Of a stretch of DNA of 64,000 bases, positions 1 to 64,000 are shown piece after piece (within the stretch, counting starts at the first letter, position 1; each line of letters begins with the position of its first letter). The notes below the pieces were generated by a model that worked only from the letters and a program-made list of their open reading frames with translations, had not been told where the DNA came from and did not search any database. Location of the stretch: positions 34,347,060 through 34,411,059 of the forward strand of contig OY987243.1 of NCBI GenBank assembly GCA_963920765.1, in the 5' to 3' direction. The position numbers were made by a program, and so were the translations under genes. This DNA is from Ulota crispa (taxonomy: Eukaryota > Streptophyta > Bryopsida > Orthotrichales > Orthotrichaceae).

Positions 1-789
1 GATCAACTATATCACTCCCTAGAAGAGCGTTTATAAATGTTTATGATAACATCACTTATACTACTTCATTGTAAGCTTGTAAATCAACTAAAAGGTATAA
101 TCTTATTTATCAATTTAATCTGACAATTGGGCATTTAATTTTAATAATCCTCTACATAGTTATTAGTCCATAAAAATAAACATATTACTAAGATTTTAAC
201 ATATGCTACATACTTATTCTCACAGGTATGCCATTATCTATTGCTCATTTAGATGAAGCGCTTTCTATCATCAAAAATCACAAAAACCATAATAATGAAT
301 AGCACTTAGAAAATTTTAATCTTTTTTGTTCACCTGCAAGTGATACTCAAGCCAACGCAACACCTTTGATGAAAACTGCATCTAATAACCAACAATAGGA
401 ATACTAGATTACTAAGGATAGGTTCGTCACTCCCGCTCATGTCACGTGGCTAATTTCCGTTCAGTTTTGAATGTTTAATCTGCAAAGGTAAATTATCATC
501 CACAACTTTGAAGACCCAGTCACGAGCAGGGCTGTCCAATTCCAGCTTGTCATCCACTCTCCTTATAAAAAAGAAGCAGAGAAAACACAGACAATTCACG
601 GACAGAACATTGCAGATTCTGTCCATCCGAAATTTCAACACCACCGAAATCATCCAAAATCCTGCAAAATGAATGTCTACGCCAAAATCATCACCACCAC
701 CCCAATGAAAAAAAACTAGATTGCGAAATTTTCAATTATATATTTTGGCTAATGGCAGTAGGAATCCTTGTTTTCTAAGGAAAATTTTA
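1..789. other. AT-rich intergenic stretch without a recognised gene
   Basis: I see no convincing coding exon, RNA gene or repeat here. Reading frames on both strands are short and have no family resemblance that I recognise. Confidence 0.5.
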
Positions 790-1086
790 TGGATACCCTG
801 AAGTTTGCAATATTTCCATAGGTACCCCTGTTTTTTCAGAAATTAAACAAATATCTTTGGACGATAATTTTTAGGCATTTATATATTGTGCTTGTATTTT
901 CTTCATGACCAATGATGAAAGAAAAGAATGTAATGAAACAAAAAAGCAACAACATGCGCACAAAGGAAGAAGGGAAGTGGCATGTCCAACAAAACAAATG
1001 ACTAAATTTTTTGGTCCAAGGACATTTGTGTAATTTTGAAAATGTAGGGATATCTATGTAAATATTGCAAACTTCAAGAGTATCAT
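790..1086. mobile_element. MITE with about 35-bp imperfect terminal inverted repeats
   Basis: The left end reads ATACCCTGAAGTTTGCAATA. The right end, read on the other strand, gives ATACTCTTGAAGTTTGCAAT, and the match continues for about 35 bp with scattered mismatches. The interior is AT-rich and non-coding. A clean target duplication is not visible, so the superfamily is unassigned. Confidence 0.6.
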
Positions 1087-1640
1087 AACATTTGATAGCT
1101 TGAAGAGAGGCGGCCTTTCCCTCTCTCCATGTATCATTCATAAACTTCATCTTGACAAAAAATAATAATAATAAATTAATTTTCTTTCTTTCTTTTTGAC
1201 ATGGCTGGCCCCCCACATTGACAAATCATAACATTTAGTAACCTGAAGAGAGGCCGCCTTTCCCTCTCTTCAAGTATCATCCATGAACTGCATCCTGACA
1301 AACAAAACATTTTTAAAAAATAATAATTTTCTAACATGTTTGGCCCCCTTGGATTGAGCCTCCTTTTCATAAACTCTCTAACAAATTCAGCCAAGTGTTC
1401 CCATAGTTAAAGAATGGTGTGGAATATTCCACTCCATTCCATCCAATGGATGAAATGGTGGGAAATATTCCACACCATTCTCTTGGAGGGAGGCCAGCCT
1501 TTACTAGTGCTACTGAATGTTATGATGTGCACTAAACTGGACCTCTCTTTCATAAACTCTTTGACAAATTCAGCCAAGTGTCCCATAGCTAAAGAATGAT
1601 ATTCCACTACTGAATGTTGTGATCCATGAAATTTTCCCTA
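1087..1640. repeat. Diverged repeat units containing a CGGCCTTTCCCTCTCT-type core
   Basis: Related segments recur near 1100-1200, 1240-1330, 1365-1500 and 1545-1620. They share pieces such as 'ttcataaactc', 'acaaattcagccaagtg' and 'ggcctttccctctct'. The copies are decayed and differ in spacing, so this is an old local amplification or a degenerate transposon rather than a clean satellite. No coding exon is supported. Confidence 0.45.
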
Positions 1641-1904
1641 TTTTCTATTCTAGGAAAATTTCTGTACAGAATCAAAACCTCGTAGAAAAATTAAATTTGT
1701 GGAGGGAACCCTTCTACAGTAGTGCAAACCATCATTCACCTAAGACGAACATGTCATTCCTAAATGTCCGCTAAGAGTACAGATGCACAGTATTAGGTGA
1801 GCTTGCAGACAGAGCCAGCCGCTCCGCGGAGCGCCATAGCCAGGCGGAGCGCACACTGTCAAAGCCGAGCTGGTTTGCCGCTGGCTTGGCAGTGAGACTT
1901 GGCT

Positions 1905-2926
1905 ATGGATGGCCACCCCGCGCCAGCGCTCTTCCGATTGCCCTCGCTAGCGCGTCAGTCGTGTGCTCCCCCGCAGGTGCTGCTCCGCTGGGGCGTGCTC
2001 CTCATTTGCACCGGCGTCACAGGCTTCGCCGTTCTGCTCTACGCTTCTCTGCTCTCCAAGCTCCTCCCGCCCTCCGGTCTCCCCTTTTTGAATGCCGCTC
2101 GCTGCGACTGGTAAGTTATGGCTCCATCCATCCCTTCTTTTTCTCTCCTTTTCAGTGTCTGTGTAGATGCTGGGATCGGATTTGTTCCGTGTCGATGTGA
2201 TTGCTTTTACGTATTTGCCGACGACCGAACCCTAAGTTGTGAGAGTCGAGGTGTGGAGCGAATGTCGCAATTTCTTGTACTGCGTTTCGATGTATAGCTT
2301 ATGGACGGATCTTGTTATTGTTGATCCAGAACAAGCTCACCTCGTGTTCCTTCGCTCGATCAGTTATTACTGAGCACTCCTCTTTTTTTTGTTGTGCGGA
2401 TGTCAATGGCTTGGATACGAAAGATTAGGTGATGAGTCTTGGAGTCGGTGAAGGATTTTCGCCAGTTGTTAGAAATCAGTGATTGTGAGCGCCTGATTCT
2501 TTCGACACGGACCTAGAACAGCTCATCCTCGTTAATAGAACATTGCTTTTTTAGGTATCGGACATGCCGAAGTCTTGGATGTTTGGTGGTAGCTCCGAAG
2601 GTGGTGAAGGCTTCTTGCTGTGTACTTCTTGGAAGAAGTCGGTGATTGCAGCTCTTTTGAGCGTTTGTGTTTTACTGCACGGCAGTGTGAGATCTGATGT
2701 TTGACGTTGAAGCTTTCATTCGCCAACCTGATCGGATTAGCCCTAATTTCGTATGTGATGAGATCGGTACTAGGGATCTCAGTTATGGAGGCAGGAGATT
2801 ATCACTGACAGGGTGTTTCACTCTGGACGCAGGTACTACAGTTTGGTTGTGCCGCTCACCGGACCGGTCGTTCTGGCCGCTGTGTATTTTCATTGGCTGA
2901 GTATGAAGCTCTTCAAGCATGCTTGA
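1905..2926 (+). CDS. PIGY: PIG-Y-like subunit of GPI N-acetylglucosaminyltransferase (two exons)
   Basis: This is a small membrane subunit of the ER complex that transfers GlcNAc to phosphatidylinositol, the first step of GPI-anchor synthesis. Coding exons are 1905-2110 and 2833-2926, joined through a GTAAGT donor and a CGCAG acceptor to give 99 residues. The joined protein has two hydrophobic helices, about 29-53 and 72-90, separated by the short KLLPPSG...DWYY loop. It ends in HWLSMKLFKHA, which I recognise as the characteristic plant PIG-Y C-terminus. An upstream in-frame TTG at 1899 is not used because ATG at 1905 follows it. The first exon alone would end four bases past the donor, so the gene is easily missed without splicing. 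It lies just upstream of SCD2 on the same strand. The splice join is inferred but strongly supported by frame and family fit. Confidence 0.85.
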
Positions 2927-4006
2927 TATGCTTTTTATGCTGGTGATAGGCGAAGCAGGTATCTTTCTTTCATAACTATCCACTCTTTCTTTATGTTAAT
3001 GCTTCGGAATATAGGGTGAGCTATTAGCGAGCGATCAGATTTCCTTGTGTGCCCGTGAGGTCGGATTCTTCTGGGGTCAAATGTAGGCAGATCATTCATA
3101 TTGCAGTTGGAATTAGGTGAAATTCAAGAATGGCATTTGAATATTGTGTGCAAAATTTAGGAGAGCTTGAAGGCAAATCTGTAAATATTTTCAAATCCAT
3201 GCCCTAATTTTTAGTGGTGTATTAATGAATATTGTGCAAAAGATTGATCATCCACCTAGATTTATTAGGCCATGCTCTTGGGTACTTGTTTGGAATTGGT
3301 TACTACCTTATGGAGTTCCGATTTCATTCGTGTGCTTTAGGTTAAGATTCCGTTTTAAAAATAAACTTGGAAAGTCCAGGATAGTAGCACACAGAAAAAT
3401 GAACCAATGTGTATATTAATTCCTTAACTCAGTCTTAGTTGGTACAATGTCCCTGCTTTGCGTCTGGTTTCAAAAATGGCATCGAACACCTATCTCTGAT
3501 CATGACGTCTCTGTCATCAGCAGTTATGTTGACAGGTTTGAGAGCTTAGTTATAATACTGTTATCTGGAACAAATCAGTTTTTATCCTTGGGAAAGTTAA
3601 CAGTCTACAATAGTAACTTTCAAAACATAGTCCTGGTATCTAGAGGCACGAGTTCTTCTTATTATTTGGTACCTTTTTATTTCTTTCTTTCTTTGAAGCT
3701 TCTTAGGTGGTTTAGTTTGACTCCTATAGATAGTCAAATGGCCACTTTCAGCTATTTGGGCACTTACGGGATCAACATTTAAATTGACGATTTTTATCCG
3801 CAGAGTATGACCACCAACATCAAAATGGAATATTCAGTGGGAGACCTCGAAATTGCCTCACTCGTATGAAGGTTCTGTCAACTATTAGGGGTCTAGGGGT
3901 TGAGTGCCAACTTCTTTTGTTACAGGCGAGAAGTCAACCTTCAAGTTAGACCAGTTGAGAGGGAAGACGCAGTAATCAGTAAAACAAGTGGAAGTGCTGG
4001 TCAGCG
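2927..4006 (+). other. PIGY 3' region and probable SCD2 leader with a 5'-UTR intron
   Basis: No coding exon is supported. A strong polypyrimidine tract and acceptor (TTCTTTTGTTACAG) ends at about 3926, 80 bases before the SCD2 start codon, suggesting an intron in the 5' untranslated region. The matching first leader exon and donor were not located. Confidence 0.4.
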
Positions 4007-5686
4007 ATGGCGGAGAGGGAGAGAAACGGGAGCCCCTCGCTTGGGCGGCAGCGGAGCGGCATGGGAGTTGGGGGCATTCCACCTGCGCGGGGTGGCGCAG
4101 GAGCCGGCTCCAGCAATGCCTTGAAGAAGAGCCAGAACTATGCTGCCAGGGCTGCGGCAGCTCGTCTAGCGCAGGTCATGCAGGCCAACCGGGACTCCAT
4201 AGATGATGAGGAGGAGGATGACATGCCTCGCTACAGTCCTTACATTCCCAACGCGGCGAGGGATTCGTCCCGGGATCAATCTCCTGGTTTGCGAGGCCAT
4301 TACGACACGACCCCTGCAACTCTCGGAAGCTCGTTGCGGCCGACTGCAAATCCTCGGGGTTCGTTGCGGCCCACAGCTTTAGCTGTGCCACCACAACCTG
4401 CTATTCAGCGACCGAGGCCAATCCTGCCTCCTGCAGCTGTGCGATCCACGTCTCCCACACCTGAGCCGCTTGCTGATCGTGTCCGGCGATTCTCTGAGCT
4501 CCCATCATCTGGAAACTCGCTCGATTCTGCGGGGCCCAATTCGCGAAGGGAAACGGCTGCGTTGCGGGATGAGATTGACATGCTGCAAGAGGAGAACGAG
4601 ACGCTGCTCGATAAGCTGCGGGTCGTGGAGGAGAAGCTGTCCGAGCGGGACCTGAGGTCACGAGAGTTGGAGAAGCAGGTGACTGCGCTCGGTGAGGGAA
4701 TATCTTTGGATTCGCGTATCCTGAACAGGAAAGAACAGTTCCTGAAGCAACGGGAAGCAGCTTTGAAAGCCGCCAAGGAGCTGAGCAAAGACGTCAACGA
4801 TGACAAAATTGCGGCCTTGCGTGTGGACGCGGAGGTGGCGAGGGAAGAGGCAGCGGCTGCGTCCGAAGCTGCTCGGGAGGTGGAGATTGAAGTGAAAGCG
4901 TTGCGAACCATGACACATCGCATGATCTTGACTCAAGAAGAAATGGAGGAGGTCGTCCTGAAGCGCTGCTGGCTCGCGCGTTACTGGGGACTGGCTGCCA
5001 AGCATGGGATACATCCAGAAATAGCCTCTGGAAAGTCAGACTTCTGGTCATCCCTTGCACCGCTACCGCTGGAGGTCGTGCTGTCTGCGGGGCAACGTGC
5101 GAAGGAAGAGCCCAGCTCTCAGAACCGGAGCAACGGTACTTCCGGTCAAACAAAGGGGAAGATACGGGATGTGAATGACATAGCAGGGGAAGGGAACATT
5201 GAGAGCATGTTGGCAGTGGAGAAAGGGTTGCGGGAGCTAGCTGCTTTGAAGGTGGAAGATGCTGTCACGCTGGCCTTGTCAGGACACCGTCAGGCATCAG
5301 ATCTGCGGAGGTCCGCAGACGGCACACCTAAGGGCTTAGACGCTTTTGAGTTAACCCCACTGGAAGTGGAGGACGTGCAGTTCAAGCAGGCATGGCTGGT
5401 GTACTTCTGGCGACGTGCGAAGACGAATGGTGTGGAGGCTGACTATGCTGATGAATGCATACAGCTGTGGATCAGCCGAACCATGCTGAAGCCCACCATG
5501 CGTGATGTGGTTGATGTGGAGCGCGGCTTGATGGAGCTGAGAAAGCTGGGCATTGAGGAGCATCTGTGGAACGTCTCCCGCAGGGAGATTGCAAACGAAG
5601 CGGCCAACCAGAAGGTGGATGTGCTGGAGGTTTTGCAGGCGCCCAGCACTATTCAAAGGGTAACTAGCGCACCGCAGTTGCAGTAG
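4007..5686 (+). CDS. SCD2: SCD2-like coiled-coil protein (stomatal cytokinesis defective 2), single coding exon
   Basis: The 559-residue protein matches the plant SCD2 family from memory. Arabidopsis SCD2 works with the DENN protein SCD1 in clathrin-associated exocytic and endocytic trafficking needed for cytokinesis and cell expansion. Residues 1-180 are low-complexity, rich in Ser, Pro and Arg, with the family-like start 'RNGSPSLGRQRSG' and the block 'KKSQNYAARAAAARLAQVM'. Residues about 181-300 form a heptad-rich coiled coil (EENETLLDKLRVVEEKLSER). The C-terminal half contains the conserved 'KRCWLARYWGLAAKHGI' and 'QAWLVYFWRRAKTNGVEADY' segments. The start is the first ATG in frame, and the length is close to that of Arabidopsis SCD2. 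GC content is clearly higher than in flanking DNA, and the coding part has no intron. No defect is seen. Confidence 0.88.
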   Translation: MAERERNGSPSLGRQRSGMGVGGIPPARGGAGAGSSNALKKSQNYAARAAAARLAQVMQANRDSIDDEEEDDMPRYSPYIPNAARDSSRDQSPGLRGHYDTTPATLGSSLRPTANPRGSLRPTALAVPPQPAIQRPRPILPPAAVRSTSPTPEPLADRVRRFSELPSSGNSLDSAGPNSRRETAALRDEIDMLQEENETLLDKLRVVEEKLSERDLRSRELEKQVTALGEGISLDSRILNRKEQFLKQREAALKAAKELSKDVNDDKIAALRVDAEVAREEAAAASEAAREVEIEVKALRTMTHRMILTQEEMEEVVLKRCWLARYWGLAAKHGIHPEIASGKSDFWSSLAPLPLEVVLSAGQRAKEEPSSQNRSNGTSGQTKGKIRDVNDIAGEGNIESMLAVEKGLRELAALKVEDAVTLALSGHRQASDLRRSADGTPKGLDAFELTPLEVEDVQFKQAWLVYFWRRAKTNGVEADYADECIQLWISRTMLKPTMRDVVDVERGLMELRKLGIEEHLWNVSRREIANEAANQKVDVLEVLQAPSTIQRVTSAPQLQ

Positions 5687-7045
5687 AGTCCATTTAGTTG
5701 TTGCCTTTGTCAAGCGTCTTTTCTTAGCATATTGATACAACGATCCCATTCTCAGTGGATTTGTCTTAGCATTGAAGAAACTGCCAGCTTAGTTCACTTG
5801 TTTAGACCTTCGAGAGGGTTACACTAGTTTAGTATCGTTTGCTTGCAATCGTCATAAGCGCCCACGGTGACACGGTCCCTTGCATGGATTGCTTTCTCGT
5901 GATTGTGTTGAACCTCATCTGCATTAGACAGTCCATGGTTTGGGTGTCTTTCGTAACATTTCCTCCTTGATTGAATGATACATTGGGTCCCGTTACCGGA
6001 GCTTCTTGTTTAGAAAGTATCCCCGTGTAATTGTATTAGAGTTAGGGATGAGATACTTAGCTCACCAGAAGGTTATGAGGCAAATTCATTTCAGCGACTG
6101 TGAATATTACTGTAGACGTTAATTCCACACGTTGATTTTGTAATTGTGCTTGAGCTCGTAATTTTGTAAGATGACAATCCCTGGAACTCCTCGTTTGAGG
6201 GCAGGAAACAATTAGGGCAAAACGCAATCGACAGTACCACATTCGAATATTCCCACCTCAGGTCTCTTTAGGTTATTGATTTTGAAGTTCCTCACAATGG
6301 TTGCTATGTTAACGTAGTTTCAGGGTAATGTTAATCTTAATACTTGCGCTACATGTGCTCAATCACGGAAATAACATGATGTACTTGATCGAAGGTTTGC
6401 TTGCAGATTGTATTGGTGAAAAAAGACGAGATTACACGTGACTAAAAATTGCCATTTTAGTTAATTAGCCTCTCATTCATCATCTACGGCACTCATGTAA
6501 CTACGGCAACCCAAGCGCTATAAGAGAGAAACAAGCTCCAAAAACCATGTAAAGCATATAAAAGGAAGAGCTTATTTGTGGAAGGCTCCACACCAATGCT
6601 CACAAAGGAGAGCTATACACAAAACTATATACCAGGGTTTGAAAATATAGTCTAACCTAACGAAATCATTACGCAAACGAGGCCCCAGATGTTGCAGCTT
6701 TCAGTTTCAAGAAGGTTTTGACTGAATAAAAATTAAATGCCACGATTCAAGTTATTATAGTTAGTAAAAAAGAAATGTGACCTACTACCTCCCGGATCAA
6801 CAATGTCCAGAGGAAGCTGTAGTTCTAGAATCTCCATGTAATTCCTACGCAGCACATCATTGTAAGACAAATGAGCAATCTCACAGCTGAACCTTTGGCA
6901 AATTTATAGTACATCACACATGCTTCCAGTTCCATCTCAGCAACTCTCCTTGACCTGAAGCTGTTGCGGCCTTTTCAGCTCCTCACCAGCAGCGTGGTTG
7001 CTGAACGTACCGAGAGCAATGGCGATTGCAGAATCATTCCATCCA
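5687..7045. other. Convergent 3' regions of SCD2 and PILS
   Basis: SCD2 (+) and PILS (-) converge here. The stretch holds their 3' untranslated regions and about 1 kb of AT-rich spacer. I see no further gene, tRNA or repeat. Confidence 0.45.
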
Positions 7046-10000
7046 CTATACAAAGCTGACGAGTTTGAGGTAAATAACAATGTAAGCAGCAATGGTGACG
7101 ACGGCAGAAACGTGCTGCCAGAACAGAAGAGCCGAGGCTTCGCGCTCTCCGTATCCACGCATGGTGGTCATGGCTCCCGAGAGAATGGCCGTAGGCATGG
7201 TGTGTTGCAAAAGCAGCACAAACACGAACATTTTGTCCCCTGGCGGAATGATGCCGAGCTTGTGCGCCAGCAGGACGACGCCGATGCCGATGGGCGGCAG
7301 CAGCACCAGACGAGTGAAGGTGATGCCAATAGTGGTTCGCAATCCCAGCTCTGAGCTCCCTGGTCCCACGGACAACGTCCCGCCCAGCACCAACATGACG
7401 CACGGCACCAGCGCTGCGCCCAGAATGGTGAGGCTGTCTGTGAACCAGCCCAGCGGTGCGTCGTCTCCAAAAAACACCGCATTTGTGTGGGGGAATATTC
7501 CAATGGCAATGGCCAGCAGCGAGGCGATGATGGGAGGCTGCATCAGATACCGAATGGGCGTCTTCTCCGCCACTACACGCATCTTGCGCATCACTCGAGG
7601 CTCGGCTAAACACCGAACACTTGCTCTTGGACTCCCTCCGAAACTAGAAACGTCTGCAAAAACACACACACACACACAAAAGTAATTCAGGAAAAAAAAA
7701 CAATACTCACCTACTCTGACAGGGTTAAGAACCTTTGCAAATCTGGGATCCCTTCCCAAGAACAAATGCGAGAAATGGTCCAGAATGCCTCAAGGAGAAA
7801 ATCTACAGAATGTTACCAACTGTGCAGTCAGAAATATTTTCAGTAGTTCCTTTCTTATACTGACACAATGTCACATGAAGCTTGTCATGCACCTAATAGT
7901 TGCAATTACAGAGATTCCAAGTTCTGGTTTCCGTTATTAAAAAATATCTAGCATCTGAAAATGATGGCCACTTCGAAGGGCACATGTTAAAGCAAAGAGG
8001 TAAATTAAGAAGTAAGGTAGTGTGCTCATAAACCGTCCATCTAAGGGCTGAAATTGAATATTGGGGAGGTGAAACATCTTGAACTATTTTTCAGTAAATT
8101 TTCCTTGAGAGACAAGAAGAATTGACATCTAACCCAAGTTATTTCATATTTTTTGGAGCTTTGTGGAATTAGATATGAATTTTTGAAGTGGAAAGGCCAT
8201 AGGTCTCTAAAACAGCCCACCTCCTCAAATGTACACTCCTTGTACATTTTGAAAACCTATGAAAAAGCATGTACAGCAAGGGAACATTTGAGAAGGTAGG
8301 CGGTTTTAATGCCTGGACAGTTTATGAGCAGACTACCTTATTGCACCTGGATTTGTGCAGAAATTGTTTAATTTATTCATGTTAACTTATTTATTTTGAA
8401 GGTCGATGCATTAGGAGTAGCTTGAAACATTATTATCTTAAATGCTTTTAGCTTGTCATAATAGTGCCAACTCTTTGTGCTCAAGCTTGTTACTTGGACT
8501 GGTGTAGAGTTAGATAATTCAGATTCCGTTAACCACGTCATGTGGTGTCAAAAATGTAACTTACTGTTTTTAGCCTGGTATCTCCATCTCGTTGCTTTCA
8601 CAAGTGCAGTCTAAAGAGTCATAAGCAAAAATTGACAAACAAGGAGCCTAACCCACCTGGTGGTGTTAGTGTTGTGTAAGAAGGATAGCGAAAGACGCGT
8701 GCCAGCAAAGGGGTCCGCGAGTCTTCAGTCATTGCATCCTTGACATCTGGCCATTCTGCACTTGTGACGGAGGGCATGCGATCAATCTCTACACAACCTG
8801 CCTGCAAAGCAAGCAAAGCTGCCGATGTTCCTTTCAAGGATGCGTCTTCTCCCTCATCCGAAACCAGCTCATAATACTCCTCCGGAGGCTCTAGCATGTG
8901 ATACACAAAAGTGTAGATGACGATGACAGCCACCCACTGTGAAAAGGCCACGTATGCCACTCCTGCTGAATTGCACCTATTAACATGCAAACGTAGTACA
9001 CCGTATCAGAACTCAAACTTAAACCAAATCACTACCACAACTGTTAGGCAGCTCGTTAAAATGACTGCCACCACCTGAAATAGCCCTTAAGAAAAACAAA
9101 CCTACATTTCTTTGACTTTTTCTGCAATAACACTTCGAATATCGTAATTGATTTTTGGTTTTAAAAGGAGAAAACTAACCGAGGAAAAGGATTCACAATT
9201 GTATCGACTAGCCTAGATTTTATGACATAAAGTCTTAGGATACACTCAAACTTTTCTAAAAACACTACCTCAGAAGACAAATGGACTTTTATTAGCCCCT
9301 CATGCATGCCTTGAGATGTGAAAGTTGTCAAATACGATGTGTACACAACGTGACAAAGTCTGAGAATGTGCAAATATAGAGCCTGTTGTTAGAGAGGGTT
9401 GAATGTAGAAAGCTTATACTCCCTCTGTTCCTCTAAAAGCGTCCAAAAAAGCTTCCTTCTGAAGGATTAACTGTGTTATCAGTCTTTGTGCTAGTAACAA
9501 ATGCATTCTAGAATCAATATACATTCTAGAATCAATATACCATCTACCAAACGTATACAAATCTCTAGTTTTGATGTCACCGTTTAGGCACCCAAATTCC
9601 ATGCAAAAAGTACCATATTTGTGCATAATTTGAGAATGCTGCCAACTCCTCATTATTTTAGTATTTGTGCTAGTGACACATGCATGCTAGAATCAATATA
9701 CTATCTACCAAATGTACGCAAAATCTCTAGATTTGATGTCACCGTTTGGGCACCCAAATTCCATGCAGAAAGTACCATATTTGTGCATGCTGCTAGCTCC
9801 TCAATATAGATGATTTGAAGATTAGTAGCAACTAAAGATTAGTAGCAACAATGGTACCTCATATGGGCAAGGCCAAGCTTGCTAGGAGGAATGCTCCCTA
9901 ATCGCTTAACTTGCCCCCATGAAATCATTGAACATGGAAAACGCTTTTTCAATGTTTGAAATCAGCAAAAGGGAGCTTTTTAGTGGTACAAGAAATGTGT

Positions 10001-10570
10001 TTGATTTGGATCTTTTCAGAGGGACAGAGGGGATATTTAATTTGCAGAATTTAAACAGGCCAGGCAGGTGATGAAGTACGGTGACAATACAAGGAGCCAG
10101 GATGCTTACTTTTTGCCGAAAGGGTGAGATTGACCATGGCAGAGAGAGCCGATGATGGCAAGTGGAAGGTTGCCAGAGTTCCCGATCCCGGTCATCACCA
10201 CCGTAAACCTAAAGAACTGCGGGGGCGGCTTACAAATCAAGGCCACGAACACCCCGGCGATGCAACCGATGAAATTACTGAGCAGCACGTTCACGGGAAT
10301 GAACCACCAGTTGAGCATGTTGGAGAACGACATGGATTGCCCGAGCTCCGTGAAGATGAGACACGGCAGGAAGAGCGCGAAGACGAGCTTGCTGAGCAGC
10401 CGCGTCGCCGCAGGAGTGATGATGTTGATGCGAGGCTGCGCTAATAGCGTCCCCAATGCGCACATTGTCAGCACCTTCATCACGGGCACCACGGAGAGCT
10501 CGATCCTGTACGAGATCTCCCCTCCCCATCGCGCTGCCAGCTCCATGCTCTGCTCCGTTAACAGCCTCAT
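7046..10570 (-). CDS. PILS: PIN-LIKES (PILS) auxin carrier, PILS2/PILS6-type, three exons
   Basis: PILS proteins are ER-membrane carriers of the auxin efflux carrier superfamily that control intracellular auxin. Coding exons are 10570-10110, 8976-8657 and 7653-7046, all with GT-AG introns and matching phases, giving 462 residues. The N-terminal helices include 'LLSKLVFALFLPCLIFTELG' and 'WWFIPVNVLLSNFIG'. The central cytosolic loop (exon 2) starts after 'GNSGNLPLAIIGSLC' and contains 'SQWVAVIVIYTFVYHMLEPP'. The C-terminal helices start at 'CLAEPRVMRKMRVVAEKTPI' and end 'SALLFWQHVSAVVTIAAYIV'. These blocks match Arabidopsis PILS2/PILS6 from memory, and the length is normal for the family. Intron 1 (1.1 kb) carries a local duplication and intron 2 a MITE. 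The exact PILS subclade cannot be fixed by eye. Confidence 0.88.
8013..8340. mobile_element. MITE inside PILS intron 2
   Basis: The ends TAAGGTAGTGTGCTCATAAA and, from the other strand, TAAGGTAGTCTGCTCATAAA form near-identical inverted repeats of about 26 bp. The interior (8040-8240) matches sequence at 42430-42640, including 'catattttttggagctttgt', so this is a multi-copy family. A target duplication was not resolved. It lies wholly in the intron and does not touch splice sites. Confidence 0.7.
9481..9800. repeat. Tandem direct duplication in PILS intron 1
   Basis: A segment of about 140-150 bp at 9481-9640 is repeated at 9661-9800. Shared blocks include 'gctagtaacaaatgcat' versus 'gctagtgacacatgcat', 'ttgatgtcaccgttt' and 'cacccaaattccatgca'. 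The first copy has an extra 'cattctagaatcaatata' unit, so a smaller duplication occurred inside it. Confidence 0.75.
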
Positions 10571-11388
10571 CTTGTCCTACCCTTGCTTTTTATCAAATCC
10601 GTTCTAAAACCCTAATCATCTTTCGCTATCTCAGCGACGGCATCCTCATCTGCATGCGTTCAAAATTTCAAAAGTTTACGAACAGAAATTGATAGTACTG
10701 TTAATCTTTGCAAAACTAAAAAAGAGAAGCGATCACTATACATGCCTACCGGCCTTAATCAGTCATTCTGAAACCCTAATCAGTACCGCATAGCATATCC
10801 AAAGCCCGAGAGATTCTCGCGAATTCCAAAAGATAAATTCCCGGCGCACTCAGACACCGACCTTGATCTCCAGGTTTTCTAACAGAGAATTGCAAAAGCA
10901 TTGATCGGAACAACTGCATCCAACACAAAGGATCGAAACTTCGATAGAGATGCAACTACACCTAAACTTACAAAACGAGAAAACAATCGGCGTTACCTGG
11001 AAATATTGGAAAAACAACAACACAAACAGCGAAATTGAGTGCAATTCAAGTGAAGTAAAGATGATCGGGGCATGCCTGAGTTTTGCGAAGGCTATGGAGG
11101 CCGTGAATTGCGTGATGATGATGAGAAACTCTGGAGCGGAAGCCACGGCAATGGCGATGGCGATGGATTTGAAGCTGCGACGCAATGAAGCCGGGGCACA
11201 ATGAAAGACACGTTTTAAGACCAGGTTCTGGATGAATGAATTTCTTTCATCGATTCTCGTACGGTTTACATCCAGATATGATCGAACTTGTAATAAGTGT
11301 ACTTTAGATGGTTCCCCGTTCACTTCTTTTGTTGAACAATGGATGAGAATTGTGGGATATCATCCGCAAAACCCTAATATTGCCTCCA
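10571..11388 (-). promoter_or_regulatory. PILS upstream region and probable leader
   Basis: Several telo-box-like AAACCCTAA motifs occur near 10600, 10770 and 11370, a pattern common near plant transcription starts. A hypothetical leader intron could use the GTAACG donor near 10995 on the minus strand. The open frame at 10850-11323 looks like untranslated sequence rather than a gene. Confidence 0.35.
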
Positions 11389-11392
11389 TTAA

Positions 11393-12009
11393 CCCCTAAA
11401 TGCCCAAGCGACCAGATTTGGGTTGCAACAAAACTTTGAAGATGAATAAAATCTTATCAAGTCACTATTTTCAGTATTTTTTTTAATATAAGTTGGTTTT
11501 GAAGTTTATTTTCAATTAAAATTAATAATTTTTTTACTCAAGAATTTGTACAAGGGTATCCAATGCAATCTTGAGTTTTTTAGTGTCGGAAGATCTTGAA
11601 AATGAGCCTCAAATACATTAGAGCTTGGAGGAAATATCACATTAAAAATCCATTTAAAAAATATATTGGAGATTTTGAAAGTTGTAAATTGATTAAAGTT
11701 AAACATGTAATGATCTTAAACCTCATATTTTTTTGGTAACCAACTTTTTAGATTTGACATGTGAAATGAGGATTAGAAAACTATAAGTCACTTTTGCAAT
11801 TTTAACACCCTCATGTTCAAACATTATAATCTTTCAAACTATAAGAGATATTGTTGTGTTTTCTTTTCCCATGTAATCTCTAACATGTTCAGGCTAAAAT
11901 TGTACAATTACAACTGAAAAAAACTTGACAAGATTTTTGAAAAGGTTGATTGATTGTTCTATTTTATGGAAATTCCAAGAAGCTCAGATAGGGCTTGGGC
12001 ATTTAGGGG
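11393..12009. mobile_element. TTAA-flanked MITE, 0.64-kb subfamily, copy 1
   Basis: The 617-bp element is bounded by TTAA at 11389-11392 and 12010-12013. Ends are CCCCTAAATGCCCAAG and its inverse. The interior matches, in the opposite orientation, the elements at 41367-42012 and 58293-58936, for example around 'ttgtacaagggtatccaatg'. TTAA targets and CCY-type ends are piggyBac features. There is no transposase frame. Confidence 0.8.
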
Positions 12010-12065
12010 TTAACGCAAGCCCTAGTTCCTTTATTTTCTTTTATAATCATATGCATAAGTGGTAG

Positions 12066-12374
12066 GAGCACCCATAAACATCAAACTAAGGGTTTTGAAC
12101 ATGACGACTATTAATAAATAACTAGCAAATTATAAGATCCTATTGGGAACAAAAAAATAAGTTTGCAATTTTGGATAAATTATTTGGATACTCTGAGAAT
12201 AAGTTGTGAATTTTTAAAGAGCAAATTGCCATTGCACACATAACCAACACTAAGGTCTCATGTTCACATGTTGTACATCCTTTTAATTACATCTATTCAC
12301 TTCCATAGATTTTCCAAAATTTCACAAGTGACTGTTATGGGGACACTGATGCTTATGAGTGTTCCTATCTTACT
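12066..12374. mobile_element. MITE of the TAAGGTAGGA family
   Basis: The left end contains GGTAGGAGCACCCATAAAC. The right end, inverted, reads TAAGATAGGAACACTCATAAG. The interior matches 27106-27430 over most of its length ('gagaataagttgtgaatttt', 'atgttcacatgttgt'). It interrupts DNA that is contiguous in the related segment at 57940-58073. Confidence 0.65.
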
Positions 12375-12566
12375 ATAATAGGGCCTGGCTAAGATGAAGG
12401 TATCCGGACAAAATATTCATTTCATCTTAAGAGAGCATTCATTGTAGCCAAATCCCTCTTGCAACTCCCCAATACTGTACCTGTTGAGTTACTTCCATGT
12501 CAAGAACAATGCTCTTATCCAAGCATTTTTCTTACACACGTTCATCTTAGCCAGGTACTACTGTAG
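12373..12566. mobile_element. Small MITE with CTACAGTAG-type ends
   Basis: The left end CTATAATAGGGCCTGGCTAAGATGAA is mirrored by TTCATCTTAGCCAGGTACTACTGTAG at the right end (about 26 bp, a few mismatches). It abuts the preceding MITE. A related end occurs near 47095-47120 ('catttt agccaagcactattgta'). Confidence 0.6.
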
Positions 12567-12678
12567 TTTTTGCGGCATCATGCGATTTTTTACTTGAAAC
12601 GTTGGTTGGTGTTTCTTTCACATCGACACCTCGCATGTATGCACATTATGAAAACTTACTGAGAACAACTAACAATTG

Positions 12679-12915
12679 CAGAAAAAGAAAGAAAACAGTG
12701 GATGAGAAAAGAAAACCATGGATGAGAAAAGGGGAAAGTGGATGGTAAAAGAAAAAAGTGGATGAGAGAAGAAAAACATGGATGAGGAAAGAAAAAAGTG
12801 GATGGGAAAAGAAAGAAAGTACTGTAGATGAGAGAAAAAGGGGGGATGAAAACAGAAAAAGTGGATTAGACAAGAAAAAGGAGATGAGAACAGAAAAAAG
12901 TAGATGATAAAAGAT
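12679..12915. repeat. Purine-rich minisatellite, about 20-bp unit
   Basis: About eleven variants of a unit like GTGGATGAGAAAAGAAAAAA run head to tail on the + strand. Almost all + strand bases are purines except the T of GGATG. The array ends some 400 bp before the DNL gene start codon. Confidence 0.8.
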
Positions 12916-13089
12916 AAAGAAAGTGAGGAACAAACTACTCGACTCTTCGAAACTTTCTCATCCCCGCGCTTGAATGTCGGATTTCCACGCCCAGGTCATG
13001 TGGCACCAGATTTGCGAGCCAGACGCAGCTCTGCAAGGATTTCGATTTCGGCCCTGAAAGAGAAGATCTCATGAAGCGGCGTCTGCGGT

Positions 13090-13250
13090 CTTTAGGGTTT
13101 TTGGGTTTAGGGTAAACCCTAATCCCTAGATTGGCGCTTGGGCGGAGCTGCTCTGAGTCCACCGCATTCTGAAACTGTGCGGAATCTCGGCAACCAGACT
13201 GAGGCTTTTTCAAGAAGCGACTCTTGTCATTTGTAGTCCCAAAACCCTAA
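13090..13250 (+). promoter_or_regulatory. Telo-box cluster upstream of the DNL gene
   Basis: The stretch contains GGGTTTTTGGGTTTAGGGTAAACCCTAATCCCTAG, listed here in pieces as TTTAGGGTTT, TTTAGGGTAAACCCTAA and later AAACCCTAA near 13240. Such AAACCCTAA motifs are typical of plant genes for ribosome and organelle functions. The role is inferred. Confidence 0.5.
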
Positions 13251-13299
13251 TTGCGGTGTTTTGCACCTGCGATTCGCAGCAAACACAAACTTTGGCAGC

Positions 13300-15245
13300 A
13301 TGAAGGCCGTCAACATGGCCGTGCGGCAGGTTTCCGGATTTACGTGCCCTCGGGATGTTTCCTCAAGCTGTTTCAGTGCTAATGTTCAACAGCCTGTGCT
13401 GCTTCGGAGCTCTCCTTTGTCTTGTATGGATTCTGCACTGAGGTTGGCGCGACCGTCTTGCAGCACAGGTAGGCTTTGCACTTTATTGCCACTGATAGAT
13501 TTTCTTCTTTGTAGGCTCAAAAAATGCCTTGGTGCCTGAGTACATCACAGTCAGGATGCCATAGACCGCGCACGCCAAGTTTCGAATGGCTGTGCGAAGT
13601 CGAAACAGTGTTAGATAATTTGAAACATCTTGCAATTATTGAAGACTGAAACCCTAAACCTTCCACCAGAAAAACTACTCAAGAGTCATGTATGTCTTTA
13701 TAGCATGTGATGAATTTAGTGATGAACTTGCGAATTTCACTTCAAACAAGTGCTTCCCATTCTTGGCACGTGCACCTCATATTCTTATGTAGAGAGGAAA
13801 ATTGGTCACACAACTAAGTTTCTTGCAGTTCTACAATTGTTGTCTATGCACACATACTCACTTTCTTATGATTGGAATGAAAATTTCTTACAACTGTTGT
13901 GCGTAGTTGGTGCGCTATCGGTGGCATCTCTACCCTGAAGCAGAATTGACATCTTTGCCAGAGCTTATTTATTCTGTGATCAATGGTATTGATATTGTTG
14001 TTGTTTTGTTCAGGTTTTGGCTGTTGATTCTGATTCTTGTGATCGTATGAAATCAGCAGGTTTGACAAGCAACTTCTGTATGCTGCAAGGTTCTCCTTGT
14101 ATTAAATCTGGTCAAAGGTATTCAACAGCTTTAGGAAAGCCCTGGCAAAGGCGAATACGTAATGGAGGGATTAGGTTTCAATTGGGAGGAGCATCCTCAT
14201 CGCAGGAAGATGGGATTGGAGCCGATGCAAATGTGCCGTCTAGTTTGGGTGGAAATGAAACGGTGAGTCATCTTCCACAATTTCAGTTCAGCTGGTTGTT
14301 TTGGTGGAGGGTATGTGGTAAACAATTTTACCTTTTCTATATTTTCGTTTATCAAATCAAAGACGATTTCAACTCACCGAAAAACACGTCATGTCGATAC
14401 AAAAGTTGCAAAGCAAGAATTGGTAGATGACGTACAACTGATGATTTCATATGCTAAGATGGTGTTAATTCTCAAATTTAATATGTAATCAGCATGCAAG
14501 ATTGTTGCGTGTGATATTTAGGTACCCTCTAATTCACTAACGGTACCCTCGAACTTCTAGTCATCGATCCGTTGTTTTTGTGTTACAAAAACAGTTTTCC
14601 TTGAACTTTACCCTATTTTACGCTTGTGATATAGTTACTGAAAAATCTTCTCAATACTTATTCACTACATAACTCATTAGATTCACTCTTACTTTTTTAA
14701 AGTGAGCTCCGTCACTCTGAGGGAATTTTCAAAGGATAACTCTATTGCACAGATGTTTCGGGCAGTTTCGTGGATGAATACAAGGTTGTAATGAAATAGC
14801 TTGGCATGAGAAATGCTGATAAGGCCTGTATAAGAATTGACATTGTCTTGTACTTTGATTGTGGTTGTGGTGCGTAGGTTCAGTTTGATTTGGATTTACC
14901 TCGGAGGTCACTTCTTCTGGAGTTCACTTGTAATGTCTGCCAAGCTCGTACACAACGTATGATCAATCCAGATGCGTATCGTCGGGGCACAGTATATGTC
15001 CAGGTATGATTACGGTATCACCACACACTGATTCCTCAAGTGGCTTCTTATGCATCTGTTTTCGGAGTAGTTGGTGGAGTTCGTATGCCAAATCGAGGTT
15101 TTGTGTCACACGAAGTTGGAACTGTGTTGTGTGACAGTGCGGAGGGTGCCAAGCGTATCATCAGTTGGTGGACAATTTGAACCTCGTTGAAGAATACGAC
15201 TTTAAAAATGAAGTGGACCCAGTGAAAAACGATTTGGGTGTTTGA
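13300..15245 (+). CDS. DNL-type zinc-finger protein (Zim17/Tim15/HEP-like Hsp70 escort protein)
   Basis: DNL proteins keep mitochondrial or plastid Hsp70 soluble and help protein import. The recognisable coding exons are 13300 onward (first exon, likely to 13468), 14014-14262, 14878-15003 and 15138-15245. The zinc finger spans exons 3 and 4: CNVCQARTQRM ends in exon 3, and CGGCQAYHQLVDNLNLVEEY follows in exon 4. Together these give two CxxC pairs and the DNL signature. The N-terminus 'MKAVNMAVRQVSGF' is basic and Ser-rich like an organelle transit peptide; plastid versus mitochondrial targeting is not decided. The first join is uncertain: the strong GTAGGC donor at 13469 leaves phase 1, whereas exon 2 is read in phase 0, so a small exon or another donor is missing from my model. 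The other three joins are clean GT-AG in phase. Confidence 0.8.
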
Positions 15246-16150
15246 TTACATTTCAGCACTTGTATGGTCAGTTTCAATGATATTAGGACGAAGCGAATGT
15301 TTATCTAGGTGCACTCTTCCTTAATCACGAGGATGTGTTAGTTCCTCTCTTTACTCGTTTGCAAGATGTGTAGCACTAAAGCTGAAAAGAAGGTAGCAAC
15401 ATCCAATGCTCCCATTTCTCCAAGCCCTGGAATATTTAGAGCAGTTCAGTTCAGTGCAAAAAGTGAAGCTCCGGCGTTGATGTCCGGCACTGCCTGGGTG
15501 TGTTAGTGATGTTGCACCTACATCATTTAAAGAGCACTTTGTATGATATCAAAATCTCTGTTGTATCACCAAATCCTAGGGGAGGGATTTACTCAACTCT
15601 ATACTGACATTGTGTACTCACCACTGTCACCGTCTATTTGATACATAATATATGAGACTGAAGTATGTTATAGGAAGAGTTCATCATGTGTGGAAAGGTT
15701 TTGAGCCCCTTGATACATATTATTCATCTGATGTTAAGTATTAAATGATTCTTGAACGTCACTTTTTATACACCCTTATGTTGTCAAAATGTCAGATGAC
15801 TCTATGTAATTCTGTGCATTTTGTAGAGAGAGACACCTACTTCTACGTTGTGTACAAAGTTTTAATATACAAGTTGTTTGGGATTCCGTACTAATAATGC
15901 TAATTCAAGAAATAAGTGAATCTGTGAGGCACACTATCGAAATAGTTCATAATGAATCAGGTTGATGTATCATACTATGAGCTATAGTGTTTTTAGTGTT
16001 ATTTCACATAGCGTGGTTCAAGTGGCCAAAATCTCGAAGAGATCTTGCAAACATGCATCTTAAAATAAAAAGTGTTTGAAGGATGTTCCACTACGTGAGT
16101 GAATACTGTATCAGACAATACCTCCAACAGACTAATCCAAACACATAAAT
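15246..16150. other. DNL gene 3' region and spacer
   Basis: The first few hundred bases look like a 3' untranslated region. No further exon, RNA gene or repeat end was recognised. Confidence 0.4.
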
Positions 16151-16433
16151 CATATTGTAAGTTGAGAGCAAATTTAGCAGGTCACACTAGTAGAAAGTTT
16201 AGCACAAAATCAACAGAATTTCAACCAAAAACTGTTGATTTTTTCTGTGGATTTGGTCAAGTTGATTTGGGTACTTTTTTGTTAATTTTCTGTTGATTAT
16301 TTACAGTTTTTTGTTAATTTTTTGTTGATTTCTGTTACTTTTTACGTATTTTATGTTGTTCAATTCTATTTCTTTTCAATTTAATATTTTTTCATAGAAT
16401 ATTATTTTATTTTATGAAAAAATGAACTTTTTA

Positions 16434-16650
16434 GGGGATGGGCAGCAGCCCGAATTCTGAGTAGCTGCTCCAACCCCCGGGCAGCTGTCCGAACCCCAAG
16501 TAGCTGCTCCAGCCCCCGGGCAACTACTCCAACCACCGGACAGCTGCCCCACTCACCAGGCAGTAGCCCAAACTCCGGGCAACTGCCCCAATCGCCGGGC
16601 AGCTGCTCCAATTCCCGGACAGCTGCGTGAACCCCTGGGCAGCTACCGGC
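16434..16650. repeat. GC-rich 20-bp minisatellite inside CACTA-2
   Basis: About ten copies of a 20-bp unit like AGCTGCTCCAACCCCCGGGC occur in an otherwise very AT-rich element. Units differ by a few bases. On the minus strand one frame stays open through the array and would encode repeats like GLEQLPGDWGSCP, but the 20-bp period shifts frame each unit and I do not regard it as a gene. Confidence 0.85.
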
Positions 16651-17243
16651 AATGGAGTTTAAACTCCTCACCTCTATCCTCACACTCCACAACTCTATCA
16701 CATTCTCAAAAACTACTAGAGAATGTGCGAATACACATGCACGCAATAATATCATGATTCTATTTGTACATTAAATGTTCATGTCTTTAGTAATCCAGTA
16801 GACTTTGGAGGCTATTTCCGCTCATTAAAGGATTTTTTTCCAAAAAACTTAAAATTAAGAAAAGTTGGTAAATGTATTTTACTTTCACCTCCAACAATTT
16901 TTTTTGGATTTCAATCTTTTCATCAAAAGTTATGAGCTAAAATCAGAGAATTTGTTTAGAAATTTTAAATAAATTGTTTATTTCCATCCTTTTGATTTTG
17001 TTTATAAATTTTTATTGGAATTTGCAAATCTCATAAGGATTGTTGCAAGCAAAGGTTGAATTCATTAATAATTATTATTTAGTGTTAGTTTTTTGTGTAA
17101 AAAGAACCTTATTTTGTTAAAATAGCCTCCATAGTTTGATAGCTTCAAATAACATGAAAACGTGAAAAGTTACAAAATAAAAAACCTTGCAATTATAAAA
17201 TTCAAATTCTATAGACTTTTGAATAGTTTTGGATATTTTTTAA

Positions 17244-17655
17244 GGGCATTAATATGTGAACCACACCCTTTGAACTACTGTACCACACCCTTGGGGTAAA
17301 TTTTAGATTTCTACTATCAAGAATTTGAGTTTGAGAATTTCGAATTCAAATTTGGACTTAGAGACCATGATATTGTCTAGGACCATAAAAAAAGTTGCAA
17401 TTCAACAACACCCAATGAAAAAACTTATCTTTTTTTACAAACAAAAGTAAAATTAATAATTTTCTCCCTAACTAAACTTTTTCATTGGGTGTTGTTGAAT
17501 TGCAACTTTTTTTATAGTTCTAGACAATACCATGGTCTCTAAGTCCAAATTTGAATTCAAAATTTTCAAATTCAGCTTTTTGATGGTAGAAATCTAAAAT
17601 TTATCCCATGGTGTGGTATAGTAATTGGAAGGGTGTGGTACACATATCAATTCTC
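17244..17655. mobile_element. Foldback MITE, GGGAATTGATATG family, copy F1
   Basis: Two long inverted arms (about 190 bp each) enclose a short spacer. The arm cores read AGTTGCAATTCAACAACACC and its inverse. The ends are GGGCATTAATATG and CATATCAATTCTC. Flanks ATTTTTTAA (17235-17243) and ATCTTTTAA (17656-17664) form a 9-bp duplication with one mismatch, which points to a Mutator-like MITE. Confidence 0.8.
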
Positions 17656-18499
17656 ATCTTTTAAAGTTTATAAAAATGTTTTATAAGATTGTTTTTTTTT
17701 AATTTGTTTGGTTAGTAATAGAAGGAAAAATACTAAAAATACCCTTTAAGTCTTTCAAAATATCAAGTTTATGCCGAAAATATGTGAAACTTAAAAAATA
17801 GTCCTTATTTTTTGTAGGAATATCAATAAGACTCCTATTATTTTGGAAAAATAATAAAAAAAGCTCTTCTATTTTGAAATGTTAAATATATCCTTGTGTT
17901 ATTTGAAATGTAAAAATCACCTTTGGTTTCTTATAAGAATTTGCATTAAACTATACACTTGGTTATCATGTAACACAAAGATATTTTTGGTACTTTTAAT
18001 CCTTAAGGGACATTTATGATTTCTTCAAAGAATTGAGGAGCATCATTTATATTTGTTTGTAAAGAAATTTTGGTATTTAAAACAAGAAAATGTTGTACGT
18101 TTTATATAAATTTTGTTGAATTAGTGAAGTTGTGTCCAAAAGTATCAAGATCAACAAAAAACTGTTGAGTTTTTTGTTATTATGGTCATGTTTTTACTTG
18201 ACTTTAAAGGCTGCTAATTTTAAATCTAACCAAATTGTGAAAAGTAAAGAAAATAAACCAGTCAATGTACACTCAAATTTCAAAAAGAATCTTTTTTTTT
18301 GAAAAATTCTTTTATTTTTTAAAACTTCAAAATTTTTTAATGAGGTCCAAAAAGATTTTAGAAAGATTTCAAAAACAAACCTAAACTATTGTAATAGTTT
18401 TTTTATTAAAAATATTTTAAAGTATTTTGATGAATTACAAAAAGATTCCTAAAGGACTCTAATACAGTCTAAGAGATTCTATTTCTATAAATATTTTGA

Positions 18500-19145
18500 A
18501 GTACTTTAACAAATTTCATAAAGATTTTAAAAGATTCTCAAAGATTCTCAATTGTTCTCAAACATTCTCAAAGATTCCAAAAAAAACTTGAATAGATTTC
18601 CAAAGATTTCCAAAGATTCTCAAAGATTCTCAAAGATTCTTAAAAGATTCTCAAAGATTCTCAAAGATTTTCAATTGTTCTCAAACATTCTCAAAGATTT
18701 CAAAAAAATTTGAAAAGATTCTCAAAGATTCCAAGAAGATTCTCATAGATTCTAAGAAGATTCTCAAAGATTCCTAAAAGATTCTCAAAGATTCTCAAAG
18801 ATTCTCAATTGTTCTCAAACATTCTCAAAGATTCCAAAAAAAACTTGAATAGATTTCCAAAGATTTCCAAAGATTCTCAAAGATTCTTAAAAGATTCTCA
18901 AAGATTCTCAAAGATTTTCAATTGTTCTCAAATATTCTCAAAGATTCCAAAAATACTTGAAAAGATTCCCAAAGATTTCCAAAGATTCTCAAAGATTCCT
19001 AAAAGATTCTCAAAGATTCTAAAATCTTGAAAAGATTCTTAAATATTCTTAAAATTCTTGAAATGATTCTCAATGATTTCCAAAAGATTCTTGAAGATTC
19101 TTAAAGATTCACAAAAAATTCCCAAAAGATCCTCAAAAGATTCCA
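18500..19145. repeat. AAAGATTCTC tandem array in CACTA-2
   Basis: Short units of 10-11 bp (AAAGATTCTC, with TTAAAAGATTCTC and AATTGTTCTCAAACATTCTC variants) repeat dozens of times. A higher-order unit of roughly 150-170 bp is visible because the 'caattgttctcaaacattctc' block recurs at about 18549, 18670, 18806 and 18920. The open frame at 18809-19030 (FSKIPKIL repeats) is a by-product of the array. Confidence 0.8.
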
Positions 19146-19986
19146 AAATTTCTGTTGATTTAGATAATGGTGTTCAGATCAACAGAACTTATTTAGTTTT
19201 TTACAGTGTTTTGTTAAATTAGTCAATTAGCATGGACAAGTGCCCAAATCAACAAGAAACTGTTGGTTTTTTGTTGTTTTGGATGGAGTTTTCTACTAGT
19301 GTCATGGCCAAATTGATTATTTTTTGTGAAGAAACCAATTCGGCATTAGGTTTCATAATTAGTTAAAGATTAAGCATTTTCAGAGAAAGTTATTATTATT
19401 TAGCATTCAACCTACTTTTTTAGTAGAATCAAGCCTTTTTTGAGCATCTTCTAGTTTTTTTTGGTTTTATTTGACATTGAGCTTATTTGAAGAATAATTT
19501 ATGGAAAAATTAGGCAAAACTTTAAGAAATTATTTTATGCCGAATTTGCTCTCAACCTACAGTATTCATCCGTGACAATCCAAAATGTTTCACTTGACTC
19601 GAGTAAATTAACAGAATCCAATCACATGCAATTACAACATGAGCCTGGCTGACTCCTTTCAAACCCCGAGGTGATGGTTTAATGAACGTGTTCACAACCA
19701 CAAGAAACAAGTACGCCTCTTAACGTACTGTACTACTGAGAGAAATGGAGCAAAGCCTTGTTCAGGTATCCTAGTAGGACCTATTCCTCTTCATTGAGCA
19801 CAAACTAAAAGACATACCTACTGGTAAGTCAAACTCTAATGAACGTGATCAAGGATGATGCTGGATCAAGCCCTGGACCACAAAACTCTATCAAACCGAG
19901 CTTTATACATACAAGCACCGGGACTACACCCGTAAAAAGACATTCCGCAGTATGTTGATAAAAAACATATTGACTGATAATCCTCA

Positions 19987-20130
<144 letters not shown>

Positions 20131-20381
20131 TTAGAATGTGATACTTGATAAAAAGGAAACCAGAAAAAAGGACAATTTGGCAATGTAAACCCCCATGTTC
20201 AACTTGTTCAAATCCCCGTACCGTAACTACCCCAAATCAAAGGATAAAAACAGCACAATTATACTAAACAAAAGTGAACCCAGAGATGGATTTCAATATA
20301 CAATTATAATTTGAATTCATCTCAAGAAAAATTCACATACTGTCACAACTCCTTGATCACACAAGTTTTTCAGAACCATTA

Positions 20382-20561
<180 letters not shown>

Positions 20562-20635
20562 TCAGCCAAATGTTTCCATCAGTTCCTCTGAGAAGTTGTT
20601 CAACTCCTAATCTATAGAATGTTACAGAACAATCA

Positions 20636-20917
<282 letters not shown>

Positions 20918-21064
20918 TCACCACACATTTTCCGAATCATTGCTCACAAAATTTTGTACACATGGGAACTAATACGGAACAACCCAAATGCACATCACTG
21001 ATAATGAAGCGACCACGGCTCATTCAGAGACGTGACTATCAAACCTCGACAGCATCATAATCTA

Positions 21065-21199
<135 letters not shown>

Positions 21200-21529
21200 C
21201 TATTTCGCCATGAAATTTCCATTATCAGATAGAAATTACACCGCCGCAATCAATACCAAGTTCACCTTGAACTGCACAAGAGAAATATCACAGGTTCTGA
21301 GGAAAAACAATCGACCCATACTTAACCCAGATCTAGAGCTTCTCAAATAAGAAGAGAAAAGAGCTCATAGCACACGTTCACAACTAGAACAGTACCCAAA
21401 TGCCAGTAATTGTGGCTTCTCGCGAGGCTTCAAGAAGAGGATCGAACTGTGGGTTAAAAGCCACGGTGAATGCATAGTCAACTATGCGACCTGTATTTTT
21501 GCAAGAAAAAAGAATAACTTTATTATCAA

Positions 21530-22680
21530 CCACTAAACGCCCAAGGCCATATTTTCTCAAAAAAACACTCAAAATTGCCGTTTTCAGATATGAGATCCGA
21601 AAAAATTTATATTTTCACTTTTTTTACAAATCTAACCGTAGGATGTTACCTAAGACTTATGCAAGAAGCCAACGTGAATACGTCATAATGTCTAACCAAA
21701 TGGATTGAGAGATATGATCATTTGAAGTTAGAATAATAGTTTAAATGACCTTTGCCCAAAATTTTGAGACCCTCTGATCACATGTTATGAACATTATTTG
21801 TAACATAAATGTTGTAGAGAGTTGTCCAACATGCTCTAAATCATGGTAGGTAGATATCTCAAATTTTCAAGACCAACAAAGACAAGGAACACACCGTTAG
21901 TAGCCCTGCATTGCAAACAACACCATATTAGGTAAATTGGGAAAAAGAGTACTTTTTGGGACTTTTGAAGGTTTTAGGTGATCACCTAAAATCAGGCTCA
22001 ACTTTTTTTGGGTACACGTGTTGTCATCTGAGAGGAGGAATTTGCGAGGGAAAAAATCTTAGTGGCTCAAACTAAATTTGATACCTTTGAATTTGGTTTA
22101 AGGTGACTTCTCTGGACCCAGGTGACATACAAATTGGAACCCCTCATTTTCCCAATTTACCTAATATGGTGTTAAACATGTGCTTGAAATTCACACTCCA
22201 CTAGGATTTTTGCAAACCAATTTTCAAAGGCTAATTTTGAGTTACAAAAATCCAAATAATACGTTGCAAAACTTCACATTTAATGAAAACCCTAAAAAAA
22301 AGTTTGAAAAAAAAACCAAATCTCTTGTTTCTATTGCATTTCAAATGCTATTGTATTTATCATTAATAAAATGCATTTATCTTATACACTATTGCTTTGG
22401 ATGTGCTCCAATGAAGAGTCATACCTTCATTGGTTGCCCAAAAAATGATCTGCCCAAACTGCCCCTAGAACAAAAAAAAAACTTAAAACACCAATCATTT
22501 TTGAGTTGTAACTCTGATTCCAATAAAAACTGAACTTGCGTGTATCCCTTACAAAACTCCAAATCAGAATAAAAACTCCAAATCAGAATAAAAACTCCAA
22601 GAAAATGATCAGAAATCCCAGTAGAATAAGCTTGCCCAAAATCCGTTTTGTCCCGCATAGGCATAACGGGCTTTCAAGGG
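21530..22680. mobile_element. TTAA-flanked element in intron 7 of the MAP2 pseudogene
   Basis: The left junction reads TCAA then CCACTAAACGCCCAAGG; the right end is CTTTCAAGGG followed by TTAA (22681-22684). The intact MAP2 intron lacks the 1.15-kb insert and reads GGTTAGTGATTAAAC at the corresponding place (about 62360-62376). The left TTAA appears mutated to TCAA. A foldback element is nested inside. No transposase frame is seen. Confidence 0.65.
21918..22173. mobile_element. Foldback MITE with ACACCATATTAGGTAAATTGGG ends
   Basis: The left end ACACCATATTAGGTAAATTG is mirrored at the right end by CAATTTACCTAATATGGTGT. The ends are perfect or near-perfect for about 25 bp. A related shorter copy is at 30761-30902. 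Confidence 0.65.
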
Positions 22681-22742
22681 TTAACCAGAAGTAAGTACGA
22701 CAATGCAAATTTAACGGAATAAGTCTCAGATTGATTCAAACA

Positions 22743-22937
22743 TAACATTGTTAACGAGCGTACTACCTTCCCCAGAATAATATCCCCAGATTTCTGGGGT
22801 GGTTTGAGTTATAATACCTTCATCTCATTGGCCGGGCTGGCAGCCCGGCCAATGAGATGAAGGTATTATAACTCAAACCACCCCAGAAATCTGGGGATAT
22901 TATTCTGGGGAAGGTAGTACGCTCGTTAACAATGTTA
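22743..22937. repeat. Perfect 195-bp palindrome
   Basis: The sequence is self-complementary around position 22840 with no spacer. I checked the centre and outer arms base by base and found no mismatch; the match stops at 22742/22938. It contains TTAACGAGCG near each end. The intact MAP2 intron 7 lacks it: at the corresponding place (about 62310) it reads straight through. It is either a recent foldback insertion or an assembly or cloning artefact. Confidence 0.85.
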
Positions 22938-23203
22938 CGAAGAGTGCAGTAGAAATCATCGAAGATTAATGGTGAAACTTCAGCAAAGCACAGCCCCACA
23001 AACTTCACCCAGAATCGCCTAAGAGTCTGAAGTGCACGCTGCAAAGTAGACCAGATTAGTATCTCCAGCATTTCAGCGCTAACCTGCTCTGCTTCGCCGG
23101 TATCAACCATAGCCTTCATCTTCTGGGCAATGCCCACTGAGTGAAGACCCTCCATTTTAACAATTTAACGATTACGATAAAGAGATATTCATTCCAGCTA
23201 TTA

Positions 23204-23308
<105 letters not shown>

Positions 23309-23865
23309 TCAGTACCCAAAAGTCAAAACTCTCTTGAAAATATCCGCAACCATTACACTACGAGGGAAAGGGGCCCTAAATGACAGGAAATTGAGAAGAG
23401 ACTGTCCAAAATGATAGAACCTGATAATCCGAGTATTGTACTGTCAATTGTTTAGGAAAGGATGTTTCCTATCCAGTTCTTATGAATTTCCTGGTGCTAC
23501 TGTACCAAAGGCTGACCAAAAATAGCAAAGGGCCATGTGGGATGTTTTTTCAACCCCGGCTTTTTAAGGATGTTTTCAACTTCGGTGAGAAATGGTAAAC
23601 CACCATCAACAAAACGGACGTTGTTTCCTGAAAAGTATGTATTTTGAGGACTTATGTTAATTTTTCATCCTCATGCTACAAATGTTACTTTCATTTGAAT
23701 AACTATATTTTGCCTATTCGACCTATTCACATGCATACTACCTGCTAAAACAATGGCTACCCATAGAAAAGCACTTGCAGAATTTTGTAATCTATTGTAT
23801 TGATAACACGCTTCTCATGTGTTTTAGTAATTTGCAATTCCAAATAAAGAAACATATTATTTTAT

Positions 23866-23956
23866 GGGAACTGATATGTGCACACCGGGCGGTAACTCTT
23901 AGATTTTTACCATCAAAAAACTGAGTTTGAACATTTTAAATTTAGAATTGGATTTA
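23866..23956. mobile_element. Fragment of the GGGAATTGATATG foldback family
   Basis: GGGAACTGATATGTGCACAC and the following 'tttttaccatcaaaaaact' match the left arm of the elements at 17244 and 52703. The match ends where the next MITE begins at 23957, so the element is truncated or split. Confidence 0.55.
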
Positions 23957-24365
23957 TAGATGGCTCAAAAACTGCTTGGGCATTTTGAACCGCCATGTAG
24001 AGTGTTGTGAAATGGTGCAATGGGTGGTTTTTCAATTGGCCTCTTACAATCATTGAATGTACAGAAGAAAAAATGCTTTTAATTGCAAAGAGCCAATCAT
24101 TTTCCTTGCTTCCCCAAATTTCTTCACAACTTGCAAGTGAACAGTTCTTGGAAGGTCTAGGGTCAAAAATAAGGACCTATGACACATGCACTTTGAAAAT
24201 TCATAAGTAATTCAAAATGCTTCAAAAAATATGAAATGACTTGTGTTACATTCCACATCTATTTTTCTCTTTTTGAAGAATGAACTAAAAACCCTCCCAC
24301 CTACGGAAAACCATGAAAAAGGGGGATGAGCACTTACATGGTCGGTTTTTGAGCCTTCTACCTTA
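23957..24365. mobile_element. MITE with TAGATGGCTCAAAAAC ends
   Basis: The left end TAGATGGCTCAAAAACTG and the right end, inverted, TAAGGTAGAAGGCTCAAAAA correspond. It resembles the PILS-intron MITE family. It lies inside CACTA-1. Confidence 0.45.
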
Positions 24366-24489
24366 TAAGCACAAAGGAGGTCCCAGGCACTATATGGGTT
24401 TTTGATTACTGTTGCCGTACAATTTTATGGAGAAACGCGTTATTCATTTTAAGATAAAGCAAACAATTTTTCTAAAAAAAACCCTTTAA

Positions 24490-27104
24490 TCCCTAAAGGA
24501 CCAAGCCATTTTTATGTGAAAAACATAGAAAACTGCCACTTTTGGGGAAGCAAGTACAATGGTAAGGAAAAAAGTTTTTTACAAGAATCCAACCTTAAGA
24601 TCTTGGGCAATGCACTATACCAAATTTTCATGGGTTCTCTGCGTTCAAGGCCCTATTAGAGGGGGGCTATGTAGGTAAATTTTGTGTATTTTCATAGGGC
24701 TATGTTTAGGTAAATTTCTAAATTCTTCAGATTAAATGAACCCTATGCTTCATTATAAAAAATAAATTGTGATATTTTAGGGTATCCTATTTTCATTATA
24801 AAGACATGTACCAGACAAACAACAAAACTTTCATAGCTCTAGAGTAACAAGATAAGGAAACCCTACCCAACCTCTTGTAATGACAAGTAATACCCTAAAC
24901 CATTGTGAAACTAAATTTCATCCATAATTTTGAACCACAAATTTTGCTTGTCATCCTCCCCTTGTACCGCCACGTGTAGTATAGAGAGAGCGCCACCCAT
25001 TGTAAATCCTAGTACAGCTGGCATATAGGGCGCATTGGAAACTTGCTTTGGATTTTACAGATTCATTTAACCCCTAAATCCCTAAGTGTTCCCTCGGGGG
25101 ACAAATGAGATTTTGGGCAGGTACCTACAGCCTCAATTTTTGTCTTGATTTTTTGAAACTTTTTTTGAAGATAGGAAAGCACATTAGCTTTTGCCTTTGG
25201 GGAATATAATATTTATTCCAATCCATGTCCAAAAGCAAAAGTTATACCTAGATAAGCAAAAATATATGGAGATCGGGTAGCAAAAAAAAATTACAAAAAT
25301 TTGAATTTAAAAAAAACAAAAAAAAATCATCTCATAGGCTATAGTTTTGTATACATTTGAAGCTTTGATTCATTCCATTTGGACTAGTTGTGAAAAAGTT
25401 ATGGACAATCTTGTTTTTTGGGCAATTCAAGCATCTTCTTGAAAAAATAACTTATAAACTTCATTTCTGAATGCAAGTTGTTTTCAAAAAAAATTGTTAA
25501 AGATGGTGAAGTTTGATTTTTAGAACAATCTCATCATTGGGATTATTGCGTTTCAATTCCATTGCAAGGTTATTAACAATTTAAATTTTTGTTCAATCTC
25601 AGACCTTCATCCACCTAATGATTTCTTTAAGAATAAAAATTAGGTATTTTTGGTTTTCATTTTTTTTGAGATATTTAACTCAATTTCCCACCACAAAAAA
25701 ATAAACCTCAAAGCTCTGAAGTGCAAAAATTTTATGTCAAAAAAGCTCACAGTCAAATAATCTAGTCATGCAAGGTGCAAAGAAGCTTGTTCTTTATAAT
25801 TCAATTGCAAATATCTTGCAATCTGTGTAATCAAAGTTTATGGATTTATGTGTGCACATTCTTATACAAGTCTAGTACAAAATCCTATGGTTAGATATAC
25901 AAAAAGACCAATTTTCAAACTTTTTACTCTTCGCAATAGAAATCACAGTTTTGGGTGTCTTTTGACAAAATAAAGGCCCCAGGGATTTAGGGGTTAATAC
26001 TAAAACCTATATCAGACCCTTCTTTATTAATATTAAACCTATACTAGACTGTACCCTATTATATTCCTAGATTTTTGTCTCTAATAAAATAACCCTATTG
26101 TAGACCTAAAAAATATATAAAACTCATCAATATAAAATACCCTTTGTTGTTTATAAAGACCATATACACATTACAATGACCCTTATTTATTTTAAAGGCA
26201 TGTCAAAAATTTAGGACCGAAGTTATTAAAACAACCCTTCATTTGATTGCACGTGTTCTTAAATAAAATGGGGAGTGCACTCCCCAAGCATAAGATCTTA
26301 TAGTAGACTACAAGAGGTACACGTGATAAAAAAAATCAGCTCAATCTACAAAAAAATGAGTGAGAAATTTTACATGTGAATTGCGGGAACATGTTTTTCT
26401 TGCTGCTGTCCAAAAAATTCAGAAGGCTTTGACCACTCTTAAAGCAACAAAATTACTCTACACAAAGTTGTGGTTTTTTTTTCCCATGTAGGAGACCAAG
26501 TTAGGTATGTGTGAGAGAATTTTCAAATCATTTGAAACTATACAACATATGGGAAAAAATAGTAAGTAAAAAGAAGTAGAGAATGAGTCAAAACACTAAA
26601 TTGTTAAGAATTTAATTGTTAAAATGAAAAATGCAAATCCTAGTGGTTATAATGTTGTAATAAACAATCTACATCCTTTAGTAAATTTTTTTCCAAAATA
26701 ATGAAAATTGAGTAAAGTAAAGGGCTTCAAAGTTTATTTTAGAGTAGAGAATCCATAACTGCCCGCAAACAAAAATTCCTCATAACTTTCATCTCATGTA
26801 TCAAAATTGAATGATTCAAAGCTCCCCACATCTATATAAGTCTAAAGAGCCTATTTCAGATTTTTATTTGAAGAAAATAAAAAATTTAAAGAAATTTTTG
26901 GTTGCCTAAGGAGCAGCATTTTCTAGATTTTCATGCATAGCTTCTTCAATAAATGTTGGAATGAAGAAAAAATTACATTCCCACGTAGATCTTTGAATTC
27001 CTCACCTTCAATAAATGTTTCAGATAATCACGCAAGGTAGTTTAGCCATAGGTATATGCCCAAAATCCCGTTTGTCCCCCGAAGGGACAATGGTCCTTTA
27101 GGGG
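24490..27104. mobile_element. TTAA-flanked element, about 1.7 kb plus a nested copy
   Basis: TTAA at 24486-24489 precedes TCCCTAAAGGACCAAG, and CCTTTAGGGG precedes TTAA at 27105-27108. Its right half matches, inverted, the element at 28524-29476 ('caataaatgttggaatgaag'). A 923-bp relative is nested at 25071-25993. Coding capacity is absent. Confidence 0.6.
25071..25993. mobile_element. Nested TTAA-flanked element, 923 bp
   Basis: Ends CCCCTAAATCCCTAAG and CCCAGGGATTTAGGGG sit between TTAA copies at 25067-25070 and 25994-25997. The interior is AT-rich without a frame. Confidence 0.78.
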
Positions 27105-27105
27105 T

Positions 27106-27430
27106 TAAGGTAGGAACAACCATAAGCATTAGTTTAAGGTTTTGAACATGATGACTATTAATAGACATCTAACAAATTATAAGATCTTGTTAGCAACAAA
27201 AATAATAATAATTAGTTTGCACTCTTGAATGTATTATTTGGATATTGTGAGAATAAGTTGTGAATTTTTAAAGACCAAAGTAACTGTCATTGTACGCATA
27301 ACCAACATTAAGATTTCATGTTCACATGTTGTGCATCCTTGTAATTACATCTATTTACTTCTATAGATGTTCCAAGATTTTAAAGGTGACGGTTCTGGGG
27401 ACACTAACGCTTGCGGGTGGTCCTACCTTA
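27106..27430. mobile_element. MITE of the TAAGGTAGGA family inside CACTA-1
   Basis: Left end TAAGGTAGGAACAACCATAA; right end, inverted, TAAGGTAGGACCACCCGCAA. The interior aligns with 12066-12374. It begins at the TTAA that ends the preceding element. Confidence 0.7.
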
Positions 27431-28073
27431 TACGAACATCAACATGCGTGGACAAAGCCTTTGAAAAACGACATTTTGTTTTGAGATTTAAAATTTCATT
27501 TGTAACTGTATTTTATGCTGAGGACTTATTAGAAGTTTTATTGAGAGGCGAGCTTTTTATTTCTGGTTAAAATCAAAATTCCATACGAATGAAGTACTTT
27601 TTGTTATAAATTTTGAATGCGTAAATGTTTTATTTGATTACATATGAATTGATCATATAATTATAGACTATGCAAACAATTATGGACTTTGTAAAACATC
27701 AGAAAAAATTAAACAGTATTTAAACAAAATATCAAAAAAAATTGTAATACTTTTATAAAGTATTAAGAGATCTGTCAATGTTTTGCATATATTTCCGGAA
27801 AAGTGATTGAATTGTTAATCATTTACTTTGAGAATTTTGCTTTTAGTTAATAATGACATTGAAAAAGTTATAGGTATTTTTAGTCAATCATAGTAAAGAA
27901 AACCCAAATGGTGTTACTTTACAACTCAAAAACATCTAATCCTAAAACATACTACAATTAACAAACTTCATATGTGTAACATATGAGCTTTAAAATAACA
28001 AAAAAAATTAAAGTATACGAAAGAGGTATAAATAAAATGAATGCAATGCTGCAACTATCTTCTAATTTTTGCA

Positions 28074-28077
<4 letters not shown>

Positions 28078-28109
<32 letters not shown>
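28078..28109. repeat. (AT)n microsatellite
   Basis: Sixteen or so AT dinucleotides in a row within CACTA-1. Confidence 0.95.
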
Positions 28110-28111
<2 letters not shown>

Positions 28112-28523
28112 TTTTTTAGGATAAAATTTATTGCAAAATGATGTATCAATTCCACAATCATGGGATTGACTTGACATCTACCAACAAATCTACACTAAAC
28201 AAAAATTTATAGCTATGATAAACCATAAATATTTAGGAAATGGTTAGATTTTTTGGGTATATCCATTTTTGATTATATAGAGTTTGTGTTGTACTCTGAT
28301 AATATTAGAAGTTCAAACATAGATTATATCATTTTAGGATCACACATAAGAAAATAGTCACATGTATGTACAATGGGGTTGAATAAGTTTTTGGTCATCC
28401 TATATAGGGTGGAAACATGGGTCCAAATGATAAAAAATTGACAAAAGTTTGTCCAAGTTGACAACAATACCTTTTTGCACCAATTTCTTTGTTGTTGCTA
28501 TGATGGGTTTGCAATATTATTAA

Positions 28524-29476
28524 CCCCTAACAGACCAACTGTTCCCTTGGGGGATAAATGGACTTCGGGCATGTACCTATGATTAAACCAATTTTTACAA
28601 CTTTATGAAACTTTGAGGTTGGTGGGGAATGCAAAGATGTACATGCACATCTAATTTTTTCTTCATTCCAACATTTATTGAAAAAGTTATGCATGAATAT
28701 TTGAAAAACAAGGGAAGGCAGGCAATCCAGGCAGCCCAAAAGACTTCTTTAAAAATTGCATTTTTTTAAAGTAAAAATCTGAAATTGGTTATTTAGATTT
28801 TTATATGTGTGGAAAGCTTTGAATCATTCAATTTTGATTAATGAGTAAGAAGTTTTAGTTTGCGGGCAGGTATGTAACTTCTAAACCTCCATTCCTTTTG
28901 CCCTCATAAAATTTGGTGCTTTAATTTTTTGAGCTTTTTGTTTATTTATTCTTTGACTCTTTTTTTTTCAAGTTGTAATAGACTAAGATTCCTTGGTTTT
29001 CACCATTTGGATCAAAGTAATTCAAATTTCTGAATTTTACGTAAATCCTCCAATTTTGCTTTGTGTATATGCAAATTTCATGGTCTTACAGCATTGCAAG
29101 ATTTTACGAAGTATGTTGCACACCTCCAATTCATTTGAAAATTCTCCCACACTTACCTAACTTGCTCTTCTACATGGAAACAATAAACCTCAACTTTGTG
29201 TAGAGCAATTTTTTTGATATAAGAGTGATCAAAGGCTTCTAAAATATTTGGGCAATAGGGAAAAAAAAGTTCTTTTTTCATTTTAGATGCCAATATCTCA
29301 CTCCTCTACATCTAGAATGAGTTGATTTTTGTCTCATAAGTACCTCCAATAGTCTAGGGCAAGATCTCATGGTTGGATTTCCAAAAAGAAGAGAAAAAAT
29401 CTTACCTTTCTACTCATTCCCCCAAAAGTGCAATTTTCAATATCTTTCACAAATAAAAGGCTTAGGACTTTAGGGG
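28524..29476. mobile_element. TTAA-flanked element, 953 bp, sharing its right junction
   Basis: TTAA at 28520-28523 precedes CCCCTAACAGACCAACTG; the right end CTTTAGGGG is followed by CTAA (29477-29480), a one-base variant of TTAA. The next element starts immediately after. The interior is an inverted relative of 26.2-27.1 kb. Confidence 0.65.
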
Positions 29477-29480
29477 CTAA

Positions 29481-30760
29481 CCCCTAAAGTACCAAGTGTT
29501 TGTTCAATGGACACTTGAGAACTTAGGTAGGGTCATACAAAATTGATTTTTGTTAGATGTTCTCAAAATTGTTACACAAGGTGTAAATATGTACCTTCCA
29601 AGTGGAAATGTAATTTTTTCCCCAATCAAATGCTTGATGGAAAAATTATGATGCCCAATAGATTTTGGGCAACTTGGGCAATTTGAGCATCTTTGGAGAA
29701 TCTTATACTAAAAATCTCATGAACTTTTGAAGTTTGGCATGTATGTAACTAATAGAACATAGTACATAATAGTCCAAAAAAAAAACTTGACCTCTCAAAT
29801 CACATTCTAAGAGGAGTCAAACTTTGTTAACCATGTTTGTGCAATTTCAAGAAGAAAACATTTTCTTCTAACTTCAAAACTTGTTATCTTTCAATCTTTA
29901 TATTCAAAGTTCCTAAATTTTTTTCCACATCTTCTACATGTTGGTCTCTAACTTTTCCCCATTTGGATTTCAAATGAAAAACTTCCTCATTGCACAATAA
30001 ATCATTGAAAGATGACTAGTCTATTGCCAATTCACTTAAGCTCCTTACACTGCAAGGTGATTTAGAAATAAGCTTCACTCTATACTTACTTTTGGAAATT
30101 TTCATGAGTTGACCTAACATCATGTATTTATGAATGGTAAAAAAATTACTCCATGATGGCATGGTTGTTACATTGGACCGCTCGTTCGCCTACCCGCCTG
30201 TACGCCCGAAGTGTCCAATTGAGGTCATGGTTTGTCCGGTGAAGTCAACTCATAGTTGACTTTAAAAATGGTCCAAAATAACAAAAATACTTACTTTGTA
30301 CATGCTAGTGACACTCATTGTTGCCACCATGAAGTCAAAATGTGGATTCAAAGCAATGTCACGTAATAAAAATGAAAATTTATAATTTGATTCTTCCATT
30401 TTTAGGTCAAAAACCCTGAAAATGCCCTAAATTGTCCATTTGGTCCAATTTGTCTGCCCGTGCTATCTGATTTGTCTGCCCGTCCATGTTGTCCGACAGC
30501 CTCAACTCGCCCAAAGTAACAATCCTGCATGATGGCTCAAAGTTTGCTAACTTTGTTTTGCAAGAATGAAAAAAAGTTGTTTTTCTCACTTCAAATGTCA
30601 TAATCTTACAATCCATGTGGTTAAATGGGTTGAAAGGTTATGCACATATTGGTTTATTTGTTTAACACACTTTTGTAGGGTTTGAAGTTCAAAAATGGAG
30701 TTTTTATTTTCAATTTTGGGCAATGTCCTAAACATCGGCAGTTGGTTCTTCATTGTTAAG
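29481..30760. mobile_element. TTAA-type element, right end not found, carrying a nested MITE
   Basis: It starts CCCCTAAAGTACCAAG and aligns, inverted, with the complete element at 55756-56701 (for example 'ttgcacaataaatcatt' and 'cttacactgcaaggtgattt'). Similarity fades near 30620-30700 and no CCCC/TTAA end is visible, so the right end is probably lost. Confidence 0.55.
30161..30527. mobile_element. Mutator-like MITE with 9-bp target duplication CATGATGGC
   Basis: CATGATGGC occurs exactly at 30152-30160 and 30528-30536. Inner ends are ATGGTTGTTACATTGG and, inverted, CAGGATTGTTACTTTGG. The body is notably rich in CCCGCC/GCCCG compared with its surroundings. The homologous element at 55756-56701 lacks it. 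Confidence 0.75.
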
Positions 30761-30902
30761 TAAGTGTAAGTTGGGAGAAAATGCAATTTTGGGACTTTTG
30801 AATTTTGTGTTTTTTAAAGTGCATTTAGTGAATCTTCTTCAAAAAAACCCAAAATCTAGAAGTCCCAAAATTGTATTGTTTCCCAATTTACTAAATATGG
30901 TA
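30761..30902. mobile_element. Short foldback MITE
   Basis: GTAAGTTGGGAGAAAATGCA and TTTTGGGACTTTTGAATTTT are mirrored by AAATCTAGAAGTCCCAAAAT and TTTCCCAATTTAC. It is related to 21918-22173. Confidence 0.5.
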
Positions 30903-31099
30903 TTATGTGCTTACAAGTGGTCAAGTGATGAGTCATGAGGTAACTTGCCAAGGTAAGGCACCCTAATTGTCAAGGCAATCTAAATGCAATATTCAATGTA
31001 CAAGTCAATTTGAAATGAGGTAGTCCTTTTTTTATTAAACGTAGTAGTAAAATAGGTGTTATCAAATTCTTATCGCATTGATCAACACGTAAATAATTG

Positions 31100-31985
31100 C
31101 CCTCTTACACAATTTTCAGTCTAATCTAGAAGATTCAAGGAAACCGTCTCAATTCTCGTCATTATGCTCCGGATTTGACTCGTCAAGGTTGAAGCCCTTC
31201 TGCATGCACGGCTGGATTCTTGAGATTCCTACATCCGGAGAATGCGGTTGCAGGAGGACTTCTTTGAAGACATCCTCTTCTAACATTGCCAGCATTTTTG
31301 TTGTAAGCTTACCGAGAGTTTGAGACTCTTCCTTCGATTTGTCACTTTTTTCATAGTCATTGTTTAAGGTGCCCTCCTCTGTTTGGCCTAGCACGTCCCT
31401 GACGTGCACAAGAACCTTCTGCCTTACCTAGACAACGCTGCAACCTCGACAACGCCGCACATCGCGGTCCTCAACCCCGTCCGGACGTCGTCTTCTTGTG
31501 CCTCGTCCACTTTGACGTCTGTCTCCTATACGTATTCTCCCCGCTCATACAGGTGTGTTCCCTTGGCGTCTGCATTTTCCCCGTTTTCCCATTATTCCCA
31601 GACTTCCCACTGTCCCGCTGCTTAACATTCGTCCTCGACCGCCGTCCACCTTCACCGTCTCAGATTTGGCACTCTCTCATGCTGTGGCGGTGCGCTCGTG
31701 TAACCTTTTGAGCTCCAGTTTCTACTTTTCTCGTTGCTACTAGCGACATAGAGAGAAGATGTGTAGATGATTGGGAAAGAGCGAGCAAGTTCAGGTTGTT
31801 TTTGGCTGTGTTCTCACGTACTGTTCAATTCGGATGCAGAGTTTAGAGCCGATTTGGGAGGCTGGAATGTTATTAAAGATGTTGTTGGGAGTATCTCATG
31901 TGCTACAGCAGTGCGGACAACTGATTTTGTACACAGCAGTTCCGGATATTGGGCAAAAATACATAGGCTTATGTCATTGAACTAG
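31100..31985. other. GC-richer gene-like island inside CACTA-1, unrecognised
   Basis: Base composition rises sharply here. On the minus strand 31409-31149 is an open frame ending in an acidic tail (LGKLTTKMLAMLEEDVFKEV ... EHNDEN), plausibly the last exon of a gene. On the plus strand, frames at 31404-31743 and 31771-31980 (ending 'AVPDIGQKYIGLCH') are also open. I cannot assign either to CACTA transposase or to a host family. It may be a captured host fragment or a decayed element gene. Confidence 0.35.
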
Positions 31986-32847
31986 TTTGTATAAGTTATT
32001 TAGTTTTATTTGCAAGTTATGTAACAATTGGAACTATGTGTCTTTAAGTTCTGATGCAGGCCTCGATTTGCTATATTGAATCGTGATGTTTTATGGAGGA
32101 TGACTTCTCAATGCAAATAATAAATCATCTTGTTTTATATAGAATGGTTTTCTCTTGAGCGAGCTCTTGAGCTGATTTAGGGAGAAATCGATGTATGTCC
32201 GAAGTTCTTGGCACTTTCGTAGAGCTGTGCAGTGTGCACAGAAAATTTATGTTTTGTGACTAATATTGTAGTGCTGAGGAAACTGAAAATGCAATAAACT
32301 TATATGTGTTTCCATTGGTTTCCAACATCTGTAATTCACCGGACGTGCGATGAATGGTGAATGCAAAAATAGACGCTTGTACACCTCACTATGTGGATTG
32401 CTAATTGTATGTACTTAGTCAATAATGCACCTCAGAAGGCACATCCAGCAAGTGCTATATTTTCTAAAATCGGCAATACTTCTTAATATATGATGTACAG
32501 ATGTCACAGCCTAAGTGGGCAAGGAATACCACTCATACGTCTCCTTATATTTTTAGCATGGTACGTCGCATCATAAAAACATGCTTGACGTTTTCAGAAA
32601 TTGACGTGGCATGATCAACCCTAAAGAAAAGTAAGAAAAAATAGGATTTGCTGACGTGGAGGGAAGTTCCAGCTTGCTGTGGCAGAAATCACAATAGTCA
32701 ATATGACGTGGCTAGTTGTCCAAAATGACAATCTAACTGACTCAAAACTGTCAACTTAACGACTGAATTAGGGTCACCAAATTGACACCCGTGTTGACAA
32801 AATATTGTCATATCGCTGTCAGTTTGACCACATTTTCCCTCGTAGTG
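31986..32847. other. Right subterminal region of CACTA-1
   Basis: No coding exon. Repeated TTGACA/TGTCAA and GACGTGG motifs in the last 300 bp fit subterminal transposase-binding repeats. Confidence 0.45.
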
Positions 32848-32850
32848 TTA

Positions 32851-33078
<228 letters not shown>

Positions 33079-34716
33079 CTACAAGTATCAACAGGAGCGT
33101 TTACCATTAAAACTGGTCTAGCCAAAAACGTGACTGAGGTCTGTAGAGTGTGTAGATATATGCAGTTAAGCCCCTTCAGTACGGTATCGTGATACAAACA
33201 CTGGATGCAGTCATGGATGTCAAACATACCTTGGAGATGCATTTAAATGTTACAAGCTTCATCATATGAATGACAACCAAACAAACTGCTCCACACGATG
33301 GGTTTTCAAAGGAAGTCAACCTACCGGTGTACTTTGGCAGCCTGGCGTATGCCATTGTACATGGGTTTCTCTATCCTCTCTTGCGCACGCTTCTCTTCTG
33401 AAGTTGTCCTCCACAAATTACTGCACAAACTCAGCACACCGATCCAAATGTTACATAACTCAAACCTACAATTCTTTTCTTATGGAAATATAAGGGGTCA
33501 TACAATACCAGGCATAATTGAAGTTATTAACTTTCTTTCCTTGAGAAAAAACCGCAACTTGACAAACACTAACAACTGCACTACGAGATAATTGCACCAC
33601 TTTTGGTCCACAATGTAAGCATTCAACACTAACTTAAAGAGCTTCGGGTACTCACTCATCTTTATAGTTTTGGATTTCGCCCTCCGGGAACTCCCCTAGG
33701 GGAAACATGTCCGCTACTGGGATAGAAGGGGGATCGGTTTGCTCTAGCCCACCCTTCTTTTACCTAGATTCACAGATCTACAAAGTTAGCTCCAATACAC
33801 AAACAAATCCAACCATTTTGCCAAAAATCCGAGCACATACACATGCACCAACAAACAATTACAACTTCCGGGATGGAGTTTTAGACACGACCAAAAGCGA
33901 CAACATGTTGCTTCAGTACTCACTTGCTCTTGGGCTTCTTCTTCTTCTTTGCCGCCTCTGTACAGCCAAGTCACAAGTGTCACAACTCAAACAAATCCAA
34001 AATGACATATACACCACTGCCGTCATAGTATCCTTGCACTGGACGTTCAAGAGACTTACCATCACCCCGGCTTCGACCTCCTCTTCTTCATCGCCAACTA
34101 GGCCGTCCTGAACTACGTGATTACTGTTTGAAACTTTGTGATTCCCGTTTGAAACTTTGGGTACTGCTTCACAAACATCGGTTGCGGCAGAGGTAGGCTT
34201 TTTCTTGTTTTTCTTCTTCTTCACTTCTACCGAGTCTTGACATTCAACCACGTGCATGTGAGTCCGACAACCATACAATGCCACAAGCCAGCTTACATGG
34301 AGATTAAACAACCCTAAGTCAGTTAGCTCAGAACATAACAAAAAAAATACACCAAAATTGAATCTCTATGCAGCTTGGTCAAGAGGAATGACTTTGACAA
34401 TAATAAATCTTCAACAAAACTAGAATGATTGAGTGATCCTCTAAAAAGACCATCATAATAAACATGTGTTCAATAACAAGAATCTCGTCCTTCATCCGCA
34501 GTCCTTCACCTTCCACAGGTGTGACTGGACTCTTAACCCTAATTCAGGAAGCTTTGCGAGGAAACAAGCGAAAATTGCAATAGGAAGAGGAAGCCTCACC
34601 GCTTCAGGGGCTGATCCATTAACATGTTCCGGTTCATCATCTCCCCCTTCCAATTTCAAACCGATCAGTTGCTCGTGCACCTCCTCATTGAGCAGCGAAT
34701 CGACAGCCCCACCCAT

Positions 34717-35445
34717 GGTTTCCTAGCACCAACACCAACTTCAAACCTGGAAAAACTGCAAAACTGCTTCAGAAGTCAATCTAGCAGATCACCAGATGTC
34801 CACAAACCAACTGTACACATCCAATACAACATTGAGCCCGAAGTACTGTAACTACACTCCGTCTGCAATGCTCTCACAAAACCTGCTCAAATTCTAAATG
34901 AACAACAAATGCTACAAACTTAAACCCTAGGCTTGAGCCCGCAACGACTATTTGGCCATTTCGATATGGAACAGTCCAATTCTTAATCTACAACTGCTCT
35001 GAAAATAACGAGTTCTATTAAAATGCCTAACTAAAATAATCAAATTCAACCTCATTGATCGAAACCAATCAACCTAACCAACGCCGTGAAATCGTATCGT
35101 TCCAAATCGAGCAGATGAACCTCTTGTAATTCAACTGCCTCTCAAGCCACGTTCAAAGCAATGAAAAGCACTTCTAAGAAACACTAGTTCATAGCTCTAA
35201 TTAAGAGAAATTCAAGTTAACTCGTTAAACACTCGAAATCCTCCACCAAATTACCAAATCAAAGGCAAAACAACTCGTTCAAAACGAAAAGTCTCAGAGA
35301 GTGCAAATTTCCAGAAAGATTTTCCACTTGTACCAAACAATCTGCTCACCAAGGAGGACGAAATCTGCACAAGCTACACAAAGTAGGGCTCTGCAACTCT
35401 AGAACCCTTGCAAACTGAGAAGAGCTTTGCGAGTGGCACACCGTC
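34717..35445 (-). promoter_or_regulatory. Duplicated promoter and leader of the MAP2 pseudogene
   Basis: This stretch aligns, inverted, with 59165-59898 upstream of the intact gene. Shared blocks include 'tgtggacatctggtgat', 'gagcagattgtt' and the tail near 35420. Similarity ends near 35445, marking one edge of the duplication. Confidence 0.7.
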
Positions 35446-35793
35446 AGCTAAATAAAATGTGAAAAAAACCGATTGAAGATTCCAACAACCGGTTAAAAAT
35501 CGACTAAATTTTTGAATTTTTCTTAAATATAACTTAGTAGGCAATATCCGGTGTATGCACTAGGGGTGTCAAACCTGATAACTTTTGGTGATTTCGACCA
35601 TAACTTTATCACTTTTAACAGTTATAGTGTGTGATAACTCTATCACCCACCTTGGGAGGTGGGTGAAAACTCCAACAAGTTAAGTCCTTGTTTAACAAAT
35701 AGTTATGAGAGAATCAGTGTCCTCTCTCGTCACTCACACCGACCACGACTAACCCTATCTGGGCGCAGACACCCCCGTCCGACGCGCTTCCAT

Positions 35794-37116
35794 ATGTCCA
35801 CGATGGAGCTTGAGGTTGAAGAGCTCAGCGCAGCAGACGTTGTTGTAGTCACTGAAACACATAATGTCCAGAGTAAGGCCTCCAAATTGCGCTTCAAGGA
35901 GGAGCATCGCTTCAAGGAGGAGCATTTTAAAATGATTGTAGAGTGATTAGAGAATCCTTGCAATTTTGAGAAGCTTCATGGGTCGCGTAGCAAGACGAAA
36001 GTCGGGAGCGTACAGAACATGCCTAAGCGAGTGGTTTACGGGGAGCTCGTACGGCACCTCCAGCAAAAGGCGAAAGTCAAGATTTTGGGTTGAGACGCCA
36101 AGAAAATGCAAAGCAGGTGAGAGTATTCTCTATTTTCTTCTTTCCTTCTACTCTGTTCTCTCCACTTTTGAATCTGAGATGATGCTTTTTTTTTTGGAGC
36201 CAGGCATAAGTTCTTCCTCAGTAAATTTAAGTCTGCAAAGAAACAATCTGAGAGGACTGGTTTCGGAGTGACTCTAGAAGACCAAGCTAGAAAAATCCGC
36301 ACAATTGCAGCTAAGCTGGAGAAATTGTGCCCGTTTTACTCACGAATGCTTGTACTGTACGGTGAACGTGATAACGTGTCAACCCACGAGCTCGGTTGCT
36401 TCAGCGGTGCCAAGCGAATCATTCGAACTTCTTCAGATCATAAGAACGAGGAGGGAGACGAGGTTGTGGAGGTGGAAGGTGATGAAGAGGAAGCTGGGAC
36501 AAAAATCCAGAACCCTAGGAGGGACAATGTCGATTGCCAAAACGTGGTTTCTGATGCTCTATCGGACCTCCCGGACTTAGCAAGTCTCACTGCTAGCGCT
36601 ATTCAGGTGCCTGTACCTTCAATTAGGGTTTCAAGTGTAGGTGGATCCCAAGCAGGTCTCCGGAGCGACAATCGAAGAGGTAGTCGAGGAGCAGATTCAG
36701 AAGAGGAGAATACCTCTTCCCGGGGGGGCAATGGTTGTGGAAATTCTTTGCCTGACACAAATACAAACATGAAGAAGCGTGATACTGGAAAAACGAAGGA
36801 GAAGCAGCAGCAGCAAGGGGGTGGTGGCCTAGAAGCAATGTTTGCTGCGAGGCAGGCGAGCATGACAGCTCACTTGAGCGAGAAACTCCTTTGTGAGTTG
36901 GAATGGAGGAAAGAAGAAATGGCGATGCAGGATCGGCGTCGCCGTGAGGACCGCGAGGATCGCGAACGCCTCCACGCAATCGAGAAAGAGGAGCGTGAGA
37001 TCAAGCGTCAATCACAGAAAGATCAAGACACACGCTCATTCTTACTGCAACTCATATCGCAAAACAAATCTCCTCAGGAGATTGAGGAATACATGCAGAT
37101 TTTTCGTAGGTATTAA
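35794..37116 (+). pseudogene. Broken Myb/SANT-like (trihelix-type) DNA-binding protein gene, two exons
   Basis: Exon 1 (35794-36116) encodes an acidic leader, then a SANT-like segment containing FKEEHFKMIV and 'KLHGSRSKTKVGSVQN...KRVVYGELVRHLQQKAK'. Exon 2 (36204-37116) continues HKFFLSKFKSAKKQ and 'KIRTIAAKLEKLCPFYSRM', then a Ser/Gly/Gln-rich linker and a charged coiled coil (REDREDRERLHAIEKEEREI). The layout resembles plant trihelix proteins and the Myb-like second protein of PIF/Harbinger transposons. Exon 1 has two in-frame TGA codons, one right after FKMIVE and one after KVKILG. An 18-bp unit encoding RFKEEH is duplicated at about 35890-35926. Exon 2 alone is open from 36268 and could still yield a C-terminal protein. 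Host gene versus transposon origin is undecided. Confidence 0.6.
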
Positions 37117-38113
37117 CAATCCCTTTCCCATGTTCCCCTTTAAACCTTTGTAAGAAAAAATGTGGTCAAATTTGGGATAACTTTGCATTCTTGTATTCGT
37201 GTTTTTCATGTTTGTATTGCAAAACTGGAATCAACTAGGCTCTGAGCACTCATACATGAGGTTAAAGAGAGCCTCTCAAAGGATCTCCAACATCTAGATA
37301 AAGCTCAAGCCTCTCGCTAGCACACACTACTCCAAAAAACTTGATAATTTGACACAGATGCCGGGAAGGTCACTTGTCTGATAGAATCTTTGAGCATACC
37401 CTGTCGGAGTTATACATATCTGCTTCCCAAGAGTACCCGTGCTCGCTATTCCTTTCAGATAATGACGTGCATATAAGACTAAAGATTTAATAATTTATAT
37501 GAGATTCTAATACCAGTTGATTCTGCAATGCATACATGTTTCATTTTGGATGAAAGCTTGACATGTGAATTTGACAGAAATCAAAACAGAACTACGAAGA
37601 TATATGCAAACAATGACACTCAGTGGCCTAAAAAGCTCTCAATTTGCTCAGTTCCAGCTCAACACAGCAAAACGAATTGCCAAACAAGGTAAAGATATCT
37701 TTTTTTGCCAAGAGTTAATAATGACGAATTCTTAAGATAGCTAGCAAGGTTGGACTAACTTTTTCCTTGCAAGCAGATGTTATCTGAAGAAACCCGGTTC
37801 CTCAAAAGCGCGCCAAAACAATCCTCAAAAGCACGAAAGGGGACTAACAGACCAAAACGTCAAAGAAAGGCTTCCAGCTTCGAAGATAAATTAACGATAT
37901 GAAAGCAACAAATTGTTGCAAGAGAGTACCCAACTCGATCTTGCTGACACCATAATGAAGCTTGGACTTGGTGAAACTAGACGTTTCCTCCTGACTCATG
38001 AAGGGGAGTGTGCAAGTTTGATGAGCACTTACTCCATCCATCCCAGCCCTTGAAAGCACTCGTATGTACACACACAAAACAAAACACAGACACAGACACA
38101 CCAAACGAAACTA
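37117..38113. other. Spacer between the Myb-like pseudogene and the TP-rich gene
   Basis: No exon or repeat end was recognised. The distal part (from about 37850) is likely the 3' untranslated region of the minus-strand gene. Confidence 0.4.
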
Positions 38114-40355
38114 CTAGTGGGTCAACCTCGGTTTTGAAGCACTCATGAGCTTCGTCTCCGTGTACTTCTCCAGAAGCACATCGGAGACCCCGTGCCAGAA
38201 CTCTTCCTTTCGTCCATCGGGCCTCACCCTGGCTGCTGGAGACCTCAGAAAGAGCGCAATTCTCTCCGCCTCGGTTTTGGATCTCGTAACTCTGGTATTC
38301 TCGTCCTCTTCCGCACCGTCATCATCGTTCCTTCCCCTTTTCTTCACTGTAGAGCCAAATGCTCTCTTGACTCCTTGCGTGCCTTTGGTTCCAGCAACTC
38401 CAGCTGCTGATGGTTTGGACTCGCTGGCAGCTCGGTGAGAAACCCGGCTGACTGACCGTGGAGCAGCACCTCCATGGCCGTCATTGAACAAGGCTCTCGG
38501 TGTCAACTTCTCAGAGCAGCTGGTGCCGAACACTGCTGTTCTCTCTCTGGGTGTATTGAACTGCTTGGATAAACTGGGCGTTCCATGCGTCCTTTGGCCA
38601 TTGGAGTCTACCAATACGCCTTTTGCCTGACAAACAAAGAACCTTTCAGTTTGCAGCAAAGGGACACACACGTAGACACAATCGCTACAAGCAAAAGCTG
38701 CCAAAACTAGACTTGAGAGTGAAGGAGAAGCTGACCTGGTCCTTGCGAACTGACGGACTCTGAATAGTTTCAAGAGGTTGGAAAGAAGTAGCCTTCCGAA
38801 AGCCGAGTTTGGAAACCCCTGGGGATTGCGTCCTTTTAGGCGTCGGGAAAAGCTTTTGCCCGTTTGAGTCAATTGGAATATTAGAAGGCTGTTGCTGCAC
38901 AATACACGCAGAGATTAGAATCGTTTCAACCTAAACCTTCGTGGCATGTTTTCAACGAGATTTAGTTACTCGTAAACCAGAACTTGCCAAAAGAGTATCA
39001 ACTGCCTGAAAGAGAGATTCCCACTTCGAAAGCTACGAGATATCCGCATTTCTACTGATACAATTGGTTAGTTTTCCTTCACACTTTGATTCTTGTCAAC
39101 TCTTGTAGATATGGGTTTGGCAAGAAGTCTAACCTGCTTTTGCTCCTTGCTTGGACTCTCGGTAGTTTCGAGGGGCTCAAAGGAAGGGTTGGCATACACA
39201 GTAAAGGTGTCGAGAGGCAGATGAGCGCCAGAAGAGTCCTCATGTGGAGCCGGGGCTAGGTTTTCTGTTTCACTAACAACCTGCAACTTCTTGGGAGTTG
39301 GAGAAGCATGGTTACTCATTCCTTTCAGCGATCGGGTGACATTTGGAGTTAGAGTGGCAGGGTTTCTCACTCCACATGCGGCCCGGACGATTTTTGGAGT
39401 TGAGGAAAGCCGCTGCCCATTGGAATCCATTGGAACACGACTGGGCTGCACATAAACGTGTACACAATATCAACACCTAAATGCCCAAAGGATTTATAGC
39501 TTTGAACGGGAACCGTAACCTTCAGACATACTACTCAGTCAGAACCAAAGTTTTTTGTGATCAGAACATTGCATGCGTTTTTCATTAACAAGATTAAACT
39601 GAACGAAGATATATGCCAGTATGACCTTCACGAGAGGCTATTCTTGGTCTTTTTGAGGTTCCTTCCACAGCCAAATTGTTCAAAACTGTAGTAAAATTGA
39701 GAAAAGCAATGAAGTGGGAATGCGAAAGTGGGACTTACTGTGCCATTTGATCCACATAAGCGAACAGTTTTCATCACCCTGTCTAAGGAAGGCTTAGTAA
39801 CTTCAGTCTTTTCCACCTGAGGCACATGATCCATCAACTATGTCAGTCCCTTTAAGTACTTCTAAAATAAGAATCACAAGCACAAGAGGCTACTTGCGCA
39901 TGTCTCTGGCCCAAATATACATACATAATTTCCAGAAGTATCTTTTCAGATCATTCTATGTTGATGCCTGAGTACATGATCCTCAACACGATCCTCATTT
40001 GAGTCCCGGTTGATTCAAAATTTGAAAATCGTCACAGATATTCTCAGAATACTACTATTCCAGTCATAAATAAGCCATTTCTCATGAACATGATCTCAAA
40101 ACATGCAACAACTGCAATTGGCACTGATCAAACCCTTGTTGCGAACTATAATTTCTACATTTTTTAATTCGTTGACAAGTATCTTCTCTTCGACTGAAAA
40201 AAAAGGATTAGTTTCAGACAATTTCAAATGAATTTCAAAATCAGGCAAGTGTGAGATGCAATGGAGATAGTTACCTCGGGAAGTGCCGTGCTGCCTCGTG
40301 AGGCTATCACAGGGGCCACCATAGCCGAGGGACTGCCGCAGCTCAGCGCCTGCAT
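38114..40355 (-). CDS. Unrecognised five-exon protein with repeated PxDSNGQ-TPK motifs
   Basis: Exons are 40355-40275, 39816-39739, 39445-39134, 38894-38736 and 38626-38114. All introns are GT-AG in phase 0, giving 380 residues. I do not recognise the family. The starts of exons 3, 4 and 5 share a motif: 'VPMDSNGQRLSSTPK', 'IPIDSNGQKLFPTPK' and 'VLVDSNGQRTHGTPS', so these exons probably arose by duplication. The protein is rich in Ser/Thr-Pro sites (TPK, SPTPKK, LTPR, QSP), which would suit proline-directed kinase control, and is otherwise low in order. The C-terminus is the best-ordered part: 'TEAERIALFLRSPAARVRPD' then 'KEEFWHGVSDVLLEKY'. A basic KKRGRND stretch precedes it and could be a nuclear signal. 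The first ATG in frame with the exon-1 splice was chosen; further leader exons probably lie upstream to about 41.1 kb. Confidence 0.65.
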
Positions 40356-41366
40356 GGCAAGGCTGCTCTTGAGGCACGTCCAAGAGTGCGTTGCCTCGCT
40401 TCTGAGGCGGTTTATATTCTGCAAGTAAGATCTACTTGAAATCAAAACCACAACATAAAATTCCAAAAAAAGCGGGGATTGCGTACACTGGTCTCTTTAA
40501 ATCACTACAATTCCAACATCTGGCAATCCTCCGAGGTAAGAACACAAGCGGCTTCAGAAGTGTTAACAAAACAGAGAGCAAAGACAAGTAGCCCCCGACA
40601 ATCTCCGGTTTCCGAAGTTTAAGAACTCTCCAAAATGCACCACTCAAGAGGAGTTCATAAACATTCAAGTGAGGCGAGAGAATCGCGCGGCTCCGTCAAA
40701 GTGACAGTAGAAACGCAAGAACCAGGGGAGGGGGGAGAGAGACGCCACTGACCTTTCAACCGAGCACGCTAATGTCCTCCGAGTTTCGGTAAAACTCTGA
40801 GGTTCGGCAGGTCTAAGCACGTCCTCGTCCTTGCTGCGAGCACCAACGGAAACACAACTCCATGAACTCCACTCGCGGTCACCGCCGCAACGGCTAATTC
40901 CGAAGCAGAGTGCACCCGGGCTTACAAGACAGACGAGGATTTGATACAAAGTTACACGGAAACGATCGGTCTCAGCAATCCAGCGATCAACGCAAGCTAT
41001 GGAGCTCCTGGAAATGGCAACGCGCGCAGTCGCCTGAGTCTGCCTCGCTGAAGCTCTTCCAACGGTCACTTCGTTTGTAGATACCTGGGACTATATACCC
41101 GGGACTCTATACCCGGGACGCGTCGTTTCCCACGCATATACCCTTTCAGTCTACACTACCGGATCTCGGGTACAGGGGATGACTCTCGTGCGATGGCACT
41201 CCGGACATCATTGCTGTGCCTTCGAATCGGTGTAAGCGTGGTAACTATGCCAAGACCTGTATCATACCGGGGGTGTGGCATGGGTATCATCAATGGGTTT
41301 CTTCCCAAGATTCGAGATCTTAGAGTCGCCTTGAGGAGTTAGAGATTTTCGAAAACCTTGTATTAA
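40356..41366 (-). promoter_or_regulatory. Leader and promoter of the TP-rich gene
   Basis: The region to about 41.1 kb is GC-richer than its surroundings and probably holds non-coding leader exons. At 41085-41130 a short repeat 'atacccgggac' occurs twice around TATA-like ACTATATACC and CTCTATACC. Open frames here show no family resemblance. Confidence 0.35.
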
Positions 41367-42012
41367 CCCCTCACCGCCCATGGTGTTTTTGAGTATCTTA
41401 GAATTTGCTTGAAAGTGAACAAAATGTCGGAATTTTGATCAATCTTATCAATTTTCTTTGAAGTGCAATCGTATAAAGTCAAAGTAGACATGTTATAGAT
41501 CTCATAGGAAAAGAAATCACAAGAATTTTATTTATAGATTGAAAGATTATAACATTTAATCATGAGGGTGTTAAAACTGCAAAAGTGATTGGAAGTCTTT
41601 CAATCCTCTTTGTGCACCTCAAACCTAAAATTGAGGGTACCAAAAAAATATGAGTATGTAAAGTATAACATGCATAACCCCAATCAATTTACAGCTTCTC
41701 AAAATCTATTCTACAATTTTTTAAACTGAATTTTTAATGTGATTTTTTCTCCAAGTTCTAGTGTACTTGAGGCTCATTTCCAAGAGCCTTCAACACTAGA
41801 AAGTGAAGATTTGCAATGGACACCCTTGCACAAAACCTTGAATAGACAAATCATGTTAATTTGTTTTCAAAATCAAACTCTTGATACTAAAACTAGACTC
41901 CAATAAAAATTTAAATAAAATAATGATCACTAAAAAAAATCTTGAAAATAGGTGCCACATCTATGAATAAAATTCAAAGAAGCCCGGTTTGAGCTCCTTG
42001 GGTGGTGAGGGG
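41367..42012. mobile_element. TTAA-flanked MITE, 0.64-kb subfamily, copy 2
   Basis: TTAA at 41363-41366 and 42013-42016 flank ends CCCCTCACCGCCCA and TGGGTGGTGAGGGG. The interior matches copies 1 and 3 ('gtgtacttgaggctcatttc', 'gcaatggacacccttgcac'). The terminal bases differ from copies 1 and 3 in a matched way at both ends (CTCACC versus CTAAAT), as if the two ends co-evolve. Confidence 0.82.
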
Positions 42013-42013
42013 T

Positions 42014-42423
42014 TAAGGTAAAGTGGAAGCATCCATACCCAATAATAAGAGATTCTGCAACAATCTCCAGAGAGTTTAAGGCCACAAATAATTTTCCCAT
42101 GTAGGAAGATAAGAAATATTGGGATAGCAAAATTTTCATAATTTTATTTGCAAAACTAAAATTACTATGAATTTTGGGAGTTAAAAAGTGTTCCACACCC
42201 ATTGCCAATGTCTAGATGTATGCAATTCCAATACAAGCCAAACCAATTTCAGCTCATTACTTCCTACCTCACTTTGGGACATGTGGCATGACTTAAGTGG
42301 CTCCAACCTTGCAAAATACTCAGAAAATACACAATACAAAGCACCTATCCTAGCTCATGGTGGAAATAGCACCCCCTACTAGTTGGGAATGGGGTATTAT
42401 TAGCTAGGGGTGCTTCCACCTTA
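42014..42423. mobile_element. MITE with TAAGGTGGAAGCACC ends
   Basis: Left end TAAGGTAAAGTGGAAGCATC and right end, inverted, TAAGGTGGAAGCACCCCTAG. It starts at the TTAA that closes the preceding element, exactly as at 27106. It belongs to or near the TAAGGTAGGA family. Confidence 0.5.
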
Positions 42424-43505
42424 GAAGACTCATGAATGGAGCATCTAAGGGTTGAAACTAAATTTTGGAGAGATGAAACTTTTGGAAATATTTTGCAATA
42501 AATTTTGTTTGAAAGACAACATGAATTGGCATCTGATCCAAGTTGTTTCATATTTTTTGGAGCTTTGTGGAATTAGTTATGACATTTTGAAGTGGAAAGA
42601 CCGTAGGTCTCTAAAACGGTGCACCTCCTCAAATGTACATGGTTTGTACATTGTTGAAGGGCTATGAAAAACAATGTGTACAATACCCCTCATTATGTTT
42701 ACGTTTGGCCCATTTTGCCATTCAAAGAACTTAACATAAAATAGAGTATGATTTGCATTTTAGGTGTTGCGTCATGGTTTTGTAACTCTTATGCACTCCT
42801 AATCAAGCACATCACATTTTAGTTCCAATATATAAAATCCCCATTTTTTGTAAATTGTTTTGTATTAAAGTCATGGTTTTACATGAAAATTGATTGAAGA
42901 AAAATGGTGATGAATATTTGAGATTTGATTGCATGGATATGTAAGGAAACATCCGTATGCACATTTTTCATGTTTAACTAGTTTTTCACCTAGTAAACAT
43001 ATTTTCATGCTCAAAGGTACAAATGTAATCATAATGTATGAGTCAAATAGCAAAATCTGATTATCATAAAGAAATATCAATTTTACAAATTTGGGTTTTA
43101 CCACACCCCAAGTTGATTTCATATTCATTTCTTTGTAGATCATATTTTTGTTATTTAATGATATTTGTTTTAACATGAAAAAGGTGCATATGGATGTTTC
43201 CTTACATACCCATGCAACCAAATCTCAAAAATTCATCATCAATTTTCTTCAATCAATTTTCATGTAAAACCATGACTTTAATACAAAACAATTTACCCAA
43301 AATGGGGTTTTTATTTTTTGGAACTGAAATTTGATGTGCTTGATTAGGAGTGCATAAGAATTACAAAACCATGATGCACGGCAAAATATGCTAACCATAC
43401 TCTATTTTATGCAAAGTTCTTTGAATAGTAAAATGGGCCAAACGTAAATATATTGAGGGGTACTGTACATATAAAGTACATTTGAGCAAGTGCACCATTT
43501 TAGAG
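42424..43505. mobile_element. Foldback element with arms of about 330 bp
   Basis: 42610-42960 and 43185-43500 are inverted copies; for example 'aagtcatggttttacatgaa' is mirrored by 'ttcatgtaaaaccatgactt'. The left part (42430-42640) matches the PILS-intron MITE. The loop (42960-43185) is unique here. The outer ends are not fully defined. Confidence 0.65.
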
Positions 43506-43537
43506 CCTACATCAAATTAGAGCCTTTTACCTAGTAA

Positions 43538-44681
43538 GGGAATTGATATGTGTACACCTCGGGGGGTGGGGATAAACTTTAGATATTTCCCATTGGCAAG
43601 CTATATTTGGAAAGTTTGAATTTATATTTGGATTTAAAGACCTTGATTTAGCCTAGAACCACAAAGGAGGTTACAATTGAACAATGCCTAGTGGCAAAGT
43701 TTAGCCTTTTTTACACAGAGCATGAAAGTACTGATTTGCCCCCTAGCTAAGCTTTCCCACTAGGCATTGTTCAATTGTAACCTCCTTTGTGGTTCTAGGC
43801 TAAATCCTAGTCTTTAACCCTTGAACACCCTAGAGGACCAAAAGTGTCCTCGCATGATTTCAAAGGCTTGTTTGAGGCTCTGGATTTACATTTTTGATCT
43901 TGTTATAAACTACAATTATGGAGGCATTCAAGTTGTCCATGTCAATGAAATAATGGCAAGGCAAGCCAAATGTTGTACAAGTGTCTCAAGAGATTTGATT
44001 GGGTGAAACACCATACAGGGCATGGTGGCAAGCAAATTTTTACAAGCTGCGACTAGTCAATATTCCTTGCAAGCTTCCTTATGTGTGCTTTGTGGTAGCA
44101 AGAAATTTGTTGGCAAGGGTTCAAGCATGTTCTAGATCCTTATTGTGGCAACCCTCACAGATTGTCCCGGTCATCTTTGTCCGTGCAATAGTAGTATGAA
44201 GCCCTAAAACTTGACATAAAAAGAAGTGCAATCTTCAATAACTTATAAATGTGTGCATCACATCTAATCTTGCTACTCACAAAAATTGAGATGAATCAAA
44301 TGCTTATAGAATTTAGTAAAATTCATCAAATAGCAATTGCCGTCCAAAAAGTGAGATTTTGCCATCACATGTTGTTTGGTCAGATGTTATAATCTCCCAT
44401 CTCTTGCGGTCAATTGTTCCCAAAATGTACAAACCATTTTCTAAGTGGGTGTTCCACTATTTTCAATGGTCACTTTTTGTGGATCACCCAATTGACTAAG
44501 ATACAAAGCATCAAAGTTGGAGGTCTCCAAAAACCTTGATTTTGGTGAAAATGGCCTGGGCGTTCAGGAATTAAATCCAAATCTGAATTCAAACTTTCCA
44601 AATTCAGCTTGCCAATGGGAAATATCTAAAGTTTACCCCATGTGCACATATCACACCCTAGGTGTGCAAATATCAATTCCC
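43538..44681. mobile_element. Foldback MITE F3, split by a TTAA element
   Basis: Ends GGGAATTGATATG and CATATCAATTCCC-type (here AATATCAATTCCC). Arm cores AGGTTACAATTGAACAATGC and its inverse. The right arm is interrupted at its internal TTTAAA by the element at 43818-44570. The 9-bp flanks are only weakly alike, so the duplication has decayed. Confidence 0.75.
43818..44570. mobile_element. TTAA-flanked element nested in foldback F3
   Basis: TTAA at 43814-43817 and 44571-44574. Ends CCCTTGAACACCCTAGAGG and GCCTGGGCGTTCAGGA. Joining the flanks restores the foldback arm sequence AGTCTTTAAATCCAAAT, which matches the other arm, so target and boundaries are certain. The interior has short open frames (43821-44006) without family resemblance. 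Confidence 0.85.
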
Positions 44682-44761
44682 ATATTATAATTGCATAATA
44701 CTAACCAACTTAATTTGCCGATTTAAATGGTTTGCACCAAGTTTTGCTTTTTGGCGTTTAA

Positions 44762-44973
44762 CCCCTGAATGGCCCAAAAGCCCTTTGTGGCCATATATAC
44801 AGATGTATTTGAGCTACTCTAAGGGCTTTCCAAAAAAAATTATGCACCCACCATCATACAATCCTTTGATATGTATAGTTGTAACACTTAATTTCTAGCT
44901 AATTTAAACTTTTAAATATTGGTTGTGACTGTATTTGGTACCTTAGCTCCATAGCCCAAGGGCCCTTCAGGGG
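44762..44973. mobile_element. TTAA-flanked MITE, 0.21-kb subfamily, copy 1
   Basis: 212 bp between TTAA at 44758-44761 and 44974-44977. Ends CCCCTGAATGGCCCAAAAGC and CAAGGGCCCTTCAGGGG. About 85-90% like 58078-58288 by eye ('ccctttg.ggccatat', 'cacttaatttctagc'). Confidence 0.88.
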
Positions 44974-45129
44974 TTAAGGTGTAGTTTTATATACAAAAAA
45001 TTGCATACAAGGTTACTATACGGTACTTCAACAAGTTTGATGTTCTTTTTGAGTAAATAGATAAAGTCACTCCCAAGAGTAGGGATCGTAAGGTACGTGC
45101 ATTTTGGGAAATTATTATACAAGCTTTAA

Positions 45130-45355
45130 CCCTTAAAAGACCATAGGGCATAGTATATATGCTGACGTATAATTGTCATTTGCTACCAATAAGAAATTTT
45201 AATTTGGGATCTCAAGTAGCTCACTAGAACCACATTGATCTATTCTTCAACTTCTTTGTTGGTTTCAAATGTAGTAGAAGTGTGAATCCATTCCAAATAC
45301 AAGAAAAATACTCCTTATTGTACTGGTTGCAAAGGGCCTTTCAATTGTTTAAGGA
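45130..45355. mobile_element. Short TTAA-flanked element
   Basis: TTAA at 45126-45129 and 45356-45359. Ends CCCTTAAAAGACCATAGGG and CAAAGGGCCTTTCAATTG. 226 bp, AT-rich, no frame. Confidence 0.6.
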
Positions 45356-45479
45356 TTAATCTTTAGGACTCAACTCATCTCTTGACTTGAAATACTTTTA
45401 AAATACTTTATAAACAAATAGGAGGGATAATTTGCCATAAAAAAAAAAAATTGGTACAGAAGAAAGCACTTAGTATTGT

Positions 45480-46300
45480 GAAAGAGCTGGCTTGGCAATT
45501 TAGTGGTGATGAAGATTTTCTAGCTTGATCTAGAAGAATCATTGGAGGGATTCTGCGATGTCAAGCTCGCGGACTTCAAGGCTTTGACGGTCCACTACCA
45601 TGTGGATTTCGTCTTCAGCACACTTTGAATGGGTACACCATCTTTGTCTTTGGAGCCTTATGAGACCTTTGTTTGAGTAGAAAGGGTAAGATAGTGAGTG
45701 TGTTTGGGAAGCAGTGAAAATGAGAGATACGTATGGGAAAAACTGGTTCAGTACTGAAAACGAAGGACAATTGACGGTGAAGCTCGAAAACCACCCGAAC
45801 CGTGATTGAGACAGCTCGGTAATTATCTGAACTTTTTGCAGAAATATTTACGTTTTTGCCTATCACCTCCAATTCCGTAATTTACAGATGGCGACTTGGC
45901 CTATGCCCAACTTATCGACAAAATCCATGAAAATCTGCTCGAGAGTTACAAAGTCAATCAGCTAGACGACAGATTCTCACAGGGATGCAACTAGCTGCTG
46001 TACATGGCCTTGGGTGTAACAGCTACTCAATATAAAGCAACAATGGAATCAAAATTCAAGCTTACTGGCATCTACAAACTCAAGCAAGAATGCCGGGATG
46101 AATCCCGGGAGAATAGACCTCCAACGGCACTGAGCACGATGTGTGATACCTGATTTCCACTGGCACGGAGAAGATAAGTTTGGCTGAGTGCCACCCACCA
46201 TCCCCGCTGTCAGGGAAAAACAATGCTGCAATGACGGTGCCCAGCATGCTCTTGCTCAGGAAGTACAGCGTTGCGGTCATGGCCCCGTGCACGCCTGAGT
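45480..46300. other. Gene-like fragments of unknown origin
   Basis: On the plus strand near 45530-45627 a short frame reads ESLEGFCDVKLADFKAL... with normal codon composition. On the minus strand 46292-46150 looks like an exon: AG before GCGTGCACGGGG and a GTATCA donor after GAAATCAG, encoding hydrophobic 'MTATLYFLSKSMLGTVIAAL'. I cannot name either family and see no neighbouring exons, so these are probably remnants. Confidence 0.3.
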
Positions 46301-46709
46301 ACAGTCAGCTTGCAAGTTGGAAGAGCAGCCACAATCGCAGCCCCTGCTTTTGCAGTTGCAATTCACAAGAGTGCCAGAGTGGAGTGGGGGAGGCGGACAC
46401 TCCGGACAGTGATGTGTGTCTGGGGTGGTTGACTAATTACGCTGTGCGGTGTCTGTCGATTCTGCCTGTACATTACTGCATTTCAATGGAGATGCATTCT
46501 TTGTTTCCTGTTGTCTTCTGCACGAGTGCACGTACGAGGTTGTTGGACCAGGGTGGAACAGCTCAGATGTCTCAACTGGCACAAAAATGTAAGATTTTAT
46601 AATTTTATCATTCGAAAACTGCATTTGCAAACTTTGAGTTCATGTAAGCTTATGGATTATGGATTCAGGGCCCGGGTGACTGACCCCCTTGCTGGCCTCT
46701 TGGATGCAT

Positions 46710-46857
46710 AGGGATGAGGGGAGGCTGGGAGCTCGTTCCCGTAGTTCGTTCCCCGATGGATTCCTACCCCTTGTTTTCTGCTCCTTCCTGCACCTTCTTC
46801 TCGTGTGAAGGAACCTATAAAGGAACGAGCTGCGGGAACGAGCTCCCCTCACCCCAT
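46710..46857. mobile_element. Small GC-rich foldback MITE
   Basis: GGGATGAGGGGAGGCTGGGA and AGCTCGTTCCCG are mirrored by CGGGAACGAGCTCCCCTCAC. The arm core GGAACGAGCT is repeated twice on the right. The interior is pyrimidine-rich. It is not similar to any other element in the window. Confidence 0.6.
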
Positions 46858-46997
46858 CCAGGAGGGGCAGCGAGGCAGATATACAGCGGTGTCTGGCTAA
46901 CATGAAGGGCGGCGGGACAGGAAAAAGTTTCATTGTAAGAAAATATTCATTGTAATCAACCTTGAGGTAAGTCAGAGCAATACGTGAAAACAAATGA

Positions 46998-47089
46998 TTG
47001 AGGTGGGACATGGACATTAATCTTAGCCAAATCTTTTTCTTAATTGAGGTGGGACATGGACATTAATCTTAGTCAAATCTTTTTCTTAA
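46998..47089. repeat. Two 46-bp tandem copies
   Basis: The unit beginning TTGAGGTGGGACATGGACAT occurs twice head to tail with one mismatch (AGCC versus AGTC), so the duplication is recent. Confidence 0.9.
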
Positions 47090-49329
47090 AAAGGTTCATT
47101 TTAGCCAAGCACTATTGTATCACGCTGGCCATGGACTTAGAGACCATGATTTAATTCAAGGGTTGGGGAGAATCGCCATTTAGCGTATTGGTGTCAACCA
47201 GTTAACTTTCCAAAACAATCGGTTAAAATTTGAAATTATCGGATAAAAAAACAGTTCCTTTTTGAAAAACTAATTATAGTATGTAACAACATAGGTATAA
47301 TTTTTTTAGGAATGAATTTTTGCATGCCAGTGAAAACCGGTTGAAAATGAGAAATGCCAGATTTTAGCTGGTGCATACCTTTGCCTGTGCTGAACCACTT
47401 GAAAATGGGAAATGCCTGATTTTCACTCGTAAAGCTAAAATATCTCCCCAAATGCTGATTTATATCTAGGAGATAAAATTTACCAAAAACAAAATAGAGG
47501 CCGGTTTTTCACATTATCCTGTCTGTAAATACATCTGAGCTTTTCACCCTGTCATCACAAATCCGTGTGTGCAGAATCCCATGCCCCTTACTGTATTTCA
47601 ATTTGTCTTGCGGCCCGGCTGCAGCAGCTTTACCGGACATCCCTGTACCCAGCTTAGCCAGTGTAAACCACTAAAGTGTGCATTTTAGGGCGAGAAAGTA
47701 CCTTTGTGGTACTCTCATGTGTTAACGTCATTTCCAAAGTCGTGTGTTACAAGGATATCCTTTGTCCCAAAATTCTCACCTTGAAAACATTCACTCTAAT
47801 TTATTAAGGAATCTTTTGGTTCAATTAAAGTGTAGCTGGATTGCATTAAGTAAATTTTCCACTTTGGTTTCCAAATTTTAAGACAAGAAAGTATTGGCCT
47901 TCGTGGTACTTGGATGTGTTAACTTTCACTTCCAAAGCACTTGTGTTGCAATTTTGCCTTGATAAATTCTAGTCCAATAGCCCAAACTGCCCAAGGTTTG
48001 TTTGTCCAAATAAAGTGTAGGCCCTGAGTAATTTATGGATTGAAAAGAGATTGAGAATTGAGGGGTAGAATGGAGGGCCTCTCCTACATTCTTTCAGATT
48101 TTTAATTTTATCTATGAAATTCTTTTCACTAGGGAAAAGTTTAACCAGGGTATGCCTAAAATGCTTTTAGTCCAATCACAAAGTTGGGAACCTTGAAATG
48201 TTGGTTCAAAAATGTTACATACCAAAAAAAACACCTTGTCATATCTTCTAGTATGCTGTAAATATGGTAGCTATATAATTTAGTAATGTTTCAAATATAG
48301 TTGTGATAAGAACCTATCCATCTAACTTCATCTTTAGCCATGTATACACATGGGACATGATCCAAGTACAGAAGGAAAATTAAAATTTTCGTTCATAGAA
48401 AGTTTTGGAGGATAATTTTGTGATTTTCAAGCTCATGTCCAAGATATTGTGCCAAATTGATGTAGCAACCAGGTTCACTAAGCAATAGGATATAAGTGCA
48501 TCATTAATGCTATGCTAAATAATGCTACAAACAAGAAAAAGGGTTGCGTGGGAGGCCGCAGGGAATTGGAGATGCTGGTTTGCACAACAAACATTGTCTC
48601 ATACACTAAATATTTCTCATTCTTATAAAGTCCCATCTATTGCACAAAGAGGCTTTGTCAATGCCACAATGACAATGTAGGGACTCAAGGTGCGCAAAGG
48701 GAAAGATACCCCCATGGACAAAAGTGCAAGGACTTTCTTGATTGTTCATTTTTGCCCATTTTCAGTGTCTACATTTGAGGAGTGTGGCATACTTAAATCA
48801 GTATGCCAAGCAAGCGGCCATTTCACCACCGCACCCACTTTCATTTGGTGCGTGCATTGAGAATGCTCTGAATCATTGAAGGAAGCATTCCCCTGTAACA
48901 AGCCCACAAATGAGAGCTTGATCTGGAGGGGCAAACCATCGGACATTTGGAACAACGATCTTTCAGCCTTTCATCCAAGGGACGTCCAGCTCTCTACCAG
49001 GTTGCTTAATAGAAGAGGATGTTCCAAGTCTGCAGTTTGCACATAATTCCTTGGTAGACCACACTTTGATAATAAGATCAATCTACACAGGTGTGCCTTG
49101 ATGGTCGGCTTCGAAAGAGTTCAGAGAACGGTCAGCTGTGAAGCATGTCCGTAATGCACTGTGAAGCATCTTCACAATGTTGAACGCCAGGATTCGGATA
49201 GGGCAGCACACTCGTGAGGGATCTACCGAGAGTAAAGCAGATGACAGGGCATGAACTTCCTGATAGTGTAGAGAGTTGCTGCTCTGAAGACGGTTGAGGC
49301 AGTTTTACCTCAAGAGTCTTGTATTTCAC
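47090..49329. other. Long AT-rich spacer upstream of the polygalacturonase
   Basis: A fragment of the GGGAATTGATATG foldback family ('ggacttagagaccatgattt') lies at about 47129-47152. At 47640-48020 two stretches share 'cattttagggcgagaaagtacc'-like text ('gtggtact', 'gtgttaac'), suggesting a decayed local repeat. I see no exon before about 49330; the last 400 bp are probably promoter and leader. Confidence 0.4.
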
Positions 49330-52269
49330 ATGAACGCTATGCCGATTTCGTGGAGAGCTTGGTGTTTGTTCCAGGTTTTGACAATTCGCTTGATTCCATT
49401 TTGCAACTCTGCAGCAACGTCCTGGCAGGCCAACGACCTCATCACAACAAGGCAGAAGCAGGAGGTCAAGTCTCCCAAAGTGGTGCACTGGAAGAAATCG
49501 CATCATCACAAGAGAGGTGATGCCTGGACAGTCAATCCCGCTGTACCTCCTAGTCCTGCACCATCTTCGTCTCCTCAAACTTGCACTGTAACCGACGCTG
49601 GGTGCATCTTTGATGTGATGACATTCAACGCCGTTGGTGATGGCATCACCGACGACACCAAGGTAGGCACAAAAACATCGCTATACATCACCGCTTATAT
49701 CTGCTTGTCAACAGATTCCCTTGTGTTTGTTACTGAAACACAGCGTTAATGTTAACAAGATGATAACCATTCTCGGCTCCAACCTTTACTGAAAGATGGA
49801 GAGCATAGCACAATTCTGGAAGGACCAATTCTGTGGTGAACACGCATGTTAGTTAAGCTTCAAAAGGACGAGTCTGGAGTACCTAGATACCAGGGCTAAG
49901 AGAAACGTAGGACCCTTCTTACACTGGAATGTAATGTTATGATGATCCCAGGATTACGGCTTTGATGTTGCAGGCATTCCAGGCGACATGGAAGGCGGCA
50001 TGCCTTACGGAATCATCTGTGATCCTGGTGCCTGCGTACTACATCTTTGTTGTCGATCAGATCACGTTCAAAGGACGTTGCAAAAAAAATCTTAAATTCC
50101 AGGTTGACATTTTCTTTTCGGAGGTCCTTCAGACGTAATAGGGGTCTGAGGAAGTCTTTCAAGTGATGAGCAAGTTCTCGACTTTGCCAGGGAGTTGACA
50201 CGTAATTACTGCATTTTCAGCTTGATGGAACCATTATCCCGCCCACCGATCTGTCAGCCTGGGCCGACCTCTCCAACAAAGTGCAATGGATTGGGTTCTA
50301 TAAACAAGTCGACATGACGCTCCAAGGATCTGGAACTATCAATGGATTAGGCGAAGTTTGGTGGAGACAACCATGCAAGGTACACCTCCGTGAATATTGT
50401 TGATAGTATATTTGAGAAGTTGCTACACGGAATTAAGTACTAAAACCAGGGTTGAGAAATTCCGGCAAAGTTTCAGAAAATTCACGACTTGAATGCAGGC
50501 TGCAGTTCATGGGAGACAACGCTGTCAAAGTCCAACGGTTCGTTCACTTCCTGTTTACTCCAATGCATGAGTTTCTTGTAACCCTCAACTGCTTTGAATT
50601 TCGGCTTGACCTGCAAGAACAAGGATATTAAAAATCCAGCAATTATTCAAGCCCATCCAGAGAGGCGAATTCTGCAGCCAAACGAGTACTGAGTGAGCAG
50701 GGGCTGGTGAACACAGTTAATACAATACATTGAATCTGCAGGCTGTGAAATTCTATGGGTGCAACAATGTGGTGGTCCGCGACATCACCATCCAGGACAG
50801 CCAACAGATGCATCTCAAATTCGATAACTGCCAACAAGTTGCGGTCCTGAACGTGTCCATCCTGTCACCAGCATGGAGTCCCAACACGGATGGCATTCAC
50901 CTGCAGAACACGGGGTACGCCCTCCTTGAAAACCTCGTCATCGCAGCAGGTACCTCAGTTACTGCACCTTCCAGACTCCTACAGCGAGGAAGATATTGAT
51001 GTTACATTCTTTAAGTCCCGCAGCCCAAAATTCAAATACACGAGTTAATTGTCAATTTCGATAGCACCAAACCTGGTGACCATATCGAAGTGATACACAT
51101 GAGAGGATTTAAGATAGAAGATTCTACAGGCATTGCTTTAAGCACATAAACATACTTCAGAGTATGACTTTTGAGACTTCTTTAGAATTGTGCAGAGATC
51201 GCTTTAAGTGCAAGAGCCAAAATTGTTGAGAGAAAAGTTCTATTACTGTGTTTAAGCCATTTCGAAAAGAGCGATGGTCGACATTCAAATATCTATACAA
51301 AAACAAGTGACTACAGACATCTAGCAAAGTCATACTTACAGCACTTGCCAATAAGTCGAACCGGGTGTAAGAATAGTTGCTGTTGTTCCTTGAGGAGACC
51401 AGATTTAGTCCCTTATCCTTTACTTTTTGTGATGACGCAGGAGATGATTGCATTTCGCTGCAAACTGGGACAACAGACGTGGTCATTCGCAATGTAATGT
51501 GCGGCCCTGGCCATGGAATCAGGTTTGCATTCGATTTGCCCTCATTTTGATTTCCCTGCAGGATAATTTTGCTGGCACGTGGACGAAACAGTGACGAATG
51601 AATAGTAACCCTAATTCCGGGATTTTAATGAACTCCACGTGATGCAGCATCGGAGGGCTGGGACAGGGCAACAGTCAAGCCTGTGTCTCCAATATCACGG
51701 TGCAGGACGTGCTCATTCAGGACACGCAAAACGGCATCCGAATCAAAACATGGCAGGTACTTTGCATAAGCCCCTTCAAACCCTAATCCGAAACCCTAAT
51801 TCCTAAAAAAAATTTGTCCATAGCTCCACCATTGCTGCAAAGAGAACAACTGACCACATGGCGTGATGTGTAGGGAGGCTCAGGGGTAGTCCAGCACGTG
51901 ACATTCGACACAGTGGCGGTGATCAACGTCCGAAACCCGATTGTTATCAACCAGTTCTACTGCGACTCCTCGGAGTGTCAGAACGACACATCGGCCGTGC
52001 TCGTCAGCGACATTGTGTACCGCAACATCCAAGGCACGTACGACCAGTCGCGCTCCACGGCGCCGATCTACTTCGCCTGCAGCGACACCGTCCCATGCCG
52101 CGGCATCAAAGTCGAAAATGTGGAGCTCCTGCCCAGCCAATCCAGCGGCTTCACACCCCCGTCGCCCTTCTGCTGGAACTCGTATGGGGTTTCAGACCTT
52201 TTCTGCTACCCCGCCGTGTGCCTCATCGACTTCCCCTTCGTGAAAGAGACGGAAGAGTATTACTGCTGA
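49330..52269 (+). CDS. Polygalacturonase, glycoside hydrolase family 28, eight exons
   Basis: A secreted pectin-degrading enzyme that hydrolyses alpha-1,4 bonds of homogalacturonan in the wall. Exons: 49330-49662, 49974-50102, 50221-50379, 50499-50537, 50742-50949, 51441-51522, 51648-51756 and 51874-52269. All are GT-AG in matching phase and give 484 residues. The N-terminus has a hydrophobic signal-like stretch, then a Pro/Ser linker ([13 protein letters not shown]) and the PG start '[20 protein letters not shown]'. The four GH28 motifs are all present: [22 protein letters not shown] and RIKTW. The catalytic Asp residues and the His are intact. Exon 4 is only 39 nt (CQSPT reads into AVKFYG). 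The C-terminus has the Cys-rich '[16 protein letters not shown]'. The start ATG is the first in frame near the signal; a second Met lies three codons on. No break is seen. Confidence 0.88.
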
Positions 52270-52702
52270 GCACGCTCGCAATTCGAAACACATCGTTTTC
52301 CAGCTGGGATCAGCATCTGTTCTATAAAACTCGGATCCAAACACAAAACCCTAACCCTAAAAGCATAAAACCCTGCTTCAACCAATCTCTTGGACAAATT
52401 TTGTACCAGGATCTGTATATCAACAACCGGTGATCCCTCAAAATTCAGCTCAAGGGGCTCAAAGCACTGCTAAAAATGTGATCAAACTCAAATTTAATAT
52501 TATGATGTTCACATGCACATTATTTTAAACTGTAACAGAAAATTTTAGGTAGAAGGGTTTAACAAGCAGCTATGCTACGAGAGATTTTATTTGTATAAGG
52601 TAGGAGAACCTAAATGTAACACTACTTGTTTATCAACATCTACTAACAAATCTTAAAGTTACAAGACACATAGTCTAACAAAACTTGTCACAATAATGGG
52701 AT
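52270..52702. other. Polygalacturonase 3' region
   Basis: 3' untranslated sequence and spacer; contains AAACCCTAACCCTAAAAG near 52345 and nothing else recognised. Confidence 0.4.
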
Positions 52703-53291
52703 GGGAATTGATATGTGTACCATACCCTTTGAACTATTATACCACACCCCGGGTAAATTTTAGATTTCTACCATCAAAAAGTTGAATTTGAGAATTTGGA
52801 ATTCAGATTTGGACTTAGAGACCATAATTTAGTCTAGAACCATATAAAAAGTTGCAATTCAACTACACCCAATGAAAAAGTTTAGCTAGGGAGAAAAATG
52901 TTACTTTTACTTTTGTTTGTTAAAAAAGATAAGCTTTTTCATTGGGTGTTGTTGAATTGCAACTTTTTTTTATGGTTCTAAACGTAAATCATGGCCTCTA
53001 AGTCCAAATTTGAATTCCAAATTCTCAAATTCAACTTTTTGATGGTAGAAATAAAAAATTTACCCCGGGGGTGTGGTATAGTATACTAGAAGAAAACTAC
53101 GTTGGAACCCACTAAAATATGTAAGGTAGTTTATGTTAAGTTCCACGTTTCTAACGCAAAAATTTGCTGAACAGTGCAAAATTTTGCATTGGAAATATGG
53201 AACTCAATATAAACTATCTTACATTTTTTTGTGGGTTCCAACGCAATTTTCTATTAGTAGTTCAAAGGGTGTGGTACACGTATCAATGCCC
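52703..53291. mobile_element. Foldback MITE F2 with a perfect 9-bp target duplication
   Basis: TAATGGGAT is present at 52694-52702 and 53292-53300. Ends are GGGAATTGATATGTG and CGTATCAATGCCC. Arms match copy F1 closely ('aaagttgcaattcaac', 'ttcattgggtgttgttg'). The right arm carries a nested 173-bp palindromic element. The 9-bp duplication assigns the family to the Mutator-like group. Confidence 0.88.
53084..53256. mobile_element. Palindromic MITE nested in F2
   Basis: TACTAGAAGAAAACTACGTT faces AACGCAATTTTCTATTA. A further inner pair, AACTTAACATAAACTACC-type, extends the inverted repeat almost to the centre near 'aatttgctgaacagtgcaaa'. Flanking GTA on both sides suggests a 3-bp (or TA) duplication. 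Copy F1 has an uninterrupted arm here, confirming insertion. Confidence 0.75.
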
Positions 53292-54253
53292 TAATGGGAT
53301 ATAGGGAACAAAAAATTTGTAGACGACAAAGAAGTTGCGCATGTGGCATGATCTTTTTATTGTTGTTTTTTCATTTCAATAGGGGGCTTCAAACATAAAA
53401 TCAGGTGTATGAGTTTCTCACCTCATAGGATCCCAACTCACTAGTAAACTATATTTGTTCACTTGCATGCCCAAAATATGAGACATCTGTGAGTTTGCAA
53501 TCACCTCAAGTAGGGTTTTGTGCACAAGTTGGGGGTCCGAGACACCTGTGAGATGAGCCGCACAAAGGTGAATTTTTGGAGTTCACTCTTTACATGAATC
53601 ACATTGGAAGTGAATTCTAGAGGTGAGTCACCTTGCTCTTCATTAAAGAATTCACCGAGGTGAATATGTGAGTCACTTGAAAATTTTGATTTTTGATGCC
53701 CCCTAATACAAGCATTTCAATGGGGTTCTAGTGTCTACAATAGGTAGGTCTAGCGGGGTTTGCCTTCAATAATTCTTGACTTATTCATACACTCTTAGAA
53801 AATTCCAAAAATAAATTTGCTTACAACTGTGCCCATTTCTTAACAAGCACATGCTAGTATATTTTGAAAATATCCTCAAGATCATCACATCTAAAGTAAG
53901 TGTTGGTTTTAGGTTCTCCTATCCTTCAACTTGTTTTTGAAGTAATGTACCCATCCCTAAAAACTGTTGTTGTTTTGTATACGGACTCTAGTGTTGTATA
54001 TGGATGGGGCATTTGGGTAGCACATGAATCTCATTAGAGTTGTAAATTTTACACCAAGTTATAGACATACTATTGATCAATTAGGACTTTTTGGGGATTT
54101 TTTGGCATTTATCGTAAAGACATGTACTAAATGGTGTTCATACAAATACAAACAACACTTTTAGTAGGAAACATCCTTTAGGGGTTAAACTTCCTCAGGG
54201 TGGATTTTGTTTATGCAAAACCTCCTCTTTGCAATCTAGAGTCAATAAATTTA
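53292..54253. other. AT-rich spacer
   Basis: No coding exon or complete element recognised. Similar short phrases such as 'gtgagtcacttg' and 'gtgagatgagcc' near 53500-53690 hint at degenerate local repeats. Confidence 0.35.
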
Positions 54254-54686
54254 AGGGAAATTACAAATAGGAGCATGAAATCATAAAATATTACAAAAAA
54301 AGGTGTAGTTTCAAAATAATTACAAATAGGGACATGATTTCAAAAAAATTGTGATTTTTTGTAAATTTTTTTGGTTTGGACATTGGTTGATTTAGATACA
54401 TCACATTTAATGTTAGTGAACTTCTAAGAAAATTTAAAGTTTCCAAAGGTAGCCATCCCTTTTACTAAAAATTTCTTTATTCAAGTTTGATTTGGAGAGA
54501 CCTTTTAGTTTTTTAGAAATTAGCTAACATTTAATGTGATGTGTCTAAATCAACCAATGTCCAAACCAAAAAGATTTACAAAAAGTTACGATTTTTTTGA
54601 AATTGTGCCTTTCTTTGAAATTACTTTGAAACTGTGCCCCTATCTATAATATTTTACATTTTCATGCCCTTATTTGTAATTTCCCC
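54254..54686. mobile_element. Mutator-like foldback MITE with 9-bp duplication ATAAATTTA
   Basis: ATAAATTTA occurs at 54245-54253 and 54687-54695. Terminal repeats GGGAAATTACAAATA extend into arms of over 150 bp with an inner core TTGGTTGATTTAGA and its inverse TCTAAATCAACCAA. Non-coding. Confidence 0.85.
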
Positions 54687-54834
54687 ATAAATTTAACTGT
54701 ATTTGTAAACAATCGTTAACATTCTTGCTTGGCACATAGAAGAAATATGTTCCTCTTATTGCTGTAGCCTAAGGCTGATAAGAATTGTCCACTAATTCTA
54801 TCTATCTGTATATATAAAATAATACAATCTACCA

Positions 54835-55335
54835 ATCTGGCAATCCTTTTATTGCGTGGGTAAAATAATTCTTTATAGCAATCTTTTTCTCATGTGGGTA
54901 AAAACTTGCATGCTTAAAAACCTGCGTAGGTATATATAAAAAATATGATTGGCAATCATTTTATCACATGGGTAAAACTTGCATGGATGAAAAACTGCGT
55001 GGATAGGAATCTATGTGGGTAAAAATTTGTGTGGGTAAACTTTTGTATGGATAAAAACTTACATGGGAAAAAAAATGCATGGATAAAAACCAAAAGATAT
55101 AAAAAGTTGCGTGGATAATCATTGTGTGGGTAGAAAAAATGCTTGGGTAAAAAATAAGTAATTATTTTTTTGCGTGAGAAAACAATAGCAATCCTTTTAT
55201 TACATGGGTAAAATATTTTGTGGGTATAAAACAAAAATTGCTTTGTTGTAAGGGAATATTTTGTAAATCAAATCAAATATTTTATTAGCATGGGTAAAGT
55301 TCAAAATTGGATTACATGGATAAAAAGTTAAAAAA
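54835..55335. repeat. Degenerate CATGGGTAAAA array
   Basis: Variants of GCATGGGTAAAAACTTGCGTGG-like units of about 18-22 bp recur roughly twenty times with drift, including 'atcacatgggtaaaact' and 'gtgtgggtaaac'. The frame at 54956-55234 is a by-product. Confidence 0.65.
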
Positions 55336-55755
55336 GTTATTGCAGGGAAATGTTTTACATAATTGAGCTTGAATTTATTTTGCTTCTTGTTGGATCAATG
55401 AGTGCCTATTCTAGTTGAAACATAAAAAATTGGACAAGCTTTGGGTGAAAAACTAGAGAAACCATTGCAAAAACCAATATATGAGGGTTATGTGGTCTTA
55501 CAATAAATTTATATTGATGAAACAAGCTTAGCATTGTTGAGCAATGGGAAATGAGGTGACATTAAATGCATACAAAGAAAATAGTATTTGAACGATAAAT
55601 AAAGGTCCCTTTTTGTTGGGTGCAATTGCATGGTTCTAAAGTCTTGTTTCCATCAAACCGGTTGCAAGTCTCTTTTTGAGTTCCTCAGTTGGATTCATTT
55701 TGAATTCCTAATTTCTTCTCCTTTGCATATCTACTATTGAATTTCTATCTCTTAA

Positions 55756-56701
55756 CCCCTAAAGCCCGAAGGGTGTTGCAGATAAAAATAAGACCAAATC
55801 TGTCATCTTTGGATGATTTATTTAAGATTCAAAGTAATTTTTCTTTTGAGTTTCAACCGTATAGAAGTGTAATATACAAGTAAGGCAATGTGTGAAATAA
55901 AGTCCAGTCCGTTTAACTGCATAGATTGTAAGATTATAATGTTTGAAGTGAGAAAAACAACTTTTTTTCATTCTTGTAAAACAAGGTTGGCAAACTTTGA
56001 GCCCTCTTAAAGTAATTTTTTTGCTCTGCACAAAAACCTTTTTTTGACCATTCATTAGTGTATGTTGTTAGGTTCACTCATGAAAAATTTAGGAGAAAAT
56101 ATAGAATCTAGCTTATTCTAAATCACCCTACAATGCAAGGAGGTTCAATGAATTGGCAATACACTAGTCATTTTTTCATGATTTTTTGTGCAATGAGGAA
56201 GTCTTTTGTTTGAATCCAAATTGTGAAAAGTTAGAGGCAAACATTTGAAATATGTGAAAAAAGCTTCAAGAACTTTGAATTTATGGATTGCAAGATAATA
56301 GGGCCTAAAATTAGAAGAAACTACTCTTTCTTGAAACTGCCTGAACATAGTTAACAAAGTTTGACTCCTCTTAGGATGTGATTTGCAAGCTCAATTTTTT
56401 TTTTGACAATTGTATACCATATTTTATGAGTTACATATGTACACGCCACGTTTCAAAAGTTGATGAGAGTTTTAACATAAGATTTTGAAAAGATGCTCAA
56501 ATTGCCCAAGGTGCCCAAAAGAATTTGGGCAACATAACTTTTTACTTGAGCATCCGCTTGGAGTTTTTTTTTTTTTTCACACAAAGGCATTCATTTTGTG
56601 CACCTTGTCTCCAAATTTCAGAAACATTTGCCAAATTTGACTTCATAGGAACCTACTCAAACTTTCAATTGACTGTTGAACAAACTTTTGTGGTTTAGGG
56701 G
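55756..56701. mobile_element. TTAA-flanked element, 946 bp, complete
   Basis: TTAA at 55752-55755 and 56702-56705. Ends CCCCTAAAGCCCGAAGGG and TTTTGTGGTTTAGGGG. Inverted relative of 29481-30620 in CACTA-1, but without the nested Mutator-like MITE found there. Confidence 0.78.
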
Positions 56702-56920
56702 TTAATATCGATAATAATGAGAGTTTTTATTTATTTATTTTCAAAAAGGTATTTCCTTCTAGATTCAAAACAAAAGGTCCATTTTTTATGGATAAGTCAT
56801 TACTGACTTAGGGGTTTATAATATTGTGCCACCAATTTCAAATACATTTAAAGCTGGTTTTTTTATGTTTTTTAACTAAGTTAACACATGGTACATTTCA
56901 ATTTTAGTACATTGTAGGTT

Positions 56921-57315
56921 GAGAGTAGATTCAACACTCAGTTGTCAAATTAACTATTTTTTGGGAAAATCTAATTTGGCATTAAGTTTAGTAATTAGTT
57001 GAGGATTAGGCATATTCAAAAAAAATTGTTATTATATGGCGATCAACTAGTGTTTTTATAGTAGATTCAAACCTTTTTTCAAAGAACTTTTGATTTTCCA
57101 AAATTAAGCCTTGGTACAAATTTTGCAACAGATTGAGCCCTCATAGAATTAGCCTTGACCTTTTAGAACTAGTTAGGCTTAATGACTTCTACAACATTAG
57201 GCAATTTAATTTTTTGTTTTATTTAGTATTGGGCTTTATTGAAGATTAATTTACAAAATTATTCCGCAAAATTTTGGGGAATTATTTTATGCCAAATTCG
57301 TTCTCAACCTATAGT
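56921..57315. mobile_element. Copy of the GTAGGTTGAGAG element
   Basis: Left end ATTGTAGGTTGAGAG; right end TTCTCAACCTATAG. AGTAC flanks both sides and may be the target duplication. The interior aligns with 19310-19560 ('gtaattagttgaggatta'). Confidence 0.6.
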
Positions 57316-58073
57316 ACTTGACATTTATGTCATCATACTTATAGATTTTTTAAAGTATGTTTTATTGTAAAAGTGGTATGTATTCATGAGCGTGTCATCA
57401 TCTTGAACAAAATTTTCTTGTTATATTCTAAAATCATACAACAATGCATCCTTGTCAAAGTAAACTTTATAGTAAAACTAGTAGCAAGGGATGAATCTTC
57501 TCTATATATTAGAAAGGAAAGGTAAAAAAACAAAGAAGGTTTAGGGTGCTTGTAGTTGGTGAATCTCTCCATTGCTCTCAATCAATGGGTGCAATGACTC
57601 AATGACATAAGAAACAATCTTTCAAAGTCCAAAACTCACTAAGAACTGAAGTTCAGGCAAACGTGGTGAAACTCAAATGTACTGTACACTTGGCATACGT
57701 GACTCATCTCAAGGCAATCGAGAGCCTCACAAATCAAGTGCTTTCTCTGCGGATACCAGAACACCGTGCTTACACACAGTCTGTGTAGCAGGCTGCCTGA
57801 TGTGCTATCCGCATTAAGTTACACAACCAAAGAATTTGAAAAAGCTCAGGTCGATGAAACGCGCAGCCAAATCACAGGCGGCAGGCGAATCCACCTACCT
57901 CGACTACATCATCAATCACTGCGATTTGAAATGGACACACACAAGCGAGGTGTCAATGTGAAAGAAATACCAAGCTTTCAACAAAAAAAATCGCATGATG
58001 CCGCAAACACTAGTATGCATAAGTTATGGGACAACTATGAAAGAAAACAAAACTTCTGGAACTAGGGCTTCCG
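57316..58073. other. Spacer including an inverted-duplicate flank
   Basis: 57940-58073 aligns, inverted, with 12015-12065 plus 12567-12640 ('atcgcatgatgccgcaaa', 'gcgaggtgtcaatgtgaaag', 'ggaactagggctt'). The open frame at 57766-58065 has no family resemblance. Confidence 0.5.
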
Positions 58074-58077
58074 TTAA

Positions 58078-58288
58078 CCCCTGAACGTCACAAAAGCCCT
58101 TTGCGGCCATATGTACAGACGTATTTGAGTTGCTATGAGGGCTTTCCAAATTTTTTATGCATCTAGCATCATTCAATCCTTTAATATGTAAAGTTGTAAC
58201 ACTTAATTTCTAGCCAATTTAAACTCCTGAATATTGGTTGTGATTGTATTTGGTATTGTACTCCAGAGCCCAAGGGCTCCTTCAGGGG
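58078..58288. mobile_element. TTAA-flanked MITE, 0.21-kb subfamily, copy 2
   Basis: TTAA at 58074-58077 and 58289-58292. Ends CCCCTGAACGTCACAAAAGC and GGGCTCCTTCAGGGG. It abuts the next element, sharing one TTAA. The related locus near 12010 has no such element, so it inserted there (or was lost) after the duplication. Confidence 0.85.
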
Positions 58289-58292
58289 TTAA

Positions 58293-58936
58293 CCCTTAAA
58301 TGCCCAAGGCCTTTTTTGAGCTTTTAGGAATTTGCTCTAAACTGAACAAAAAGTCAACTATTTGACAAGTTATATCAATTCTTTTAAAATTGTAACCGTA
58401 CAAATTCAAACTAGATATATAAGATATCACATAGAAAAAGAAAACACACCAATTGCACTTATGGATTGAAAGATTATTTTGATTGATCAAGAGGGTGTTA
58501 AAATTGCAAAAATGACTTCAAGTCTTTCTATCCTCTTTTCACAAGTCAAATCTAAAATGTTGGTCACAAAAAAAATGAGGTTAACGGACATAACATACAT
58601 AACTCTAATCCATTTATAACTTTTCAAAATCTCTTTTATAATATTCAAAAACAAATTTCTAGTGTGAATTTTTCTCCAAGATTTAGTGTATTTGAGGCTC
58701 ATTTTCATGGGCTCTCAACACTAAAAAAGTCAAGATTGCAATTGACACCCTTGCACAAAATCTTGAATAGAAAATGCACAATCAATGATTTTTGAAATCA
58801 AATTTTTGATGGTAAAACTAAACTTCAAAAAGATCAACTCCAAAATACTAAATATTAAAAATAGTAGCTTAGCTAGATTTTCTTAAACTTCAAAATACTG
58901 TTGACACCAAAATGTGGTGCCTTGGGCATTTAGGGG
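58293..58936. mobile_element. TTAA-flanked MITE, 0.64-kb subfamily, copy 3
   Basis: Between TTAA at 58289-58292 and 58937-58940. Ends CCCTTAAATGCCCAAGG and CCTTGGGCATTTAGGGG. It occupies the same site as copy 1 in the duplicated segment. Confidence 0.85.
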
Positions 58937-59025
58937 TTAATGGAGGCAATATTAGGGTTTTGCGGATGGTATTCCACAATTCTCATCCATCGTTCAACCA
59001 AAGAAATGAACGGGGAACCATCTAA
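58937..59025. repeat. Duplicated flank shared with 11308-11392
   Basis: Inverted match over about 85 bp: 'tggaggcaatattagggttt', 'ttctcatccatcgttcaac' and 'gaacggggaaccatctaa'. The match stops at 59025/11308. Confidence 0.85.
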
Positions 59026-59164
59026 CTGCGCTCTTTCACCTGCCGTGAAGCCAGGTGAGAACACTCAGGCTTTTAGTGGGCCAACCTATCCGAGCAGAAG
59101 CAACGAACTTCCATGCGAACATGTTCCACGTGGGGAACAATTCATTGGGGACACACGGTTTAGG

Positions 59165-59898
59165 GTCGGAGAGGGTTACATGTGCCTCTTGCAAAGCGCT
59201 CCTCAGTTTGCAAGGGTTCCAGGGTTGCAGAGCTCTACTTCGTGTAACTTGTGCAGATTTCGTCCTCCTCGGTGAGCAGATTGTTCGGTACAAATGCCAA
59301 ATCTTTCTGGAATTTTGCACTCTCTGAGACTTTTCGTTTCTGAACGAGTTGTTTTGCTGCTGATTTGGTAATTTGGTGGAGGATTTCGAGTGTTTAACGA
59401 GTTAACTGAATTTCTCTTAATTAGAGCTATGAACTAGTGTTTCTTAGAAGTGCTTTTCAGTGCTTTGAACGTGGCCTGGGATGCGGTTGAATTACAAGAA
59501 GTTCATCTGCTCGATTTGGACCGACACGGTTTCACGGCGCTGGTTAGGTCGATCAATGAATTTGAATTCGAAAATTTCAACTTGGCATTACAGTAGAATT
59601 TTGTTATTTTCAGAGCAGTTGCGGATTAAGAAGTGGACTGTTTCGGTTCGAATTGGCCAAACAGTCGCTGTGGACTCAAGCCTAGGGTTTTAGTTTGCAG
59701 CCGTTGGTATTTATTTAGAACTTTGAGCAGGTTTTGTGAGAGCATTGCAGACGGAGGAGTGTTGTTACGTTAATTAGGGCTCAATGTTGTATTGGATGTG
59801 TACAGTTGGTTTGTGGACATCTGGTGATATGCTGGATTGACTTCTGAAGCAGTTTTGTATTTTTTCAGGTTTGAAGTTGGTGTTGGTGCTAGGAAACC
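59165..59898 (+). promoter_or_regulatory. Promoter and leader of the intact MAP2 gene
   Basis: Homologous to the upstream region of the MAP2 pseudogene. An acceptor TATTTTTTCAG at about 59870 suggests that the ATG lies in a second, leader-spliced exon. No coding frame. Confidence 0.5.
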
Positions 59899-63938
<4,040 letters not shown>

Positions 63939-64000
63939 GGATTATTAGTGAACATGGTTTTTTATCAATATATTGTGGAATGTCTTTTTACGGGTGTAGT
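63939..64000 (+). other. MAP2 3' flank, still inside the duplication
   Basis: The sequence up to the window edge ('gtctttttacgggtgtagt') matches, inverted, 19922-19983 downstream of the pseudogene, so the duplication continues beyond this window. Confidence 0.7.

Follow-up and report, generated by a model that had tools for sequence, protein, structure and literature searches.

piggyBac, a family of jumping genes, is most familiar from insects and as an animal tool, and non-autonomous relatives targeted to TTAA occur in animals. Reportedly, piggyBac is also mentioned in work on the MITEs of lepidopteran insects (PMC9033116) and of the ciliate Blepharisma (PMC9942856), hosts that are animal and ciliate, in contrast to the moss considered here. 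The Tourist and Stowaway MITEs of plants are likewise short, high-copy and non-autonomous, but target TAA/TTA or TA and have different transposases. With the piggyBac of Trichoplusia ni (matched through PDB 6x67/6x68) the moss elements described below share the TTAA target, short inverted ends starting with CCC, the DDD domain PF13843 and a Cys/His-rich carboxy-terminal tail. They differ in the size of the transposase-bearing elements, 5.0–6.3 kb compared to ~2.5 kb in T. ni (2,472 bp, as given in the available part of PMC10140906), as well as in long upstream regions, the moss host, inverted ends of ~20 bp and a very large MITE population.

Besides piggyBac itself, low-level plant entries are already in print. 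A repeat table for the fern Ceratopteris contains 1,230 'PiggyBac' entries (122,417 bp, 0.00%; PMC6890710) and one for Stipa a single entry of 75 bp (PMC8319324), both under the same superfamily label, with no boundaries or transposases given in the accessible sections of the two papers. In the corresponding sections, one survey includes PiggyBac among the superfamilies found in all groups studied (PMC4438587) and one review among the angiosperm MITE superfamilies (PMC10004981). The statement of the first-pass annotation that there is little evidence for such families in land plants therefore needs a qualifier, in view of the entries in PMC6890710, PMC4438587 and PMC10004981. A 207-genome survey of plant MITEs recognizes, in its available part, five superfamilies plus Micron, piggyBac not being among them (PMC12550479).

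We analyzed a 64-kb stretch, hereafter the window, of the Ulota crispa assembly (274.8 Mb, searched as a whole). The fetched sample, comprising the window and 20 transposase loci (L029–L048), totaled 254,120 bases. The host is a moss and hence a land plant, as had been claimed, its LEAFY exon matching PDB 4bhk from Physcomitrium at 103 of 105 positions. The window elements, MITEs as well as longer relatives, almost certainly belong as non-autonomous members to several DNA transposon lineages of the piggyBac superfamily in this moss.

The 12-mer TTAACCCCTAAA is present in 30,972 genome copies compared to 77 for the reversed pattern, with a density of 110 per Mb in the sample and 112.7 per Mb in the genome. 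For the 16-base end CCCCTAAATGCCCAAG, 2,742 of the 3,244 genome copies (84.5%) directly follow TTAA, confirming the expected genome-wide enrichment of this flank, whereas the reversed control yielded 0; exact TTAA was missing before the other 502. Using a position matrix with a cut-off score of ≥16, we detected 25 ends in the window and 85 in the sample. Three Markov shuffles gave 0, 2 and 0 such ends and the reversed sequence gave 1, the matrix having been trained on the same fetched DNA. Neighboring ends within 1.5 kb pointed inward in 22 cases and outward in 2 (100 listed ends), and exact end pairs spaced 190–220 bases numbered 69 versus 0. Exact TTAA was observed at both ends for 30 of 38 paired elements, and for 22 of 30 when L001–L008, which had been picked by a TTAA pattern, were left out. 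The 83 listed TTAACCC[CT]TNA ends show the CCY/CCC start, the CCC being fixed by the search pattern, and CCACT and TCCCT variants are also present. Paired short elements cover ~6% of the sample; they are short, devoid of transposase, high in copy number and uniform in their boundaries, with inverted ends of ~20 bp, consistent with MITEs. We estimate that the moss genome contains tens of thousands of such short piggyBac-type elements.

Within the window, an automatic nearest-neighbor rule joined 7 of the 13 starts listed in the first-pass annotation into elements (Table 1). Three further pairs were read from the end list, having been skipped by the rule because their neighbors share a tetranucleotide. 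All 13 positions exhibit the kind of end that had been described, CCC(C)T after TTAA or a one-base variant, with exceptions in detail: 21530 starts with CCACT after TCAA, 24490 starts with TCCCT, and 29481 follows CTAA, its left neighbor ending in TTAG. No partner was found within ~2 kb of the end at 29477, and a partner was likewise looked for and not found for the right end at 54155–54188, which is similar to the end of a 0.24-kb element at C1:32159655. None of the 120 listed genome matches to PF13843 is located in the window.

Table 1 Elements and single ends in the window (positions counted from its first base).
Positions	Strand	Feature	Paired or read by	Ends and remarks
11389–12013	.	0.62-kb piggyBac-type MITE	pairing rule	TTAA both sides; 28-nt inverted ends, 89% complementary
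21526–22684	.	1.16-kb diverged element	pairing rule	TCAA/TTAA; paired ends
24486–27108	.	1.7-kb element, interrupted by 25067–25997		TTAATCCCTAAAGGACC / TTAACCCCTAAAGGACC
25067–25997	.	0.93-kb MITE nested in 24486–27108	pairing rule	17-nt perfect inverted ends including TTAA
28520–29480	.	0.96-kb MITE	end list	TTAA left, TTAG right
29477–29506	+	single left end adjoining 28520–29480	end list	CTAA
41363–42016	.	0.65-kb MITE	pairing rule	CCCCTCACCGCCC / CCCCTCACCACCC
43814–44574	.	0.76-kb element inside foldback arm	pairing rule	right end diverged (TTAATTCCTGAA)
44758–44977	.	0.22-kb MITE	pairing rule	CCCCTGAA ends
45126–45359	.	0.23-kb element, decayed right end		right end TTAATCCTTAAAC, matrix score only 6.1
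54155–54188	-	single right end, absent from first-pass list	end list	TTAACCCCTAAAGGATGTTTCC
55752–56705	.	0.95-kb MITE	pairing rule	TTAA both sides
58074–58292	.	0.22-kb MITE	end list	right TTAA common to next element
58289–58940	.	0.65-kb MITE	end list	shares TTAA 58289–58292 with 58074–58292; 22-nt inverted ends, 95%

Among the proposed size classes, those of 0.22, 0.65 and 0.95 kb represent families with full-length relatives. The 1.7-kb class, however, reduces to one nested element with partial relatives (24486–27108; 1,696 bp without the nested insert), being ~79–80% similar to the L006 and L045 elements over 831–841 bases. Dispersed relatives were obtained for three elements, with 40 candidates scored in each case. 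For 11389–12013 (4,058 candidates) there were at least 39 other copies, 33 of which span 1–625; for 55752–56705 (1,823 candidates) at least 42 other matches, 30 of which span 1–954, those at 81–88%; and for 58074–58292 (2,053 candidates) at least 41 other matches, 39 of which span 1–219. The element 44758–44977 shows full-length similarity of 77.6–79.3% to L005_1501-1732 and L041_393-624. Likewise, 41363–42016 is 74–77% similar over 518–579 bases to the MITEs 11389–12013, L007 and L029_8502-9154, and its end type resembles that of the transposase element L034.

Paralogous empty sites were present in the fetched DNA for 7 of the 37 elements tested, the cleanest keeping one TTAA-like tetranucleotide, whereas the joined flanks of the other 30 had no spanning match in this DNA. 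The restored foldback arm noted at 43818 was reproduced: the joined flanks of 43814–44574 align through the junction, at ~79%, with the window foldbacks 17339–17610 and 52751–53020, where the tetranucleotide reads CTAA, and further empty sites for this element were found at L004, L046 and others. For 21526–22684 the joined flanks match window positions 62568–62323 at 88%, continuing 42 bases beyond the junction, and the MITE 58289–58940 provides an empty site with TTAA for L043 8083–8972. Some sites were imperfect, L048 being gapped by the junction and L003 reading CCGA.

The piggyBac transposase domain PF13843 yielded 120 matches in the genome with a best E of 1.3e-73. Stop-free matches include C4:3591922, C2:34594948 and C2:36765124, and three stop-free domains matched PF13843 with E-values of 1.4e-53, 7.5e-60 and 6.2e-67. 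Compared with the PDB, the transposase matched 6x67 (E 1.9e-19), titled 'Transposase', which we take to be the piggyBac transposase, and piggyBat 9c0f (E 6.1e-16). Eight of the 20 fetched loci are 5.0–6.3-kb elements whose ends are of the kind seen on the short elements, with exact TTAA on both sides in five and a one-base variant on one side in three; credible paired ends were absent at 11 of the 20, and a further pair, at L048 (3,847 bp), was considered too doubtful to be counted as a ninth. The catalytic DDD triad was complete in 15 of the 22 readable copies (3 of 25 were left out, having been read on the wrong strand), and a Cys/His-rich tail pattern was located 59–69 codons past the catalytic domain at 11 of the 20 loci, interrupted by a stop at one of them. 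These data corroborate both the proposed piggyBac type and the anticipated DDD transposase with matching ends. The L029 and L038 elements agree at 90.5% over 5,028 columns, end to end, whereas the position-by-position identity of their 100-bp flanks is only 30% and 35%. End sequence follows the transposase tree only partly, as assessed for the 12 of its 22 rows with an end to label: L032, L042 and L045 form one supported clade, all with CCCCTAAATGCC ends, whereas L043 (CCCTTTAGTGTCC) and L030 (CTCCTAAGCGCC) have ends at odds with those of their clades. In the large elements, four reading frames located upstream were without a Pfam match at a limit of E 0.1, and one upstream region is common to the eight loci L034, L041, L029, L037, L038, L040, L030 and L039.

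According to the accessible part of PMC10004981, Tourist MITEs are found in plants and target TAA/TTA. PIF/Harbinger elements with a 3-bp TTA/TAA duplication, part of the TTAA then belonging to the element itself, were weighed as an alternative. A TTA duplication combined with ACCCC ends predicts TTAA before CCCC at one end but TAAA at the other; in the sample, TTAA precedes 33 of 48 CCCCTRAA, and TAAA is outside the eight commonest tetramers. No 3-bp duplication was observed, the L043 empty site keeps all four bases, TTAA, in the paralog, and the transposases inside matching ends belong to PF13843, rendering this origin hardly tenable. Kolobok also uses TTAA, and such a superfamily could have moved the short elements with the piggyBac transposases as bystanders. 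This would be in line with the partial agreement between ends and transposase clades, and with the short elements sharing little beyond the first 20–52 bp with the fetched full-length elements, among which no direct deletion parent was therefore found. The first 52 bp of the MITE 11389–12013 are nevertheless 92% identical to the left end of the transposase-bearing L042, and the end of the 0.65-kb family recurs on L032, L042 and L045, which makes another TTAA-targeting superfamily such as Kolobok a very unlikely mover.

For the piggyBac-type elements, a DDD transposase from the 5–6.3-kb relatives elsewhere in the genome would recognize CCCYTNAANGNCCAAG-like ends, excise the element and integrate it into a TTAA target, yielding TTAA on both sides. 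As far as the compared sequences indicate, the PF13843 transposases probably moved the short elements, and excision seems to have been precise. The burst looks old because stops lie inside 110 of the 120 transposase matches, and, the copies being roughly 75–90% alike, activity appears to be mostly past.

We are inclined, with some reservation, to regard this as a radiation of piggyBac that ranks among the largest outside animals, comprising several transposase lineages that are deeply split and differ in part in their ends, tens of thousands of MITEs, ~6% of the genome and a conserved upstream protein region in no Pfam family. If so, piggyBac would have been a main MITE system of a land plant, one that is not among the targets of plant pipelines based on five superfamilies, and a transposon system best known as an animal tool would enter land-plant natural history on a large scale. 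Transposases and thousands of natural substrates would then be found together in one genome. In other bryophytes, elements of this kind may go unnoticed or be misclassified, since the 207-genome survey shows no piggyBac class in its available part (PMC12550479). The question of ancestry or horizontal acquisition of moss piggyBac becomes directly testable via TTAACCCYTNAA ends and transposases in other bryophyte and algal genomes. When viral contigs were scanned with three aligned moss transposases, 28 pattern stretches were obtained, among which no relative was confirmed. The literature matches listed included no paper on piggyBac in the genome of a moss, the search excluding bioRxiv preprints and most subscription papers. 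In the accessible text of two moss papers, the word is 'piggybacking' at one of two occurrences (PMC10619864), and the T. ni tool is discussed as untested in P. patens (PMC5505980).

As the ends of the elements contain CCCTAAA, telomere-like repeats were considered and ruled out by the TTAA flanks, the reversed-pattern control and the inward pairing.

Ends of the CCC(C)T type were seen at all 13 positions at which the first-pass annotation had placed them, and the flanks were likewise as claimed, TTAA or one-base variants, the variants being TCAA at 21526, TTAG at 29480 and CTAA at 29477. A position matrix, trained on the same fetched DNA on which it was scored, detected 25 ends scoring at least 16 in the window and 85 in the window plus 20 transposase loci (L029–L048; 254,120 bases together), whereas three Markov-shuffled controls gave 0, 2 and 0 such ends and reversing the sequence gave 1. 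Under a nearest-neighbour rule 7 of the 13 listed ends formed inward-facing elements; three extra pairs, read from the same end list, were skipped by this rule because neighbours have a tetranucleotide in common, and no partner was found for the end at 29477 within about 2 kb.

Genome-wide counts were obtained for the assembly of 274,817,297 bases in 157 contigs, in which the window corresponds to C2:34347060–34411059. The sequence TTAACCCCTAAA occurs in 15,477 + 15,495 copies (reversed control 41 + 36) and the 16-mer CCCCTAAATGCCCAAG in 3,244 (control 0). The predicted enrichment of flanking TTAA was borne out, as TTAA precedes 2,742 of these 3,244 copies. When the first 100 listed occurrences of CCCCTAAATGCCCAAG are considered, 22 pairs of neighbours within 1.5 kb face inward, 17 of them measuring 629–656 bp, with 2 pairs outward and none in the same direction. 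A genome pattern search for two exact ends spaced 190–220 bases yielded 69 elements and no control matches.

The 0.22, 0.65 and 0.95-kb size classes represent repeated families. The 625-bp window element gave 39 other matches at 84–89% identity, 33 spanning bases 1–625 (best 40 of 4,058 candidates scored), the 954-bp element 42, 30 of them full length at 81–88% (best 40 of 1,823), and the 219-bp element 41, full length in 39 (best 40 of 2,053). Alignments between elements of separate loci in the fetched DNA extend from one TTAA to the other, as in L003/L004 (87.9%) and L034/L044 (87.5%). In the window plus L029–L048, 21 paired elements below 1.6 kb occupy 16,251 of 254,120 bases (about 6.4%, 83 per Mb), a count that takes in one 79-bp and one weak pair (L042 311–1496) and leaves out those window pairs that were skipped or nested. 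Extrapolation to the whole genome gives about 22,700 pairs and, from the 85 ends, about 92,000 ends, on the basis of a non-random sample whose 12-mer density matches that of the genome (110 vs 112.7 per Mb). Group averages for MITEs of all superfamilies in 207 plant genomes are given as 44.3–120.2 per Mb and 0.7–2.2% of the genome (PMC12550479). Two-element chains have matches overlapping by four bases, whose letters were read in the window only, as if a single TTAA were common to both elements, one having inserted into the other's flank.

Table. Coordinates of paired ends, repeats and transposase features (window positions unless a contig, C, or fetched stretch, L, is named).
Feature	Location	Remark
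Extra pair	28520–29480	
Extra pair	58074–58292	
Extra pair	58289–58940	
Pair	24486 + 27108	Encloses nested element
Pair	45126 + 45359	Partner 45359 decayed, matrix score 6.1
Two-element chain	58074–58940	
Two-element chain	C3:13393961–13394410	
Two-element chain	C3:817957–818416	
Foldback paralog of 43814–44574 site	17339–17610	CTAA at site
Foldback paralog of 43814–44574 site	52751–53020	CTAA at site
Foldback paralog of 43814–44574 site	L004	CTAA at site
Palindromic foldback family	17292–17610; 52751–53066; 43532–44687; L004 225–634; L046 475–841	
Similar foldback inside transposase-bearing piggyBac element	L032 2275–2693; L042 5961–6271	
Large inverted repeat	42674–43472	304-nt arms at 89%; beside foldback carrying element 43814
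Protein region upstream of transposase domain	L034 1822–2160	Common to 8 loci, with L041, L029, L037, L038, L040, L030, L039
Opposite-orientation transposase pair	C2:36765124 + C2:36779670	
Opposite-orientation transposase pair	C7:18203169 + C7:18223004	
Opposite-orientation transposase pair	C10:676128 + C10:785346	

The genome holds at least 120 matches to PF13843 (best E 1.3e-73; 116 of 528 candidates scored), of which 10 of the 120 listed are free of stops, several being partial or halves of one gene. We fetched 20 transposase loci of about 9.5 kb each, and the piggyBac-type transposase expected between matching ends was present at 8 of them (L029, L030, L032, L033, L034, L037, L038, L042), where PF13843 lies inside paired ends 5,026–6,343 bp apart; a ninth pair, L048 (3,847 bp), was excluded as doubtful. 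Exact TTAA flanks both sides in 5 of the 8, with a one-base variant on one side in 3. L029 (contig C3) and L038 (C10) are 90.5% identical over 5,028 columns, the alignment stopping at the element ends, and their 100-bp flanks only 30% and 35%. The Protein Data Bank sequence matches were 6x67 (E 1.9e-19; listed as 'Transposase'), which we take to be piggyBac, and the piggyBat entry 9c0f (E 6.1e-16). At D268, D346, D447 and D450, presumably piggyBac numbering, Asp is found in 20, 16, 20 and 19 of 22 copies, and the anticipated DDD triad is complete in 15 of the 22; 3 further loci, for which the wrong strand had been read, do not enter this count. At 11 of 20 loci the transposase domain is followed by a Cys/His-rich tail pattern, in one case with a stop inside it.

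The protein region upstream of the domain shows 37–44% identity over 67–256 aligned residues, with stops in some counterparts; the L034 frame holding it matched no Pfam family up to E 0.1. Equal or near-equal transposase matches also occur as opposite-orientation pairs about 15–110 kb apart, which may be either inverted duplications or assembly artefacts.

In a tree of 22 transposase domains, with an end label possible for 12 rows, the clade L032/L042/L045 carries ends CCCCTAAATGCC, L033/L044/L048 has ends consisting of C or T followed by CCTTTA..GACC, and in L029/L038/L034/L037 they read CCCYT[CG]A..GCC; the labels of L043 and L030 are out of step with the clades. MITE 11389–12013 matches the L042 left end over its first 52 bp (92%, E 1.7e-16), and the 0.65-kb elements have about 20 end bases in common with L032 and L042. 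The short elements are best read as non-autonomous piggyBac elements moved by several moss piggyBac transposase lineages, whose transposases would cut and paste them at TTAA. Their bounds, TTAA target and matching ends are observed; mobilisation and excision would be expected from piggyBac family membership. Copy divergence and stops in 110 of the 120 listed transposase matches suggest that the main burst is old.

Joined flanks gave a junction-spanning match in the fetched DNA for 7 of 37 tested. Removal of element 43814–44574 restores the foldback arm, as the first-pass annotation had described, with a gapless join to the foldback paralogs. Element L043 8083–8972 is inserted inside a copy of the 0.65-kb MITE; its empty site reads TTAA in the MITE copy at window 58385–58633, and TTGA, TTTA, GTAA and others in further copies. 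Paralogs of the L029 8502–9154 site read TTGA. Less clean empty sites were those of L048 (gaps near the junction), L003 (CCGA) and 21526–22684 (match stopping 42 bases beyond the junction). The duplicated unit is best read as four bases, TTAA.

PiggyBac is counted among the superfamilies present in every group studied in one survey (PMC4438587) and among angiosperm MITE superfamilies in a review (PMC10004981), is said to occur in plants (PMC10813416, PMC10140906), and has a share of 0.00% in fern (PMC6890710) and grass (PMC8319324) repeat tables. T. ni piggyBac has been used in rice, and is described as untested in P. patens (PMC5505980). Of the matches listed in the open-licence literature, none dealt with piggyBac in a moss genome.

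The LEAFY exon at C4:16278938–16279258 is identical at 103 of 105 positions to the entry 4bhk (title 'Floricaula/Leafy homolog 1'), presumably the Physcomitrium protein. Both have Asp at a site occupied by His in 2vy1 'Protein LEAFY'; Asp at this position is a mark of moss LEAFY. A Mem_trans (PF03547) carrier, which we take to be of the auxin-efflux type, lies on the minus strand of the window in two stretches (7046–7786 and 10106–10573), with the MITE at 11389 about 0.8 kb away.
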